A stretch of DNA of 53,104 bases from positions 1 to 53,104 of the IMG/VR virus record IMGVR_UViG_3300044991_002645, one strand, 5' to 3'. The notes beneath the pieces were generated by a model. That model was not told where the DNA came from, searched no databases, and saw nothing but the letters and a program-made list of their open reading frames with translations. This DNA comes from a virus. Both the position numbers and the translations under genes were made by a program. Shown in pieces: positions 1 through 53,104 of the stretch (its first letter is position 1; the number at the start of each line of letters is the position of its first letter).

Positions 1-1234
1 CGTTGGCGACGACCGCCGCGTCGGCTTTCGCGCCCTGTGTGGCCGTGGCGTAGCTGCCGCTCGCCTGCTTGCCGTCGAGGGCGGTCTGCAATCCGGACAC
101 GCCGGAGATTGAGTGCGCGGAGCCGTCCGTCTTGCCTGCGTGGGCGGACACCGCCGAGCTGGCGGCCCCCGCGGACTCATAACTGCCTGAGGCCTGCTTG
201 CCGTCGAGCGCCGTCTGCAACCCTGAGATGGCTGCGATCGCCGCGCCTGACTGAAGGGCGCTGTCGGCCTTCGCCCCCTGCGCGGCCGTGGCGTAGGCCG
301 TGGCGCTGGTCGTGGCGGCCGTGCCCAGGCCCGATATGTCCGCGGCGGCCAGATCCACCGCGCCCACCTTGCCGGCCACGCTCAGCACGGCGTTGGGCGG
401 CGTGAGCAGCTCCTGCCAGTTGGCCAGCGTGGCGGGCCCGGCGGCTTTCAAAATGAACGATTTGCTGACATCCGGGCGGATGGCCACGTCGCCCACCTCG
501 GCGGTGGACAGCGCCAGCATGGCGGCCTGGTCGGCGGCCACGAAGGTCTCGGTGATGGCCAGCGCGGGCAGCTGGCTGGAGTCGACCTTGCCGCCCACCA
601 AGTCGGCCTTGGCCGAGAGCGCGGTCGATAGGCCGGCCACCGTGGATATGGCGGTCCCGGACTGGAGGGCCGTGTCGGCCAGCGCGCCTTGCGCGGCCGT
701 GGCGTATGACCCGGCGGCCTGTTTGCCGTCGAGCGCGGTCTGGAGTCCGGAGACTCCGGATATCGTGTGGGCGGATCCGTCCGCCTTGCCTGCGTGGGCT
801 GACACGGCGGACGCGGCCGCGCCTGAGGCCTCGTAGCTGCCTGAGGCTTGTTTGCCGTCCAATGCGGTCTGCAGTCCGGAGACGCCTGAAATTGTATGAG
901 CGGAGCCGTCGGTCTTGCCTGAGTGGGTCGAAACGGCGGAAGCCGCCGTCCCGGCCGCCTCGTAGCTGCCGGCCGCCTGCTTGCCCTCCAAGGCCGTCTG
1001 CAGTCCTGAGATGGCCGTGATCGCGGCGCCGCTCTGCAGGGCGGTGTCCGCCAGCGCGCCCTGGGCCGCCGTGGCGTAGGCCGACGCGGCGGTCGTGGCC
1101 GCGGTGCCCAGGCCCAGGCCCTCGCGCGTGGCCGCCATGTCGGCGGCGTTCAGGGTCAGGCCGCCCACCATGACGCCGGCCCCGTTGGTCTTCTCCTCGA
1201 CGCGATCCGCGAATATCTTCTTAAAGCTGGCCAT
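1..1234 (-). CDS. Repetitive tail-fibre-like protein, 3' end outside window
   Basis: The frame is open from ATG at 1234 to the window edge (411 codons, no stop), so the C-terminus is missing. The start has GGGGAG seven bases upstream. The protein is Ala/Gly/Ser-rich. It is built from repeats that read roughly SGLQTALDGKQASGSYEA followed by SAVSAHAGKADGSAHTISGV, interleaved with ATAAQGALADTALQSG units. Low-complexity trimer-type repeats like this are typical of long phage fibre shafts. A non-repetitive segment around residues 200-290 (LPALAITETFVAADQAAM region) breaks the array. It lies one base after the next fibre gene. The fibre assignment is inferred from repeat style and context; no receptor-binding tip is visible. 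Confidence 0.75.
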   Translation of the reverse strand, partial: MASFKKIFADRVEEKTNGAGVMVGGLTLNAADMAATREGLGLGTAATTAASAYATAAQGALADTALQSGAAITAISGLQTALEGKQAAGSYEAAGTAASAVSTHSGKTDGSAHTISGVSGLQTALDGKQASGSYEASGAAASAVSAHAGKADGSAHTISGVSGLQTALDGKQAAGSYATAAQGALADTALQSGTAISTVAGLSTALSAKADLVGGKVDSSQLPALAITETFVAADQAAMLALSTAEVGDVAIRPDVSKSFILKAAGPATLANWQELLTPPNAVLSVAGKVGAVDLAAADISGLGTAATTSATAYATAAQGAKADSALQSGAAIAAISGLQTALDGKQASGSYESAGAASSAVSAHAGKTDGSAHSISGVSGLQTALDGKQASGSYATATQGAKADAAVVAN

Positions 1235-1235
1235 T

Positions 1236-2276
1236 TTACGCTCCCCATGTGTTTGTCAGTATGTTGGTCCATCCGTAGGCGCCCGCCCCGGTCTGCATGT
1301 ACATCTCGCACCGCGCGGCCCCGTCGGCCGCCACGTAGCGCAGCCTGCCCACGTGGTCCGGCCCGGTGAGCAGGTTGTCGGGGTCCACGGAGGGCACGGT
1401 GGCGCCGGCCGAGGATCCGATCACGATCTCGTCGGCCCCCTCGGTCACGGTGATGCTGGGGCCGGCTTTTATGGAGCGCAGCACCAGGTCATAGGCCAGC
1501 TTCCCCTTGAACACGCCCGCGCCGGTTCCGGCGTTGCTCGCCGTGTTCGGCTCGCCGCTGACCACGACGACAGTCCCGATCTTGATCTGCCAGCCGCCGT
1601 TGTCGGGGTACATCTCGGCGTCGCCGGCCACGGGCAGCTCGATGGTTGAAAGCGACCCGTTGATCTTCTCGGACCCGTGGGCCGCGATCGTGACCGGATA
1701 TAAACTTGAGTTGCGCAGCGTGATCAGCGCCTTGCCCGACTGGCCCGCGGCGGACTCCAGCGAGAAGGTGGCGGGGGCCGGGGTGCCGCCCGCGTAGACG
1801 AAGTATTTGCCCCAGTCGCCGGCGGTGGCGTAGTCGGCGGTCAGGACCTGGCTCTCGAACGAGCCGCCGTCCATGACGTTGTTGATCCAGGCCCAGCTGG
1901 CGCCCGTGCGTATGTAGGTGCGGCCGGAGTCGGTGGCGTAGAATATCGCCTTGTCCTTGGTGTGGTTGTCGCGCTCGGACTCCAGCCCGTAGAAAGTCAG
2001 GTCGGTGACCGCGCTGTCGGCCAGCGGGCGCCACGCGGAGCTCGTCTTCAGGTAGCAGCGGCCGTCGCCGGTGTCGTAGAACAGGCAGCCGGTGTACTGG
2101 TCGTAGTTGGCGCGCGTGTCGAAAGGCCCGTGGAACACGGCGCCGACGAAGGCTTTGCCCGTGCCAGTGCCCACGACCACCGCTTTGGCGTCCGTGACGA
2201 ACCCAAGCTCGCCTTGCTCCAGAACGGCGGCGGCCAAGTCGGCCTGCTCGCCCCTGCGTAGTTTGATTCTCGCCAT
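1236..2276 (-). CDS. Fibre/adsorption protein with RRG-type N-terminal domain
   Basis: 346 aa. The N-terminus (IKLRRGEQADLAAAV, then GELGFVTDAKAVVVGTG) matches the short domain that opens many phage tail-fibre and tropism-determinant proteins, in which an RRG motif is followed by a GE-x-G-x-x-TD strand. The middle holds two YxxTDxGxxY..W motifs (GDGRCYLKTSSAW, DSGRTYIRTGASW), which look like repeated beta-hairpin modules. The last 40 residues (GRLRY....EMYMQTGAGAYGWTNILTNTW) are shared with the 140-aa neighbour at 2365-2787, so the two are paralogues. It probably forms a virion surface fibre or tip; the receptor is unknown. Confidence 0.75.
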   Translation of the reverse strand: MARIKLRRGEQADLAAAVLEQGELGFVTDAKAVVVGTGTGKAFVGAVFHGPFDTRANYDQYTGCLFYDTGDGRCYLKTSSAWRPLADSAVTDLTFYGLESERDNHTKDKAIFYATDSGRTYIRTGASWAWINNVMDGGSFESQVLTADYATAGDWGKYFVYAGGTPAPATFSLESAAGQSGKALITLRNSSLYPVTIAAHGSEKINGSLSTIELPVAGDAEMYPDNGGWQIKIGTVVVVSGEPNTASNAGTGAGVFKGKLAYDLVLRSIKAGPSITVTEGADEIVIGSSAGATVPSVDPDNLLTGPDHVGRLRYVAADGAARCEMYMQTGAGAYGWTNILTNTWGA

Positions 2277-2364
2277 GCCGCCAGCCCCCGAGTTTAGGTG
2301 TCCCCTGTGTGTGCCCCGCGCCGGGGCCGCATGAGATTACTATAACATGCGCCGCAAGGCCTGT

Positions 2365-2787
2365 CTACCAGGTGTTGGTGAGTATCCCGACCCACTCGTA
2401 GGCGTCCGGCCCGACGCGCATGACCATCTCCGTGTGGCTCGCGTTCTGCGTCTCGCGGTAGCGCAGCCGGCCCGCCACGGCGGCCGACGCGGCGGTCGAG
2501 TCGGGCGACGCCTTGGCCGTAGGCTGCGCGCCCGCGGCCACCCACGCGCCGGAGTGCCGCAGCAGCATCTCGCCGGTGTCCGACCTGCGGTAGAGGCAGC
2601 CCGCGAACTGCTCGTACGCGGCCATATCCTCGGGCGGCCCGCTGAACACTTTGCCTACCAGCGACTTGCCCACGCCGTCGCCTATGACCACCGCCTTGGC
2701 GTCCGTGGCGTAGCCTAGCTCGCCCACCGCGAACTCCGCGGCCGGCAGATCCGCCGCGGCGCCGCGCCTGACTTTCATCGTGCTCAT
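2365..2787 (-). CDS. Short fibre paralogue with RRG-type N-terminal domain
   Basis: 140 aa ending in TAG. It has the same start domain as its neighbours (MKVRRGAAADLPAAEF, then GELGYATDAKAVVIGDG) and the same ending as the 346-aa protein (GRLRY..., EMVMRVGPDAYEWVGILTNTW), but lacks the long middle. It looks like a minimal version of the same fibre. Two ATG codons (2787 and 2778) are possible starts; GGGGG lies just upstream of the first. A virion role is inferred from domain and neighbours. Confidence 0.7.
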   Translation of the reverse strand: MSTMKVRRGAAADLPAAEFAVGELGYATDAKAVVIGDGVGKSLVGKVFSGPPEDMAAYEQFAGCLYRRSDTGEMLLRHSGAWVAAGAQPTAKASPDSTAASAAVAGRLRYRETQNASHTEMVMRVGPDAYEWVGILTNTW

Positions 2788-2796
2788 CGAGCCCCC

Positions 2797-3063
2797 TTAT
2801 GCTATTCTATATTGGCCGGCCAGGTTGAACACGGCGTTGTTGGATAGGACGCCGCTGCCCGCGGCCAGTTTGATCTGCGCGGCGGTGTCCATGCTCTGCG
2901 CGAAGTATATGTGGCCGTCGGTCTCGGCCGAGCACGACAGGCTGCGCGTGTTGTTGTTCAGGTTCACGTAGGACAGCGTGAGCTCGCCCGGCGCGCCGAC
3001 AATATAGCACAAAACACAACTAAAGCCACATCCGCGCGGCAATAAAAAAAGGGGCCGGGCCAC
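2797..3063 (-). CDS. Small ORF, possible fibre C-terminal remnant
   Basis: Up to 88 codons. The first ATG lies inside the strong terminator at 3044-3080, so initiation there is unlikely. A GTG at 2967 is a possible real start but lacks a clear ribosome binding site. The segment ELTLSYVNLNNNTRSL then GHIYFAQSMDTAAQIKL reads like a beta-rich virion protein, not noise. It may be a short capsid or fibre protein, or the stranded C-terminus of a fibre whose front was lost. No family recognised. Confidence 0.4.
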   Translation of the reverse strand: MARPLFLLPRGCGFSCVLCYIVGAPGELTLSYVNLNNNTRSLSCSAETDGHIYFAQSMDTAAQIKLAAGSGVLSNNAVFNLAGQYRIA

Positions 3064-3080
3064 GCGGACCCGGCCCCTTT
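3044..3080 (-). terminator. Rho-independent terminator after the 486-aa fibre gene
   Basis: A perfect 12-bp stem (3048-3059 paired with 3069-3080, AAAGGGGCCGGG) encloses a 9-base loop. On the minus strand it is followed by seven T residues (plus-strand A run 3044-3050). It sits 22 bases after the stop of the fibre gene at 3102-4562 and is the clearest intrinsic terminator in the window. Confidence 0.9.
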
Positions 3081-3101
3081 GGAAGAGCCCTATGGGCTGG
3101 A

Positions 3102-4562
3102 TCAGGCGAACGTGCCGCCGTCGATGATGTCGACGTAGAGCTTGTTCGATCCGTCCACCTTGATGGAGCTGTTGTCGTACTTGACGTCGATCTCGTTGGT
3201 CGTGGCATGGAGCTCGAGCGCGATGCCGACGATGTCGGAGTTCAACTTGGCCTTGGTCACCGCGTTGGCGGCGATCTTGGCGGTGGAGATCCCGCTGTCC
3301 TTGACGCGGAGGGCGTCGGTGGCGATCTCGATCGTGGTCCCGTCGACGTTGACGTCGAGCGCGCCGGACGTGGCCTGGACCAAACCTTCGCCAGCGACGT
3401 CGGAGTTGATCTTGGCGGCTGTGACTGCGTCCGCGCCGATTTTGTCGGCGACGACAGCGCCGTCGGCCAACTTGCCGGTGGTGACGTTGACGTCGGCGAT
3501 TTTGTCCGTGGTGACCGCGCTGTTCGCGATCTTGGCCTCGACGATGCCGCTATCCTTGACGCGGATCGCGCCGGAGCTGACCTCGAGCGTGGACCCGTCG
3601 ACGGCCACGCCGGCGCCAGCCTCGCTGAGCGCGATGGGGGCGACGTTGGCGGTCGTCGTGTCGGGCTTGATGGCGAGCTGATCCGCGGTTCCGCCTGCGC
3701 CGACGGTCAAACCGCCTGCGGCGTCGATGTCGATTCCGACCTGGTCGTCGGGCAGGATTGTGATACCTGCGCCGACGTTGACGAAGATCTCATTGCCGTT
3801 TTTGTCCAAACCCTGGCCGGCGACGATCTGGCCGGCTCCGGAGAACTGCACCCAGGCGGCGCCCTCAACGTCGAAAGTGTAGCCGGCGTCCGTGGTTTTG
3901 TCCAGGACGGCCCAGTTGGCGTCGGGGGAGACGCCGACCCACGCCCCGGCCGTGCGGGTGTAGATCTTCTTGTCGGTGGTGTTGAGGAAGCGGACGCCGT
4001 CGGCGGCCGTGGCTGGGTTGCTTGCGCCGACGGAGTCGACGGGCGGCTTCCAGGTCAAGCCGGAAATGGCGTTGTCGACGTAGGTCTTGGTCTTGAGGCT
4101 GGACCAGAGGCTGGTGGCCACTGGGTCGGAGACGTCGTCGATGCTGCGGTGGATGGTCTCGTCGTCAATATGGCTGCGGGCCTCGGAGGCGGAGACGACG
4201 TTCGTTCCGTCGTTGATCTGCTTGACGAGTCCGGAGCTCAGCTCGGAGTTTTTGACTTTGCCGTAGGTTGTTCCGTCGGCGAGCTGGTCGAGGTTTGTGA
4301 CGTTGACTTGGACCCAGGCGCTGCCGCTGTCAAGCCAAAAAGCCTTGGTGTCCGTCGCGAAGTACAGCCGGCCGGAGACTTCCGCGTCCGGGCGGGCGGC
4401 CTCGGCGCCCTGGAGCACCTTGCCGATAAGGTTCTTGGCTGCGCCGTCGTAGACGTACACGCACTTGGTGTCCGTTGTGAACAGAATTTCACCGGCGCTG
4501 CAGACGGCCGCGTCGATTTGAGCTTGCAGACCACGGCGCAACAGGATCTTTTGGTAAGCCAT
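3102..4562 (-). CDS. Long tail fibre with KI/KL heptad-like repeats
   Basis: 486 aa. Residues 1-45 carry the RRG-type adsorption domain (ILLRRGLQAQIDAAV, GEILFTTDTKCVYVYDG). The following region has TDTKAFWLDSGSAW and TTDKKIYTRTAGAW modules. The C-terminal third is a chain of repeats of the type SAVTTDKIADVNVTTGKLAD and SGAIRVKDSGIVEAKIANSA, characteristic of trimeric phage fibre stems. It ends IIDGGTFA; the neighbour at 4685-5506 ends VIDGGSL. GGGGGAAG precedes the ATG. It is closed by the terminator at 3044-3080. Confidence 0.85.
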   Translation of the reverse strand: MAYQKILLRRGLQAQIDAAVCSAGEILFTTDTKCVYVYDGAAKNLIGKVLQGAEAARPDAEVSGRLYFATDTKAFWLDSGSAWVQVNVTNLDQLADGTTYGKVKNSELSSGLVKQINDGTNVVSASEARSHIDDETIHRSIDDVSDPVATSLWSSLKTKTYVDNAISGLTWKPPVDSVGASNPATAADGVRFLNTTDKKIYTRTAGAWVGVSPDANWAVLDKTTDAGYTFDVEGAAWVQFSGAGQIVAGQGLDKNGNEIFVNVGAGITILPDDQVGIDIDAAGGLTVGAGGTADQLAIKPDTTTANVAPIALSEAGAGVAVDGSTLEVSSGAIRVKDSGIVEAKIANSAVTTDKIADVNVTTGKLADGAVVADKIGADAVTAAKINSDVAGEGLVQATSGALDVNVDGTTIEIATDALRVKDSGISTAKIAANAVTKAKLNSDIVGIALELHATTNEIDVKYDNSSIKVDGSNKLYVDIIDGGTFA

Positions 4563-4684
4563 GTGAGCTTCCCCCTTTTTTCTTTTTTTATGCCTATTTC
4601 CCCACTATGCGCAAACCGCCGCCGATGCGGAGGAGAGCTTCTCTGTTTACTATACACCCCGGGAGGAGGGCCGGCAACCACGTG

Positions 4685-5506
4685 CTACAGCGAGCCGCCG
4701 TCGATGACGGGGTCCTCGTAGGCCGGCCGCCACGCTTTGGCCGAGTCGTCCCAGAAGTGCATGGCCGGCGGATCGCCGGTCAGGGCGTAGTCGCCCAGCC
4801 TGCCGACCGGAACCGCGCCCGTCAGGCCGCTCAGCGTCGGGTACTGCCCCCGGAAGTTGCTCGCGCCGCCGGATTGCGACAGCGCCTTGTCTATGCGCGC
4901 GATGGACTGCTTGGCCGCCTGCTCCCACCCTGGGGTGAAGGCGCCCTGGTACAGCTCGGCCGTGCCCGTGGCCTTGTACAGCGTGGCCTCGCCCTCGGCC
5001 GGGAACTCGCCGTCCTTCTGCACCTCCACCAGCCTTATGGGCTCGTCGAACCTGTTCTCCGACAGGTGGGAAATTTCGAACTCCTTGCCATTGCTGTCCA
5101 GCACATGGTCGCCGACCACCGCCATGGCGGCCTGCACCGGGTCGTCCCAGCTGGCCGTCACCACGTACTCGTAGTGCGGGCCGCTGTATAGCTCCGCGCC
5201 GGACAGCCATCCGCGGACCGACATGTCGGCCGTGAAGTCCTCCTGGGCCGGCGTGCTCAGCGCGCAGTCGTAAAGGTAGAAGGTGGCCTCCGGCCTGGCC
5301 GGGCCCGTGGCCGTCACGCGGCCGCCGTCGATGAACGCGCCGGGCGAGCCCTCCCAGTCCGTTATGGCGAACGAGTTGCCGGCCGTGTCCTCGATCAGGT
5401 CGCCGGCGTTGAGGTACATCGCCTTGGCCGTGTCCTCGAAGGACACGCTGAACACATACGGGCCGGAGCCTATGACACCCTGCAACATGACTTTTCGGTT
5501 CAACAT
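4685..5506 (-). CDS. Virion protein of the fibre cluster, unknown fold
   Basis: 273 aa ending in TAG. The N-terminal 200 residues appear beta-rich (VFSVSFEDTAKAMYLNAGDLIEDTAGNSFAITDW, split here by eye into two strand-rich halves that resemble each other: DLIEDTAGNSFAITD versus DHVLDSNGKEFEISH). That suggests an internal duplication. The C-terminus (YPTLSGLTGAVPVGRLGDYA, MHFWDDSAKAWRPAYED) has the hairpin-W motif seen in the collagen-like neighbour. It probably forms part of a fibre or its connector. No family recognised. Confidence 0.65.
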   Translation of the reverse strand: MLNRKVMLQGVIGSGPYVFSVSFEDTAKAMYLNAGDLIEDTAGNSFAITDWEGSPGAFIDGGRVTATGPARPEATFYLYDCALSTPAQEDFTADMSVRGWLSGAELYSGPHYEYVVTASWDDPVQAAMAVVGDHVLDSNGKEFEISHLSENRFDEPIRLVEVQKDGEFPAEGEATLYKATGTAELYQGAFTPGWEQAAKQSIARIDKALSQSGGASNFRGQYPTLSGLTGAVPVGRLGDYALTGDPPAMHFWDDSAKAWRPAYEDPVIDGGSL

Positions 5507-5507
5507 G

Positions 5508-7232
5508 TCACGCCATCCTCACCAGCAGCGTCATCGCGGACGCCGCCGATATGCCGCTTATGCCCTTCACGCCCGTCTGCGACTTGGAGCTGTTGGTCAC
5601 CCAGTCGCCGGCCACGTTGACGAAATTCTTCCATTGGTACGGCGACACCGACGCCTGGTACGTGATGCTCAGCGCCGTCACCATCCTGCCCGAGTTGTGG
5701 GCGATGATCATGCTGGTCGCGGCCGCCGTGAAGCTTAGGTTGGCCAGGTCGGCCGCCGGGTCGTCCGCGCCGAACATGGACCAGCCCGCGGGCTTGTACT
5801 GCGCGGGCATGGCCGCCCAGCGGGCCGCGAACGTGGCCGCCGCCGGCAGGGGCAGGAGATACTCGGTGGTGGGGCCGGTCGAGCCGCCGGTCCCGTCCTG
5901 ACCCACGAAGCGGATGGCCGCCGACCAGGATCCAGAGCCGACTTTGACCTGCACGTACAGATCGCCCTGCGCCCATGTTGAATGCCACGCCGTGGAGCCA
6001 TCCACGGCGTACTGCAGCGACACGGAGTCGCCTGTCAGGCCCTGGACCCCATCCGCGCCGTCTGGCCCCGCCGGACCTTGCACGCCTTGGACACCTTGCG
6101 CGCCGGTGTCGCCCTTCAAACCTTGAACACCCTGCGCGCCAGCCGCGCCCGTGTCGCCTTTGAGCCCTTGGACGCCTGTGTCGCCCTTCAAACCTTGAAC
6201 GCCTTGCGGGCCCTGCGGCCCGATGGACACTGGAATGGCCCCGGACCAGGTGGCGCCGCCGTCGCGCGACATGCGGATGTACACGTCGCCGGCGGCGAAC
6301 GCGTCATGCCACTCGACGCCGGCCACCGAATACTGTATGGCCACGGCCGGACCGGCCGCGCCTGCGTCGCCCTTGACTCCTTGAACGCCCTGGGCTCCGG
6401 CCGGCCCCGTGGCGCCCGTGTCGCCTTTGAGCCCCGGGACGCCTTGCGGGCCCTGCGCTCCGGTGTCGCCTTTAAGGCCTTGGATGCCTTGTGGCCCGGT
6501 GGAGCCTGTGGCGCCCGTGTCGCCCTTCAAACCTTGAACGCCTTGCGCGCCGGTGTCGCCCTTGGGGCCTGACGCGAACAACATGGCGCCGGACCACGTG
6601 GCGCCGCCGTCCACGGAAGAGCGCAGGTATTTATCTTCGGCGGACCACGTGGCGTGCCACAGCGTGGACCCGTCGACGGAATAACTGAAGATGGTGGCGG
6701 GCGCGGACGATCCGGCCGGACCAGTGGCGCCCGCCGCGCCGGCCGAGCCTGTATCGCCCTTGAGGCCTTGAATGCCTTGCGGCCCTTGTGGCCCGGCGGC
6801 TCCAGGCAGACCTTGCGGGCCGGCCGGTCCTTGAACGCCCTGCGCTCCGGCGGATCCTGTTCCCCCTTTAAGTCCTTGCGGCCCCTCGGGTCCAACTTCA
6901 CCCTGTGGGCCTTGGGCGCCTTGAGGGCCGGAAGAGCCTGTCAATCCGCGAATGCCTTGAGGGCCCGCGGGCCCGGTGTCGCCCTTGACGCCTTGCGGGC
7001 CTTGGGCTCCCTGCCCCCCCTGTGGTCCCGCCACTCCGGGGGTGAAATAGGCTGTCCCTGTGTCGGTCCAACCCGCGGGGTCGACCCACACCCATGTGTG
7101 GCCCGTGTCCACGGCCACCGCGAAATAGCCTGCGGGGGCCGTGGGATGGACGTCTCTGATGGCGGCGACGTCCAGGAACGACCCCAATGATTCGTCGACG
7201 ACGGACCCGCCGCCTGGATTGTATACTGGCAT
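5508..7232 (-). CDS. Collagen-like phage fibre
   Basis: 574 aa. A short N-terminal head ([29 protein letters not shown]) is followed by long runs of Gly-X-Y triplets ([16 protein letters not shown] and similar). These alternate with three copies of a globular hairpin module ([60 protein letters not shown]), each followed by GSWSG or GATWSG. The last 150 residues form a non-collagen tip. Such triplets form trimeric stalks in phage fibres. The ATG at 7232 shares its A with the stop of the upstream gene (TGATG), so translation is coupled. Confidence 0.9.
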
Positions 7233-7513
7233 CACGCGTCTCCGTTAATAGGTCCCGGAGAGGCCGCCAGGCATTCCCTGACCATGCGGCGCAGCTCCAA
7301 CTGCTTCAAAGCGTAAACCCTAGGCTCTATCAAGGCCTTGCCCGAGCGGAACAGTTTGTGCAGCGCCTCGCCCGCGGCCGCGTCCACCGCGTCCATCAGG
7401 AAATAAACTACGCGGCGGCGGCCTGTGTCGTCCACCTCCGCGCCCGACATCTCGAAGACGCCGGAGCATCCCAGAAAAGCTGATTCGTCTATATCCTTCA
7501 GGCGCAGTCGCAT
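7232..7513 (-). CDS. Small conserved-looking virion-cluster protein
   Basis: 93 aa, mixed alpha/beta. Features visible are [20 protein letters not shown] and the basic helix [15 protein letters not shown]. Its stop overlaps the start of the collagen-like fibre gene, so the two are co-translated; a chaperone or connector role for that fibre is possible but is only inference. No family recognised. Confidence 0.6.
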
Positions 7514-7515
7514 CC

Positions 7516-7806
7516 TTAACCCTCCACCACCGATATGTTCTTGCCAGCGGAGGCGCAGTATATCGAAATCGGTCCTGTGTAATAATTCAGATAATTCATC
7601 TCGTAGACCCCCCCGTTGGGAGCCAACCTTATGCCCTTGTGAGCCTCGGCGGCCGAATAGAGGGCCAAATACATGACGGTGTCGCTGTCATTGCACACAC
7701 AGGCGTACCTGCGCGACACCTTGTCCGGCAGAACCAGCACGGAACCCGCGACGGATGTGACGCTCAAAGGAGGAAGTGTGATGCAACGTTCGTTATATGT
7801 GACCAT
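7516..7806 (-). CDS. Small beta-rich virion protein
   Basis: 96 aa with a beta-strand pattern (RRYACVCNDSDTVMYLALYS, GGVYEMNYLNYYTGPISIYC) that resembles small phage head or fibre proteins forming a compact beta-sandwich. The ATG lies 28 bases downstream of a TATATTTA promoter-like box. Function unknown. Confidence 0.65.
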   Translation of the reverse strand: MVTYNERCITLPPLSVTSVAGSVLVLPDKVSRRYACVCNDSDTVMYLALYSAAEAHKGIRLAPNGGVYEMNYLNYYTGPISIYCASAGKNISVVEG

Positions 7807-7833
7807 GGGACCTTCCTATGTTTAGGCTATCTC

Positions 7834-7843
7834 TAAATATATC
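7834..7843 (-). promoter_or_regulatory. TATATTTA promoter-like box before the gene at 7806
   Basis: The minus strand reads GGATATATTTAGAG, an AT-rich island in GC-rich sequence 28 bases before the start codon. It matches the core of seven other intergenic boxes in the window. No -35 element is evident. Confidence 0.5.
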
Positions 7844-7869
7844 CTCTGGATTGTCGGGCCTGGCTAAAA

Positions 7870-8292
7870 TCACCATATGGCGCGGGTCACCGGCTGGCCC
7901 GCGCACTCCACTGGAACTCCCTGGTGCTCCACATCCCACGTGGTCTGAGGCTCGTCCGGGGGCTCATCGGGAACAAGGGGCACCGCCCCGGACCACTCCG
8001 CGACGGGACCCTCCGAATCCTTATCCGCCCACTCGGACAGGGAGGACTTGCGCCACATGCCAGAGGCGACGCAGAAATACACATAGGACTGATCAAACGC
8101 CCTATCCCCTGGCTCTCCGGGGGATGCCGGGACAGGGGGGACGGGCCGCCACACGGAGGTCCGGGCCAGATATCCCGGCTGGAATATGCGCCCCCTGACC
8201 AGTTCCGATCCCTTGGGCGGGACGGCTACGGCGGCATGCCCCCTCTTGGAGCCGCTATGAGCGGCTGGAGTTTTAATTGGGGTGTATGACAT
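7870..8292 (-). CDS. Small fibre-type protein with Y-x-C-V-A...WR motif
   Basis: 140 aa from ATG 8292, which has a G-run ribosome binding site; GTG 8319 and ATG 8301 are alternatives. The centre carries QSYVYFCVASGMWRKSSLSEW, a short hairpin motif common in phage fibre and neck accessory proteins. The preceding gene has the related FLYVCVARNSWRRTPVASL. The flanks are proline-rich and probably unstructured. It overlaps the end of the preceding gene by about 20 bases. Confidence 0.55.
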   Translation of the reverse strand: MSYTPIKTPAAHSGSKRGHAAVAVPPKGSELVRGRIFQPGYLARTSVWRPVPPVPASPGEPGDRAFDQSYVYFCVASGMWRKSSLSEWADKDSEGPVAEWSGAVPLVPDEPPDEPQTTWDVEHQGVPVECAGQPVTRAIW

Positions 8293-8608
8293 CCGACCCC
8301 CCATGCCGCACAGGATCACCTAGATGGACCACTCCGTAGGCTGTCAGGGACGCGACAGGCGTCCGCCGCCATGAGTTGCGGGCCACGCAGACATAAAGAA
8401 AACGGTCAGAGACGGCCAACTGGCCCGGTATGCCCCTGGAGTGGGAATAAAGGGGCACCGAGGCTTGAACTGCCTGGGGTCTGACCCTAGGTGGGATCAG
8501 ACCCTCACGACCCGTGGTGGCCTCCCTAGAGGCTGCCTGGGCAGATCTAGTGGTTGGGTGGACCTCGCAGTTTGCCCGAGGATGCGCGGCCGTTCTCATC
8601 AACGCCAT
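8273..8608 (-). CDS. Small fibre-type protein, paralogue of its neighbour
   Basis: 111 aa. The N-terminal 50 residues are basic and low in predicted structure. The C-terminal half contains QLAVSDRFLYVCVARNSWRR, matching the motif in the 7870-8292 protein. The ribosome binding site (GGTGA) contains the stop of the upstream small ORF. The composition of the first half is unusual, so a more internal start cannot be excluded. Confidence 0.5.
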   Translation of the reverse strand: MALMRTAAHPRANCEVHPTTRSAQAASREATTGREGLIPPRVRPQAVQASVPLYSHSRGIPGQLAVSDRFLYVCVARNSWRRTPVASLTAYGVVHLGDPVRHGGSDVIHPN

Positions 8609-8611
8609 GAA

Positions 8612-8827
8612 TCACCAAGCAACTACGTGAAGTTTAACCCTGTTCCCGGAGGACGCCGTCAACTCCACCTCGTCCTCCGCGCGAATAGATCTACCGTACT
8701 CCCGATAGACCTCCAACGGGGTCAACATAGAGCCCGCGGGCGATAAACCCGCGGGGTCCACATGGGACGACGACGCGTCAGGCCTTGTGAGCGACGGGTC
8801 GTGGTTTCTTGTCGGTTTTGACTGCAA
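8612..8827 (-). CDS. Small ORF of uncertain start
   Basis: 71 codons overlapping the end of the 179-aa gene by 50 bases. An internal ATG at 8728 would give 38 aa (LTPLEVYREYGRSIRAEDEV and onward), which is the part that looks protein-like. A self-complementary CCCGCGGG pair (about 8733-8756) lies just before that ATG and could form an RNA hairpin. Neither start has a good ribosome binding site. Function unknown. Confidence 0.35.
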   Translation of the reverse strand: MQSKPTRNHDPSLTRPDASSSHVDPAGLSPAGSMLTPLEVYREYGRSIRAEDEVELTASSGNRVKLHVVAW

Positions 8828-9317
8828 CGGGGGCCTCCGCCGTCTTGGGGGCTTGGACTGCCGGATCGAAGTCGGCGATCAGATCCCTGCGCTCAATCAC
8901 CAGGGCCTCATCCTTCTCACCTGACAATATATCCATCAAAGGGCGCTTCTCAGGAAGCAATGAGTCAAATGAGCGCCTCTCCGTTTTCTTGAACACAGCC
9001 TCGTCGGACGTGTCCTCGGGCTCCTTGACTTTGGCCTTGGGCGTAGAAGGGAGAGCCACTGGTGTTCGGCCCATCATAGTTGAAAGTCTAATCCCCTCGA
9101 CGGTATCGGGTCCAATGAGTATCTCCACGTCGATGCGTTCCGAGTTGAACGCGCTCCACAGCACCTCTTTATTGGCCACATCGAAATGGGTCCAGGCCTC
9201 GTAGGGCAACACAGCGCAGCCTCCCGGAGGGACGAACACACCCATGCCCCTCACAAGAAAGGGATGCTCGGCGCTTAAATTTATAATCTTGGTGCGGACC
9301 ATCGGCTTGATAGCCAT
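8778..9317 (-). CDS. Virion-associated protein downstream of the capsid gene
   Basis: 179 aa with AGGAGAG five bases before the ATG. The first 90 residues appear globular and beta-rich (TKIINLSAEHPFLVRGMGVF, VPPGGCAVLPYEAW, ERIDVEILIGPDTV). The rest is charged and Lys/Pro/Ala-rich, as in tails that dock on a capsid. Its place directly after the capsid gene and terminator suggests a head-completion or decoration role, but no family is recognised. Confidence 0.65.
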   Translation of the reverse strand: MAIKPMVRTKIINLSAEHPFLVRGMGVFVPPGGCAVLPYEAWTHFDVANKEVLWSAFNSERIDVEILIGPDTVEGIRLSTMMGRTPVALPSTPKAKVKEPEDTSDEAVFKKTERRSFDSLLPEKRPLMDILSGEKDEALVIERRDLIADFDPAVQAPKTAEAPVAVKTDKKPRPVAHKA

Positions 9318-9365
9318 GAATCTCTCCTGTTACTTGTTGATACTTCAAAATATCCTGTTATTGAG

Positions 9366-9395
9366 AAAAGGCCTCGGAGGGTAGCCTCCGAGGCC
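9366..9395 (-). terminator. Intrinsic terminator after the capsid gene
   Basis: A perfect 11-bp stem GGCCTCGGAGG / CCTCCGAGGCC (9370-9380 with 9385-9395) closes a 4-base loop and is followed on the minus strand by TTTT. It separates the capsid gene from the fibre-side genes. Confidence 0.8.
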
Positions 9396-9436
9396 CTAGT
9401 CCAGCGCAGGGCGCTGAGTAGCCGCGCCCTAGACTA

Positions 9437-10396
9437 TCAATGACCTGTGCGCCAATCCATCGGGGTACCCTCGAAGGACACCTTGGTCACGCCAGCGACG
9501 TTGCCGATGGCGGAGCCTATGCACTCGTAGCCGAAGAACTCGAACATGAAGTCCTCGGTCTTCGTGCTGATGGTGACGTCGTCCAGAATGAAGAAGTCGC
9601 CGAAGTACTTGGGCTCGGCGAACGTGTACATCTGGTTGTCCGGCACGAGGTCGTGCTTGAGGGTGGTGTACCATTTGAGCCCCATGATCTGGCGCTCGGC
9701 GAAACCGTTGACGAACATGTCCTCGGCCAAGCTGCCACCGACCTCGTTCCAATCGAGTGCCGCGACGTCCCAGACGGTGACGTTGTTCACCAGGTTGACG
9801 GATGGGCTGAGATGGCGGTTGGAGGATGCCATGCCCTTCATGGAGTGGGCGAGGGCTGAGCGGCTAAGCGGCCCGACCGTCACCCATGGACAGCTGCCCA
9901 GGACCGTGGACGGGGTGTTGACCGCGCCGAGGACCGCGTTGCAGGAGTCCATGAAGGTGCTGTCTTCCTTGTCCATCAAATCTTTGACGAGGTAGTCGTT
10001 GAAGATCTGGCGGATGTCCATGTCGTAGGTCAGTAGGTTGTTCACATCCGCCGTGTAGCGGTACGTGGCCAAACGGTTGAACATGATTTTGTAACGGCCG
10101 GCGCGGATGTACGTGTCCTTCACCGTGGTGGCGAACGGGATCATGTAGGCCCCGGCGCTATTCGGCTCGACGTCCTTGATGATGACCGGTTTGGCGGTCG
10201 TCTCGGAGCGGTCGAAGTCGGACGGCGTGACTTTGATGGGCTTGAGGATGCGGCGCATGAAGCCGTCCTCGCGGAGACGCATGCGCATGAAGTCGTCGAC
10301 TCCCTCGCGGGCCTCTTTGCTCATCATGTTGTCGGAGGAGGTCAGCCCGTTGATGACGGACTCGTTAAGCATCTTGGTCTCTGGATCCAGTCTCAT
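9437..10396 (-). CDS. Probable major capsid protein
   Basis: 319 aa with a very strong ribosome binding site (AAGGAGG) for the ATG at 10396, fitting a highly expressed structural protein. An N-terminal helical arm (residues 1-45, NESVINGLTSSDNMMSKEAR) precedes a mixed alpha/beta body with a basic loop (RAGRYKIMFNRLATYRYTAD). The C-terminus (EDFMFEFFGYECIGSAIGNV) resembles the end of capsid proteins with the HK97 fold. The order protease, scaffold, cement, then this gene is the classical capsid order. It lacks the K-x-A leader of the putative internal proteins, as expected for a shell protein. The fold assignment is inferred. Confidence 0.75.
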   Translation of the reverse strand: MRLDPETKMLNESVINGLTSSDNMMSKEAREGVDDFMRMRLREDGFMRRILKPIKVTPSDFDRSETTAKPVIIKDVEPNSAGAYMIPFATTVKDTYIRAGRYKIMFNRLATYRYTADVNNLLTYDMDIRQIFNDYLVKDLMDKEDSTFMDSCNAVLGAVNTPSTVLGSCPWVTVGPLSRSALAHSMKGMASSNRHLSPSVNLVNNVTVWDVAALDWNEVGGSLAEDMFVNGFAERQIMGLKWYTTLKHDLVPDNQMYTFAEPKYFGDFFILDDVTISTKTEDFMFEFFGYECIGSAIGNVAGVTKVSFEGTPMDWRTGH

Positions 10397-10408
10397 TGTC
10401 TGTCCTCC

Positions 10409-10954
10409 TTAAGCGTTGGCGGGCAGGAATGTGGTCCAGAAACGGAGCACAGACGTACCGTCGCGGTTGGTGTTGGCGGCTTGGCTCACGATTCCGACCA
10501 CGGGGGCTGCCCCGTAGACGTCGCCGGAAGCGGCCCTGGTCACCTTGCCCACGCCGCCGACGGCTGTGGAGGGGACGAGGAGGTCGTTGCACGCGTAGGT
10601 GACGAGAGCATTATACTCGGACGTCTCGATCTCGAAACCGCCCGTGGCCACGACTGCGGATTGGGATCCGCCCGACATGTTGACAGGCCCATGAATCGGG
10701 TCGTAGTCGCTGTTGACGTCGAAATCATTCCAGTTCTGGATGGCGAACATGGGCATTGGTTTGTTGATCGCGCTGCCTGCGCCGCAACCGAGGATCAAGG
10801 ACCCCTGGCTATCGATGGAGCAGATGGAGCCCTCCTTGATGGCCTCACCCGTCTTCATGCCCGCCACGAAATCGAGGCGGTGCATGAGCGGTGGACCTTT
10901 AACTACCTGGAGCAAGCTCCCGAACATGGACCCGGGGGTCAGATTACCTGCCAT
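10409..10954 (-). CDS. Probable capsid decoration/cement protein
   Basis: 181 aa, Gly/Ala/Ser/Val-rich and beta-prone (MKTGEAIKEGSICSIDSQGS, GVGKVTRAASGDVYGAAPVV, TSVLRFWTTFLPANA). The EAIKEGSICSID segment and small size resemble head-decoration proteins encoded next to the capsid gene in many phages. AGAGGTG precedes the ATG. It lies 12 bases upstream of the capsid gene, and its TAA adjoins the AAGGAGG of that gene. Confidence 0.6.
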   Translation of the reverse strand: MAGNLTPGSMFGSLLQVVKGPPLMHRLDFVAGMKTGEAIKEGSICSIDSQGSLILGCGAGSAINKPMPMFAIQNWNDFDVNSDYDPIHGPVNMSGGSQSAVVATGGFEIETSEYNALVTYACNDLLVPSTAVGGVGKVTRAASGDVYGAAPVVGIVSQAANTNRDGTSVLRFWTTFLPANA

Positions 10955-11008
10955 TTTAACACCTCTGTTGAACTTTTTTAACCTGTTGTACCTATTCGAC
11001 CTGGGCCT

Positions 11009-11365
11009 TCAGCGGGCTCCAAACCTCTCTGACATGAGCCTGTACGAGGCAGGCTCGCTACCTGACCTGGACTGCTTGGCCGGTCTGTCGCCCGAACCCA
11101 GAGAATGTCCCTGGGCCTCGGCCGGAGCTGCCGACCACGCAGCCAATTTCTGTAGACTCTCCAACGCCTTATCAGGGTCGGAGAGGAACGCGTTCCCTAA
11201 ATTCACGGCGGAGTCCGGATTGACGAACCCCCCGCGGACCAGGGCGGAGACTGTGCGATCCACAGCCTCCTTCGAGAAGCGGGGCTTATCCTCCTGGTAT
11301 GAGGCCAGCAGGCCGTCAACAGTGTTGACGTAATCCCGGATCAACTCTACGATTCCTGGCTCCAT
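11009..11365 (-). CDS. Small helical protein between scaffold and cement genes
   Basis: 118 aa, largely helical for the first 80 residues (ELIRDYVNTVDGLLASYQED, NAFLSDPDKALESLQKLAAW), then a Ser/Gly-rich basic tail. AAGGAG precedes the ATG and overlaps the stop of the scaffold-like gene, indicating tight coupling. The site LQKLA fits the K-x-A pattern of candidate processing sites. A head-assembly accessory role is inferred from position. Confidence 0.55.
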   Translation of the reverse strand: MEPGIVELIRDYVNTVDGLLASYQEDKPRFSKEAVDRTVSALVRGGFVNPDSAVNLGNAFLSDPDKALESLQKLAAWSAAPAEAQGHSLGSGDRPAKQSRSGSEPASYRLMSERFGAR

Positions 11366-11375
11366 CGTGGTCTCC

Positions 11376-12323
11376 TTAGCCGGCGGTTTGGGCGCGGCGC
11401 ATGAAGTCCTTGATGGCCCCGACGCGTTGGGCGGCCGCCATCTTCTCCTGCTCTGCGGCTCCTTGACCCTCTTGAGTCATCTGCTGGGACGCCGCGACGA
11501 TCTCCTCGGGGGACGCGCCGGCCTGAAGAAGCTGCTCGAGCTGCTGCGCGGCCTGCATGATCTCCTCGGAGGAGAGTCCCTGCTCGGCGAGGTATTTAGA
11601 GATCTGAAGCAATTGATCCCTCTGCTCGGGAGGCATTTGATCCAACATCTGGAGGATGCCTTGCTCCTCGGCCTCGGCCTTCTTCTGCAGCATGCCCTCG
11701 AAGTATTCCTCCGGCATGATGGACTCGGGGTCGAGGGACGCCGCCTTCTCCAAAATGGAGGCGGCCACCTTGGGATCATTGGTCACGCCAGCCTTGATAA
11801 GCTCATTGATGTCCTCCGCCTTCTTTTCGAGGCCCCTGAGGTATCCATGGGTGAACTCGTCGAATGACGCGCTGATGTTCTGAGCGAGGGCGGGGTTCTG
11901 CGCCGCAACCTTCTCGATCAAGGAGCTCTCCTTCTCGACGCCGGCCAGAGTCTGCAGGATCCGGTGGCCTAGACGTTGGGCGCGGGCATGGCTCGCAGCC
12001 TTCTGGACCTCTGGCTTGGAGCAGGCCATTGCGTTGACTTCAGTGGACAGGGTCGTGATAGTGGATCCCGGCATGACGCCAGCCTTGTACGCGCCCTTCT
12101 TGCCGCCCACCGCAGCGGGAACGCCTGTGTTCTTCTCCGCCGGGACGTTGTTGATGGCAGCCTCCGGGGTGCTGTCGCTCTCATTCTTGGAGAGGGCGGC
12201 GGCAGCCTTGTAGACTCCGTTGGCAAGCCTGTTGGCTCTCGTGTCCGCGGCGGCTTTCTCAATGCCGAACTTGCCGAGGAAACTGTTCATCGAATCGATC
12301 ACATCTTTGTAGGGACCAGCCAT
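11376..12323 (-). CDS. Scaffold or prohead core protein
   Basis: 315 aa from ATG 12323, chosen because GGAGG lies seven bases upstream; a longer GTG-start frame to 12353 has no such site. The protein is helical and Gln/Glu/Ala-rich, with coiled-coil-like segments (PPEQRDQLLQISKYLAEQGL, SSEEIMQAAQQLEQLLQAGA) at the C-terminus. It lies between the prohead protease and the capsid gene. Many hydrophobic-x-K-x-A sites occur (IEKAA, VQKAA, LEKKA, LEKAA, LQKKA), as expected if it is cut to pieces during maturation. No sequence family recognised. Confidence 0.65.
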   Translation of the reverse strand: MAGPYKDVIDSMNSFLGKFGIEKAAADTRANRLANGVYKAAAALSKNESDSTPEAAINNVPAEKNTGVPAAVGGKKGAYKAGVMPGSTITTLSTEVNAMACSKPEVQKAASHARAQRLGHRILQTLAGVEKESSLIEKVAAQNPALAQNISASFDEFTHGYLRGLEKKAEDINELIKAGVTNDPKVAASILEKAASLDPESIMPEEYFEGMLQKKAEAEEQGILQMLDQMPPEQRDQLLQISKYLAEQGLSSEEIMQAAQQLEQLLQAGASPEEIVAASQQMTQEGQGAAEQEKMAAAQRVGAIKDFMRRAQTAG

Positions 12324-12361
12324 TCTATGCCTCCATTCACTGTTTACGTTCACTTTCCATC

Positions 12362-13834
12362 TTAAATATACGCCGCGGTCCTAGCTGCCGCCAGCGAAAC
12401 CGCAGCCTCCGGCATGTCCGCCACAGCGGACACGACGTATTTCACATACTCCAACGCCAGATACCTGGCTTCAGGACTAGTCTGGAGTGAGGCCCTCTTT
12501 TGAATAAATATAACACCAACTCCAGAAGGTCGCCCCATTCCAGCTATCGGATTGGAAGCCAGACGGCGGGATACAACCCCGGGAAGCGCCGAGAACATGG
12601 GAGCCAAGGCGGATGCCACCACCCGGGCCAACCCCCCGGAACGACAGGCATCCCCGTCATAGGAGGAGTCGTCCAGGACTTCGGATGACAGTCCGGGGTC
12701 GTCGCAAACCTCCGACAACATCCCGGGCAACATGGATTGGGCCTCATCCTCGAAAGGTTCTATCTCCTCCCGGCTGGCCGCGGCCACCAGGCGTATGAAC
12801 ACCTTGAAGGGCAGCACGACTCCCGCGGAGGACAACTCCTTGAACAATCCCGAAGACTTAGTCTTGAACAGGTTGCACATGTCGTCGTCAGACAACTCGT
12901 CGGGACATCCGCAGCAGGGTCGGAAGGCGTCGAGGACGGCGTCCTCCCCCTCCGCCGAGGATAGGAACCGCTTCTCCATCCTCGACAGCTTGCCCAGCGC
13001 GGCCGACTTGCGTTGCGCGGCCGACTTGCCTATAGCTAAAAAAGAGGGAATGGTTTTAACCAATCCACACATCTCGGCCAATTCCGCTCCGCCCATGACC
13101 CGGGCGGACGCGACCTTCATCAAACCAAAAGCTATCTTGTCCGCGGGAATCACCACCCCGGAGATGTCATGGAACATAGGGGAATCGTTTATGGCCCCTA
13201 TCCTGTGACCCTCCTTGGTGAGGGTGCACATGGCCTCTTTGAGGTGGCTGCAGTAATCCTCCCTGCGGCTGGCCCTGTTGTGGCAGTAGCTGCACATGTC
13301 CGTGGGGACGTTCGCAGCCATGCTGAAGTAGACTGGTTTGTCATTGGCCAGCTTCTCCAACTCCCCCCTCCATTTATCCTCTTGGAGCCCCACAAGCAGT
13401 TCGCCGCGCTCCATCTCCTCATTGTACGCCTGCTTAACTATGTATCCGCTGGGCTTGCCTCCCTTCATGCTGTTGACGTGGTTCTTGTAGACGGCGGCCG
13501 TCTTCTCGAATGTTGGATGGTACTTTTTAAGACCCCCATCCAGGGCCACCACCCGGAGGCATCCCTTCCCCGGAGCAGCGCACTCATGCTCCACGGCCTC
13601 CTTGTTGAAGTAGTCCCCGTTATTGTTAGATCCATACATCTCCATGGAACCCAAAGAGATAAGGTGCATGTAGGAATGATCGGCCCTGCGTTCGAAGTCC
13701 AATCCGGCGAACATGCCGCCGGACGCCCGCTTCTCCAGCACCGTCCTGTCCAGGCCCCTACTCCCCACCCCTATCAAGGTGGCGGGAGGCATGCCGAAGT
13801 CGAAACTATCTGGAAATATGACTTTGGTCATCAT
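12362..13834 (-). CDS. Prohead maturation serine protease (assemblin-like)
   Basis: 490 aa. A candidate catalytic His119 (VYKNHVNS) and Ser171 (KPVYFSMAANVPTDMCSYC) are 52 residues apart, close to the His-Ser spacing in HK97/T4/herpes-type prohead proteases. After the serine comes a cysteine/histidine knuckle (C181, C184, C195, H197), seen in proteases of some large myophages. The N-terminal half has the expected region (SMEMYGSNNNGDYFNKEAVE). The C-terminal 250 residues are extra and end near LQTSPEARYLALEYV. Several K-x-A sites (LEKRA, FEKTA, IVKQA, IQKRA) could be self-cleavage points. The ATG overlaps the previous stop by four bases. Confidence 0.75.
   Translation of the reverse strand: MMTKVIFPDSFDFGMPPATLIGVGSRGLDRTVLEKRASGGMFAGLDFERRADHSYMHLISLGSMEMYGSNNNGDYFNKEAVEHECAAPGKGCLRVVALDGGLKKYHPTFEKTAAVYKNHVNSMKGGKPSGYIVKQAYNEEMERGELLVGLQEDKWRGELEKLANDKPVYFSMAANVPTDMCSYCHNRASRREDYCSHLKEAMCTLTKEGHRIGAINDSPMFHDISGVVIPADKIAFGLMKVASARVMGGAELAEMCGLVKTIPSFLAIGKSAAQRKSAALGKLSRMEKRFLSSAEGEDAVLDAFRPCCGCPDELSDDDMCNLFKTKSSGLFKELSSAGVVLPFKVFIRLVAAASREEIEPFEDEAQSMLPGMLSEVCDDPGLSSEVLDDSSYDGDACRSGGLARVVASALAPMFSALPGVVSRRLASNPIAGMGRPSGVGVIFIQKRASLQTSPEARYLALEYVKYVVSAVADMPEAAVSLAAARTAAYI
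12363..12370 (-). promoter_or_regulatory. TATATTTA promoter-like box before the scaffold gene
   Basis: The minus strand reads GGCGTATATTTAAG and overlaps the TAA stop of the protease gene, 40 bases before the scaffold ATG at 12323. Same core as the other boxes. Confidence 0.5.
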
Positions 13835-15312
13835 TTGGAGGACCCTTTGCCTTTATTTTTATCCTTGCCTGGATCTTTCCCCTTCATGGAGTCGCCCACG
13901 CTCTTCATAACGGGCTCGGTGAACCCCTTGAGCAAAGAAGACAAAGACTGTAGATTGGTGCTCCCCTCGGCAATAGGCTTCACTTTGAGGGGCTCCTTGT
14001 CCAGGGTGTCCGACGGGTCTATGCGCGCGCTGGCCGCCAAATCCCCCCGTTTGGACTCCGCGTCCGACATGTACCTCTCGGTCGAAACCTCTGATGCCAT
14101 CGTGGCGGGATCCACCCTGTTGTCCCTGCCCAGCAGCTCGGCCATGGCTGCGGCAAGATACGGGCGCATGCGGGGATCCGCTAGGCTAGGCCGGGTGTTG
14201 ACTACGACACTGAAGGCCTCCGCGGCCTTGTCTGCTGGATATTTAGCGACGGCTTGATCACCTAGGGCGTAGATGAAAGACTGCCTTAGATCATGGGAGC
14301 GCACGGCTGCGTCGAGCGAGGGATCCCCGAAAACTTTCTCCGTCTTGGGGGACTTGCCCATGTCCGACACTATATTGGCCAACAACTCCGACTGCGTGGT
14401 CACCCTGTCGGCTGTTGTTCCTGCGTAGCCGGCCACCGAGTCGCTAGCCGCACTCAGCATATTGCCGAAACCCCCCATGGCGCCGCCGCCCATAATGCCC
14501 CCAGCCAATGCGGATATGATAGGATACGCGGCGGATTTCTCGAAACCGTCGGCGACCGCGACGGCCCTCTCCAAGGCGGTCATGCGGGCGTCGGCCGCGG
14601 CGAGCGCGTCGGCCGCCATTTTGTATATGCGACCCTTGGGGGGCAAGGCGGCCACTCTGGAGGGCAGACTGTCCAGGGACAGCCCAGTGCGGACGGCCGC
14701 GTATTTGACTAGGCGCTCGCCGTCCGGCCCATAATGGGTAGAGATGATCCCGGCTGCCTCCCTGGCTGCGACAGGCTCCAGTTCGGCGAACTCCTTGGCG
14801 AATCTCAAAGCGGCCTCCTTCGCCATCTGATCGGCCTGACCCGCCGCGGATCGGATATCGGCCAGCACGCCCACGGAGCCATGGAGTCTTTTCTGCATGC
14901 GGTTGCCGTCTAACTCATCCATCGTCTCATACTCCTTGGGGCGGCCCCAGGACGCTGCCTTGTACAACGGGACGGGCCTATCGTCAAAATCCATTCTGGA
15001 GTAGTCATCGAACTTGAGGGGTGCCGGGATGCCCGCGTCCCCGCCTCCGGATTTGTGCAGAAGACCTAGAACGACGTCGGGACACGCTAGGGGGAACGCC
15101 TCGGCCCGCTTCTCCATGGGGGCTTTGGTGATGTGGTCCACCGTCCGCGTCTTGTTGTAGTTGTGGCACAGGAGCGGAACCATCTGATCCGATATCCCAT
15201 GGTCCGCCGCGGATTTGGCCAACAATTGGCTAGGGTCGCCCCTGCAGCTCAACGCGTCTCGCAACGCCGAGGCCAACCTGGTCTCGTCTCTCCTGGAAAT
15301 TCGCTCCACCAT
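13831..15312 (-). CDS. Large internal/core-like protein with many K-x-A sites
   Basis: 493 aa, alanine-rich and mostly helical. A leader-like site LLAKSA ends at residue 35. Further sites are MEKRA, LYKAA, MAKEA and FEKSA, spread through the chain. A Gly/Ala hydrophobic stretch near residue 280 (ISALAGGIMGGGAMGGFGNM) could insert into membrane. The C-terminus is a Lys/Gly/Asp-rich tail (KGKDPGKDKNKGKGSSK). The layout suits a core or internal protein cut by the prohead protease. AAGGAGG precedes the ATG. No family recognised. Confidence 0.6.
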   Translation of the reverse strand: MVERISRRDETRLASALRDALSCRGDPSQLLAKSAADHGISDQMVPLLCHNYNKTRTVDHITKAPMEKRAEAFPLACPDVVLGLLHKSGGGDAGIPAPLKFDDYSRMDFDDRPVPLYKAASWGRPKEYETMDELDGNRMQKRLHGSVGVLADIRSAAGQADQMAKEAALRFAKEFAELEPVAAREAAGIISTHYGPDGERLVKYAAVRTGLSLDSLPSRVAALPPKGRIYKMAADALAAADARMTALERAVAVADGFEKSAAYPIISALAGGIMGGGAMGGFGNMLSAASDSVAGYAGTTADRVTTQSELLANIVSDMGKSPKTEKVFGDPSLDAAVRSHDLRQSFIYALGDQAVAKYPADKAAEAFSVVVNTRPSLADPRMRPYLAAAMAELLGRDNRVDPATMASEVSTERYMSDAESKRGDLAASARIDPSDTLDKEPLKVKPIAEGSTNLQSLSSLLKGFTEPVMKSVGDSMKGKDPGKDKNKGKGSSK

Positions 15313-15313
15313 C

Positions 15314-16087
15314 TCACGCCTCCTTGGCTGGCCTCTGAGTCTCCAGCAGGCCCGTCCCGCTGGCCATCAATTGAAAAACAGGCGTGGCCGCGGCGTATAA
15401 ATCCCCGTGGTTCGACCCTGTATCCACCTGCACATGATCTCTAGCTAAATCCGTCATAGTCAGTTCCCTGGGTATGAATTCAAGACTGAAGTCTCGGCGT
15501 ATGGCCTGGCGGACCCTTTCCGACTTGCACATGCGGAGCATGCGGTCCTCCTCTTTGTCCGTCAACTCGGAACCTCGCTCGACACATTTCTTCAGCATCT
15601 CCTCGCCCCCGTAATATCCCATGACCTTCCACACGTGCCGAGAGAACCTAGCATCCTCCGACCCTCCTTGAGCGGGGGCGAGCACCCGGGCCTCCACCCA
15701 GGGTTTGCACGATATTCTCGAAGCCACGTCGAAGAACCACAGCCTATACAGGAGCTGGACCTGCGGTATGAAGGCCGGACCCAAATCCTCTCTTATCCTG
15801 TAAGGAGGCACCCCAGCCAGGATGGCGGCCTCCAGATAATGGCGCTCGCAACCCGGGAAATCCTGTTCCGATATCTTGAAGGCCTGATACTGCACAGGGG
15901 TCACGGACATCAGTTGATCCCTTGGATGGGTCCATTTGGCCACCAACTCCAAGTAGGCGGCCAACCCATAGGCCGCGGGATCCAAATGCAGAGGGCATGG
16001 AAGCCCTTGCTCCCTCGCGGCCACCCACACGTTGGCGGCGGCCAGCCTCCACGCGGGATCGTCCAACAACTCTGATGCCTTGATCAA
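15314..16087 (-). CDS. Conserved-looking cytosolic-type virion-cluster protein
   Basis: 257 aa, starting at TTG 16087, which overlaps the previous TGA (TTGA) and has AGGAG upstream. It is globular and rich in Trp/Tyr/Arg (LLYRLWFFDVASRISCKPWV, HVWKVMGYYGGEEMLKKCVE), with helical segments such as DRMLRMCKSERVRQAIRRDF. It lacks the K-x-A leader. No family recognised; position suggests a head-assembly or DNA-contacting role. Confidence 0.55.
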   Translation of the reverse strand: MIKASELLDDPAWRLAAANVWVAAREQGLPCPLHLDPAAYGLAAYLELVAKWTHPRDQLMSVTPVQYQAFKISEQDFPGCERHYLEAAILAGVPPYRIREDLGPAFIPQVQLLYRLWFFDVASRISCKPWVEARVLAPAQGGSEDARFSRHVWKVMGYYGGEEMLKKCVERGSELTDKEEDRMLRMCKSERVRQAIRRDFSLEFIPRELTMTDLARDHVQVDTGSNHGDLYAAATPVFQLMASGTGLLETQRPAKEA

Positions 16088-18144
16088 ACCTTGAACTCCT
16101 CTCCAGGGTCGAAACCCAGCCTGTCGGACGCCGGATTGCTGGACACCGTCTTCCTCATCAGGAACAAGGACATGTCGCCGAGCATCTGGAACACGTTGCG
16201 GAGGCCATCCTCCAGCTCGCGCATCTCCTCGGAGCCGTAGCGGCTCTTGAACTCCTCATTGTGCCAATAAAACAGGAACAGCAGGCGGCCCACCTTGTCC
16301 AGGGCGCGCAGCATGTCAGGGATGCACTCGTCCACCAGCATCAGAGGGGAGTGGGTCTTGGCCAGCAGCTTAAGCACGCCCACATCCATCACATCCTTCA
16401 GCCCCGCGTTGGATGCCTTCACCACGTCCTGGACGCCGGACGCAGGGGTAGCCCCCGTCACGTCCTTGGTCTCCGTGATCGACTGGGACTCCGGCGCGGC
16501 GGCGGCACCCGTGCTGGGATATTCGGCAGCGTACTTGACCAGGCAGGATCTGCTGCGGCCGTCCAGCGCCTCGGACATGACGGAACTCGCGTCCCCGAGG
16601 GACATCCCATAATTGGCCATCAGAAGTTTGAGGGCCGCGCCCTTCTCCAGGGACCCGGAGCAGCCCAACTCGTCGGAGGATATCTCTATCCTGGATCCGT
16701 CGGAGTTGAAACGGACACGTTTGAGGCCCAGTTTAGAGCGCAGGGCATTAAGCGGAGTGTTCGCATTGCCCAGCCTGTAGGCCTCGGCGCGCCTGTCGGA
16801 CTCGCCGACTGACACGACGTACCGGGCCCCCGACGGGATGTACAGAGTGTCCCCGACGCACATCATGGAGCCCGGCTTGCCTGTGAGCTCCAACTGGGCT
16901 ATCCTCTTGCCCTTCGCCCCCTCCATGCCGGGCGAGCGCGCCTTGTAGCGGGATCCGTAAACGTCCCTGCTCTTCTCCACGTACACCTCGTACGCCTTCA
17001 AATCCTTGTCGAACAGCACGAATATCTGGCCGTCCTTCTCGTCCCGTAGCGATGATATGGGTTTGCCCCACGATCCGGCCACGGTCTTGAGGAGGGATTC
17101 CGGCTTGGCGGCCTGGACGTGCGTGTTGCCCGGGATGGCCACGGCCTTGTCCTCCGGCACCAGTTTGAAACTGCCCGAGCCCTCGTCGGGATTGGACACC
17201 CTCTGGGTGTTGGCGGGGAAGAGCACCAGGAATTTATGGTAGGACCCGTCGCCCATCAGAACCTCATGCTCCCCCTGGGCCACGGGGGTCGAGAGCGATC
17301 CGGAGCCCGCGGGTGTCTCGGACATGTACACGTCGGTGTGATCCTCCCGGTCGTCGCGGGCGACGACTCCGACGGAGGCTTTTTTAAGGAGTTGCGAACG
17401 TTCCTGGGCTGTCAAATCGGAAGATCCCATATCCCGGAACGATAAGAATGATTCGGGCTCGGCCGCCGTCTTCTGGATAGACTCCAGGACAGTCGCCGCG
17501 ACGGCCCCCATCAAATCGGAGGGGTCGTAGTAGCGCAGCACCGCGTTGGCCAGGTCGGGCTCGTCGTTCAGCAGGAAAGGGAGTCGCTCGGCCGCCGTCT
17601 TGCCCAACCGGGGAACCCACTCCAGTAGATCGAACGTCCCAGGGCGCCAATCGGCCCTGGACTCATTGAGCATATCCTCGAGCACCATGCCGACGTTGCG
17701 CCCGTCGAAGGACGCCAACTTGTCCACCTGGCCCGCGTAGGGGGCTGTGTTCTGCGCAACCCTCGCGCTGCCTGGCCCGCCCGTGGGCCGATAGCCCTCG
17801 GGGGCCGGCTCGCCTATGCTGTGTGGTTGTTTGCTCTTCACCCATGTGATCCAGCTGTCCTTGTTAGGCAGCATCTGGGACATTCCCGGGATGAACATCA
17901 AATCCAATCCACGGAGCCTGCCGTTCAAATAGAAGACAGGTATGTATATCCACTGCGAACCCAATTTGTAGACCATCACCCCCACCGCGCGGGAGCCTGA
18001 GTCGTCAGACTCTATGAGCTGGAAACCCACTTTGTTGTCCGCCAATCCAGGGGAGTTCTGCGATATCTCCGCGTCAGCCAGTTGGGCCAACGAGGTCTCG
18101 ATTGCCGGTCCCGCCGCCTGCTTAGTGAATGTGGTCAAAGACAT
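16084..18144 (-). CDS. Large virion protein with K-x-A leader
   Basis: 686 aa. The N-terminal leader is MSLTTFTKQAAGP. A beta-rich region follows (VGFQLIESDDSGSRAVGVMV, WIYIPVFYLNGRLRGLDLMF), then a middle with multiple K-x-A sites (VDKLA, LGKTA, IQKTA, LLKKA, LEKGA). The C-terminal 100 residues include DVGVLKLLAKTHSPLMLVDE and a helical bundle (LLFLFYWHNEEFKSRYGSEE). GGAGGAAG precedes the ATG, and a TATATTTA box lies 37 bases upstream. Its size and position, next to the polymerase half and the core proteins, suggest an internal head protein. No family recognised. Confidence 0.6.
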   Translation of the reverse strand: MSLTTFTKQAAGPAIETSLAQLADAEISQNSPGLADNKVGFQLIESDDSGSRAVGVMVYKLGSQWIYIPVFYLNGRLRGLDLMFIPGMSQMLPNKDSWITWVKSKQPHSIGEPAPEGYRPTGGPGSARVAQNTAPYAGQVDKLASFDGRNVGMVLEDMLNESRADWRPGTFDLLEWVPRLGKTAAERLPFLLNDEPDLANAVLRYYDPSDLMGAVAATVLESIQKTAAEPESFLSFRDMGSSDLTAQERSQLLKKASVGVVARDDREDHTDVYMSETPAGSGSLSTPVAQGEHEVLMGDGSYHKFLVLFPANTQRVSNPDEGSGSFKLVPEDKAVAIPGNTHVQAAKPESLLKTVAGSWGKPISSLRDEKDGQIFVLFDKDLKAYEVYVEKSRDVYGSRYKARSPGMEGAKGKRIAQLELTGKPGSMMCVGDTLYIPSGARYVVSVGESDRRAEAYRLGNANTPLNALRSKLGLKRVRFNSDGSRIEISSDELGCSGSLEKGAALKLLMANYGMSLGDASSVMSEALDGRSRSCLVKYAAEYPSTGAAAAPESQSITETKDVTGATPASGVQDVVKASNAGLKDVMDVGVLKLLAKTHSPLMLVDECIPDMLRALDKVGRLLFLFYWHNEEFKSRYGSEEMRELEDGLRNVFQMLGDMSLFLMRKTVSSNPASDRLGFDPGEEFKV

Positions 18145-18180
18145 TTTCTTCCTCCAATGGGGATTAAGCCCTGTACAAAT

Positions 18181-18190
18181 TAAATATAAC
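18181..18190 (-). promoter_or_regulatory. TATATTTA promoter-like box before the 686-aa gene
   Basis: The minus strand reads AGGGTTATATTTAATTTG in the gap after the beta-prime C-terminal gene, 37 bases before the ATG at 18144. One of the two closest matches in the set, the other being 32470-32479. Confidence 0.6.
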
Positions 18191-18191
18191 C

Positions 18192-20078
18192 CTAATTTCC
18201 GGGGGTCCAGGCCGATGATTTCTCCATGGGGGATTTGTCCCCTATGGATCTGAAGTTATCGGCCCCGCCCATGAAAGTCAACTTAGAGAAGTATGAGGTC
18301 CCCTTGGGATCCGACAGCGACCCTCTGGACGCCGCGTCGGTCACGGAGCGCATCAGCTGCTCCCCTCCCATCCGAGACACCCAATCCTCGTCCAGAGTCT
18401 GAAAGGCCTGCGCCCTGCCCACAACAGGGGTAAAAGGCGGTGGATCCTTATGGACAAGGACAGTCGAATGCCCGAACTCCCTCAACTCCTTCACCACCGA
18501 CGGAGTCAACTCAGTGCCTATGGTATAGTGCAGATAGGGTTTCTCCAAGTACCTGCCGGCAGCCCTGTCCAGCGGAACGGGCGCGGAGCCTTCCCGAGGC
18601 TCCCACCCCGCCGCCAGCTTCTCATAGGGCACCACGTCGCCCAGTATATGGCCGGGCACGCTATCATCCTCAATACGGACCCTGTCTATGAACGCGCGGG
18701 CCAGCATCTCCATATTTCGGCGGGACGTCGACATCTTGTTATTCTTAAGGACGTCCTTGAATGAATTTATGAAAATCCTACGGGCCTCCCCTATACCCCT
18801 GAGACGGGCCACCTCGGCTGGATTGGACGTTCCCGTCGACAAAGGCAGGCCCCGCTCCACGGAATCCCCCTCGGCCACAGATAGATCCATCGATGGGGGC
18901 ACGTAGTGATCCACTCCCAAGACGCTCACGCTCCAGCCCCCCTGGGGCAGAGGGCGGACCGTCCCCACCCTGCCCGCGGCCTGGGCCAGCGTGGCCCCGC
19001 CGACGAAATGCTCCGGCACCTGGATCATCTGGTTCACCTCGGGCAATCCGGACAACCCAGGCCTGCTTTTGCCTTTGGTGACCGCCCCTGCGTGTTTCGC
19101 GCCCAGCGCCATCTGAGTGGCCGCCTCGGTGAAGGCCTTGACCGCGTTCAACCCGACGTTGTCCCCTATGGGCGGGAGATCCCCGTTCTCGCGCCATCCG
19201 GCTGCAGCCTGGGTTATCCCCTCGGCCACGTTGTTGGCTATGGGACTCTTCACAACGATCCGGCCCCTCAACAGAGGCATGTGATCCTTGCGTATGACGG
19301 TGCCCGCGGGTAATTCCCCTACGGGCCTGGCCAGCACCGAACCTACGTTGTCTGGGTCGGACCCATCCACGATGTACCCCTCGTCGGGATCGCCCCCGTC
19401 GACGGATGTCACCATCAGCCTGTGGGCCACGTTCGAGACCTGTTTGGATAGATAACCCGCCTTGCCCGTGGCCAACTGCGTGCCCACGAAGCCTTTGCGC
19501 GTGGCCTGGGCACCCAGCCAGTAGGAGAAGGAGTCCTCCCCCTGCCCATAGCCCCTCAGCGCGGGCCAGGGGTACGCCTTGCCGTCGGGGTCGCCTATGA
19601 GGTAATCCCCCATGGCTATCTGCATCAACTGCTGTTTGCTGCCGCGGGCCCCCACGTTGACCTGGCCGGCCAGACTATTCTTGTTCTTCTCTAGAATATT
19701 CCAAGCGGATGCCTCGGCCCCATCCCTGTCGGCCATCATCGAATCCACCAGCCGCGTACCCCTCTTCGCGGGATCAGGCTCCGCTTTGGCTGCGGCCAGG
19801 GCCCTGGACCTGACGCCTGCCTTGAGCGCGGCCATGTCGGGCGAGTCCTCTATGTCTTTGAGCGAGACGCTGGCTTCCCGCCCATAGGTGGACACCGTCT
19901 CGTCGCCCAAAGCCAGAAAAACCTCCATCGAGCGTTTATAATCCTCCGGATTGGTGACGGCCAACTCCGTGAAATATTTCTTTATGTCGGGGGTGGTCCA
20001 CGCGCGGTCCGCCCTGTCCTTGTAACCGTCGGGAAGACCCTTGCGCAGCAATTCCCTGCCTAATGTGGTGACGGCCAT
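18192..20078 (-). CDS. RNA polymerase beta-prime subunit, C-terminal half
   Basis: 628 aa. Residues 142-157 (VGARGSKQQLMQIAMG) match the bridge helix (GARGS..Q). Residues 183-215 (FSYWLGAQATRKGFVGTQLA, then TGKAGYLSKQVSNVAHRLMV) match the trigger loop, normally HGARKGLADTAL followed by SGYLTRRLVDVAQDL. Residues about 318-348 (IGDNVGLNAVKAFTEAATQM) match the conserved [20 protein letters not shown] block. The second beta-prime zinc site, normally just before that block, has lost its cysteines. The fragment begins after the catalytic Mg loop, which is on the separate 2387-aa protein. Together they rebuild beta-prime, as in phiKZ-type phages with split subunits. It should catalyse nucleotide addition once assembled. 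Confidence 0.88.
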   Translation of the reverse strand: MAVTTLGRELLRKGLPDGYKDRADRAWTTPDIKKYFTELAVTNPEDYKRSMEVFLALGDETVSTYGREASVSLKDIEDSPDMAALKAGVRSRALAAAKAEPDPAKRGTRLVDSMMADRDGAEASAWNILEKNKNSLAGQVNVGARGSKQQLMQIAMGDYLIGDPDGKAYPWPALRGYGQGEDSFSYWLGAQATRKGFVGTQLATGKAGYLSKQVSNVAHRLMVTSVDGGDPDEGYIVDGSDPDNVGSVLARPVGELPAGTVIRKDHMPLLRGRIVVKSPIANNVAEGITQAAAGWRENGDLPPIGDNVGLNAVKAFTEAATQMALGAKHAGAVTKGKSRPGLSGLPEVNQMIQVPEHFVGGATLAQAAGRVGTVRPLPQGGWSVSVLGVDHYVPPSMDLSVAEGDSVERGLPLSTGTSNPAEVARLRGIGEARRIFINSFKDVLKNNKMSTSRRNMEMLARAFIDRVRIEDDSVPGHILGDVVPYEKLAAGWEPREGSAPVPLDRAAGRYLEKPYLHYTIGTELTPSVVKELREFGHSTVLVHKDPPPFTPVVGRAQAFQTLDEDWVSRMGGEQLMRSVTDAASRGSLSDPKGTSYFSKLTFMGGADNFRSIGDKSPMEKSSAWTPGN

Positions 20079-20100
20079 GAGACGTTCCCCAATCTACGGG

Positions 20101-20910
20101 TCACTTGGTTGAGGTGGGTTGCGGTTGTTTCGGGCCCTTGTAGCCCGCGCCGGCCCACGTGTACAAGGTCTCGGCCAACAAGGTGATGGCGCCGGCCTTG
20201 GCCGTGGCCTTGCCCCATTTGACCTTTCTAAGTTTATCCATCGCGGCGCGGTCGGCCTCGGTCAGCACGGCCCCGGGGGTTCCGGCGCGGGATATCCTAT
20301 CGGCGGACGCGTGGTTGGATCCCGCCGCGTCCGGCTCGATGCCCGCCTTTTTGAGGGCCGCCAGGTCGGCCCGCTCGGCGGCCACCAGCTCCGGCGAAGG
20401 AACGTGTCGGTTCTTGGCTTTGTACATTGAGTGGGCGATACTCCCTCCGAACGCTCCCAGTTTGACGGCCGAGTTGTCGACCTCCCAATTGGCCAGGGTG
20501 TTGTTCAGGAGACTGTCCGTGAAGCCGCCCGGGACGAGTCCCGCGCCGACGGCGACGTTTCCCCCCAGCGTCCTCCCGAACGAGCCTATGTTCTCCATGG
20601 TGGTTTTCTCGCTGGCGGGTTTGGCATCCGTCGCTTTATCCGCGGCCGCCATGGCCTTGGCCTTCTCGGCCTTGGCCTCCGCGGCCTTCTCGGCCTTGGC
20701 CTCCGCGGCCTTGCCATCCTGCCGCAACCCCTCCAAGGTGGATCCCACCCCCAGGCCCAGCACCGCGCCGCCGGCGGAGGTCGCGGCCAGGCTGGCCGCG
20801 TCACTCAACTCGAACGCATACTTGCCAGTCAGGAATCCAGCCAACGCCCCCACCAAGGCTCCCGTGGCTGGAAGGGCGTACTCCGCTTGCTTCTCGATGT
20901 GTCTGCTCAT
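20101..20910 (-). CDS. Membrane-active virion protein with KQA leader
   Basis: 269 aa. The leader MSRHIEKQAEYALPATG is followed by two Gly/Ala hydrophobic segments (GALVGALAGFLTGKYAF; ATSAGGAVLGLGVG), a highly charged Ala/Glu/Lys helix encoded by near-perfect 24-base repeats (about 20640-20715), more Gly-rich hydrophobic sequence, and a C-terminal segment ending KGPKQPQPTSTK. It sits between the two polymerase genes. A role as an ejected membrane-channel protein is inferred from leader and composition. Confidence 0.6.
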   Translation of the reverse strand: MSRHIEKQAEYALPATGALVGALAGFLTGKYAFELSDAASLAATSAGGAVLGLGVGSTLEGLRQDGKAAEAKAEKAAEAKAEKAKAMAAADKATDAKPASEKTTMENIGSFGRTLGGNVAVGAGLVPGGFTDSLLNNTLANWEVDNSAVKLGAFGGSIAHSMYKAKNRHVPSPELVAAERADLAALKKAGIEPDAAGSNHASADRISRAGTPGAVLTEADRAAMDKLRKVKWGKATAKAGAITLLAETLYTWAGAGYKGPKQPQPTSTK

Positions 20911-20922
20911 GGGGCTCCCTGA

Positions 20923-21864
20923 TTATTTGGATTCGCGCATGTTGCGCATCATTTGAAAAACTCGATTGCCCCTGCCGGATGCCGCCTGCTTTTGTTGAGG
21001 GCTCGAACGGGGGCTTGCGGGTCCGGTGGCTCCGACGGCCTCGGCCAAGTCCATGGGGCCGGGACTTTGTCCCTGAGGGGATCCGCCAGCCAATTGGCCG
21101 ATCAGCCCCTCCAACTTGTCCAGCCTGTCCATTATGTCCGAGTTGCTTATCCGCTGGTTCTGCCCGTCCCTGCTCTTGCCGCCCTCCTCCATGATCTCGG
21201 CGACCATCTGCCTGAGCTGGTCCGTCGACATGGTCACAGAGCCCCCCGCGGGAGTTGGCATGGGGCCGCCCTGGCCGCCCTCCGGCGGGGGTTGGCCGCC
21301 GCCCTGGCCCATGGCCTGCTGGACGATCGGCATGACCTGGTCGGGTCCCACGGGATTGCCCTGGGCGTCGACCGGACCCTTCTGAGGGTCGACCGTTATC
21401 CCCGCGGCCTGCAACGCCTGCTGGACCTGGGGCTGCATCAGAACCTGCATGACTTCCGGTGGAACTGGACTGCCTCCCTGCGCCGGTGGCTGGCCGCCTT
21501 GAGGTGGCTGGCCGCCGCCCTGGCCCATGGCCTGCTGGACGATCGGCATGACCTGGTCGGGTCCGACCGGCTGCCCGTTCTGATCCACAGGGCCTTGCTG
21601 GGGGTCCACGGTTATGCCTTGGGCCTTCAGCGCCTGCTGGACCTGGGGCTGCATCAGAACCTGCATGACCTCCGGAGGTATCTGCGGGCCACCTTGCGGA
21701 GGGGGTTGGCCGCCGCCCTGGGCCGGGGGTTGGCCGCCGCCGTTGGCCGGGGGTTGGCCGCCGCCCTGGGCAGCCTGCTGGGCCTCGGGGGTCATGGGCG
21801 AGAACGCCCTCTTCTGTAAACCGCGGTTTAACGCCAGCCGGGCCAATAAATCTGGATTGAGCAT
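20923..21864 (-). CDS. Pro/Gln/Gly-repeat protein between polymerase genes
   Basis: 313 aa from ATG 21864 (GGAG nine bases upstream); ATG 21879 has no site. The leader region contains NRGLQKRAFSP. Then come GGGQPP repeats and two copies of a 58-residue unit (PPEVMQVLMQPQVQQAL, GITVDPQ.GPVD, GPDQVMPIVQQAMGQGGGQP) at 21505-21678 and 21289-21462. A helical segment (STDQLRQMVAEIMEEGGKSR) and a basic tail end the protein. It is probably a flexible linker or scaffold-like protein; function unknown. Confidence 0.6.
   Translation of the reverse strand: MLNPDLLARLALNRGLQKRAFSPMTPEAQQAAQGGGQPPANGGGQPPAQGGGQPPPQGGPQIPPEVMQVLMQPQVQQALKAQGITVDPQQGPVDQNGQPVGPDQVMPIVQQAMGQGGGQPPQGGQPPAQGGSPVPPEVMQVLMQPQVQQALQAAGITVDPQKGPVDAQGNPVGPDQVMPIVQQAMGQGGGQPPPEGGQGGPMPTPAGGSVTMSTDQLRQMVAEIMEEGGKSRDGQNQRISNSDIMDRLDKLEGLIGQLAGGSPQGQSPGPMDLAEAVGATGPASPRSSPQQKQAASGRGNRVFQMMRNMRESK
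21289..21678 (-). repeat. Two-copy coding repeat of about 174 bp
   Basis: Units at 21505-21678 and 21289-21462 encode nearly the same 58 residues and are separated by a short Gly/Pro/Gln spacer. They differ at a handful of codons, so the duplication is not brand new. Confidence 0.8.
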
Positions 21865-21895
21865 GAGGTGGGTCTCCATTGTGTTTAAGTCTAAT

Positions 21896-24800
21896 TTACA
21901 CCGGCAACGCGCGAGCGGTTATCTCTATGGGGTCGTCCACGTCGAGCAAACCTTTCCTCCAAGCCGCGCGGGCCTCCTCCAGGGAGGCGAACACCTTGGT
22001 GGCCTGGTCCTGTCTGGCCCTGGTGGCCAGCGCCACGCCCTGCGCGAACTCCGCCGACGGCGTGTAGTTGGCCTGGAACGTGGACGCCCCCAGCAGCGCC
22101 CGCGAGGGCAGCATCCGGTCGCGGGCCTCCTTGACGGCCGCGTCGGTCACGGGCACGTGGAAGGACATTGTGTTGGATAGGATCACCCCGTCCACGGACA
22201 TGAACGTCTCGTACCCAGGCACGGTCAGATCGTATCCGGTTTCCACCTTGCCTGTCCTCTCATAAGACTCGACCCTGTCCCACACCACGGACTCGTTGGT
22301 CACGAACTGCACGAATGCCTCATAATCCTTATGCGTCCGGATAGCGGCCACATGCTCCGAGAGGAAACGCCGGGCGAACGAACGGGATATGCACCCCGTG
22401 ACCAAGGCTTTGCGTAATATGACATACCCGCTGCCGGCCTTATGCGCCGAGTACTCCGCCGCGGAGATCGTCTTGACCAGATCAGACGTGATCGGGATTT
22501 GATCGTTGCGATTAGCCGAGGCGGACGCCTCTTTTTGCAGGGGGGCGTCTCTCAAGGCGGCAGCTTTGTTGTCTTTGGCCAAATGCAAATCCAACTTCAA
22601 CACGTCGGATGCGCACATGGCTAACACCCAGCACTGACGGCCGGCGGGTGTTTTTGACGAGGAGATGCGGCTATACACGCCCAGCGTGCGGCATAGGTGC
22701 TGCGTCTCCCTGACCAGCCGCAGGGAGTTAGACTGCAGAGACACATGCAACTGAGGTATTTTTCTAGCTTTATTCACCGCCACCGAGCCGTCCGTGTCCA
22801 GCAATCCCTCGAGAAGTGCTTTACGCGTGGCCTCGGGGGCGGAGGCGAACCAGCGGGGCAGGTGTTTGTTATCCGCGCCGGAGCTGATCCACTCCTTAAT
22901 CTGAATGGCCATGGCTTTGTTGGAAATGCACAGCCTGCTGCAGTCCGCGTGTCTATCCGCGTACACTGGATTGGCTTTATCGAAAAAGGAACGGCCTATA
23001 TGCTGCTCCGATCCCCAAACCATGCGCACGGAGGAGCTAAACCGGGCGAACACGGACTCATCGTCCCCGGCGAGGAAAACCTGCATACCGCCGGTCCGCC
23101 CCTCGGTCACCCAGCCGTCGCCAGCCATGGCGCCGACCACGTACCCCAACTCGGGGATCAACTCGAAACCGTCCACTTTGCGCAGCTCCCTCGGCGGATC
23201 CACCCTGTCCGCCCGCGGGACCAGCATGCCGATGGACTCCGACGGCCGGCGGCGGACCAGCTCGTACGTGCCCGGCAGCAGCCCGTACACGGCGCGCTCG
23301 TCGTCGTCCGTGAGTATCTGGCGGCCCGACAAGAGGTTGACTATCTCCACCTCGCAGCCGGTGTGCTCCGACCATCCCGCGACCGGCGCGGCCTTGACCA
23401 TCTTGGTGGCCTCGTCATAGGCGTACACGCTAATGCCCTCGGGCATCACATGATATTTTATGTTCCCCTGATCCACATGATCCTCGTGATGCGGCACGTC
23501 GGCCAAGTCAACGACGGCCCAGCACCCGCCTTGTCCCACCACCGCCCCGTTTTTGACAAACATCTTGTAGGCCTCCTCATAAGTGACGCTAACTCCGGCG
23601 ACACTTAAATGTAGCCCTTTACTGCAATCTTTACAAGGGGTTTTCATAAACATCTTAATGAGGCTATTCTCTTGGTCCCCGTCGAAATCAAGGTTATACG
23701 GCTTCACTATCGAGGGATTCACCCTGAGAACGTCCCCCGGCACCAGCACCGGCTCGTGGGCCATGATGCCGAACTTGTGCAGCGTGGGCGCGCGGTTGAG
23801 CAGCACGGGGCGCTCGGCCACGGCCTGGACGAGGAACGGCCGGGCGGCCTTGGCCCTGTCGGCCACCAGCCGGACCGCGTCGGTCGCGGGGAACCCCGCC
23901 TGTATCATCTTGCGCACGACGAACGGCTCGAACGAGTCCCAGGCCAGCGTCTCCGGCAGGCCGACCTGGTCCATGCCTATGCTGGAGTCGGGCACCACGG
24001 CCGCGCGGCCGACCATCTCGGTGGTGGCCCCGGCGACCCTGCGCTGGAACGCCCCCTCCTTGGGGCTGGCCTTGCCGAACACCCACGAGAGCAGTCCGCC
24101 CACGCCTTTGGCCTGGGCCTCCTTGTCCTCGGGGTCGCCGTAGCCTCCCGCCGCCTTGAACGCCCGCCACACGGAGGCCCTGGCGTCGGCCAGCTGGCTG
24201 CCGCCCATGACGGACTTGGCCTCGCGGAGGTCGTCCCGGGCCGCGAGCAGGTCCTTGTACATGTAGTTGGCGTCGGACACGATGCTGAAGTCGGACGCCG
24301 TGGCTATGCCCCGGAAGGCCGGCGGGAGCACGGGCACCTTGTCGAACACGTAGTCCGAGGGCTTCTCGCCGCGGGACTCCATGGAGGCCAGGGCGCGGTA
24401 CCGCTTCAGGGCGGCGTCGCGGGACTGGCCCTTGCCTCTCTTGAAATCGTTGAGGGATGCCGCCATCTCGGCCTTGACGTCCACGGCGGCCAGCGCCTTC
24501 TTTATGGCGGCCCCCCCGGTGGCCCCTGCCAACTCCTTGTTCCCCTCCACCACGGCGTCGTAATCCTTCAGGGTCAGATTCAATATCCTGCGGAGGGAGT
24601 CCGTCATGGCGGGGTTGGGCAGCGGCTCGTCGAGCGGTATGGCCGCCCAGCCCCTGCCATCCTTTCCGAAAGTCGCGTCGTCGAATAGGCCGCCCCGCAT
24701 GGGCGTGAAGTTCTTGGAGTCGTATGTGTCCGCGTTGACGACCTCCCGGGGGCCCGCCAGATCGGCCACCGAGGCTGCCGTCATGGGCGTGAGCGAGACT

Positions 24801-27800
24801 TTCCCGTCGCCCGTGCGCCGGACGTCCAGGCCCGCCCCCTTGAGGGACTCCACGAACTTCTCATGCACCAGCGGCACGCCCGGCAGCTGCGGGGTGCCCC
24901 CCAGCTTGAACTCGCGCCAGAAGTCGTAGTTCTGCTGGCCGCGGACGAGTTTGGCGTCCTCCAGAACCTTCCAGGCCCCGTGGGCCACGATGGCCCCCAC
25001 CTCCAGACTGTTGGCGGCCAAGGCGCCGGACACCGTGTATGAATGCGTCTCGTCGACCGTGATATTGTACACCGGCACGGTGGCCGAGGGCTTGTCCGGA
25101 ATATAAGACCGCACGTCGCGGACGCGCAGCGGGACCAGACCCAGCCTGGCGGCCTTGTCGAACGGCGACAGGGCTCTGGCTCCGATAATCTCCGAGACCA
25201 CTCTGATGAGCATGTCTTTACTTTTCGGTATGACTGACACGGGAACGTGTCGCGACACTATGGCGGCCAATTCATAGAAACCCTTTTTATTGAAGGCTAT
25301 CACATATTGTGGGACCCCTGAAAACGACTCGGCGTCCTGTTTCGCGTGAATGCTCGTCACATTGAATCTGTTCCTTAACATGTCAATCAAAAGCTCCACC
25401 TCGGGCAAGGAGTAACTATGTGTGCATAATTTACCCTCGTATTTGGGCTTACCTTTTTTCTTACACATGTTTCTGAAATATCCGTCGTCGATGATCCACA
25501 GGGCGATCCCAGCCTCCGACACAGCGTCCGCCCACTCCCGCGTGACTATCTTGCCTGCGCCCGTTGAGCGGCAGACGGCGAACACTGACCTAACCACATG
25601 CGGCATGGATATGCACACGACGCTTCTAGTGTATCTCGCTCCCGGGACGACTTGATCCGCGCAATAATACCGCATGCCCATCAAAGACCCGAACAGACTT
25701 TGCTTGAACTCCAGGTACGCCTGCTGCTTATTGGAGTGCATGAAAGACACCGTCTCGGATGTGACCGACGCGTCGCCGAGCATGGTGCCCAGCAGCGCGC
25801 CCATCTGATCGGCCGTGGGAACGGGACCCCAGGTCGCCACCTCGTCGCCCGGGCGCAACTCACCCGCCGGCTTCTTGGAGCCATCGGTCAGATAGAACGG
25901 ATGATTCTTGGTCGGATACGCGCACGATGTGTGCTTGAATTTGCTTTTGCCTCCGTAAACCGAGGGGGCCCCCGCGAATTCTACGGTAATCACATCCTCC
26001 ACAGGCACTTCGCGGGTGAACCAGTCCACGACCCTCCGGTACACCCATTCCCCTTGTTTATCCGACCACGTCAACACATAGTCTCCAGTGCGCTTCTCCA
26101 CTATGGTGCCTATCTTCCGTTCGCCGTGCGCGGTCATCACCGGCTGTTTGGATATGAAGCAGCCCAGTCTCTTTCCCCCTCCATAACCACCTTTGACCGG
26201 AGTCTCGTCCATCGAGTAGCCGCCGGTCCCCCGGGCCCCCGTCTTGCCCTCGGACATGTGCTTGGACCTGAGTATGTACTGGACCCCGGTGAATATCTCG
26301 GGTATGTTGCGGCCGGTCTCCGGATCGGTGAGGTCCTCCGTGTCGGACAACCCCGCCTTGTCCAGCTCCTCCCTGGCCATCTGGGCCATGGAGCGGTCCA
26401 TGAAGCCGGGCAGGACGTATGGCTTGCCCGTCTTGGCCGTCACCTTGCCCAGGACCGTCTCGACCATCTGGCTGGTGTTGGTCCTCGTTATCAACCCCAT
26501 CGGGTTGATGACGAGCTCGAAAGGATTCCCCTGCGCGTCATGGGGCATTTGATTGTCCGGAAGCACTTGGCTGACGACGCCTTTATTTCCGAACCTGCCC
26601 GCGATTTTGTCCCCCGACTGCACCGGGACGTTGGCCCGGACGAATACCCTGACGGTCCCATCCTTGCCCTTCACCACGTCGGACACCACCCCGGGGAACT
26701 CGTGGTCCCACACGGCGGACACGTCCTTGGTGAGCCTGCGGCCCAGCGTGCCCACCCCCGGCTCCGTCTCCTTGACGGCCAGCACCAGCGGGTCGCCGTG
26801 CGCGACGGCGGTCCCGGGCTTGACCATGCCCCTGTCGTCCATGCGGGACTTGACGAACTCTGGATCATGCGCCCCAGGGTAGAGCGACATGAACTTCAAC
26901 CTGTCCACGACCACCCCGGGCCCCGCGCCCACCGAGACGGGCATCATCTCCTCGGCCGCCATCTTCCTGGCGGCCGACTCCGACATGCAGAACGCGTCCT
27001 CGAAGGTCTTGCCCTTCCACGGCATGTATGCCACGCGCAGGTTGCGGCCCACCGCGAGCGCCCCGTCCTTGTCCGCGTAGTTGGTCGTGGCCAGCACTTG
27101 GCCGGGGGCCACGGCGTCGCCCCGCTTGACCAGCGGTATGGACCTCAGGTACCCTTTGTTGTTGAACGGGAAATTGTCGTATAGCTCCACGGTCTCCATC
27201 TTGCCGTCCTGGCCCTGCAGTTTGATCTCCCCGGACCCGACCGACATCACGGTGGAGGGGGCCGATGCCTTGCGGACCCCCATCATGCCGCCTATCTTGT
27301 CCTCGTAGGATTTGCCCGTCTCGGAGTCCAGCGTGCGCACGAAGGGGGCCTCCCGGTCCACCAGCGGCATGGATTGGCCTATGTGCTTGGATGCCATCAG
27401 AAGGCGCATGCCCTTCACGCCGGATTTGAGCGGGACCAGGTTTGACGCGAAGTTGAACATGCTGTCAGGGTCGTCGACTATGAGGTCCACGTCCTTGCGG
27501 TCCACCACCCCTACGTCCTTGCTGCGGCTCATCACCGGGATCAACTCGTCCTTGGAGTTCCACATGTCGGCCGTGGTGACCTTGGCCAGGCTGGCCTTCT
27601 TGGAGTCCACCCACACGACCTGCCCGGTCCTGGCGTCCCTGAACCTCGAATGCAGCAGGTTGTCGGAGCCCTTGCGCGTGCGGTCGGCCAGGTAGACGTC
27701 CAACCCTATGGTGGACTTCTCGGGGGACCTCACGGGGTCTATGAAGTTGTGGAAGGAGTTCTGCACGGAGCGCATGGTCGAGTTCTCGGGGGCCGCGCGC

Positions 27801-29059
27801 TCGTCGGAGACACCGCCCTCGCCCAGCCGCGTGATCTTGGACGACTGGTCCAGGGCCTCCAGGGGGTTCGCGCCGTCCAGGTAGGTCATCACCCCGGTGT
27901 CGGTGAAAACGCCGTCCACTGCCTTCTGCAAGGCCCCTGAGGGCAATGTGCTAAGGTCGCCCTTGAACGTGTGCTTCCAAAGCATCTTGTTGATGTGGCC
28001 GCCTCCGTCGCGCCTGAGCCGCTCGCCGAAGAAGTCGTCGAGTCCGTGGACCTTTTGGAACTCCATGCTGTCGCGGGGGTCCTCGTCGACCTCGCCCCTG
28101 TTGAGCTTGATGAGTTTGGCCGCGGTCGCCGTGAGGAGCTCCGGCGAGACCTTGTCGTGGCGGAACCCCAGATTCAACTCGGTGGCGTCGGGGTCCAGCC
28201 TCATCTTGGCGAAGGCCTCGCGCAGCCTGTCGCCGGATCCGTCGCCCCTGATGGAAACGACAGTTGGCCCACTCTTAATCTGAGTCAGGCTGGTGGGCGC
28301 GGGAGTCTCCTCGGGTAGGTGCAGCCGCGGCAGCTCGGCGGCCTCCTTCTCCACGGTTTCAGGCGGAGGCGTGGTTCGGAACGCCTTCTCCAGGGAATCC
28401 GTGGTTGCTCGAGCGGAGGCCTCGGAGTTGGCCTTCAATATCTCGGGGCCCCACGCGGCGGCGAGCTGCCCGTCGGTGACGCCCATGGCCTTGAGCGCGG
28501 GGTACAGTTTGTGGGATCCGCCCTTGTCCACGGAGAACACCCCGGTGGCCGGGTCCATCTCGACGCGGAAGGGGTAGCCCGTGCCCTGCTCCACGTTGAC
28601 GTGGGACTCCAGCCCCCCGTCCAGGCGGCGGCGGGCGAACACGCCCGAGGCCAGACGCATCATGTAGCCGCCGGCGTACTCGGCGCCGTTCTTGATGAAG
28701 GTGCCCCGCTCGGTGAGCCAGGGGACGCGGGCCAGGACCTTGCGGCCGGTTTCGTCCAGGACGTTCCCGGTGGCCTTGTCGACCAGCCTCCATTTGCCCG
28801 ACACGGGCACGGAGATGTCGCCGCCGTCCATGATGGCCTGCTTCTGCTCCTTGAGCGAGAACCCCTTCTTGGCGTCGGTCCTCACGTCAGACAGCTCCAG
28901 CCGGACGCGGCCGTTGTCCACGGGGAACCTCTCGGCCAGGGACTTGACCACGTTGGCCAACAACTTGTCCCGCTTGCGCACGAAATCGAAAAGGCCTATG
29001 GGCTCGTCAACAGGATCCCCGGGCTTGACCCCGGCGACGTCGTCCAATAAATACTCCAT
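21896..29059 (-). CDS. RNA polymerase beta subunit fused to beta-prime N-terminal half, with two inteins
   Basis: 2387 aa before splicing, about 1502 aa after. Beta hallmarks are PWLTERGTFIKNGAEY (114-129), GDKIAGRFGNKGVVS (816-830), FELVINPMGLITRTNTSQMV (847-866) and YGGGKRLG joined to SLEVGAIVAHGAWKVLEDAK. Beta-prime begins near residue 1425 and has FTPMRGGLFDDATFG, PPAFRGIATASDFSIVSDAN, VLLNRAPTLHKFGIMAHEPV and catalytic NLDFDGD (1789-1795) joined to TMSFHVPVTDAA. The N-terminal zinc finger of beta-prime is missing, and the protein stops about 90 residues after the Mg loop; the rest is at 18192-20078. AAGGAT precedes the ATG. Location among head genes suggests a virion polymerase, but this is not proven. 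Confidence 0.9.
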   Translation of the reverse strand: MEYLLDDVAGVKPGDPVDEPIGLFDFVRKRDKLLANVVKSLAERFPVDNGRVRLELSDVRTDAKKGFSLKEQKQAIMDGGDISVPVSGKWRLVDKATGNVLDETGRKVLARVPWLTERGTFIKNGAEYAGGYMMRLASGVFARRRLDGGLESHVNVEQGTGYPFRVEMDPATGVFSVDKGGSHKLYPALKAMGVTDGQLAAAWGPEILKANSEASARATTDSLEKAFRTTPPPETVEKEAAELPRLHLPEETPAPTSLTQIKSGPTVVSIRGDGSGDRLREAFAKMRLDPDATELNLGFRHDKVSPELLTATAAKLIKLNRGEVDEDPRDSMEFQKVHGLDDFFGERLRRDGGGHINKMLWKHTFKGDLSTLPSGALQKAVDGVFTDTGVMTYLDGANPLEALDQSSKITRLGEGGVSDERAAPENSTMRSVQNSFHNFIDPVRSPEKSTIGLDVYLADRTRKGSDNLLHSRFRDARTGQVVWVDSKKASLAKVTTADMWNSKDELIPVMSRSKDVGVVDRKDVDLIVDDPDSMFNFASNLVPLKSGVKGMRLLMASKHIGQSMPLVDREAPFVRTLDSETGKSYEDKIGGMMGVRKASAPSTVMSVGSGEIKLQGQDGKMETVELYDNFPFNNKGYLRSIPLVKRGDAVAPGQVLATTNYADKDGALAVGRNLRVAYMPWKGKTFEDAFCMSESAARKMAAEEMMPVSVGAGPGVVVDRLKFMSLYPGAHDPEFVKSRMDDRGMVKPGTAVAHGDPLVLAVKETEPGVGTLGRRLTKDVSAVWDHEFPGVVSDVVKGKDGTVRVFVRANVPVQSGDKIAGRFGNKGVVSQVLPDNQMPHDAQGNPFELVINPMGLITRTNTSQMVETVLGKVTAKTGKPYVLPGFMDRSMAQMAREELDKAGLSDTEDLTDPETGRNIPEIFTGVQYILRSKHMSEGKTGARGTGGYSMDETPVKGGYGGGKRLGCFISKQPVMTAHGERKIGTIVEKRTGDYVLTWSDKQGEWVYRRVVDWFTREVPVEDVITVEFAGAPSVYGGKSKFKHTSCAYPTKNHPFYLTDGSKKPAGELRPGDEVATWGPVPTADQMGALLGTMLGDASVTSETVSFMHSNKQQAYLEFKQSLFGSLMGMRYYCADQVVPGARYTRSVVCISMPHVVRSVFAVCRSTGAGKIVTREWADAVSEAGIALWIIDDGYFRNMCKKKGKPKYEGKLCTHSYSLPEVELLIDMLRNRFNVTSIHAKQDAESFSGVPQYVIAFNKKGFYELAAIVSRHVPVSVIPKSKDMLIRVVSEIIGARALSPFDKAARLGLVPLRVRDVRSYIPDKPSATVPVYNITVDETHSYTVSGALAANSLEVGAIVAHGAWKVLEDAKLVRGQQNYDFWREFKLGGTPQLPGVPLVHEKFVESLKGAGLDVRRTGDGKVSLTPMTAASVADLAGPREVVNADTYDSKNFTPMRGGLFDDATFGKDGRGWAAIPLDEPLPNPAMTDSLRRILNLTLKDYDAVVEGNKELAGATGGAAIKKALAAVDVKAEMAASLNDFKRGKGQSRDAALKRYRALASMESRGEKPSDYVFDKVPVLPPAFRGIATASDFSIVSDANYMYKDLLAARDDLREAKSVMGGSQLADARASVWRAFKAAGGYGDPEDKEAQAKGVGGLLSWVFGKASPKEGAFQRRVAGATTEMVGRAAVVPDSSIGMDQVGLPETLAWDSFEPFVVRKMIQAGFPATDAVRLVADRAKAARPFLVQAVAERPVLLNRAPTLHKFGIMAHEPVLVPGDVLRVNPSIVKPYNLDFDGDQENSLIKMFMKTPCKDCSKGLHLSVAGVSVTYEEAYKMFVKNGAVVGQGGCWAVVDLADVPHHEDHVDQGNIKYHVMPEGISVYAYDEATKMVKAAPVAGWSEHTGCEVEIVNLLSGRQILTDDDERAVYGLLPGTYELVRRRPSESIGMLVPRADRVDPPRELRKVDGFELIPELGYVVGAMAGDGWVTEGRTGGMQVFLAGDDESVFARFSSSVRMVWGSEQHIGRSFFDKANPVYADRHADCSRLCISNKAMAIQIKEWISSGADNKHLPRWFASAPEATRKALLEGLLDTDGSVAVNKARKIPQLHVSLQSNSLRLVRETQHLCRTLGVYSRISSSKTPAGRQCWVLAMCASDVLKLDLHLAKDNKAAALRDAPLQKEASASANRNDQIPITSDLVKTISAAEYSAHKAGSGYVILRKALVTGCISRSFARRFLSEHVAAIRTHKDYEAFVQFVTNESVVWDRVESYERTGKVETGYDLTVPGYETFMSVDGVILSNTMSFHVPVTDAAVKEARDRMLPSRALLGASTFQANYTPSAEFAQGVALATRARQDQATKVFASLEEARAAWRKGLLDVDDPIEITARALPV
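22172..23674 (-). mobile_element. Intein 2 in the beta-prime catalytic loop (LAGLIDADG type)
   Basis: Residues about 1796-2296 (501 aa) interrupt the Mg-binding loop exactly after DFDGD. Removing them joins DFDGD to TMSFHVP with the spacing of the cellular DFDGDQMAVHVP. Endonuclease motifs are LGYVVGAMAGDGWV (1971-1984) and LLEGLLDTDGSV (2082-2093). The C-terminus GYDLTVPGYETFMSVDGVILSN then T fits intein blocks F and G. Oddities: the first residue appears to be Gln, the block B TxxH is TDDD (1917-1920), and the penultimate residue is Ser not His. Ser1799 is an alternative first residue but would leave three extra residues in the active site. Confidence 0.8.
25010..26161 (-). mobile_element. 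Intein 1 in the beta subunit (LAGLIDADG type)
   Basis: Residues 967-1350 (384 aa). The intein starts with Cys967 (CFISKQPVMTAHGERKIG), has block B with TKNH (1050-1053), two LAGLIDADG helices (LLGTMLGDASV near 1089; GIALWIIDDGYF near 1184), and ends VYNITVDETHSYTVSGALAA then Asn1350, with Ser as first extein residue. Splicing would join GGGKRLG to SLEVGAIVAHGA, matching the cellular beta motif GGQRFGEMEVWALEAYGA. The penultimate residue is Ala not His, a known tolerated variation. Confidence 0.9.
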
Positions 29060-29062
29060 GGG

Positions 29063-30115
29063 TCATCCTTGAAGTTTGGACATTAAAAAATCAGTAGGGT
29101 CTTTCGGAGGTGGTGGCAGGTGCCCCGTGGACGACGGAACGGGCGGGGCGGGGGCGGCAGCTTCGATCTGCCCGGTATTCGAGGGTTTGCTCAACTTCTT
29201 GATCAAACCCTTCATGTACGGGTCGGCCACCAACATCTGCACGGGCTCCGACATGACGCGCTGCCTCACGAAATCAGTCTGGGCGGAATCCATCTGATCA
29301 GCCTCCCGCTCCGCGGGGTCAACCGATCTCGTGTACTTGAATGCGGCGTAGCCCGACGTCAAAGCGGCCGTGGCCAGAAGCAAAGCCTCAAACGCGGTCA
29401 TGCCGTTCCACAATCCCTTGACGCTATCAGTGAAGACGCGGAGGCCGCTTTCAGCAGGGGGAGCAGAGGCCGCCTGCTGGGCTGTTTTACCCAGGACGGC
29501 TGGATCGACCCCGCCAAGCAGGCCAGCCATCTCCTGGGGGCTCATACCCCTGCGTTTGGCCAGATACTTCAGATCCAGCGCGTTCAACTCGTTCATGGAT
29601 TTGGACAGGGCCTTGTCCAATTGAGCGTTGTCCATAGCCTTGGTGTCCGCGTTGGCCAGTCGGGAGCCCAGCATGAAGGAGACCAGCGCGGCTCCCGCGG
29701 GCAGCGTCAACAGCAGGGCGGCCTCCCCCATGGCCGAGGCCTGTTTCTCCTGCGGCTCCAGCGAGCTCAACGTGGCCAGGGTGTCCGTGGCCGCCGTGTC
29801 CTTGTCCTTGAGGTTCATGTTGAGCGACGTTATGGGTGTCGTGGCCCCCAGACGGGCCCGCGTGGCCAGCTTGGCCCTGCCCTCCTGCTTCCCCGTCGCG
29901 CGGGCTCTGCCTATCATGCCACCGGCATATCCCAGAGTCAGATAAGTCAGGCTGAGCAGCGCGGTGTGGAACAATATGGAGGCCGCGCCCACCTTGCCCC
30001 CGGATCCGGGGGCGTAGTAGTCGATGGGCGTTATGGGGGCGAATGGATTAAGCATGGAGCTGGCCACCGACGCCAGGCTGGCGGTCTCCGTCGGATCGGA
30101 CGCGGACTTGTTCAT
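29063..30115 (-). CDS. Membrane protein with KSA leader
   Basis: 350 aa from ATG 30115, chosen because it overlaps the previous stop as ATGA and begins MNKSASDPTE; longer in-frame starts (30151, 30139) lack a well-spaced site. Three hydrophobic segments are visible (SILFHTALLSLTYLTLGYAG near 45; EAALLLTLPAGAALVSFMLG near 130; AFEALLLATAALTSGYAAF near 240). Between them is a helical region, and the C-terminus is a proline-rich tail (PPPPKDPTDFLMSKLQG). It directly precedes the polymerase gene. No family recognised. Confidence 0.6.
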   Translation of the reverse strand: MNKSASDPTETASLASVASSMLNPFAPITPIDYYAPGSGGKVGAASILFHTALLSLTYLTLGYAGGMIGRARATGKQEGRAKLATRARLGATTPITSLNMNLKDKDTAATDTLATLSSLEPQEKQASAMGEAALLLTLPAGAALVSFMLGSRLANADTKAMDNAQLDKALSKSMNELNALDLKYLAKRRGMSPQEMAGLLGGVDPAVLGKTAQQAASAPPAESGLRVFTDSVKGLWNGMTAFEALLLATAALTSGYAAFKYTRSVDPAEREADQMDSAQTDFVRQRVMSEPVQMLVADPYMKGLIKKLSKPSNTGQIEAAAPAPPVPSSTGHLPPPPKDPTDFLMSKLQG

Positions 30116-30480
30116 ATTTTCTGAGGGGCCTCGTAGCATCTCTCCACCCATCGTAAAAAGGCTATGTATTTACCCTCCTTGGAGAATTTGATCTTCTCCT
30201 TGGACAACTCGAAAGCGTTGTTTCCCGCGGCTAGGGCGTCGGCGATCTTCTGTATGACTACGTTATACGCAGCCAGTTCAGCCTCATCGGAGAGGTTGTA
30301 CACTCCAGCCCTCGCCGTGATGCGCAGGGTCGGCATTTTGCACGCGGGATCGCCCTCCTTGACCATAAGGGCGGGCCCCCTGTAAGGCAGATTGTTCCAG
30401 CTGCCCTCCACCGTGGACTCCTCCGGAGACGTCCTGCGCAGGACCATGGAGTCCAACGCCGATTGCAGATCGACCGTCAT
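30112..30480 (-). CDS. Small soluble protein of unknown function
   Basis: 122 aa, mixed alpha/beta (MPTLRITARAGVYNLSDEAE, KEKIKFSKEGKYIAFLRWVE). It has no K-x-A leader or membrane segment. Both ends overlap neighbouring genes by four bases (ATGA), so it is translated as part of a chain. No family recognised. Confidence 0.6.
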   Translation of the reverse strand: MTVDLQSALDSMVLRRTSPEESTVEGSWNNLPYRGPALMVKEGDPACKMPTLRITARAGVYNLSDEAELAAYNVVIQKIADALAAGNNAFELSKEKIKFSKEGKYIAFLRWVERCYEAPQKI

Positions 30481-30749
30481 AGCCGGATCGACCTTCCCGG
30501 CTTGACGCTCTGAGACCGGTCGAACACGTCCTGGGAGCTCATCATCCGAGTTAATTTGGCCTTGTCGGCGTCGACCTCGCCCAACAGAAGTCGCTTGCGC
30601 TCAGCCTCTGGGTCGATCCTGGGGAGGCTGGTGGCCTTCGCTATGGCCACTCCGCCCACCATGCCGACCGCGGAGGCCAGAGCCCCTACGGCCAATAATA
30701 TACCGGAGACGAAATCCCCGGATCCGCTTTTCTTCTCCCCATCGGCCAT
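30477..30749 (-). CDS. Single-span membrane protein
   Basis: 90 aa with one hydrophobic segment at residues 15-37 (SGILLAVGALASAVGMVGGV), followed by a basic helix (RIDPEAERKRLLLGEVDADK) and basic tail. It could be an inner-membrane anchor or a small injected protein. No family recognised. Confidence 0.55.
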   Translation of the reverse strand: MADGEKKSGSGDFVSGILLAVGALASAVGMVGGVAIAKATSLPRIDPEAERKRLLLGEVDADKAKLTRMMSSQDVFDRSQSVKPGRSIRL

Positions 30750-30758
30750 GACACACCC

Positions 30759-31109
30759 CTATCTTGAAAAAAAGTTGGGAAACGAATTGACGATGGCGCC
30801 AGTGGCCGCCCCCGCCATTCCTAATTTGAAGGGCGACGCACCCATGGCGAAACCGGCCGCCGCCCCGAACAAACCGCCTATGCCGCCGCCCACCGCCGCC
30901 CGACCCGCGAAACCCAGGACGTCGGAGAGTCCGAAACCCCCTGACGCGTCCGCCCGCTGCTCGAACGTGGGCCGGCCTGAGAACCCCCCGATGGGTATGG
31001 TCTTCATGCCGAGCACCGAGGAGTTCTCGTCCTCCAGCAGGCCGAAACCCGCCTCTTTGGCCATGTAGCCCGCGTTGAATCCGGCGGACCTCAGGGACTC
31101 AATCGTCAT
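30759..31109 (-). CDS. Glycine-zipper virion protein with full leader
   Basis: 116 aa from ATG 31109, which has GGAGG and overlaps the previous TGA. The leader is complete (SLRSAGFNAGYMAKEAGFG), one of the best matches to the shared motif. The C-terminal half is Gly/Ala zipper sequence (GGGIGGLFGAAAGFAMGASP) able to pack in membrane. Probably an internal virion protein that enters the host envelope; this is inferred from the motif. Confidence 0.6.
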   Translation of the reverse strand: MTIESLRSAGFNAGYMAKEAGFGLLEDENSSVLGMKTIPIGGFSGRPTFEQRADASGGFGLSDVLGFAGRAAVGGGIGGLFGAAAGFAMGASPFKLGMAGAATGAIVNSFPNFFSR

Positions 31110-31579
31110 TTGGAGCCTCCGTTTGTTGGTTTGGACCATTCCGGATAAGGCTCGGTGACTCCGTAATAGGGTTTGCTCCAGTCATGGTTGAGGGCCAGGG
31201 GCGCTATCAGCCCCAGAATGCCCGCGGCCACGGCCATTCGTCTGCGGGCGTCGGCCGGATCCATCTCCAATTTGGCGTTTATGTTGGCCTCCATCTCCGC
31301 GGAGTCGATCCCGGACACTGCGCCTAGGCCGCCGGCCAGCGTGCGCATGACGGGCTTATATCCGAAGTATCCGGCCGCCGCGGCGGCGGCCCCGAGAGCT
31401 AGCGACGCCCCCAATGGATTGTACGTCAGGGATCTGCCCGCCCTCAACGGGGCCGTGAGGTCCGCCTTGGCCAGCGAGTCGCCCCAGGCCATCGGGCCGT
31501 ACACATCGTTGGCCTCCATGCCCACGAGAGGGGGCAGGGCGTTGCCTTCCTTCAATGGATTATCCGTCGTGTAGCTCAA
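31106..31579 (-). CDS. Membrane-associated virion-cluster protein
   Basis: 157 aa if it starts at TTG 31579 (TTGA overlap with the previous stop, as at 16087), or four residues longer from ATG 31591. Two hydrophobic segments occur (GASLALGAAAAAAGYFGYKP and MAVAAGILGLIAPLALNH). The C-terminus is proline- and tryptophan-containing (YGVTEPYPEWSKPTNGGSK). Function unknown. Confidence 0.5.
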   Translation of the reverse strand: MSYTTDNPLKEGNALPPLVGMEANDVYGPMAWGDSLAKADLTAPLRAGRSLTYNPLGASLALGAAAAAAGYFGYKPVMRTLAGGLGAVSGIDSAEMEANINAKLEMDPADARRRMAVAAGILGLIAPLALNHDWSKPYYGVTEPYPEWSKPTNGGSK

Positions 31580-32436
31580 ACAGCCCCCCATTCCCTGCCG
31601 GACAGGTTGTACCCTCTTTTATTGTCGGCCAAAGCCGGGGCGGCCGTCTGCTGGCCATTGCCGCCCCGGCCGCCGAACATCGACTTGAACAGCGCCAGCG
31701 AGGCTATGCCCCCGCCGGCCAGCAACAAGCCCCCCAGCCCGTAGACCCAGGGCTTGTATTCGTCCCATTTATTGTTCGCGAACGTCTTGAATTGGGCCTC
31801 GACCTTGCCGTCGCCCGCCAACGATGGCAGCGCCCAGGCCGCCGCGGTCCTTTTTATCGGATCCTTGATGGCGTAGTTGAGCAGTCGCGGGTTCTTGGTT
31901 ATGTGATCGGTAAGGGCCTGTAGATCTTTGGCATTGTCATTTATGTTATAAGGGTTTAGCAATCCTGAGTTGGCCGCTGTCCACCAGGCGGAGGGATCGG
32001 TCAATCTATTCGACAACGTTGTTTTTAGTTTAGAGGCGGCGGTGGTCCGCAACTCCCTCATTTTATCCTGGTCCAAGTGGTCTCCAGTCAGCACGGAGCG
32101 TAAGGAGGCCCCGGGTTTGACCAAAGTTTTCAAACTGGAAGCCGACAGCCCCAGGTCCGTGTCGTTCACATCCTGCAGGACGGTGTATGCGGATGGTCCA
32201 AGGCGCCGGAGGTTCTCCGGCAAGGCCGCGGTGAATCCCTTCTCCCCCTCCATGTAGGTCTTGTCGTCGCTGGGCTGAATACTCCCATCCACCAGGAGAT
32301 CGGCCACTGGTTTGACCAGGCCCTTCGCGTCCAGCGCGGCGTTCGCTCCGTGTTTGGCGGCCTGGGCCACGATACCAACCTTCGGACTGGCCACGGCGAG
32401 TCCCTGCTCCAATATATCCTGCAACGACCAGGCCAT
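31576..32436 (-). CDS. Virion-cluster protein with C-terminal membrane segment
   Basis: 286 aa. The first 220 residues are helical and soluble (SAYTVLQDVNDTDLGLSASS, HITKNPRLLNYAIKDPIKRT). One membrane span follows (WVYGLGGLLLAGGGIASLAL) with a Gly/Asn/Gln-rich tail. AAAGGTG precedes the ATG, and a TATATTTA box lies 34 bases upstream. It is the first gene after the portal. No family recognised. Confidence 0.55.
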   Translation of the reverse strand: MAWSLQDILEQGLAVASPKVGIVAQAAKHGANAALDAKGLVKPVADLLVDGSIQPSDDKTYMEGEKGFTAALPENLRRLGPSAYTVLQDVNDTDLGLSASSLKTLVKPGASLRSVLTGDHLDQDKMRELRTTAASKLKTTLSNRLTDPSAWWTAANSGLLNPYNINDNAKDLQALTDHITKNPRLLNYAIKDPIKRTAAAWALPSLAGDGKVEAQFKTFANNKWDEYKPWVYGLGGLLLAGGGIASLALFKSMFGGRGGNGQQTAAPALADNKRGYNLSGREWGAV

Positions 32437-32469
32437 AATACACCTTTGACTGGGGTTCCACGCTTCTAG

Positions 32470-32479
32470 TAAATATAAC
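32470..32479 (-). promoter_or_regulatory. TATATTTA promoter-like box after the portal gene
   Basis: The minus strand reads GGGGTTATATTTACTAG between the portal stop and the next ATG at 32436 (34 bases). It shares the block GGGTTATATTTA with the box at 18181-18190. Confidence 0.6.
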
Positions 32480-32485
32480 CCCGAC

Positions 32486-34303
32486 TCACGCGGGGGGTTG
32501 CGCGGCCTGCTGGGCCTGGTTGCGGGCCGACGCCACGCCCTGCATGGCGGCGTCGTTCTCGTAGCCCTTCAGCACCTGGGTCACCTGCGCGTGCAGCGTG
32601 GGATTCTTGCCCTTCATATCGACCAGGGCCCTGCGCCTGTTGGTGGAGTCCAGGCCCATGATGCGCTGGGCCTCCTGCTCGGCCATGGCCATAAGGTCCT
32701 CTATGCCCCCCGGGTTGGCCATGGCCTGCGCGTTGGGGTCGCCGCCGGCCCGCCCGCGGGGCTGGCCGCCCTGGCCCCCCTGCTGCTGGGCCCCCGGCGG
32801 GGGCTGGGCCATCGCCTGGTAGAATTTCGCGGCGGCCTCCTGCTCCTTCTGCATCTCCATCAGGCGCTCCTGCTGGTCGCGCTCCTCCTCCAGCCGGCGC
32901 TCGAACTCGGTGTCGGCGTCTATGTCGAAAGACTTGAGGGCCGTCTGCTGGGATATGATCTTGCTGGCAGCCAGGTTCAACTTGACGTCCTTGGCCTTGT
33001 CGTCCTCGTACATCGAGGTGCGCAGCAGTTTGCCCTCTATGCGCTCCCACCCGTTGATGCGGGATATCTGCCCCAGGTACCAGTTGAGCCACTCGTCGAA
33101 GAGGCTGGTGTAGGGCAGCCAGCTGCGCTCGAACATGCGCAACGCTATGGGCGGGCCGCCCCATTTGGAGATGGACGACCTGTAGAACTCCTGCGGGACG
33201 CTCATGGACGTGAGCAGATTGTCCAGCGCGCGGTCCATCAACTCCACGGGGACGAGCTGCTTGGCCTCGCCGCCGAGCATCTGGTACTGCAGGGGCATCG
33301 GCATGATGCTCCAGGAGGTCGGATCGCGGCGGCGCTGCTTCAGCATGCTGGACACCCTGCCTGTGAAATCCCCCAAGTTGACTCCTATGAGGGGGTCGCG
33401 CCCACCCGGCGTGCCCTGCGGCGGGGTCAGCACGCGGAACGGGATGATGTAATCCATCGCGATGGCCTCGTTGTAGCGCTCGAGGATCATCAGATGGACC
33501 ACCTGGTTGAAACTGGACATGAACGGGGGCAGCCCCCATCCATTCAATTTGAATCTGAGCGTCGCGGGGGCCTCCGCCTTCAGATGCTTGAACGTGCTTT
33601 TATCGAACTTGAACCGGACGCCGTCCTTGATGGACTCGATCATCTCCCAAGGCATGGTGGCCAGCCAGATGTGGTCGCCGCGCTCCACCCCCTTGCGGAC
33701 CTCGGCGGGCGGGTCGAAGTAGTAGTCGGACTCGCCGGACACCGAGCAGTGCTCTATGGATATGAGGGCCGGGGGCCAGCGAATCGTGGTCACCCGGGCC
33801 TCCTCGGCCAAAGGCTTTGGCGCGTCCTCCCTTTTGAACTCCACGCCTTTGGTCCGGCATACGGGGCAGTCCCCCGTGAACTTCCAATTGGACCACTTGT
33901 AGTCCTCGTCCTTCTGCATATTGCGCAAGGGCCTGCTGGAGGAGCACTTAGGGCAGGTCAACGATCTGGAGATGGGCACGAGTATGGAGGTGAAGACGTT
34001 ACCGAAGAAAATCAAGTCGTCGGCGACGGTGGCCATGGTGTCCATCACGTTGGCCTTGCGGCTGAGGTAGTCCTGATACTTCTTGCGGACCCCCGCTCCA
34101 CCTTTGGCCTTCAACTCAATGCCGGTCATGAAATATCTGACGGACTTCCTAACGGCTGAAGAGTACATGCCATGCCTGAGGCTGAGCCATTCCCCCCACT
34201 CGAAGACGTCTTTCACGGTCCTCGGGTATATCAGATTGGAGAAACTGGCGAAGGGGTCCGGGAAATCCGCCACCTTCTCCGCTATCCTTGAGGTAACTGC
34301 CAT
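32486..34303 (-). CDS. Portal protein with zinc-ribbon insertion (probable)
   Basis: 605 aa. N-terminal and central sequence (WGEWLSLRHGMYSSAVRKSV, DLIFFGNVFTSILVPISRSL, then VVHLMILERYNEAIAMDYII) has the helix-and-strand pattern of large phage portals. A four-cysteine site is inserted (C117, C120, C146, C149; TCPKCSSS and DCPVCRTKG), which would bind zinc. The C-terminal 150 residues are Gln/Glu/Pro-rich (EEERDQQERLMEMQKEQEAA, PPPGAQQQGGQGGQPRGRAG), as in portal C-termini facing the capsid interior. AGGAG precedes the ATG. The portal call rests on pattern and context, not on a database hit. Confidence 0.65.
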   Translation of the reverse strand: MAVTSRIAEKVADFPDPFASFSNLIYPRTVKDVFEWGEWLSLRHGMYSSAVRKSVRYFMTGIELKAKGGAGVRKKYQDYLSRKANVMDTMATVADDLIFFGNVFTSILVPISRSLTCPKCSSSRPLRNMQKDEDYKWSNWKFTGDCPVCRTKGVEFKREDAPKPLAEEARVTTIRWPPALISIEHCSVSGESDYYFDPPAEVRKGVERGDHIWLATMPWEMIESIKDGVRFKFDKSTFKHLKAEAPATLRFKLNGWGLPPFMSSFNQVVHLMILERYNEAIAMDYIIPFRVLTPPQGTPGGRDPLIGVNLGDFTGRVSSMLKQRRRDPTSWSIMPMPLQYQMLGGEAKQLVPVELMDRALDNLLTSMSVPQEFYRSSISKWGGPPIALRMFERSWLPYTSLFDEWLNWYLGQISRINGWERIEGKLLRTSMYEDDKAKDVKLNLAASKIISQQTALKSFDIDADTEFERRLEEERDQQERLMEMQKEQEAAAKFYQAMAQPPPGAQQQGGQGGQPRGRAGGDPNAQAMANPGGIEDLMAMAEQEAQRIMGLDSTNRRRALVDMKGKNPTLHAQVTQVLKGYENDAAMQGVASARNQAQQAAQPPA

Positions 34304-34313
34304 GCCCCCGCTC

Positions 34314-34802
34314 CTATTCCATCACTATGAAGATTAAAGTCCTGCCTGCGGCCCCTCTATCGAACTCGGCCCCCATCGAGAGCAGCCTGGCTCCCGTCAA
34401 ACCCCCTGCCTCCGACGAGGCTGCCATGAAATCGTCCTCGGACGTGGCCTCTGGCGGGGACCATTTGAACCCCCGGGCCGGGAGGTCCACGAGGAGGAAC
34501 CCGTCCGCCTGGATCAACGCGGAGCACTCCAGCTCCACTTTGCCGAACCGCCCCGCCAGCGTCAAGTCCATGAATGGAATGCCCTCGGCCTCCTGCTCGC
34601 GGGGAGGGGGGCTCAGGCTGCGCGCGCCCTTTTTCTTGCCTGCGGCTGGACGGCCACCGCCGACCAGCCTTGCGGGCGGAGCCTGCCGCTCCATATTCTC
34701 ATGGGGATCGTAAGGCTGCGCCACCGCGTCGAAACCCGGCGGCGGGCCTCTCCTGACCACGCTCAAACCCTCATGCCTCGAATCCACCGATGCGTCTACC
34801 AT
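34314..34802 (-). CDS. Protein upstream of portal, unknown
   Basis: 162 aa with GGAGG before the ATG at 34802. The first 70 residues are Pro/Arg/Gly-rich and probably disordered. The second half appears globular and beta-rich (MDLTLAGRFGKVELECSALI, DGFLLVDLPARGFKWSPPEA, AGRTLIFIVME). It lies 10 bases before the portal gene. It could be a portal chaperone or head-tail connector, but no family is recognised. Confidence 0.55.
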   Translation of the reverse strand: MVDASVDSRHEGLSVVRRGPPPGFDAVAQPYDPHENMERQAPPARLVGGGRPAAGKKKGARSLSPPPREQEAEGIPFMDLTLAGRFGKVELECSALIQADGFLLVDLPARGFKWSPPEATSEDDFMAASSEAGGLTGARLLSMGAEFDRGAAGRTLIFIVME

Positions 34803-34877
34803 GTCCTGCCTCCGTTGTTACTCGCCTCCGCGGCCTCATCAGATAAGATAGTTGCTGGACAGGCGATCGGCAAGCGT

Positions 34878-35834
34878 TCAATCCTGATTGGCGTAGTCGC
34901 TGGCTTTGCGTGAATATGCCCTGGCAGACATCGACTCCAGACCCTTCTTGGGCTTCTTGAGTTTGAACGCCTTGTTCTGGGCGGCCGCCATCCTGCGGGC
35001 CACCAGGGACTCCACTCCGCCGGGCTCGTCGGACATGTTGCCCGCGACCTTCAGACTGTCCGACTCCAGAGACGCAGCCAGGGCGTCGTCCATGCTGGGG
35101 GACCTGGGGGCCGTGTCATGGTTGTATCCCTCCGAGAATCCCGCGGCGACCATGCGGCCGGGATTGACCTTTATGACGGGGGATCCGAAGAAATCGGAGA
35201 ACGCGTGGGACGCGGAGGCCGACTTGGGGATGGTTGGACCGGCTTTGCCCGCCGGGTCCAGGGCGTCGGCCAGCTGGTTCAGCCGTTTGCCTACATCCTT
35301 AGCCTCCCTCACGCCCACCTCCACGCCGAACGACAAAGGAGCCATGAGGGAGGGCAGGTCTATCCCGGAGTACATGCGCCTGGGCGCGAAATCTTTAACC
35401 GCTTTGGCCACTTTGACCGCCCCCACATGCTTGAGGACGCTGGCCAGCTCGGCCGATGTGAATCGGGCGGCCAGCCCCATTCCCGTCAAATGGGCCGACG
35501 CCAACACGCGGGAGGCTGAGGGGGACGTCAAGGCCAGCCCCGGCCCGCTTAGGGATAAGGTCCCCTTGCCCTCGAGATGCCCGTCGGTCCCGGGGATGAA
35601 GCCACCGCGGCCCCCCGCCGTCCTGGCCTTGCTCGCCATGCCCCGCAACAGGGATGCGGCGTTGGACTTCAGATGGCCGACGGTCCACTCCGGGGCCACC
35701 GCGTAGGATACCCCAGCGGCGGCGGCCGCCAAGGCCCCCAGAGCCACGGGGAGCATCGGGACGGCTAGCCACAGGGGCACCGGCTCTATCTTGGCCTGCG
35801 CCGCGTTGTATGCGTCTTTTACCCAATCAAACAT
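34878..35834 (-). CDS. N-terminally anchored virion-cluster protein
   Basis: 318 aa. A hydrophobic segment at residues 20-46 (PLWLAVPMLPVALGALAAAA) follows a short amphipathic start. The body is Ala/Ser/Gly-rich and ends with basic helices (KAFKLKKPKKGLESMSARAY). K-x-A-like sites are internal or C-terminal (IPKSA, RKAS), not in an N-terminal leader. Function unknown. Confidence 0.55.
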   Translation of the reverse strand: MFDWVKDAYNAAQAKIEPVPLWLAVPMLPVALGALAAAAAGVSYAVAPEWTVGHLKSNAASLLRGMASKARTAGGRGGFIPGTDGHLEGKGTLSLSGPGLALTSPSASRVLASAHLTGMGLAARFTSAELASVLKHVGAVKVAKAVKDFAPRRMYSGIDLPSLMAPLSFGVEVGVREAKDVGKRLNQLADALDPAGKAGPTIPKSASASHAFSDFFGSPVIKVNPGRMVAAGFSEGYNHDTAPRSPSMDDALAASLESDSLKVAGNMSDEPGGVESLVARRMAAAQNKAFKLKKPKKGLESMSARAYSRKASDYANQD

Positions 35835-35858
35835 CCGAACCCCCGTCGAGTGGTCGAA

Positions 35859-36653
35859 TCATTCCCTTGACAAAAGAGCGGCGCCGGTTCCTACGGCCCC
35901 GCCGGCCACGGCGCCTATGCCAGCCCCGCGCCAGCCGTCCACCAGGTAGCCCAACACGGATCCCAGCGCTCCGGCAGACACTCCAGCCACGGCCGTGGAC
36001 CCCAATGCCGATCCCTTGTCCTCCGCGGGAGCCGGCGCATCAGCCTCGGCCTTCACAGGCGCGGGGGCTGCCTGGGGTTGTGGGACTTCCACCTGTTTTT
36101 GTGGAGGGGCTTCCCCCATTTTGTTCTTGCGCGCGCCGCCAACGACGCCTCCTCCGATGAGGGTGGAGGCCAGGACAGCTATGGTGCTTTTCGGATTGCC
36201 CTTGGCCACGGCCATGAGCTTGACGGAGCCTGCCGCCGCCTTGCTGGCCCCGTCAGCTACGGCGGTTCCGGCGGCCTTGGTGGCGTCCATGATTCGGACT
36301 AGCCGGCCTCCCAATGTGGAGTCGCCCGAGGGTGGGGGCACGGGTGGATTGGGGGGCACGAAAGGGGGTAGGGGCTTTGGAGGAGGTGGGGGCGCGGAAG
36401 GTTTGGGCGCGGAAGGTTTGGGCGGGGGAGCGGGAGGCGCCGTGGCTCCAGCGTTAACTTGCGCCGTGATTCGGTCGTTGAGGGCCTTGGCGGACTCCTG
36501 CTCCGGAGTGAGGGCCGCCGGGCCCCCTCCTGAGGCATTCTTTTGCTTCCCGGATTGCTTGTGCTTCCTTTTGCCGCCGGCCTCCTTCATGAGAAAATCC
36601 CCCATGCTCATGCGGGCGCCTGCCAAACACTCCAAAACTTGATTGCTCGTCAT
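35859..36653 (-). CDS. Leader plus proline-rich linker plus glycine-zipper module
   Basis: 264 aa from ATG 36653 (GGAG five bases upstream). Order of parts: leader ending GDFLMKEAGGK (K23-E-A25), a basic patch, a proline-rich linker (PPAPPPKPSAPKPSAPPPPP), a helical/hydrophobic region, a second Ala/Pro linker, and a C-terminal glycine zipper (GYLVDGWRGAGIGAVAGGAV). The zipper's DNA (35881-35951) is almost identical to 37571-37641 in another gene. Probably an ejected membrane-inserting protein (inferred). Confidence 0.6.
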   Translation of the reverse strand: MTSNQVLECLAGARMSMGDFLMKEAGGKRKHKQSGKQKNASGGGPAALTPEQESAKALNDRITAQVNAGATAPPAPPPKPSAPKPSAPPPPPKPLPPFVPPNPPVPPPSGDSTLGGRLVRIMDATKAAGTAVADGASKAAAGSVKLMAVAKGNPKSTIAVLASTLIGGGVVGGARKNKMGEAPPQKQVEVPQPQAAPAPVKAEADAPAPAEDKGSALGSTAVAGVSAGALGSVLGYLVDGWRGAGIGAVAGGAVGTGAALLSRE

Positions 36654-36655
36654 CG

Positions 36656-37468
36656 TCACTCCCATTCCTTGTATGTGTTGCCTGTTCCTGCCAGAGCCTC
36701 CGGGACGGCCGCGACGGCCGCTGAGATGTTCCGCGCCAGTGGATGCAGCATGTCGGGCATCATCGTCACGGCGGCGGCAGGATTGAATCTGGACTCAAGC
36801 AGATAAGGGACAAGGCTCCCGTAGGATCCGGCGCTCGTGCCCGTGGCCTCGTCCACGGCGGCCCCGGCATATCCCGACAGCGCGGGAATGGCCCCCTGCT
36901 CCGCCAATTGGCTTCTGCCCGCGGCGGTGCCCATCCGGGCGGCCATCCAGGGCAGCTTCGCGCCGAACCAGTCGGCGTTCTTATACTTGTCGGCGAGCCA
37001 TTCGCCGCGGGCCCTGGACCTGTCCCCGGCGTCGTTGGCCTTTATCGCCACGCTGTTGCCGAAACTGTCCACGTCGTTGGCGCGGCCCTCGTTGAGGAGG
37101 GCCGAGTCGTACACGGCCTCCCCGGCGGACTCCGCCAGCAGGCCGGAGGCTGTGTACCGAACGGGCTTGGACCCGGTGATCCTGGCCATCGTTGAGAATC
37201 CGGGCAGCCCTTCGAGATATTTGCTTGTCTGTTTATACTTGGAATAGGGGTAGGTGACCGGGGTGGCTAAAACTGAACCCGTCCGGCGCAGAAGGCTCGG
37301 AGGCGGTTGGATCGCCTCCGCCGCTTGAGTGGCTGGCTTGTCGACCTTCCCCGCCACTTTGAACCAGGACCGGATCATCGAGGCCAGGGAGGCCGTGTTG
37401 GGCGCGGCCTCCTTGTGGAGGAGGGCCAGCGCGGCCACTGCGTTCAATCCATCGAGGTCATCCCGCAT
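36656..37468 (-). CDS. Internal-type virion protein with KEA leader
   Basis: 270 aa with GGAGG before the ATG. The leader region ends VAALALLHKEAAPN (K19-E-A21). The body is mixed, with AGEAVYDSALLNEGRANDVD, a Trp-rich helix (EWLADKYKNADWFGAKLPWM) and a C-terminal hydrophobic region (AVTMMPDMLHPLARNISAAV). No family recognised; grouped with the cargo proteins by its leader. Confidence 0.55.
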   Translation of the reverse strand: MRDDLDGLNAVAALALLHKEAAPNTASLASMIRSWFKVAGKVDKPATQAAEAIQPPPSLLRRTGSVLATPVTYPYSKYKQTSKYLEGLPGFSTMARITGSKPVRYTASGLLAESAGEAVYDSALLNEGRANDVDSFGNSVAIKANDAGDRSRARGEWLADKYKNADWFGAKLPWMAARMGTAAGRSQLAEQGAIPALSGYAGAAVDEATGTSAGSYGSLVPYLLESRFNPAAAVTMMPDMLHPLARNISAAVAAVPEALAGTGNTYKEWE

Positions 37469-37494
37469 CCCCGCAACCTCCCTGATTCGATCAG

Positions 37495-37713
37495 TTATTT
37501 AATGACTGATTTGGCTCCAGACTCCTGAAGCGCCGTGAATATGTTGCTCGCCCGGGCCACCGTGTTGCCCGCGCCGGTTCCGACGGCCCCGCCGGCCACG
37601 GCGCCTATGCCCGCCCCGCGCCAGCCGTCCACCAGGTAGCCGATGATCGTGCCTAGGGTCAAGCCGACGCCGGCGCCCGTGGCCGTGCCCTTCCACGTGT
37701 GTGCCTTGTCCAC
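37495..37713 (-). CDS. Glycine-zipper fragment (3' part of a frameshifted gene)
   Basis: 72 codons from GTG 37713. It carries the zipper GVGLTLGTIIGYLVDGWRGA followed by GIGAVAGGAVGTGAG. The frame stays open and protein-like upstream of the GTG (DYPFDKLPDRGDTDRVNSAA) to a G6/C6 run at 37796-37801, where it meets the 3' end of the leader ORF at 37785-37904 in another frame. I read it as the C-terminal part of one broken gene of about 135 codons. Confidence 0.6.
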   Translation of the reverse strand: MDKAHTWKGTATGAGVGLTLGTIIGYLVDGWRGAGIGAVAGGAVGTGAGNTVARASNIFTALQESGAKSVIK

Positions 37714-37784
37714 ATACCTTGCAGCGGAGTTGACCCTATCAGTATCCCCCCTATCGGGTAACTTATCAAAAGGATAATCGGAGA

Positions 37785-37904
37785 TTACACCCTCAGGGGG
37801 GTTCTATCATTCACGAATCTATCATTTCGGAGTTCGGCAAGAGCATTCTCATCAGATGCGTCATCCGCTTTCTTCATCATGGACAACATATTCGCCAATT
37901 CCAT
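37785..37904 (-). CDS. Leader fragment (5' part of a frameshifted gene)
   Basis: 39 codons from ATG 37904 with AAAGGTGG upstream. The product begins MELANMLSMMKKADDASDEN, giving the K-x-A pattern (K11-K-A13) at the usual leader distance. It ends TPLRV-stop just after the C6 run (minus strand) at 37796-37801. A one-base change or -1 slip there would read on into the zipper fragment at 37495-37713. Confidence 0.55.
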   Translation of the reverse strand: MELANMLSMMKKADDASDENALAELRNDRFVNDRTPLRV

Positions 37905-37929
37905 CGGTCCACCTTTGTTTAACATGTTT

Positions 37930-38355
37930 CTATGCTGACGTGCCTGTCTGCTGCAACCTCTTAAGGTCGCCCACGGTCAGCGTGTCCCTGCGCACGGCGT
38001 AGCGGCCCAGCTCGGACCCGCCCAACGTGCCCAGCGACGCGCCCAGCAGCGAGCCCAGCGCGGCCAGCGCCAAACCCGATTTGACGGTGTTGCCTGTGGC
38101 CGTGTTGTCGCCGCTCATGGCTTGCCCGGCGCCGCCGCCGACCAATGCGCCCACCCCGCCGCCCACAAGGGCTCCGGCCAGGCCGCCGCCCAGTCCCATC
38201 AATCCCTGGACAGCCCCCGCCTCGATCCTGTTGGTGCCCCTGGGGGGATTGACAACCCCGCTGACGAGGCCCCCCACCATGGGAACGGCCCCCGTGTACG
38301 GCAGATAACTGGATCCGGAGTCCGAATCCTCGGCCGCTTGTTTGGGGAATCTCAT
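37930..38355 (-). CDS. Glycine-zipper virion protein with KQA leader
   Basis: 141 aa from ATG 38355 (GAGGGTG upstream); a GTG at 38364 is too close to that site. The short leader is MRFPKQAAEDS (K5-Q-A7). Two long Gly/Ala/Val stretches follow (GLMGLGGGLAGALVGGGVGA and LALAALGSLLGASLGTLGGS), then a soluble helix (RRDTLTVGDLKRLQQTGTSA). The composition suits insertion into membranes. Confidence 0.6.
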   Translation of the reverse strand: MRFPKQAAEDSDSGSSYLPYTGAVPMVGGLVSGVVNPPRGTNRIEAGAVQGLMGLGGGLAGALVGGGVGALVGGGAGQAMSGDNTATGNTVKSGLALAALGSLLGASLGTLGGSELGRYAVRRDTLTVGDLKRLQQTGTSA

Positions 38356-38384
38356 CGTCTTCACCCTCTTGATTCGATCAGTTA

Positions 38385-38801
38385 TTATACCCTGGCGCCC
38401 GGGATCGAGGCGAGTGCTGTTTCCCCTGTGGTGTGGTTCATGATGTTGTGCAGATAATCCGAGCTCAGGCCGAGGGTGTTCGCGGCTTTGGATCCCATGT
38501 CCCTGATCCCGCCGGCGTTCCTGTTGTAGGCCACGCCCGCCCCGGCCCCGCCTGCGGCTCCGACGGCTGCTCCGACGCCGGCTCCGCGCCAGCCGTCGAC
38601 CAGGTAGCCGATGATCGTGCCTAGGGTCAAGCCGACGCCGGCGCCGGCCGCGCCGAATTTGACGTCGGGGGATTGGTCTTGAAAGAAGGTGGCCGCCGCG
38701 GTGGCGGCGTCGCCTACCCCACTCTTGATGTCCCCCATGACTCCGGCTTGTTTGTCCATGCTCCTGGACGCGTTGACTAGATACTCGCTGATCTTGCTCA
38801 T
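38385..38801 (-). CDS. Glycine-zipper virion protein with KQA leader
   Basis: 138 aa with AGGAGAG before the ATG and a TATATTA box 37 bases upstream. The leader SEYLVNASRSMDKQAGVMGD (K17-Q-A19) is followed by an amphipathic segment, then the zipper GVGLTLGTIIGYLVDGWRGA. The DNA at 38584-38645 matches 37616-37677 with one mismatch over 62 bases, so the module was copied between neighbours. Confidence 0.65.
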   Translation of the reverse strand: MSKISEYLVNASRSMDKQAGVMGDIKSGVGDAATAAATFFQDQSPDVKFGAAGAGVGLTLGTIIGYLVDGWRGAGVGAAVGAAGGAGAGVAYNRNAGGIRDMGSKAANTLGLSSDYLHNIMNHTTGETALASIPGARV

Positions 38802-38837
38802 TGACGCTCTCCTGTTCGTTGTTTGCGGGTTACTCTC

Positions 38838-38846
38838 TAATATACA
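38838..38846 (-). promoter_or_regulatory. TATATTA promoter-like box before the gene at 38801
   Basis: The minus strand reads GTTGTATATTAGAGAG, 37 bases before the start codon and next to the first copy of an 87-bp direct repeat. Confidence 0.55.
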
Positions 38847-38854
38847 ACTCCCGC

Positions 38855-38941
38855 GTCACCTGCGCGGGCTGTCCATCCCGGTCGCTCATCCCATGAGGGC
38901 CTTCCTGTTGTTGTAGACGGCCGCCGCTCCCGCGCCCATGA
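38855..38941 (-). repeat. 87-bp direct repeat, copy 1
   Basis: Identical by eye to 39558-39644. It covers the last codons of the 199-aa gene (ending AAVYNNRKALMG) and its 3' flank up to the promoter-like box. The GC hairpin CCCGCG/CGCGGG at its edge exists only in this copy. Confidence 0.9.
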
Positions 38942-39485
38942 CGGCCCCCGCCGCGGTCTTCCGCCAATCGTGGCCGCCCGAGACGGCCCATTGGGCCAGG
39001 ACCGACGCCAAAGCGCCCACCGCGGCCCCCGATCCGGCCCAGGCGGCCTGGCCGGCCCAATCCACCCCCGCCGGAACAGCGGTTTTTTCGGAGGTGGCTG
39101 TTTTAGACTTATTAGCAGCCACACTCTTGGCAGCAGCCACACTCTTGGCAGCAGCCTTATTGACTATGTCTTGTTTCAGCCTTTGGAGTCCTTCATGATT
39201 TGTGCCCGAACCATCGGGCATCCCTTTTAAGAGAATGGCTTCAAGAGTCTGTTTCTCAACGAACAGCTTCTTCAGGGCTGCTGTATCCTCTCCGCCAATA
39301 AGGGGTGCCGCCCTTTCGTATACGGACTGGAGGCCCTTATAAGCCTTGCGGAACTCCGCCGCATCCGCGTTTATCTTCTCCGTCGGGGTCTGGCCCCCGG
39401 GCCTGCCGCCCTGCATGACTTGATCCGGCATGGCGCGCTTCTCGAGATACCCGCCCATGAAACTGGTGGTGTAGAGATTATCCAT
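38886..39485 (-). CDS. Helical virion protein with full leader
   Basis: 199 aa with AAGGGGA before the ATG. The leader is LYTTSFMGGYLEKRAMPD (K16-R-A18). The middle is helical and charged (FRKAYKGLQSVYERAAPLIG), followed by a short Ala/Lys/Ser repeat (AAAKSVAAAKSVAANKS) and a hydrophobic C-terminus. The last residues (MGAGAAAVYNNRKALMG) are the same as in the 101-aa protein at 39589-39894, being encoded by the 87-bp repeat. Confidence 0.6.
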   Translation of the reverse strand: MDNLYTTSFMGGYLEKRAMPDQVMQGGRPGGQTPTEKINADAAEFRKAYKGLQSVYERAAPLIGGEDTAALKKLFVEKQTLEAILLKGMPDGSGTNHEGLQRLKQDIVNKAAAKSVAAAKSVAANKSKTATSEKTAVPAGVDWAGQAAWAGSGAAVGALASVLAQWAVSGGHDWRKTAAGAVMGAGAAAVYNNRKALMG

Positions 39486-39544
39486 TTGGCAATTCCCCTT
39501 CGCGTTGTTTGATCGAGGGGGGGGCCGATTCCGGCCCCTATCCC

Positions 39545-39552
39545 TAATATAA
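39545..39552 (-). promoter_or_regulatory. TTATATTA promoter-like box before the gene at 39485
   Basis: The minus strand reads GGCTTATATTAGGGATAGG, 60 bases before the ATG. A 7-bp hairpin (39521-39538, GGGGCCG/CGGCCCC) lies between box and gene and would fall in the leader RNA. Confidence 0.55.
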
Positions 39553-39557
39553 GCCTT

Positions 39558-39644
39558 GTCACCTGCGCGGGCTGTCCATCCCGGTCGCTCATCCCATGAG
39601 GGCCTTCCTGTTGTTGTAGACGGCCGCCGCTCCCGCGCCCATGA
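39558..39644 (-). repeat. 87-bp direct repeat, copy 2
   Basis: Second copy of 38855-38941. It again spans the 3' end of a gene (39589-39894) and lies next to a TATATTA box, so gene end and promoter seem to have been copied together. Confidence 0.9.
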
Positions 39645-39894
39645 TCCCCGCTTGGCCTTTGGTGGACTCCCTGTTCTTGAGCGGGCCCTCCGAATTGGTC
39701 GGGGCCACCGTCTCGCGGCGGACGGTCATGTCGGGGACTCCGTCGGCTTTCGAGTCGACCTCCTTGGTGGACCTGTTGGCCACCGAGGCGGCCGGGTGCT
39801 CGTTGCCGACCGGGTTGCCGGGCTGGCCGTTGTTGATCAGGTCGGCGCGCTTCTCGAAATACCCGTTGAGGAATCCGTCTCTGTACAGGCTCAT
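39589..39894 (-). CDS. Small cargo protein with full leader
   Basis: 101 aa from ATG 39894 (AGGAG upstream). The leader is MSLYRDGFLNGYFEKRADLI (K15-R-A17). The remainder is polar and probably disordered (VANRSTKEVDSKADGVPDMT) before the repeated C-terminus MGAGAAAVYNNRKALMG. The short body suggests a reduced version of the 199-aa neighbour. Confidence 0.6.
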   Translation of the reverse strand: MSLYRDGFLNGYFEKRADLINNGQPGNPVGNEHPAASVANRSTKEVDSKADGVPDMTVRRETVAPTNSEGPLKNRESTKGQAGIMGAGAAAVYNNRKALMG

Positions 39895-39896
39895 GT

Positions 39897-40481
39897 CTAT
39901 CTCCTGGATTGCTGGCGTTGCGTGTCGGCGCTGGCCGCGCCGGAGGGGGTTCCAGCTCCGATCGAGCCCAGCCAACCTTGTATGGCCCCGCTGGCCTTGT
40001 TGCCGGCGTTGGATATGTCGGCCCTCGCTTTGGCAGACGCGGTGTTGACTTTGTCGGTCAGCTGCCGGGCCAGGGTGTCCCCCTTGATCCTGGGCAGGGC
40101 TTCGGCGCCCGCCTCGAGCGTGGCGTTGGCCACCTGCCCGCCGGAGCGGATCAATTGCTTGTTTATCTCGGTGCCCTTGTTCAGGTAGTTGGTCAGGAAA
40201 TTGCTGATCAGCGGCGCGTTGTGGCTCACGGCGGTGTCGACGGCGGGGGCCAGGTTGTCGGCGGCCGTGTTGACCAACTCGATCTGCGGCATGGCTGTGT
40301 TGACCAGATCCATGGCGTTGCGGTCGGCCGTGGTTGTCAAGTCCTTGCCCAGGCCCTCGGCCTTGCGCGCGACGTTCATGGACGTCCGCTCCCAGGGTGT
40401 GGGGACCGCCTGCTCCTCGTCGACGTCGGCCGCGCTCTTGTGCAGGTAACCCTCCATGAATCCAACTTTGTACGTTCCCAT
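39897..40481 (-). CDS. Helical cargo protein with full leader
   Basis: 194 aa from ATG 40481 (AAAGGAG upstream). The leader is MGTYKVGFMEGYLHKSAADV (K15-S-A17). The rest is helical and amphipathic, with repeated NTA/AxN patterns (MDLVNTAMPQIELVNTAADN, LTDKVNTASAKARADISNAG) like apolipoprotein-type lipid-binding or coiled-coil helices. No family recognised. Confidence 0.6.
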   Translation of the reverse strand: MGTYKVGFMEGYLHKSAADVDEEQAVPTPWERTSMNVARKAEGLGKDLTTTADRNAMDLVNTAMPQIELVNTAADNLAPAVDTAVSHNAPLISNFLTNYLNKGTEINKQLIRSGGQVANATLEAGAEALPRIKGDTLARQLTDKVNTASAKARADISNAGNKASGAIQGWLGSIGAGTPSGAASADTQRQQSRR

Positions 40482-40494
40482 GATGCTCCTTTGG

Positions 40495-41328
40495 TTATTT
40501 GCCTTTAGTCCGATACTCGTTCCATAGTTTAGAAACCTTGGCGCCGGCCTGGCCGGCCAGGTTGTAGGCTCCTTCAGTGACCGACCACGCCTGGCCAAGG
40601 GGTTTGCCCGAGGCCACCGAGTGGGCGTACGCGAACACCGGCGACCGCCTGGCCGTTGTGTCGGCCGCGGCGAGCGCCACCTCCTTGACCGCCCTGCCCG
40701 CGCCGCCGTCAAGCCAGCCGCGCAGCTTGTCGAGCGGGCGCTCCCGCTTGTCCTGCGCGAGGGCCCTGTACGCGGACTCGACCGCGTTCAACGCGGAATA
40801 GCCTTGGGCCTCCCACGCCCTCCTGGGGTCGTGCACCGTGGCCAGCGCCGCCCGGAACGGATGCGAGAAACCCCCAAGCGCCTGGCTGGCCTGGCCCGCC
40901 GCCCTTATGTATGACGGATACGACAGTTCGCCCTTGACGTCGGGGGTCAGCCTGTCGTGGTACACGTTCCAGGCCGTCTCGCCCGTGAGCTCTCCCGAGA
41001 AGGGGGTGGTGGTGGAGGTCACCCCGTCGGCTATGCCCTGCAACCCCCACACCACGGGCGAAACCCTCGCGCCCAGCTTGGCAGCGGCCCACGCGTCGAC
41101 CGCGGTGGCCGCCAGCGGGGTCAGCGCGTTCTGCGCCTCTTTCTCCTTGGCGGCGGCCAGCGCGACGGACTCCGCCGAGGCCATGGCTGCGCCGGCCGCG
41201 TCCGCCTCGGTGCGCGCCGCGGGCAGTCCGCCTATGCGTTTGGCCGCGTCGGCCTCGACCCGGCCGGCCGGCGTGTCGGCCGCCGATTTGAGCAGGTATC
41301 CCGCCATGTAGCCCGCAGCGTACATCAT
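40495..41328 (-). CDS. Alanine-rich cargo protein with full leader
   Basis: 277 aa with AAGGAGG before two adjacent ATGs. The leader is MMYAAGYMAGYLLKSAADT (K14-S-A16). A long Ala/Glu helix follows, then a more globular region (PFSGELTGETAWNVYHDRLT, AWEAQGYSALNAVESAYRAL) and a C-terminal helix (WSVTEGAYNLAGQAGAKVSK). A TATATTA box lies 35 bases upstream. No family recognised. Confidence 0.6.
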   Translation of the reverse strand: MMYAAGYMAGYLLKSAADTPAGRVEADAAKRIGGLPAARTEADAAGAAMASAESVALAAAKEKEAQNALTPLAATAVDAWAAAKLGARVSPVVWGLQGIADGVTSTTTPFSGELTGETAWNVYHDRLTPDVKGELSYPSYIRAAGQASQALGGFSHPFRAALATVHDPRRAWEAQGYSALNAVESAYRALAQDKRERPLDKLRGWLDGGAGRAVKEVALAAADTTARRSPVFAYAHSVASGKPLGQAWSVTEGAYNLAGQAGAKVSKLWNEYRTKGK

Positions 41329-41362
41329 GCCCTCCTTGGTTTAGGCAGTCGGTCCCATCCTG

Positions 41363-41370
41363 TAATATAA
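41363..41370 (-). promoter_or_regulatory. TTATATTA promoter-like box before the gene at 41328
   Basis: The minus strand reads GGCTTATATTACAGGATGG, 35 bases before the start. The core TATATTAC is the same string I recall for early promoters of phiKZ-like phages. Confidence 0.6.
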
Positions 41371-41381
41371 GCCGCGGCGCG

Positions 41382-41694
41382 TCATTCCCCGGAGTTCGAG
41401 TCGCAATCCGGCTCCGCCCGCTTGACCAGCGCTTTGGCCATCATGGCCAGCGTGAGGTTCCTCTTGTCCATGGCGGACGCGGGCATGGACCCCCCGAAGT
41501 GGTTTTGCGCTCCAATGGCCAGATCAACCATGTCCAGCTCGTCCAACCCCTGCGAGGCCGGCGGCTTGCCTGGTTTGAGGGCGCCCAGGCCGGCCTCCCC
41601 GGCGTGGCGCGCCAGCGCCTAGTTCAACTTCGTTTGACGTCTCTCGATAGTCGGTCCAACCTCTAGCCCGGTCCGGTACAAGCCGCACGGTCAC
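41382..41694 (-). pseudogene. Small gene with apparent one-base frameshift
   Basis: Translation likely starts at GTG 41694, overlapping the previous TGA as GTGA (TVRLVPDRARGWTDYRETSN and on). That frame runs into low-complexity basic sequence and stops at 41524. A different frame from 41618 to TGA 41382 reads protein-like (LARHAGEAGLGALKPGKPPA, LDMVDLAIGAQNHFGGSMPA) and ends MMAKALVKRAEPDCDSNSGE, with a K-R-A site. Dropping one G at 41618-41619 joins NEVEL to ALARHAG. An intact gene would encode about 104 residues; a shorter product from the internal ATG is also possible. Confidence 0.45.
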
Positions 41695-43160
41695 TCCCGC
41701 TCGGTCGATCCAGCTGCTATGGAGGCGGGTGCGCCGACGCCGCCCACCACGTAAGGCAGCGTGCGTGACAGCAGTCCGGACAGCGTCCGCCTGTCCTCCG
41801 GCGTGGACGTCGCTAGATCCGGATAGATGTGGTGCAGGCCGTAGCCTAGCGCCGCGGCCTGCGGATCCACTTCGGTCACAGCCGCCGCCTCGTCGAGTTT
41901 GCCATCCAGGATGGGCCGGTAGGACTCGGCTAGCCGCTGCGCGGGGGTCTTGGCGTAATCCTCCGCCCCGGCCGCCATTCCGCGCTCGAAAGCCTTGACG
42001 TCCCTGCCGTCCCATGTCGGTCTGACGGGCACGGGCGCTGGCGCCTTAATCCCCTGGAAAGTCACTCCGCCGGCCGGGTTGTTGGCCAGCGAGGCCTTCA
42101 TCCCGGACAGCACGGGCAGCAGCTCCGCGCCGATGCCGTACCCACCCTTATCCGCGATGAACTTCTGCATTTCGTCGAACGCGCCGCCGACTGGCGGGGG
42201 CGACCGCAAATCGAACGCGGCCAGCGGATGTTCGCCCGGCACGGCCGTCCTCGGGGCCCTGCTGACGGCGGCGTGCGCTACCTCGTGCGCCAGGGAGTTT
42301 GGATCCCCGACGCCGTTCAATCCAACCCCCTCGCTCATTTTGTAGGAGCCGTCCGGATTGGGAACTACGCTGCGCAGCGAAATTTTCGCAGGTTGGCCCG
42401 GAACTGGCGCCATGGTAACGCCGGTCCACCCGGCCATCGGGTGGCCGGCCAGCGACGCCTCGTCGGTGTCTGTGAGCCGGTATGATCGGAATGGCACGCC
42501 GTCGCTAAAGTTCCGACCGTCCGCTCGATTGTCCTGCTTACCGCTGTCGCCTGGCGACCGCTTGTACGGACCTATGGGTTGGTTGGACTCCAGCCAAGCG
42601 GCGTCCTCCGGACTCAGCCTAGATCTGTTGTCCTCTACGGACTTCACGTAATCCTCGCCGTGTATTCCTTTAACGAACCTGTCTCGCTGGTTGTAAGAGC
42701 CCTCGATGGCCGAGGGGATGTGCAATCTTCTTGTGTAGGCTCCCTCGCCCGCCGCGAGCTGATCGGTAGTCAACTGCACCGTGGGCTCATAGTTTCCGAG
42801 CCGGTAGCCTTCCGCGGCCACGGCCGGTCTAAGCTGGCTCGGCTTGAACGGCCAGTTGGTCATCGGCTGATCGTAGCCTATAGGACTCGAAGGGAGCAAC
42901 GCCGAGTATACGCCGTCGCCGCCTGGAAATCTATCGGCGGCCGTGCGCATAGCCCCGGACTCCAGCCCGGGCGACGGTTTGGTGGTGTCCGACTTGACCG
43001 CCCATATCTCATCCGAGATGGTCTTCGGATCTTTAACCGTATCGGTGGTGCCCCCAGGCTTCTCGATCGGAACCGTTTTCTTTTTGCCGAGAAGACCGGA
43101 CCACAAAGCCGCCTCTTTGCTCAAGTACCCCGTCTGATGGCCTAACGCGCGCATGTCCAT
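41691..43160 (-). CDS. HExxH metallopeptidase-like cargo protein with leader
   Basis: 489 aa from ATG 43160 (AAAGGTGA upstream). The leader is MDMRALGHQTGYLSKEAALW (K15-E-A17). After a polar N-terminal region comes a zinc-peptidase motif NSLAHEVAHAAVSRAP (HEVAH at about 292-296). The motif is followed by FDEMQKFIADKGGYGIGAEL and then helical sequence with FERGMAAGAEDYAKTPAQRL. It would be a zinc hydrolase acting on host or virion protein after ejection; substrate unknown. It is one of five HExxH proteins in this block. Confidence 0.6.
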   Translation of the reverse strand: MDMRALGHQTGYLSKEAALWSGLLGKKKTVPIEKPGGTTDTVKDPKTISDEIWAVKSDTTKPSPGLESGAMRTAADRFPGGDGVYSALLPSSPIGYDQPMTNWPFKPSQLRPAVAAEGYRLGNYEPTVQLTTDQLAAGEGAYTRRLHIPSAIEGSYNQRDRFVKGIHGEDYVKSVEDNRSRLSPEDAAWLESNQPIGPYKRSPGDSGKQDNRADGRNFSDGVPFRSYRLTDTDEASLAGHPMAGWTGVTMAPVPGQPAKISLRSVVPNPDGSYKMSEGVGLNGVGDPNSLAHEVAHAAVSRAPRTAVPGEHPLAAFDLRSPPPVGGAFDEMQKFIADKGGYGIGAELLPVLSGMKASLANNPAGGVTFQGIKAPAPVPVRPTWDGRDVKAFERGMAAGAEDYAKTPAQRLAESYRPILDGKLDEAAAVTEVDPQAAALGYGLHHIYPDLATSTPEDRRTLSGLLSRTLPYVVGGVGAPASIAAGSTERE

Positions 43161-43221
43161 GACGTCACCTTTCACTAACACGATACCACATCGGTCCGCT
43201 GAACCGTTCAGCGGCTTCGAA

Positions 43222-43998
43222 TCAGTCCGCAGCCGCCGGCTGCTGGTCCTTAGTCCAAAAAGCGCCTCCGAGATTGGCCAGTCCTTGAATGGCCTGCGGA
43301 TTCAACATATCCCAGGCGCCGGCGGCGGCGCCCTTGGCCGCGGAGCCAACTACGCTGGTCCCGGAGCCGTCCAGGCTGTCGGTGGCCGCGGCGGAGCCCC
43401 ACGGCGCGTTGTCCATCAGGTTGTGGCCGGTCTGCTGGGCGTAGCCTTGGACTCTGTCCACCCACGAGTCCGAGTTCATAAGTTGGCCGTTCTCGTCCTC
43501 CAAAGTCTTGTTCCACTTCGCTGCGGCCGAGGCCGCGTCGAGATCGGCTCCGGCGTATGGGTTCCAGCTGGCTTTCACCGCCTGGCCCAGGCCGCGCACA
43601 GCCGTAGTGCCCAGCTCCGCGGCGAGCAGCGGCGGCGCGGCGTACGCCCACGGCGCCCAGGCCGTCGGATTTACCGCAGCCAGCTGGTGAGCGTGGGCTA
43701 TCCACGGGGCCACCCTGCCGGACTGCTCCAGCATCTGCCCGCCCATGTCGGCCGCCATAGCTCCGAGACCCAACGGCGCCGACGGCACGTATCCGCCGGC
43801 CGCGTTCTGCTCCACCGGCATGTTGCCGTCATCCAGGAACGAGAAGAATGGATTGTCCAGGCCAAAGGTCAGCTTGGGCCCCAGGTTGGAGGCCTGCCTA
43901 TTCCTGTTGGCGAGGGCGGACCTGGCCTGGACCGGGTTCATGGGGCCGGCCGCCTCCTTGCCGTAGCCGTGTAGAAAACCTTGCTCGTAGAGTGTCAT
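43222..43998 (-). CDS. Cargo protein with leader, unknown
   Basis: 258 aa. The leader is MTLYEQGFLHGYGKEAAGP (K14-E-A16). The body is Ala/Gly/Pro/Trp-containing (SGRVAPWIAHAHQLAAVNPT, AWAPWAYAAPPLLAAELGTT, AAAKWNKTLEDENGQLMNSD), with moderately hydrophobic stretches but no clear span. GAGGGA is 10 bases before the ATG. No family recognised. Confidence 0.55.
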   Translation of the reverse strand: MTLYEQGFLHGYGKEAAGPMNPVQARSALANRNRQASNLGPKLTFGLDNPFFSFLDDGNMPVEQNAAGGYVPSAPLGLGAMAADMGGQMLEQSGRVAPWIAHAHQLAAVNPTAWAPWAYAAPPLLAAELGTTAVRGLGQAVKASWNPYAGADLDAASAAAKWNKTLEDENGQLMNSDSWVDRVQGYAQQTGHNLMDNAPWGSAAATDSLDGSGTSVVGSAAKGAAAGAWDMLNPQAIQGLANLGGAFWTKDQQPAAAD

Positions 43999-44071
43999 AT
44001 TTTAAATCCCTCACCTTTTGAGTAGCGCCCGGCCTATGTTCTGCGCCGAGATGGATCCCTCATCCAGTTTT

Positions 44072-44896
44072 TTAGCATTGGCCTGATCGATGGCGAAGCT
44101 CTTCAAGAGCTCCCCCGTCGACTCGCTGTGGACCCCGCACTCCCATACGCGCGTAACCCAGCAAACCCAGCGCGGCCGCGCCGCCGGCCCCACCTACAAG
44201 GGCCCCCTTGGTGTCGCCGGCCTCCGTGAAGGGCATGCCGCCCATGGCGAGCCCCGCGGCCGCCGACACGCCCTTATCTTTGACCGATGCCTGCTTGCCC
44301 ATGTATCCGGCCCTGAATCCGATTCCGCGCGCCTGCTTGTCCATAGTGGTCTCCAGTTGTTTTATGTATTGCGGCGGCACGACGCCCCCCTTGACCATCA
44401 CCCTCGGATGCCTGACGCCCGTGAGCAGCGGGACGCCTTTGGCCCTGTTCGCCCTGACGCGCCTGGCCATGATGGCTGGCGCGGCCATGTTGGCCTCGTC
44501 CATTATCAGTCCGGCCCTGCGCAGGCCCTCGACGTCCACCTCCAGCGGCACCCTGTCCGAGAACGGCCAGCCGTTCCGCTCCAATATGCCGGGGGCCCTG
44601 GCGGCCTGGGCCGGACTGAAGCCGTAGAACCAGTCGCCGCCGGAGTCGGCCAGCGTGTCGCCGCGGATGGCCTTCAAGGCCAGGATGGCCCTGTCGGCGG
44701 CCGGGGCGTCCGGCGGCAGGTCCCCGGCCAGCCCGTCGTACCGCGCCTGGTGCTCCGGGCGCAGCTTGAGCTGCTTGAGGTACCTGGCCAGGTTGGCGGC
44801 GCCCTCGGGGCGGCCTTTGGCGTGCAGGGCCTGGGCGGTCATCAACCCCTCGGCCAGTATGCCGGGCAAGGCCTCCCTGGGCGCGTGGTGTATCAT
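44072..44896 (-). CDS. ART-like N-terminal domain, then internal leader and glycine zipper
   Basis: 274 aa in the intact frame. Residues 1-20 (MIHHAPREALPGILAEGLMT) resemble the opening of ADP-ribosyltransferase-fold proteins, in which H-x-x-x..L..I..EGL forms the NAD pocket edge. VPLEVDVEGLRRAGL and VRHPRVMVKGGVVPPQYIKQ complete a 180-residue domain. Then comes a complete internal leader (GIGFRAGYMGKQASVKD, 191-207) and a Gly/Ala zipper. The last residues in this frame (GGALEELRHRSGQC) look wrong. A one-base shift at the G5 run 44112-44116 would instead read GELLKSFAIDQANAKKLDEG and end at 44011. The ART call is tentative. Confidence 0.5.
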   Translation of the reverse strand: MIHHAPREALPGILAEGLMTAQALHAKGRPEGAANLARYLKQLKLRPEHQARYDGLAGDLPPDAPAADRAILALKAIRGDTLADSGGDWFYGFSPAQAARAPGILERNGWPFSDRVPLEVDVEGLRRAGLIMDEANMAAPAIMARRVRANRAKGVPLLTGVRHPRVMVKGGVVPPQYIKQLETTMDKQARGIGFRAGYMGKQASVKDKGVSAAAGLAMGGMPFTEAGDTKGALVGGAGGAAALGLLGYARMGVRGPQRVDGGALEELRHRSGQC

Positions 44897-44903
44897 GGGG
44901 GCC

Positions 44904-45542
44904 TCAGTTCCGGGGAGCCGACGCCACCTGCCATCCGGCGGACGGGGCCGCGGGCAGGTTGAGGGGCGGATTGGCGGAGGGGGCGGCCGGCTGGTTGTTC
45001 CGATCCGTCCATTTGGGCACGTCGGCCAACTTCAATTTGCCGTTCAGCACCTGTTGGCGGATGTTTTTCCTCGATGCGTCCATGGCGGCCGGGCTCATCC
45101 GGCCCGCGTTGATCCGGGACCACTCCTTGAGGGCTGCGTCGGTCCCTCCGGTGGACCCCACTTTGATTCCCACCTCCCCGGCGCTGCCGTCGGCGTTGGC
45201 CACCCGGCGCTTGTCCCCGGCCCGCGTGTGCGCGGCGTTGTCGTGTATGAGGGCGGGGTCTCCGGCGGGCTCCATGGACAATGGAGTCTGGGGGAGGGGC
45301 TCGTTGCCCGGCGTGTACGGGCTGAGGGTCTCCCCTGGTTTCGGGGATGGGTTGACGCGCTCCCTGTCCTGGAGGTTCAGACTCCCCGACGTGGAGTCGG
45401 CGCGCAGGCCGGGGGCGGCGGGGCTGGCCGCGGGCCGGGCCGACTCCGACCAGGCCTGCGACGGTTTGGCCGGATCCCTCAATTCGTCGCCGGCCTCTTT
45501 GCGGAGGTAGCCCTGCCTGAATCCAATGGTCAGCATGTTCAT
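44904..45542 (-). CDS. Cargo protein with leader, disordered body
   Basis: 212 aa from ATG 45542, with a GGGGG-type site. The leader is MNMLTIGFRQGYLRKEAGDE (K15-E-A17). The following 100 residues are Pro/Ser/Ala-rich. A small globular helical segment is visible (GTDAALKEWSRINAGRMSPA, MDASRKNIRQQVLNGKLKLA). No family recognised. Confidence 0.55.
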   Translation of the reverse strand: MNMLTIGFRQGYLRKEAGDELRDPAKPSQAWSESARPAASPAAPGLRADSTSGSLNLQDRERVNPSPKPGETLSPYTPGNEPLPQTPLSMEPAGDPALIHDNAAHTRAGDKRRVANADGSAGEVGIKVGSTGGTDAALKEWSRINAGRMSPAAMDASRKNIRQQVLNGKLKLADVPKWTDRNNQPAAPSANPPLNLPAAPSAGWQVASAPRN

Positions 45543-45544
45543 GG

Positions 45545-45898
45545 TCACACCCCCTGCGAAGGCTGCGCCGGGCCCTTGGCCGCGGGTTTGGCGGCCGTGG
45601 CGAACTGCCCGGCCAGCTCCTTGCACTGCGTTATCTCGGCGTCCAGCTGCACTTTCTGCTGCTCGAGCTGGGTGACCTTCTGCTGGACCTGCATCAACTG
45701 ATCGGGCGTCAGGGCCGGGGTGGCCTGCGGCTGCTGGGCGGTGGGCTCGGGCCCATTGGTCATCCCTGCGGCTGTCTGCTCGGCGGGGGCCGCCTGCTGC
45801 AGCAGGCCCGACGTGGGCAGCTGGGGCTGCTGGGGCTGCTCGCCCTCCGCTCGCTTTTCGAGGTATCCTCTCATGAAACCTGTGGTGTACAAACTCAT
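45545..45898 (-). CDS. Small coiled-coil cargo protein with full leader
   Basis: 117 aa with AAAGGAG before the ATG. The leader MSLYTTGFMRGYLEKRAEGE (K15-R-A17) is followed by a Gln/Pro/Ala linker and a coiled coil (DQLMQVQQKVTQLEQQKVQL). A TTATATTA box lies 44 bases upstream. Function unknown. Confidence 0.65.
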   Translation of the reverse strand: MSLYTTGFMRGYLEKRAEGEQPQQPQLPTSGLLQQAAPAEQTAAGMTNGPEPTAQQPQATPALTPDQLMQVQQKVTQLEQQKVQLDAEITQCKELAGQFATAAKPAAKGPAQPSQGV

Positions 45899-45941
45899 CG
45901 GGGCTCCTTTTAGGTTGGGGGCCGTGGCGGCCCGTTGCTTA

Positions 45942-45949
45942 TAATATAA
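45942..45949 (-). promoter_or_regulatory. TTATATTA promoter-like box before the gene at 45898
   Basis: The minus strand reads ACGTTATATTATAAGC, 44 bases before the ATG. It lies in a 221-base gene-poor stretch that also holds an orphan leader start and a GC hairpin. Confidence 0.55.
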
Positions 45950-46017
45950 CGTCGAGCGGTCCTCCGTGGGATTACGCCGGAGGCGAATTCCCGCTCCATG
46001 GAACTCCCCATAATCGA

Positions 46018-46053
46018 CTATCCCGCGTTGAAACCCATCGCCATCCAGTCCAT
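46018..46053 (-). other. Orphan leader start (11-codon ORF)
   Basis: ATG 46053 has a perfect GGAGG five bases upstream. It reads MDWMAMGFNAG then TAG, which is the first half of the shared leader (compare SAGFNAGYMAKEAG at 31109). One extra G near the stop would keep a frame open (IVDYGEFHGAGIRLRRNP). It may be a decayed cargo gene or a minigene. I see nothing else coding between 45899 and 46119. Confidence 0.35.
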
Positions 46054-46081
46054 CGAAACCTCCCTGTTTAATTTCAAACTT

Positions 46082-46113
46082 GCCACGCGCGCATGACGGG
46101 TGGCGCGCGCGGC
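46082..46113 (-). terminator. GC-rich hairpin after the 597-aa gene
   Basis: An 11-bp stem (46082-46092 with 46103-46113, one G-U pair in minus-strand RNA) closes a 10-base loop just after the TGA at 46120. No good T run follows, so it may stabilise RNA or need a factor rather than terminate alone. Confidence 0.45.
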
Positions 46114-46119
46114 CTCATT

Positions 46120-47913
46120 TCATCGTTTATCCGCCATTAAATAGCCCGTTCCAGCCCCGATGGCCGCGCCGCCGGCGGCCCCCATCCCGGCGCCTTGCCA
46201 TCCATATGTCAGATATCCCAGCCCGCCTCCCGCGGCCAACCCGGCCAACGCCCCGAGCAAGACGGGGCGGGACAAGGATCCCAGGGCGGCATCCGCCGCT
46301 TTGGTCGAGATTCCCTGCTCCGCCACCCCGGTCCGCGCCGGCTGCTCCTCCCGCGTCGTCGGCGGCTCACTCCCTGCCAATGGGCCATCCGGATACGGGG
46401 CGGCATCCGCCGCTTTGGTCGAGATTCCCTGCTCCGCCACCCCGGTCCGCGCCGGCTGCTCCTCCCGCGTCGTCGGCGGCTCACTCCCTGCCAATGGGCC
46501 ATCCGGATACGGGGCGGCCTCTCCGGCGGGCTCGGGCGCCATCATCTCCGCCAAAGACCCGTTCCCCTGGCCGGAGTAGGCGTCCACATACGAGGCGAGC
46601 ATGACTGGAAGCGACGCGGCCGCTGCCGATGGATACACCACACCCGCCCTCAGCATCAACCTGCCGTCGGGGCTCCTCAAAGTGGTCGACGTGGCGTGGC
46701 GCGCCATGCGCCCCATGGTCCCCAGGACGAGGCCCCAATCCTTTTTTGTCCAATCGAACAAGCGGGCGTCGAGGTTCATCAAATTCGGATGGGCAGCGGC
46801 GGCCGCCTCCCCGGACTCGCCTAGGATTTTGATCTGGCCCTTGCCTAGGTCGAACCCGTACCTCTCCGGGCCCTTGGACGCCACCTGGGGTTTGGGCCCC
46901 GGCTCGGCGTGATTCACGCCCTTCCGCAGTCCCATGATAAAGTCGGTGGCCCACTTCCTGGGGCCCGCGGCGGCCTTCTCCACGCCCCCGGGACCCCCGT
47001 TCGAGGCCAGCGTGAAGTCCCAGGCGGCCTTCAAAGGCTCGTCCCACATCTCGCCCATGTAGGCGTCGTCCATGGCCTCGGGATCCCTGCCGTAGAAGGT
47101 CCGCCAGGCCCCCCTCGCCCCGGTGGAGCGGGCCAGCGCCATGCGGGCCTTGTGGGCGTCCGCCGACTCGCCCGGCCGCGGCCGGCGCGCCAGCATGTCC
47201 CTCAACCGCGTCATCGAGGCCTTGTGACCCTTGGCCGAGGGATCAGCCTCCCAGTCCACCCCCATCAGCCTGCCCGACGTCTTCAGGGCCGACATGGTGG
47301 CCGCCAGCTCGCCGGGGACTCCCGTTCCCTCGTCGAACCCGTGGCGCAGGCTGTAGGCCTTGCGCGCCCGGAGCAGGTCGGCCCCGCGGCCCGGGTTGGC
47401 TCCCGGCCGCAGCGCGTCCGGCCCTCTGGGGGCGCCCCGACCCCCCGCCGACGCCTTGCGTGGATTCCCCAGCGCGTGGGCCAGCTCGTGGAGGAGGGTC
47501 TCCCTGTCCCCCCAATACCCCGGCGAGATGGTCACGCCGTCCTCGCCCACGTGGTAGCCCCCCTTGACCTTGGGGCGGTTGGCCCCCTCGGCCATCACGA
47601 TGGGGGCGTCCAGCCTGGCCGGGTCCTGGACAACGCCGTAGTCCGCGGCCAGCTGGCCGAACACCGTGCCCCCGGCGTCCGAGCGCGCCTTCAGCACGGC
47701 CCGCTCCACGTCGGCGAAATTCTGGCCGGTGCCGAAATCGTCCAGGGCCTTTTGGATGTGCGCCCTGGGCGTGGTGGTGAATTTGTAGTCCCCGAAATGG
47801 CCCCTGGCCGGATAGTCCGGGACCACCTGGGGGCCCCCTCCCCCCAGCGTAGACTCTTTGGCCTGCTTGCCCAGCCCGAACGCGTATCTTTTTTTTATCT
47901 CCTCGGTCGTCAT
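46120..47913 (-). CDS. HExxH metallopeptidase-like protein with leader and C-terminal glycine zipper
   Basis: 597 aa from ATG 47913. The leader EEIKKRYAFGLGKQAKES (K16-Q-A18) opens the protein. A peptidase-like domain follows with GDRETLLHELAHALGNPRKA (HELAH at 142-146). A second K-x-A region (GVEKAAAGPRKWATDFIMGL) begins another domain near residue 395. Then come two perfect 38-residue repeats, each ending GVAEQGISTKAAD, and a terminal zipper (GLGYLTYGWQGAGMGAAGGA). The product may be cut into several virion proteins. The zipper suggests membrane delivery. Confidence 0.6.
   Translation of the reverse strand: MTTEEIKKRYAFGLGKQAKESTLGGGGPQVVPDYPARGHFGDYKFTTTPRAHIQKALDDFGTGQNFADVERAVLKARSDAGGTVFGQLAADYGVVQDPARLDAPIVMAEGANRPKVKGGYHVGEDGVTISPGYWGDRETLLHELAHALGNPRKASAGGRGAPRGPDALRPGANPGRGADLLRARKAYSLRHGFDEGTGVPGELAATMSALKTSGRLMGVDWEADPSAKGHKASMTRLRDMLARRPRPGESADAHKARMALARSTGARGAWRTFYGRDPEAMDDAYMGEMWDEPLKAAWDFTLASNGGPGGVEKAAAGPRKWATDFIMGLRKGVNHAEPGPKPQVASKGPERYGFDLGKGQIKILGESGEAAAAAHPNLMNLDARLFDWTKKDWGLVLGTMGRMARHATSTTLRSPDGRLMLRAGVVYPSAAAASLPVMLASYVDAYSGQGNGSLAEMMAPEPAGEAAPYPDGPLAGSEPPTTREEQPARTGVAEQGISTKAADAAPYPDGPLAGSEPPTTREEQPARTGVAEQGISTKAADAALGSLSRPVLLGALAGLAAGGGLGYLTYGWQGAGMGAAGGAAIGAGTGYLMADKR
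46284..46511. repeat. Perfect 2 x 114-bp tandem repeat
   Basis: Copies 46284-46397 and 46398-46511 are identical by eye and keep the reading frame (38 residues each, Pro/Glu/Thr-rich, ending in STKAAD). Identity at third codon positions indicates a recent duplication. Confidence 0.9.
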
Positions 47914-47933
47914 CGTGTCAGTCCCCCTATGCG

Positions 47934-50135
47934 TCAAGCCGGAAACCCTGATCTGCCCTGCCGCCGGGCGGAGGCCACGGCGGCCCCCTCCCCTGGCGTC
48001 AGCGTGCTCATTCCTATCAGCATGCCCGCCATGGCGCCCACCAGCGCGCCCGCCATCACGCCGCCCATCCGGGCCGCGGCGTGAGTCGCGGGGCCCGAAC
48101 CCTCCGCCAGGGCACCGCCCGCCCAGCCCCCGGCGAGGGCTCCGGCGAAGCCTGTGCCTAGCGGCAGGTAGGCGAGCTTGCGCCGTATTCCAGGCGAGGC
48201 CTCCTCCGGGTGGATCGCCAGCCGGCCGAACTGCTTCTCCGCGCTGGCCGCCGCCTTCAGCAGACACGCGCCCCCGCTCCTGGCCGGGCGGCCGGCCTGC
48301 TTGCCCAGGTAGCCGGCCTCGAAGCCCGCCTGCTTGCCTATCTGGCCGCCGGGGCCCGCGTCCACAAGGGCCGGGGCCAGCCGCCTGTACTGGTCCAGCA
48401 GCCACGACTCCTTGTCAGGCCTGCTTTTATACAGGCGCAGATAGCGCATGGCCCTCTTCGCCTCGGTGTCCATGCCAGAATCCCGCAGCTGGCCCTCGAA
48501 AGCGTCGTCCGTCACATCCGGGCCGTAGGGGGGCAGCCGCAGCCTGAGCGCGTCGCGGCTCAGGGGCCGGTCCTGGCCGGACGAGTCGTCAAGCAGCCGG
48601 GACCCCTTCGCGCCGTAGGACCACGCGTTCAGCGCCTGGACGGCCGGCTCCAGCTCCATGGGGTTGGTGTACGGGTAGGCGTCCGCCTTGTCCGGATCGG
48701 ACGACATGTCCTCGACTATCCGGCCGCTTTTGCCTGTGGCGGCCGGCCGGGACTCGCTCCTGGCTCCCACATCATCCTTGTACTCCTGGCCGTTGCGACC
48801 CACAGTGTACTTGTGCGTGAACTCGTGCCGCAGCAGCTTCAGCCAGTCGGTGCCGTCGCCGGGGCGGACCCCGTTGGTCGTCAGGGCGGCATCGGCCCGC
48901 TGCCTGTACTCGTCGGCGTCCCCGAACGGGGATATGCCCAGCCTCGGATCCATTCCGCGCCCCAAAATCAGCGACCCGCCGCCGTTGCCGCCGGTCAGTG
49001 CCCAGCCCGTCCTGCCGCCCGGCTCGTACCTGAACGTGAAGGGCTCCTTGAACGCGTCGAGGTTGAACGGAATCCCCGCCCGCTCGGCGTAGCCCTTGGC
49101 CCGGGACCGCTCCCTCTCCGCCGCCTCCCCGTACGTCCCGGACAGGAAAAGGCGGGCGGGATCCTGGACCACGTACTTCTCGTGGTAGTCCGGGGAGCGC
49201 GTCTCAATAGGGGGCCGGGGCGCGCCCCGCTCGGGGAACTCCCTCTCGATGGCGCCGGAGGCCGCCAGCGCGTCAAGCGCGCTGGCGGACCCCTCCATGT
49301 CCCTGAGCATGGCGGCCTCGTGCTCCCGCTCCCTCTCGTCCGAGCCGACCGAGCCGCTGGCTGATTTCGCCATGTATCCCGACTTGAATCCGATCTCGTA
49401 CGCTTGCTTGCTCATAGACTTCTCGTGTGTTGACTCCGCTTGGGAGTTCTGTTTAGTGATGCCCGTCGTGAGCGGGACGAACTTGCGCTTGGCCGGGGCC
49501 GGCTTGACGACAGGCTCGGCCACCTGCTTCGGCGCGGGCTTCGCCGGAGTCCTGTCCGGAACCTTGGACTCGTCTATTATGGTCTGCCGCGGCCGCTGGT
49601 TGTCGAACCACAGCTGGTCGACCACCTCCGCATTGTCGCCGTCCTCTATCATGTTGGCCACCACGCCGGCGCGGGCCGGCCCGACCTGCTTGGCGTATAG
49701 GCTGTCGGACGCCTCTGCTCCGGCGGCCTCGAAGTCCCCCGCCTCCAGCGCGTCCCTCATGTCGGTGAACGTGGCGAGCCGTTTCGGCCCCATGTTGTAC
49801 AGCATGTTCTTCAGACCGGCCTCGCGCGTGGAGTCCAGTTCGACGCCCGGGAGCAGTTTGGCCACCTCTTTAGCGCCGGAGTCGTAGACGGCCACGGCCT
49901 CGTCGGCGTGGTCCATCAGCGAGCCGGACTTGGGCGCCGCCCCGCCTGTGAGTCCGAACGGCTGCGTCCACACCTTGCCGACGGGATCCCAGGTCGGTTT
50001 CCAGCCCTTAGCCGACGACTTGTCCTCGGCGTAGCCCTCCTGCTTGAGCAGAGTGTGGGCGCCGACGGACGGCGCGTCGGCGGCCTGTTTCAGCAGGCCC
50101 ATCGCGTAGCTTCTTTTTATCTCTTCGGCGGTCAT
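47934..50135 (-). CDS. Three-module polyprotein: GH24-type lysozyme, HExxH peptidase, glycine zipper
   Basis: 733 aa with GAGG before the ATG. Module 1: leader AMGLLKQAADAP (K16-Q-A18), then a T4-type lysozyme-like domain with candidate catalytic Glu33 (LLKQEGY), WDPVGKVWTQPFGLTG, and the core LKNMLYNMGPKRLATFTDMR followed by SDSLYAKQVGPARAGVVANM. Module 2: leader AYEIGFKSGYMAKSASG (245-261), then a peptidase-like domain with LLRHEFTHKYTVGRNG (HEFTH 437-441) and a possible third ligand in NPMELEP. Module 3: leader KQAGFEAGYLGKQAGRP (601-617), then Gly/Ala membrane segments. Each leader sits at a domain border, as if to allow separate packaging or cleavage. Confidence 0.7.
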   Translation of the reverse strand: MTAEEIKRSYAMGLLKQAADAPSVGAHTLLKQEGYAEDKSSAKGWKPTWDPVGKVWTQPFGLTGGAAPKSGSLMDHADEAVAVYDSGAKEVAKLLPGVELDSTREAGLKNMLYNMGPKRLATFTDMRDALEAGDFEAAGAEASDSLYAKQVGPARAGVVANMIEDGDNAEVVDQLWFDNQRPRQTIIDESKVPDRTPAKPAPKQVAEPVVKPAPAKRKFVPLTTGITKQNSQAESTHEKSMSKQAYEIGFKSGYMAKSASGSVGSDEREREHEAAMLRDMEGSASALDALAASGAIEREFPERGAPRPPIETRSPDYHEKYVVQDPARLFLSGTYGEAAERERSRAKGYAERAGIPFNLDAFKEPFTFRYEPGGRTGWALTGGNGGGSLILGRGMDPRLGISPFGDADEYRQRADAALTTNGVRPGDGTDWLKLLRHEFTHKYTVGRNGQEYKDDVGARSESRPAATGKSGRIVEDMSSDPDKADAYPYTNPMELEPAVQALNAWSYGAKGSRLLDDSSGQDRPLSRDALRLRLPPYGPDVTDDAFEGQLRDSGMDTEAKRAMRYLRLYKSRPDKESWLLDQYRRLAPALVDAGPGGQIGKQAGFEAGYLGKQAGRPARSGGACLLKAAASAEKQFGRLAIHPEEASPGIRRKLAYLPLGTGFAGALAGGWAGGALAEGSGPATHAAARMGGVMAGALVGAMAGMLIGMSTLTPGEGAAVASARRQGRSGFPA

Positions 50136-50156
50136 TTGAAACCTCGGTTTATTTTA

Positions 50157-50176
50157 GCGCCCGGCTTCCCGGGCGC
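50157..50176 (-). terminator. Hairpin between the 548-aa and 733-aa genes
   Basis: A perfect 8-bp stem GCGCCCGG/CCGGGCGC with a 4-base loop is followed on the minus strand by TAAAATAAACC, not a clean T run. It lies 22 bases before the next ATG and could act as a weak terminator or processing site. Confidence 0.4.
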
Positions 50177-50196
50177 AGGCGCATACGCGCGCGGCC

Positions 50197-51843
50197 TCAA
50201 ACCACCACCTTGGCCCAGTCGTTGGCGGCTCCTCTTCCGGCCAGGACCCCGGGGGCGATCCTGCGCAGCGTCTCGTCGTACCACTTCTGCCTGGCCGGGT
50301 CCTTGTCGTAGTTGCGGCGGTACCTTATGGCCCTGGCCTCCTCGTCGGTCAGCCCGTCCTCGTCGAGCATCTTCTGCAGCGCGTCGTCGTCGGGGGCGGC
50401 GAAGTATCTGCCCAGGGCGCCTTGGTACTCCTCCGGCGTCATCTGCCTGTTGTCGCCTTTGTCGTCCACTCCCCAGGCCCCCTTGCCGGTGGCCCTGGTC
50501 AGCCCCCTGTTGAGCGCTCCGGCGGCCGGCGTCCACTCCAGAGGTACCTGCTCAACGTAGCTGAGCGGACGGCCGGAGGCGTCAGGAGGCCGAAAGGCGT
50601 CGGGGACGCCTCCCGCGTCGGTCATCGCCGGAACGGTCTTGGCGTGGCTGACCTCGTGGCCCAGCACGTCCACTCCGCTGCGCATCCACGTGTCCGCGGC
50701 CTCCTCCGGCGCGGTTGGCCCGCCGGCCCCCACGGGAATCCCGAGTGACTGCAGCGTCCTCCTGGGGCTCAAGCCGTTTCTCAAAGGATTGACGCTCCAC
50801 TCGTCGTAGTTGTGTATGACGCTCGGGGCTCCTCCGCCCAGGATGTTGGCCTGGTCGCCTATGGTCACCACTCCTGTGCGCCCGTCGTAGTTGGGGCCCG
50901 ACCCGGGGACCCCGTCCGGAGCGACCGAGACTCGGGTCGGCTTGTTGTAGTCGGCCATCCTGTACGGGAATCCGTTCGCCTCGTTGTACTTGTCCGCCGC
51001 CTTGATCCTGTTCTGCGTGTCCGCGCCCCACGTCCTGCGCAGTAGCGCGTCGGCCGGGCTCGGCATCACCCAGCTGGACTGCTCCGGATTTCCTGGGGCG
51101 GAGCCCGGGCTGGCGGCGGAGCTGGAGGCCAGGTCGGCTCCCTTGGAGCCTGGCGCGGCCGGCTCTGCCTGGCCGGACAGCTGGAAGTTCCGCATCAGAC
51201 GCTCGCCGCCCGCGGCCGCCTTCCGCTCCATCTTGGCCGCCGTGGCGGCCTCCCGGGACGCCTTCTCCTCGGGAGCCTCCTCCGGGGCTTTGCCTATCAG
51301 CGAGTCCAGTCCCCCCGGCCCGAACGGCCCGGCCTCCTTGGCCAGGTAGCCCGCCCTGTACCCCGCCTGCTTGGCCATGTCCGCGGCGGGCGCGGCCTGC
51401 GGCGCAGGCTGTGACGCGGGCATGACCCCGTACTTGTCCCTGTAGGCCAGGGCCTCCTCGGGCGTTATCGGGCTGCCCGCCGCCTCGAAGGCCCGCTGTA
51501 TCTTCTCGGGCTTCGCGATGTTGCTGCCGCCCTTCAGGTAGTCCACGCTGAACGGCACGCCGCGCGCCTTGAACATCTTGCCGAACTGGTCCCTGCGCCA
51601 CAGGAACTCCCGGATCTTGCCGTCGGCTCCGATGACCTTGCGGTCAGGGTCCTTCAGCTTGGCCGCGGCCAGCATCTGCAGCGCGAACATGCAGTCCTGC
51701 AGCTCGCCGTCAAGCTCCTTTGAATCGTCGCCGGCGAGGGCCTGGTGGAACTCGTCCAGCTCGCCCTTCAGGTAGTCGGGGCCGTAGTCGCGGTCGCCCA
51801 GCAGCTGTTTTTTTATGTAGCCGTACTTGTAGCCTGGCATCAT
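50197..51843 (-). CDS. MazG-like domain, internal leader, then HExxH peptidase-like domain
   Basis: 548 aa. The N-terminus has a degenerate leader (YKYGYIKKQLLGD). Residues 24-60 show the MazG pattern E-x-x-E, then E-x-x-D (E28, E31, E47, D50; GELDEFHQAL and ELDGELQDCMFALQMLA), typical of all-alpha NTP pyrophosphohydrolases. A complete internal leader (MAKQAGYRAGYLAKEAGPFG, 156-175) precedes a second domain with GVDVLGHEVSHAKTVP (HEVSH 397-401). Its C-terminus (RAIRYRRNYDKDPARQKWYD, TLRRIAPGVL) matches that of module 2 in the 733-aa protein, so the peptidase domains are paralogous. Confidence 0.6.
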   Translation of the reverse strand: MMPGYKYGYIKKQLLGDRDYGPDYLKGELDEFHQALAGDDSKELDGELQDCMFALQMLAAAKLKDPDRKVIGADGKIREFLWRRDQFGKMFKARGVPFSVDYLKGGSNIAKPEKIQRAFEAAGSPITPEEALAYRDKYGVMPASQPAPQAAPAADMAKQAGYRAGYLAKEAGPFGPGGLDSLIGKAPEEAPEEKASREAATAAKMERKAAAGGERLMRNFQLSGQAEPAAPGSKGADLASSSAASPGSAPGNPEQSSWVMPSPADALLRRTWGADTQNRIKAADKYNEANGFPYRMADYNKPTRVSVAPDGVPGSGPNYDGRTGVVTIGDQANILGGGAPSVIHNYDEWSVNPLRNGLSPRRTLQSLGIPVGAGGPTAPEEAADTWMRSGVDVLGHEVSHAKTVPAMTDAGGVPDAFRPPDASGRPLSYVEQVPLEWTPAAGALNRGLTRATGKGAWGVDDKGDNRQMTPEEYQGALGRYFAAPDDDALQKMLDEDGLTDEEARAIRYRRNYDKDPARQKWYDETLRRIAPGVLAGRGAANDWAKVVV

Positions 51844-51847
51844 GACC

Positions 51848-53104
51848 TCATGCGGGTGATGTGTTGGTCTTTCGTTCGTTCTTCCCTAACGCGGGCAGCA
51901 GCAACTCCAGATACTGTTTGTACGGCATCTCCTTGGTGGTGCCGTCCGGCATCTTGATCTTTATGGCGGACCCCTTCTTAATGGAGGGCAGCGTGGAGTT
52001 CATGAAGACGTCCTTGCCTACGTCGTCGGGCAGGGCGGAGCCCGGCGCCCCCAGTATCCTGGCGGCCTCCTCGGACGCCTGGTTCGTAAGCGCGGCCCGC
52101 TCTCTGGCCGCCGCCCCCATATCCGCGTGCCTCCTCAGATCCGCGGACACGCTCGCGGCGAAATCCGCCCCCGGCGGAGGCCTCGGCGAATCCTGCGTCC
52201 GGCCTGCTGCCTCGGCCTGGGCCAGCAGCTCCTTGTATTTGTCCGCGGCTCCTGCGCCGTAGATGGCCTCGATGGCCTTCACCGTCTTATTGGCCTTGTC
52301 CGCGCGATTCTCGTAATCCAGCTCCAATGGAGCGGACCTTCGCGTCAGTTGGTCCAGCATGTCCGCCCCAACTGCCTCGCCCGGCTCGAAATCCTGGCGC
52401 AGGCGGGGATCCGCCAGCCTGCCCTCCGGCGTATACCCGCCGCGGGTGTAGTCCTTGGCGTAGCCGCGCAGAAACGCCAGCTGCTCGGTGAGTCTGCCTA
52501 TGTAGTTGGAGCGTGGGTCCTTGGTGCCATACGCGTTCTCCCGCAGCCCGGCCCCGTGGTCCAGGGCCCGCCTCGCGCCGCGGCTCAGGCCCATCGGATC
52601 GACCGCCGGATCCACAAGCTCCGTGGGGAGCCCGCCCGCGTCCGTGGCGTGGCTGCCCTCGTGGCCGGCCACGGTTTTGAATAGATTGTACCCATGCGCC
52701 GCGTTGGTCAGGTTGCCGGCCAGCGATCCGTTGGCCGGATCGGCCGGGTCACGCCCGGACTGCCCCCGCAGATATGCGTTGGCGTAGGCCCGGTCATCCA
52801 TGGCCAAGGCCATCCGGGGCAGCTCGCCCACCGGCGTCTTGGCCGTGAAATCCCGAGTCGACGCGAGTCTCGGGACCGCGTCCACCATGTTGACGTTGAC
52901 GGCGCCCGGATCCTTGGAGGAGTGGAAGCCGGCCATCCCCGGCCCGCCGTACTCCTTGACGTCGAAGAAGGGCGCCTGCTGGAAATCGGCCGGGGACTTG
53001 GATCCGAAGTACGAGCCGTACACGGCCGGATGGTTCTGCTCCAGCCACTGCCTGTACTTCAAGACGCTGTCCGAGTATGTCCGGGCGGCCTCCGGGCCCA
53101 GCCG
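51848..53104 (-). CDS. HExxH metallopeptidase-like protein, 5' end outside window
   Basis: The frame is open to the right edge (RLGPEAARTYSDSVLKYRQW and on), so the start and any leader lie outside. An in-frame TTG at 53060-53062 is probably not the start. The zinc motif FKTVAGHEGSHATDAGG falls at 52649-52663 (HEGSH). It is followed by TELVDPAVDPMGLSRGARRA and a possible third ligand in GLRENAYG. The C-terminal part is helical and ends with a basic region (PSIKKGSAIKIKMPDGTTKE). It sits four bases upstream of the next gene. Substrate unknown. Confidence 0.6.
   Translation of the reverse strand, partial: RLGPEAARTYSDSVLKYRQWLEQNHPAVYGSYFGSKSPADFQQAPFFDVKEYGGPGMAGFHSSKDPGAVNVNMVDAVPRLASTRDFTAKTPVGELPRMALAMDDRAYANAYLRGQSGRDPADPANGSLAGNLTNAAHGYNLFKTVAGHEGSHATDAGGLPTELVDPAVDPMGLSRGARRALDHGAGLRENAYGTKDPRSNYIGRLTEQLAFLRGYAKDYTRGGYTPEGRLADPRLRQDFEPGEAVGADMLDQLTRRSAPLELDYENRADKANKTVKAIEAIYGAGAADKYKELLAQAEAAGRTQDSPRPPPGADFAASVSADLRRHADMGAAARERAALTNQASEEAARILGAPGSALPDDVGKDVFMNSTLPSIKKGSAIKIKMPDGTTKEMPYKQYLELLLPALGKNERKTNTSPA

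Follow-up and report, generated by a model that had tools for sequence, protein, structure and literature searches.

A shared N-terminal leader ending in Lys-x-Ala as a likely capsid-targeting signal in an uncultured phage and its relatives

Many unrelated proteins of an uncultured phage carry a common N-terminal tag, which most likely directs their packing into the virus head and their delivery into the host bacterium. The Lys-x-Ala (K-x-A) at the end of this tag is probably the cut site of the phage's own head protease. We consider it likely that the tag is a two-part capsid-targeting propeptide, in which a hydrophobic-x-K-x-A site for the head-maturation protease is combined with an upstream address for cargo. 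The analysis covers 53,104 nt of the IMG/VR virus record IMGVR_UViG_3300044991_002645 (referred to as the window), with gene starts taken from the output of a simple caller. The shared leader, its statistics, its phylogenetic spread, the fixed position of K-x-A and the concentration around capsid genes were obtained directly. The window has a GC content of 64%, and alanine and glycine look abundant in its predicted proteins.

The leader and its shorter form in the window

The leader G-[FYH]-x-x-G-Y-[LMF]-x-K-x-A opens nine proteins of the window (45898, 45542, 43998, 43160, 41328, 40481, 39894, 39485 and 31109; Table 1), all of which read as the original prediction had listed them, with 43998 one residue short. 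When N-terminal 30-mers were all compared with one another in an unbiased way, 25 similar pairs emerged, against 1 with internal 30-mers, and the nine highest-ranking members were precisely these proteins. The sequence following the leader had been described as unrelated, and BLASTP displays no similarity among the nine beyond the leader, except for a short C-terminal stretch common to 39894 and 39485. Codons at the invariant leader residues differ (GGT/GGA/GGC/GGG; AAG/AAA; GCG/GCC), which argues for conservation of the protein sequence and not for recently copied DNA. For those leader proteins of the window that were searched, neither Pfam nor PHROGs yielded a significant match.

Internal leader copies, also part of the original prediction, were confirmed in three long proteins: one at 51360 (ORF 51843), one at 44317 (ORF 44896) and two at 49388 and 48323 (ORF 50135). 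An additional K-Q-A is found just upstream of each of the four.

The shorter K-x-A protein starts hold in all ten cases checked. Within residues 2–36, hydrophobic-x-K-x-A is present in 23 of 37 head-side genes, compared to 2.5 ± 1.5 in within-protein shuffles, and none of 5,000 shuffles reached this number; plain K-x-A occurs in 25 of 37 head-side proteins (shuffles 8.1 ± 2.4). The anticipated enrichment near the N-terminus over shuffled controls was thus found, and the motif is not equally common elsewhere: residues 101–135 of head-side proteins, used as internal control, contain it in 4 of 31 cases, and residues 2–36 of the tail/fibre-side genes of the window in 0 of 9. ORF 37904 has a stop after 39 amino acids and looks broken.

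Table 1. Features of the window, with positions, strand and basis of assignment
Feature	Position	Strand	Basis or remark
Long leader MSLYTTGFMRGYLEKRA, ORF 45545-45898	45848..45898	-	motif and N-terminal comparison
Long leader MNMLTIGFRQGYLRKEA, ORF 44904-45542	45492..45542	-	motif and N-terminal comparison
Leader variant MTLYEQGFLHGYGKEA, 1 residue shorter, ORF 43222-43998	43951..43998	-	N-terminal comparison
Long leader MDMRALGHQTGYLSKEA, ORF 41691-43160	43110..43160	-	motif and N-terminal comparison
Long leader MMYAAGYMAGYLLKSA, ORF 40495-41328	41281..41328	-	motif and N-terminal comparison
Long leader MGTYKVGFMEGYLHKSA, ORF 39897-40481	40431..40481	-	motif and N-terminal comparison
Long leader MSLYRDGFLNGYFEKRA, ORF 39589-39894	39844..39894	-	motif and N-terminal comparison
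Long leader MDNLYTTSFMGGYLEKRA, ORF 38886-39485	39432..39485	-	motif and N-terminal comparison
Long leader MTIESLRSAGFNAGYMAKEA, ORF 30759-31109	31050..31109	-	motif and N-terminal comparison
Internal cassette MAKQAGYRAGYLAKEA, ORF 50197-51843	51331..51378	-	leader core between two K-x-A sites; possible polyprotein linker
Internal cassette MSKQAYEIGFKSGYMAKSA, ORF 47934-50135	49359..49415	-	motif scan
Internal cassette IGKQAGFEAGYLGKQA, ORF 47934-50135	48294..48341	-	motif scan
Internal cassette MDKQARGIGFRAGYMGKQA, ORF 44072-44896	44288..44344	-	motif scan
Major capsid protein, HK97 fold predicted	9437..10396	-	sequence matches and structure model
Capsid K27-E28-A29, predicted propeptide cleavage site	10310..10318	-	relatives' alignments
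Predicted head-maturation protease; invariant H119 and S171; Cx2C...CxH motif	12362..13834	-	homologues, PHROG, fold
Protease K35-R-A37, predicted self-cleavage site just ahead of the protease domain	13724..13732	-	homologue alignment
K446-R-A448 near the protease C-terminus, predicted C-terminal self-cleavage site	12491..12499	-	homologue alignment
Predicted scaffold, gene after protease, 10 K-x-A sites	11376..12353	-	position and site count
Portal protein	32486..34303	-	sequence matches
RNA polymerase beta fused to N-terminal part of beta', two intein/LAGLIDADG insertions	21896..29059	-	sequence matches
RNA polymerase beta', C-terminal part	18192..20078	-	sequence matches

K-x-A in capsid protein, protease and scaffold

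Independent comparative data support the proposal that the head protease recognizes K-x-A and that the leader signals packaging or cleavage: they comprise a near-invariant K-x-A column in the relatives' capsid proteins and proteases, repeated sites in most proteins encoded straight after the protease, enrichment near capsid genes with chance frequency elsewhere, and leaders of other clade members that differ yet finish in the same site. The capsid and cement proteins had been thought to lack the motif. This is correct for the cement-like protein (10409-10954), and the capsid protein has no long leader, but it does contain K27-E28-A29, and no other site is as informative. This site lies in a variable propeptide, directly ahead of the HK97-fold body (Foldseek match of the model to HK97, E 3.8e-10). 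In an alignment of 30 capsid sequences of relatives K27 is invariant and A29 is kept in at least 90%. Most of about 80 relatives have the capsid K-x-A some 8 residues upstream of a conserved [FY]-[IV]-R-x-K-L-R-E helix, the N-terminus being otherwise variable around it, with a preference for G at P6 and L or M at P5. Exceptions are few: the L082 group alone has K-L-G, and in L153 and L157 K-x-A is shifted. A change to an L-x-E site in these two outliers was considered and rejected: K-x-A is found a few residues upstream in both, and their other proteins retain K-x-[AS].

H119 and S171 of the predicted protease, a candidate His/Ser catalytic pair, are invariant in the homologue alignment, and 24 of 31 homologues match phrog_18299 (head maturation protease, best E 1.9e-12). 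The window protease by itself stays below match level for this family, Pfam gave no good match for it, and a PDB sequence search found no relative. In a PDB fold ranking, chains of T4 gp21 take the first and second place, at a non-significant E of 0.28–0.31 (prob 0.66–0.82). A search of viral contigs with the alignment as query found 204 relatives of the protease, and none with the single protein. Among 67 non-redundant homologues K35 and A37 are kept in 94% and 93%, respectively. A C-terminal K-x-A is also common, reading QKRAS in the window and VEKRAS, VEKRAS and IEKKAG in three relatives. In most relatives the gene after the protease encodes 3–20 K-x-A sites.

We also considered that the leader was copied from a segment of the scaffold, as the scaffold stretch THGYLRGLEKKAED resembles GFMRGYLEKRAE by eye, with one residue missing. 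An ungapped scan with per-genome leader profiles did not support this idea: the scaffold does not rank high among the proteins of its own genome, nor above the scaffolds of other genomes.

Relatives and known systems

In ten relatives, the motif is found in 120 of 616 genes located no more than 30 kb from the capsid gene (the genes for capsid protein, protease and scaffold being counted among them), compared to 34 expected (3.5-fold), and in 70 of 1247 genes in the rest of the genome, compared to 61 expected, which is chance level. The K-x-A pattern recurs in relatives spanning 32–63% GC. Shared leaders depend on the lineage: GYxxGYLxKxA in G001, AFxDELxKI[AS] in G018, SFxDELxKI[AS] in G016, YLIKQA in G004, YLEKIA in G011 and AAAFGRMMGKxA in G008. 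The upstream part reads G-F-x-x-G-Y-L in the window phage and its nearest relative, with different sequences elsewhere. As the leaders differ and the terminus is the same, the proposed address is replaced from lineage to lineage and the proposed cut site is retained. In G002, G003, G014, G015, G017 and Salmonella phage Arash, K-x-A is present, and the N-terminal 30-mer comparison revealed no shared long leader.

The clade is large and largely undescribed, and phage Arash is a member. Its structural-annotated proteins carry the motif in 8 of 55 cases (3.4 expected; 16 of 1,000 shuffles reach 8), compared to 7 of 171 among its other proteins (8.0 expected). Among 50,697 phage records, capsid, portal and protease matches are found in Arash and in Vibrio phages D69, D148 and D181, with a weak match to the protease of phage G; phiKZ-like phages (Chimalliviridae) are not the nearest relatives in this set. 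The open-access literature yielded neither a K-x-A head-protease site nor a paper on phage Arash. Bacillus phage G encodes a remote protease homologue in the gp19 region (26% identity, E 2e-3), with K-x-A near its N-terminus (LVKTAAK) and at its C-terminus (LEKVAS and LLKIAS). Its portal protein has MAKQAAS, and no K-x-A was seen in its capsid protein gp27.

The original prediction spoke of a new system. This applies to the specificity and to the largely undescribed clade, but the logic itself is that of T4-like capsid targeting and processing; by analogy, the system appears to work like that of T4, but with a new site and a divergent protease. T4 cleaves at the glutamate-ending consensus L/I-x-E, whereas the site here is hydrophobic-x-K-x-A. 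T4 Alt is an ADP-ribosyltransferase, and cargo candidates in the window clade include proteins resembling this enzyme type. In T4, IPI-III and Alt, diverse head-internal proteins, have in common N-terminal CTS propeptides of 10–20 residues that bring them into the core; the prohead protease gp21 removes the CTS and cuts core/scaffold and capsid propeptide (PMC5694885, PMC3012670). Both systems place a short N-terminal sequence on otherwise unrelated proteins, ending in the same site as in capsid propeptide and scaffold. Unlike in T4, the cargo set is larger and includes internal cassettes, the leader sequences are unrelated to the CTS, and the protease, longer than gp21, contains a Cx2C...CxH motif as well as K-x-A sites conserved near both termini.

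SPN3US and phiKZ are, like the window phage, large phages with multisubunit RNA polymerase. Their head protease (gp245, gp175) processes capsid, inner head proteins and itself at A-x-E in SPN3US and S-x-E in phiKZ; two processed paralogues are identical in their first 15 residues, and several propeptides exceed 100 residues (PMC5694885, PMC10052503). Unlike for the window phage, the accessible text of these papers does not describe a broad shared leader. In phage P1, the first 30 residues of DarB are enough to carry a reporter into the head; in the accessible text this is reported for one protein, unlike in the window phage, and neither a K-x-A site nor a family of proteins with a common leader is mentioned (PMC9024508).

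Proposed mechanism, alternatives and significance

From these data we infer cleavage, a cut after the alanine, a targeting role and ejection. The upstream part of the leader would act as an address by which unrelated cargo is drawn into the prohead core during assembly, and hydrophobic-x-K-x-A would be recognized by the phage protease (12362-13834). Once the shell is closed, the protease may cleave K-x-A sites in its own chain, in the many-site scaffold, in the cargo leaders and in the capsid protein, whose propeptide would end at A29. Fragments would exit, DNA would be packaged, and mature cargo would remain alongside the DNA until ejection into the host. Long precursors with K-x-A-flanked internal cassettes may be packed whole and then cut to several products. 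Cargo candidates comprise ADP-ribosyltransferase-like, zinc-metallopeptidase-like, P-loop and glycine-zipper proteins, types that plausibly fit proteins ejected into the host.

G-F-x-x-G-Y-L may, instead of an address, be only an extended part of what the protease recognizes at K-x-A, with entry into the head by other means. The preference of the capsid site for G at P6 and L or M at P5, which overlaps G-Y-L of the leader, and the relatives devoid of a shared long leader would agree with this. We nevertheless consider it unlikely, as the leader is far more constrained than the sites in capsid protein, protease and scaffold of this phage, for which the model assumes one and the same enzyme, and also much exceeds them in length; it is wholly different between relatives while the K-x-A core is not. 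A retained docking motif for the portal, RNA polymerase or an inner-core protein, with K-x-A inside a docking helix, would suit the amphipathic F/Y-Y-L pattern and the single late module that unites leader, portal and RNA polymerase genes; it leaves unexplained why K-x-A also borders the capsid propeptide, precedes the protease domain and recurs all along the scaffold, and appears highly improbable to us.

The GC content of the window and the apparent Ala and Gly richness of its proteins might suggest chance or composition, or else recent duplication of one DNA segment, as the source of leader similarity. Within-protein shuffles, internal segments and tail/fibre-side genes are all negative, codons differ between leaders, and the pattern also occurs in relatives of lower GC; the 30-mer comparison, the shuffle statistics and the near/far test in ten relatives refute this reading, to which we assign practically no probability.

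Beyond the two-part propeptide itself, we give even chances to a wider view: that throughout a mostly uncultured clade a genome-wide, lineage-specific tag loads many diverse, possibly ejected proteins into the head and is rewritten in concert on all cargo of a given phage while K-x-A is kept, tandem cassettes making in-capsid polyproteins of some cargo. If the proposed reading is true, head cargo and its matured N-terminus could be predicted from hydrophobic-x-K-x-A near the N-terminus of a protein encoded near capsid genes. This rule would span a broad clade including culturable phages, in which most such proteins are now without annotation, and would provide lists of proteins that may be ejected (ADP-ribosyltransferase-like, metallopeptidase-like and membrane proteins). 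It would also define a new head-protease specificity, and the natural leader variants may serve to probe what the prohead core recognizes in large phages.

The shared leader in the window

The window, an IMG/VR virus record of 53,104 bases, is probably a fragment, and its minus strand can be read as a module of late genes (see table). Its RNA polymerase is multisubunit, with two LAGLIDADG/intein insertions in the fused gene; the polymerase genes sit among head genes, and the enzyme is possibly a virion polymerase. A probable fibre protein (5508-7232) contains collagen-like GPQG repeats.

Genes of the window in transcription order
Feature	Position	Strand	Remark
Long cargo-like genes	51.8-30 kb	minus	portal nested among them
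Portal	34303-32486	minus	within cargo-like gene block
RNA polymerase beta fused to start of beta', with inteins	29059-21896	minus	between portal/cargo block and head protease
RNA polymerase beta', C-terminal part	20078-18192	minus	separate gene, same interval
Head protease	13834-12362	minus	predicted function; 5' of scaffold gene
Scaffold	12353-11376	minus	predicted function; next after protease
Cement-like protein	10954-10409	minus	between scaffold and capsid genes
Capsid protein	10396-9437	minus	after cement-like protein
Probable tail/fibre genes		minus	downstream of capsid gene

The original prediction described a leader, G-[FYH]-x-x-G-Y-[LMF]-x-K-x-A, on nine otherwise unrelated proteins, and on re-reading all nine N-termini match (ORFs starting at 45898, 45542, 43998, 43160, 41328, 40481, 39894, 39485 and 31109; one lacks a residue). 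Motifs were counted in 46 curated genes (37 head-side, 9 tail/fibre-side). The proposed test for N-terminal enrichment was positive: hydrophobic-x-K-x-A occurs within residues 2-36 of 23 of the 37 head-side proteins, versus 2.5 ± 1.5 in within-protein shuffles (0 of 5,000 as high), 4 of 31 proteins for control residues 101-135, and 0/9 tail/fibre-side proteins (residues 2-36). A motif-free pairwise comparison of non-homologous proteins yielded 25 matching pairs of N-terminal 30-mers versus 1 for internal 30-mers, its top nine members being the same nine proteins. Identical leader residues are encoded by differing codons, so the leaders do not stem from a single stretch of DNA copied recently.

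K-x-A in capsid protein, protease and scaffold

The capsid protein matches those of Salmonella phage Arash and Vibrio phages D69, D148 and D181 (28-29% identity), with which portal, polymerase and protease genes are also shared. Alignment-based searches of viral contigs added 80 capsid and 80 protease loci; whole contigs were read for a set of these relatives' records and D69 (one minus its last 926 bases), plus Arash.

In relatives' capsid proteins, K-x-A lies about 8 residues ahead of a conserved helix, in an otherwise highly variable leader (K27 invariant, A29 at least 90%, 30 aligned rows). Together with the HK97 fold of the capsid model, this position marks a putative propeptide of about 29 residues. 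In the protease, K-x-A at residues 35-37 (94%/93% of 67 homologues) directly precedes a domain in which H119 and S171 are invariant, and another K-x-A often lies near the C-terminal end. The following gene, the natural scaffold position, contains 3-20 sites in most relatives. Such a pattern would be expected if a head-maturation protease cut itself, the scaffold and the capsid protein, and it supports K-x-A as the predicted recognition site. Counted back from the putative cut after Ala, capsid proteins prefer G at P6, L/M at P5, K at P3 and A at P1; other N-terminal sites, compared with internal K-x-A, prefer Y/G at P6, L at P5 and E at P4.

Of 31 protease homologues, 24 match a PHROG called head maturation protease; searches of Pfam and of PDB sequences came out negative. 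Among 350,542 PDB chains, the top two fold matches of the protease model are both T4 gp21 chains, below significance. The protease may also bind a metal, to judge from a conserved Cx2C...CxH motif.

Outlier capsid proteins (loci L082-L086) read K-L-G at this position, and neighbouring proteins retain K-x-A. Bacillus phage G (L300, 11209-18601) has K-x-A in the N-terminal regions of protease gp19, portal gp14 and neighbours gp20 and gp21, hence the specificity may reach this phage.

The proposed address part across relatives

The G-F-x-x-G-Y-L form is found in the window (64% GC) and one relative, G001 (44% GC). Other relatives have leaders of their own, each shared by proteins of that relative and closing with the same ending: AFxDELxKI[AS] (G018), SFxDELxKI[AS] (G016), YLIKQA (G004), YLEKIA (G011), YLxKxA (G005) and AAAFGRMMGKxA (G008). 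Some, including Arash and G002, have the K-x-A part only. Scaffold as the partner of the address part tested negative.

Rather than being equally common elsewhere, N-terminal hydrophobic-x-K-x-A is enriched near the capsid gene in ten relatives (120 of 616 genes within 30 kb, 34 expected) and at chance in the rest of their genomes (70/1247 versus 61). In Arash, it occurs in 8 of 55 proteins annotated as structural by a method unstated in the record (3.4 expected), and without enrichment in the others under the same annotation (7/171, 8.0 expected).

Internal cassettes and putative cargo

Internal leader copies, likewise described in the original prediction, were confirmed as four cores inside three long proteins, each with a second K-x-A ahead (MAKQAGYRAGYLAKEA and similar). 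The simplest reading is fused genes of tagged cargo, the products of which would be separated by cutting in the head. At 36653-38801, a hydrophobic block rich in glycine, LGTIIGYLVDGWRGAG, is common to the proteins of ORF 38801 and ORF 37713-37495, and the protein of ORF 36653 has a close copy; ORFs 39894 and 39485 have the C-terminus AAAVYNNRKALMG in common. At 37495-37904, frame 37904 ends after 39 codons and a second picks up at 37713, apparently a cargo gene that is broken or frameshifted.

In T4, capsid-targeting sequences bring internal proteins into the core and the head protease then removes these sequences (PMC5694885, PMC3012670); by analogy, the leader would follow the same logic. 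In the cases described so far the sites end in glutamate (A-x-E in SPN3US, S-x-E in phiKZ; PMC5694885). The system seen here differs from them in specificity, leader sequences and clade.

Among relatives' leader-bearing proteins, sequence inspection shows ADP-ribosyltransferase-like types with YHGT, metallopeptidase-like types with HExxH, and many membrane-like segments rich in glycine. Their Pfam hits include a P-loop protein (AAA_33, E 5.9e-6) as well as an SNF2 helicase carrying a LigD-type domain. In the window, protein 47913 contains HELAHAL. We infer cleavage, targeting and ejection of the leader proteins, and such cargo types would plausibly suit proteins ejected into the bacterial host.

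Follow-up and report, generated by a model that had tools for sequence, protein, structure and literature searches.

Our analysis of a viral window of 53,104 bases, one whole IMG/VR record, indicated that a 733-aa protein (47934..50135, minus strand) is a candidate cargo polyprotein, in which a short leader peptide precedes each of a lysozyme-like, an HExxH and a glycine-zipper module, in that order. We consider it probable that these leaders are T4 CTS-like propeptides, that the genes behind them were fused in frame, and that the head protease cuts the modules apart. The new element, in our judgement, is a T4-type targeting and prohead-protease system with leaders repeated inside fused cargo proteins. 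The novelty of this K-x-A leader arrangement is provisional: a literature search that left subscription journals mostly outside its reach turned up no publication on prohead processing at K-x-A or on phage head polyproteins.

Leaders and modules of the 733-aa protein

The open reading frame was confirmed, with an ATG start preceded by a Shine-Dalgarno-like GAGG. Its leaders, one N-terminal and two internal, occupy residues 1-18, 241-259 and 599-614, and all end in K-x-A. Leader 1 (50082..50135 (-); MTAEEIKRSYAMGLLKQA) ends in LLKQA and shares its wording with the adjoining gene at 46120-47913 (MTTEEIKKRYAFGLGKQA) rather than having the full GF..GY form. Leader 2 (49359..49415 (-); MSKQAYEIGFKSGYMAKSA) keeps its ATG with a weak ribosome site, and leader 3 (48294..48341 (-); IGKQAGFEAGYLGKQA) has ATA in place of the ATG of the other copies. 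The earlier note had described three complete leaders in this protein; the recurrence held, and the word "complete" was slightly overstated, because leader 1 is a short variant.

Module 1 (49416..50081 (-); residues 19-240) is T4-lysozyme-like, with phmmer matches to phage lysozyme (E 7.6e-4) and the gp5 lysozyme domain (E 8.8e-4) that span only about residues 100-165, the catalytic Glu/Asp/Thr being placed by eye, and a match to the endolysin family phrog_7 (E 0.014). Module 2 (48342..49358 (-); residues 260-598) carries HExxH at residues 437-441 and is homologous to residues 172-548 of a neighbouring 548-aa protein, a paralogue in which both HExxH and E494, a possible third zinc ligand, are kept. 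This homology (E 7e-18; aligned positions 8-337 of 339 and 21-367 of 377) covers 330 of the 339 residues of the 733-aa module, starting just past one leader and stopping just before the next, and on the 548-aa side it ends near the C terminus of the protein. The claim that the leaders lie at module borders is thereby borne out. Module 3 (47937..48293 (-); residues 615-733) is glycine-zipper-like, with a match (E 6e-4) to the glycine-zipper region that closes the 46120-47913 protein. Pfam returned no family for modules 1 and 2, and the AlphaFold model of the 733-aa protein, built on two sequences with a mean pLDDT of 37, was uninformative on the module folds. No homologue of the whole protein was found in viral contigs, GenBank phages or the 42 relative genomes.

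Leader-bearing genes elsewhere in the window

The internal placement that the earlier note had also seen in two other proteins was confirmed. The 548-aa protein (50197..51843 (-)) consists of an N-terminal module, an internal leader (51331-51378; residues 156-171, MAKQAGYRAGYLAKEA) and an HExxH module that runs to the C terminus, and its own N terminus shows only a degenerate leader (GYKYGYIKKQL). The 274-aa protein (44072..44896 (-)) is without an N-terminal leader and carries an internal one (44288-44344; residues 185-203, MDKQARGIGFRAGYMGKQA), with ATG and GGAG kept, followed by a glycine-rich end. Its pre-leader N-terminal module, like the one ahead of the internal leader at L254:7534-8586 (-), appears ADP-ribosyltransferase-like by eye (HY/HH...GL), and no family match was obtained for either.

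Leader and metallopeptidase-like module also occur as a gene of their own, in a 496-aa HExxH protein (41691..43160 (-)) with a single N-terminal leader at 43110-43160. The adjoining HExxH and glycine-zipper protein (46120..47913 (-)) begins with a short leader of the 733 type (47860-47913); it is 597 aa long, and some analyses ran on a version three residues shorter. The similarity of both proteins to module 2 of the 733-aa protein is weak. Within the 597-aa gene, 46284-46511 is a perfect 114-bp tandem duplication.

Further N-terminal leaders, all on the minus strand, were found on genes for proteins of 117 aa (45848..45898; MSLYTTGFMRGYLEKRA), 258 aa (43951..43998; MTLYEQGFLHGYGKEA), 277 aa (41281..41328; MMYAAGYMAGYLLKSA) and 199 aa (39432..39485; MDNLYTTSFMGGYLEKRA), and at 45492..45542 (MNMLTIGFRQGYLRKEA), 40431..40481 (MGTYKVGFMEGYLHKSA), 39844..39894 (MSLYRDGFLNGYFEKRA) and 31050..31109 (MTIESLRSAGFNAGYMAKEA). 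An identical 87-nt repeat ends two adjacent leader-bearing genes (38855-38941 and 39558-39644), which suggests a recent duplication.

Recurrence beyond chance

The internal leaders of the window did not show in a mixed profile of all N-terminal K-x-A sites, which was too diluted, and we therefore used a leader-only profile, built solely from the N-terminal leaders of ten other genes and run over all six frames. The training leaders ranked on top, followed by four internal copies (two in the 733-aa protein and one each in the 548-aa and 274-aa proteins), which scored 20.5-26.8 against a maximum of 19.6 over 200 shuffled proteomes. The short N-terminal peptide is common to about ten otherwise different genes, and the motif is confined to head and cargo genes. 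On mechanically called open reading frames, [LIMVYF]xKxA occurred 61 times in these genes versus 24.1 expected and not once in the tail-side genes of the window, and 16 of the 28 head and cargo genes had a hydrophobic-x-K-x-A within the first 45 aa, versus 2.2 expected. The relatives G001, G002, G004, G005, G013 and G018 likewise concentrate the motif in the head region.

Recombination could in principle have copied a short DNA sequence around the cargo region and left it functionless at internal places, and two DNA features fit this: leader 3 of the 733-aa protein and the 548-aa leader share a 62-nt stretch at 77% identity, and a 32-nt element has seven copies in the 36-53 kb region. We regard such a by-product as very improbable, however, since the peptide is conserved although DNA identity is 67-84%, the copies sit at module borders, and the same arrangement appears elsewhere in unrelated wordings.

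Fused and separate modules in relatives

The leader wording differs from phage to phage, and internal copies in each phage's own wording were found in five further phages. In G002 the N-terminal wording is MNNSYxxGYxxGYLxKxA, and a 367-aa protein has MNIKQKGYLEGYTQKEA inside; for G010 the N-terminal leader is MDQKLAFELGRRLGLHKKA and the internal one, in a protein of 492 aa, is MDPKTAFDVGAKLGMVKRA; for G004 they are MGHLKDALIRKTA and, in a protein of 459 aa, MGLLTEALIRKTA; for G013 they are MNRLEKAAAFGxMMGKxA and, in a protein of 572 aa, TNKLEKAAEFGSAMGKQA; and G014 has the internal leader MNRLEKAAAFGAMMGKRA in a protein of 351 aa. G012 is identical to G013 in this stretch. In the G013 protein an extra C-terminal module (DUF6321) comes after K-x-A sites, and in the near relatives G014 and G015 this module is a leader-bearing gene of its own, an instance, for a module other than those of the 733-aa protein, of the separate genes that the earlier note had proposed to look for in related phages.

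A 940-aa multi-enzyme chain of G004 (L181:7747-10566 (-)) has hydrophobic-x-K-x-A sites between its domains and is likely to be a cargo polyprotein. Its domains include one that is 2'-5' RNA ligase-like (2H phosphoesterase, with a weak match to the anti-CBASS protein Acb1), one that is inorganic pyrophosphatase-like (E 4.5e-49) and a kinase/phosphatase-like region.

The internal copies seem to range from fresh fusions to old ones, the leader peptide outlasting the start signal. Both ATG and a plausible Shine-Dalgarno sequence (GGAG) are kept at the internal copies of the 274-aa protein, G002, G004 (first copy) and G014. ATG is kept in the 548-aa and G010 copies, where the ribosome site is almost nil (-2.0 and -2.2 kcal/mol, as against -4 to -12 kcal/mol at real starts in the window). 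The start codon itself has become ATA in leader 3 of the 733-aa protein, GTC in the third G004 copy and ACG in G013, where the 18 upstream nucleotides, GGAG included, are identical to those that precede the start of a separate gene and the former ribosome-binding site is now translated as part of the frame.

These features bear on a reading in which the internal leaders are translation starts of nested in-frame genes, with ribosomes restarting there and the long form not proteolysed. Methionine precedes three of the four internal leaders of the window, and the ATG and ribosome site of the fresh fusions lie at plausible spacing, so internal initiation could contribute there. As an account of the whole series this reading is unlikely, given the three replaced start codons and the persistence of the 548-aa and G010 leaders on near-absent ribosome sites. 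That the leader is kept though the start signal is lost argues for selection on the peptide, and a leader that is a mere translation-start artefact was rejected on the same ground. The proposal that separate genes were fused in frame agrees with these data, in that leader and homology borders coincide, start codons were lost while leaders were kept, and the DUF6321 module occurs both fused and separate; as judged from the sequences, in-frame gene fusion behind the internal leaders is well supported.

Head genes and the predicted K-x-A cleavage site

The candidate protease is a 490-aa protein (12362..13834 (-)) with a K-x-A of its own at residues 35-37. In 34 homologues K35, H119 and S171 are invariant and A37 is conserved in at least 90%; H119 and S171 are the putative catalytic His and Ser. 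Order in the structural model begins at about residue 41, directly past K-x-A. Structure comparison placed T4 gp21 (5jbl) best, with Z 8.6 and an rmsd of 3.0 A over 124 residues; the HSV-2, KSHV and HCMV proteases ranked next. Models in the viral library (BFVD) that are named prohead protease matched at E about 1e-5, and a plain Foldseek search of the model against the PDB gave no significant match. Homologues are annotated as prohead protease (Rhodococcus phage E3) or capsid maturation protease (Gordonia phages), and by its model the 490-aa protein would be a prohead protease of the gp21/herpesvirus fold.

The protease gene adjoins those for scaffold and capsid (9437-13834), in the same order as in G001, G002, D69 and Arash. 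The product of 11376..12353 (-), with several K-x-A sites, is scaffold-like, a putative role suggested by its position and relatives. The major capsid protein (9437..10396 (-); phrog_2522, E 2.5e-6) has K-x-A at residues 27-29, and the motif occupies the same position near the N terminus in 46 of 49 distinct sequences (the script counted 44, and L044 and L069, which it missed, were read by eye), against a shuffle expectation of 9%; the letters that flank it vary among relatives. Relatives of the capsid protein occur in Salmonella phage Arash, Vibrio phages D69, D181 and D148 and Bacillus phage G, those of Arash and D69 carrying the same motif. Further relatives come from more than 80 viral contigs, many of them 160-220 kb long, and the window is therefore likely to be one part of a longer phage genome.

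The capsid proteins of the more distant Mycobacterium phage Myrna (L208) and Rhodococcus phage E3 (L209) also have K-L-A near residue 45, and the K-x-A site may thus be more widely spread. Bacillus phage G has a capsid protein without K-x-A, yet its protease gp19 has one. No published N-terminal data on the capsid proteins of Bacillus phage G, Myrna or E3 were found in the literature searched.

Among the other genes of the window, the portal matched phrog_2739 (E 6e-4), and 5508-7235 (-) encodes a collagen-repeat, tail-fibre-like protein (Pfam E 1.3e-34). A 2387-aa chain (21896-29059 (-)) unites beta and beta' parts of RNA polymerase (Pfam Rpb2_6 and Rpb1_2) and has two intein-like insertions that hold LAGLIDADG endonucleases, and a C-terminal part of beta' lies at 18192-20078; the chain is probably a virion RNA polymerase.

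K-x-A is common to the capsid protein, the scaffold and the protease, and from its conservation it is most simply read as the cleavage motif of the prohead protease, with the leaders as capsid-targeting propeptides, for which T4 and SPN3US offer a precedent (PMC5694885, PMC3012670). Cleavage that separates the modules again is strongly suggested by this shared motif together with the protease fold. The internal leaders might instead target or anchor the precursor through several contacts with the scaffold core and stay uncut, so that the virion holds full-length fusions. The leaders are predicted to be helical, at low confidence, several copies would also be favoured by targeting alone, and most SPN3US head proteins are not cut (PMC10052503). 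Two observations speak against uncut anchors and make them improbable: the conserved core is K-x-A itself, as in capsid protein, scaffold and protease, with varying wording around it, and a second K-x-A lies just upstream of eight of the nine internal leaders as counted by script (about 3 expected), the upstream K-x-A of the ninth straddling the boundary of the script.

Proposed maturation and its significance

In the maturation pathway that we propose, the leader would be a short helix-forming peptide that carries head-internal cargo into the prohead, and its hydrophobic-x-K-x-A end would be cut by the prohead protease that the phage itself encodes. The 733-aa protein would represent three leader-plus-module units joined in frame (lysozyme-like, HExxH metallopeptidase-like and glycine zipper). 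As the head matures, a protease cut behind every K-x-A would trim off the leaders and free the modules, and cuts at both flanks of the internal leaders may occur, because these have the second K-x-A just upstream. The predicted products, residues 19-245 (24.2 kDa), 260-603 (37.8 kDa) and 615-733 (11.5 kDa), are close to the fragments of about 230, 355 and 120 residues that the earlier note had expected. That the leader-bearing proteins lie in the head is inferred, as are their targeting to the capsid, the precise bond that is cut, the cuts themselves and the ejection of modules into the host.

In-frame fusions would be separated again during maturation because the cargo proteins begin with a cleavable K-x-A leader. 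There is about an even chance that this holds more generally in a large group of tailed phages, mostly of 160-220 kb, such that the protease tolerates fusion and cargo drifts freely between single genes and polyproteins, the longest being the 940-aa chain of G004. With one module fused in one phage and separate in its near relatives, the system would exemplify how proteolysis can make gene fusion tolerable, the fossil ribosome-binding site being a trace of the fusion. The leader would furthermore serve as a sequence signature of head-packaged, probably ejected, proteins in mostly uncultured phages, and effectors as yet unknown could therefore be listed from sequence alone. The predicted K-x-A specificity of the prohead protease is not reported in the literature that we found.

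Comparison with known systems

There is a close likeness to the CTS of T4 (IPI-III and Alt) and its protease gp21: in both cases a short N-terminal peptide is carried by otherwise unrelated proteins, which are head-internal in T4 and presumably so here, and ends in a cut site, a predicted one in the window, and a gp21-like protease gene lies beside the scaffold and capsid genes. The T4 cleavage motif is (L/I)-x-E, whereas the leaders of the window end in K-x-A, recur inside proteins at module borders and have a phage-specific wording. Published prohead cut sites of giant phages and T4 end in E (PMC5694885, PMC10052503). SPN3US and phiKZ (gp245) resemble the present system in that a protease trims N-terminal propeptides from many of their head and ejection proteins, with several cut sites in one propeptide, and they differ in having an A-x-E type of site and long propeptides (124-127 aa in the examples given); chains of leader-module-leader-module are not reported in the passages considered (PMC5694885, PMC10052503).

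By structure comparison, the protease of the window belongs to the same fold class as herpesvirus assemblin. Assemblin cuts after Ala, which resembles the Ala proposed here for the P1 position, but it cuts scaffold and itself, without cargo leaders. The polyproteins of animal viruses likewise combine several modules in one open reading frame with protease sites in between; in the window, by contrast, most cargo is still encoded by single genes, and the sites would be retained capsid-targeting leaders.
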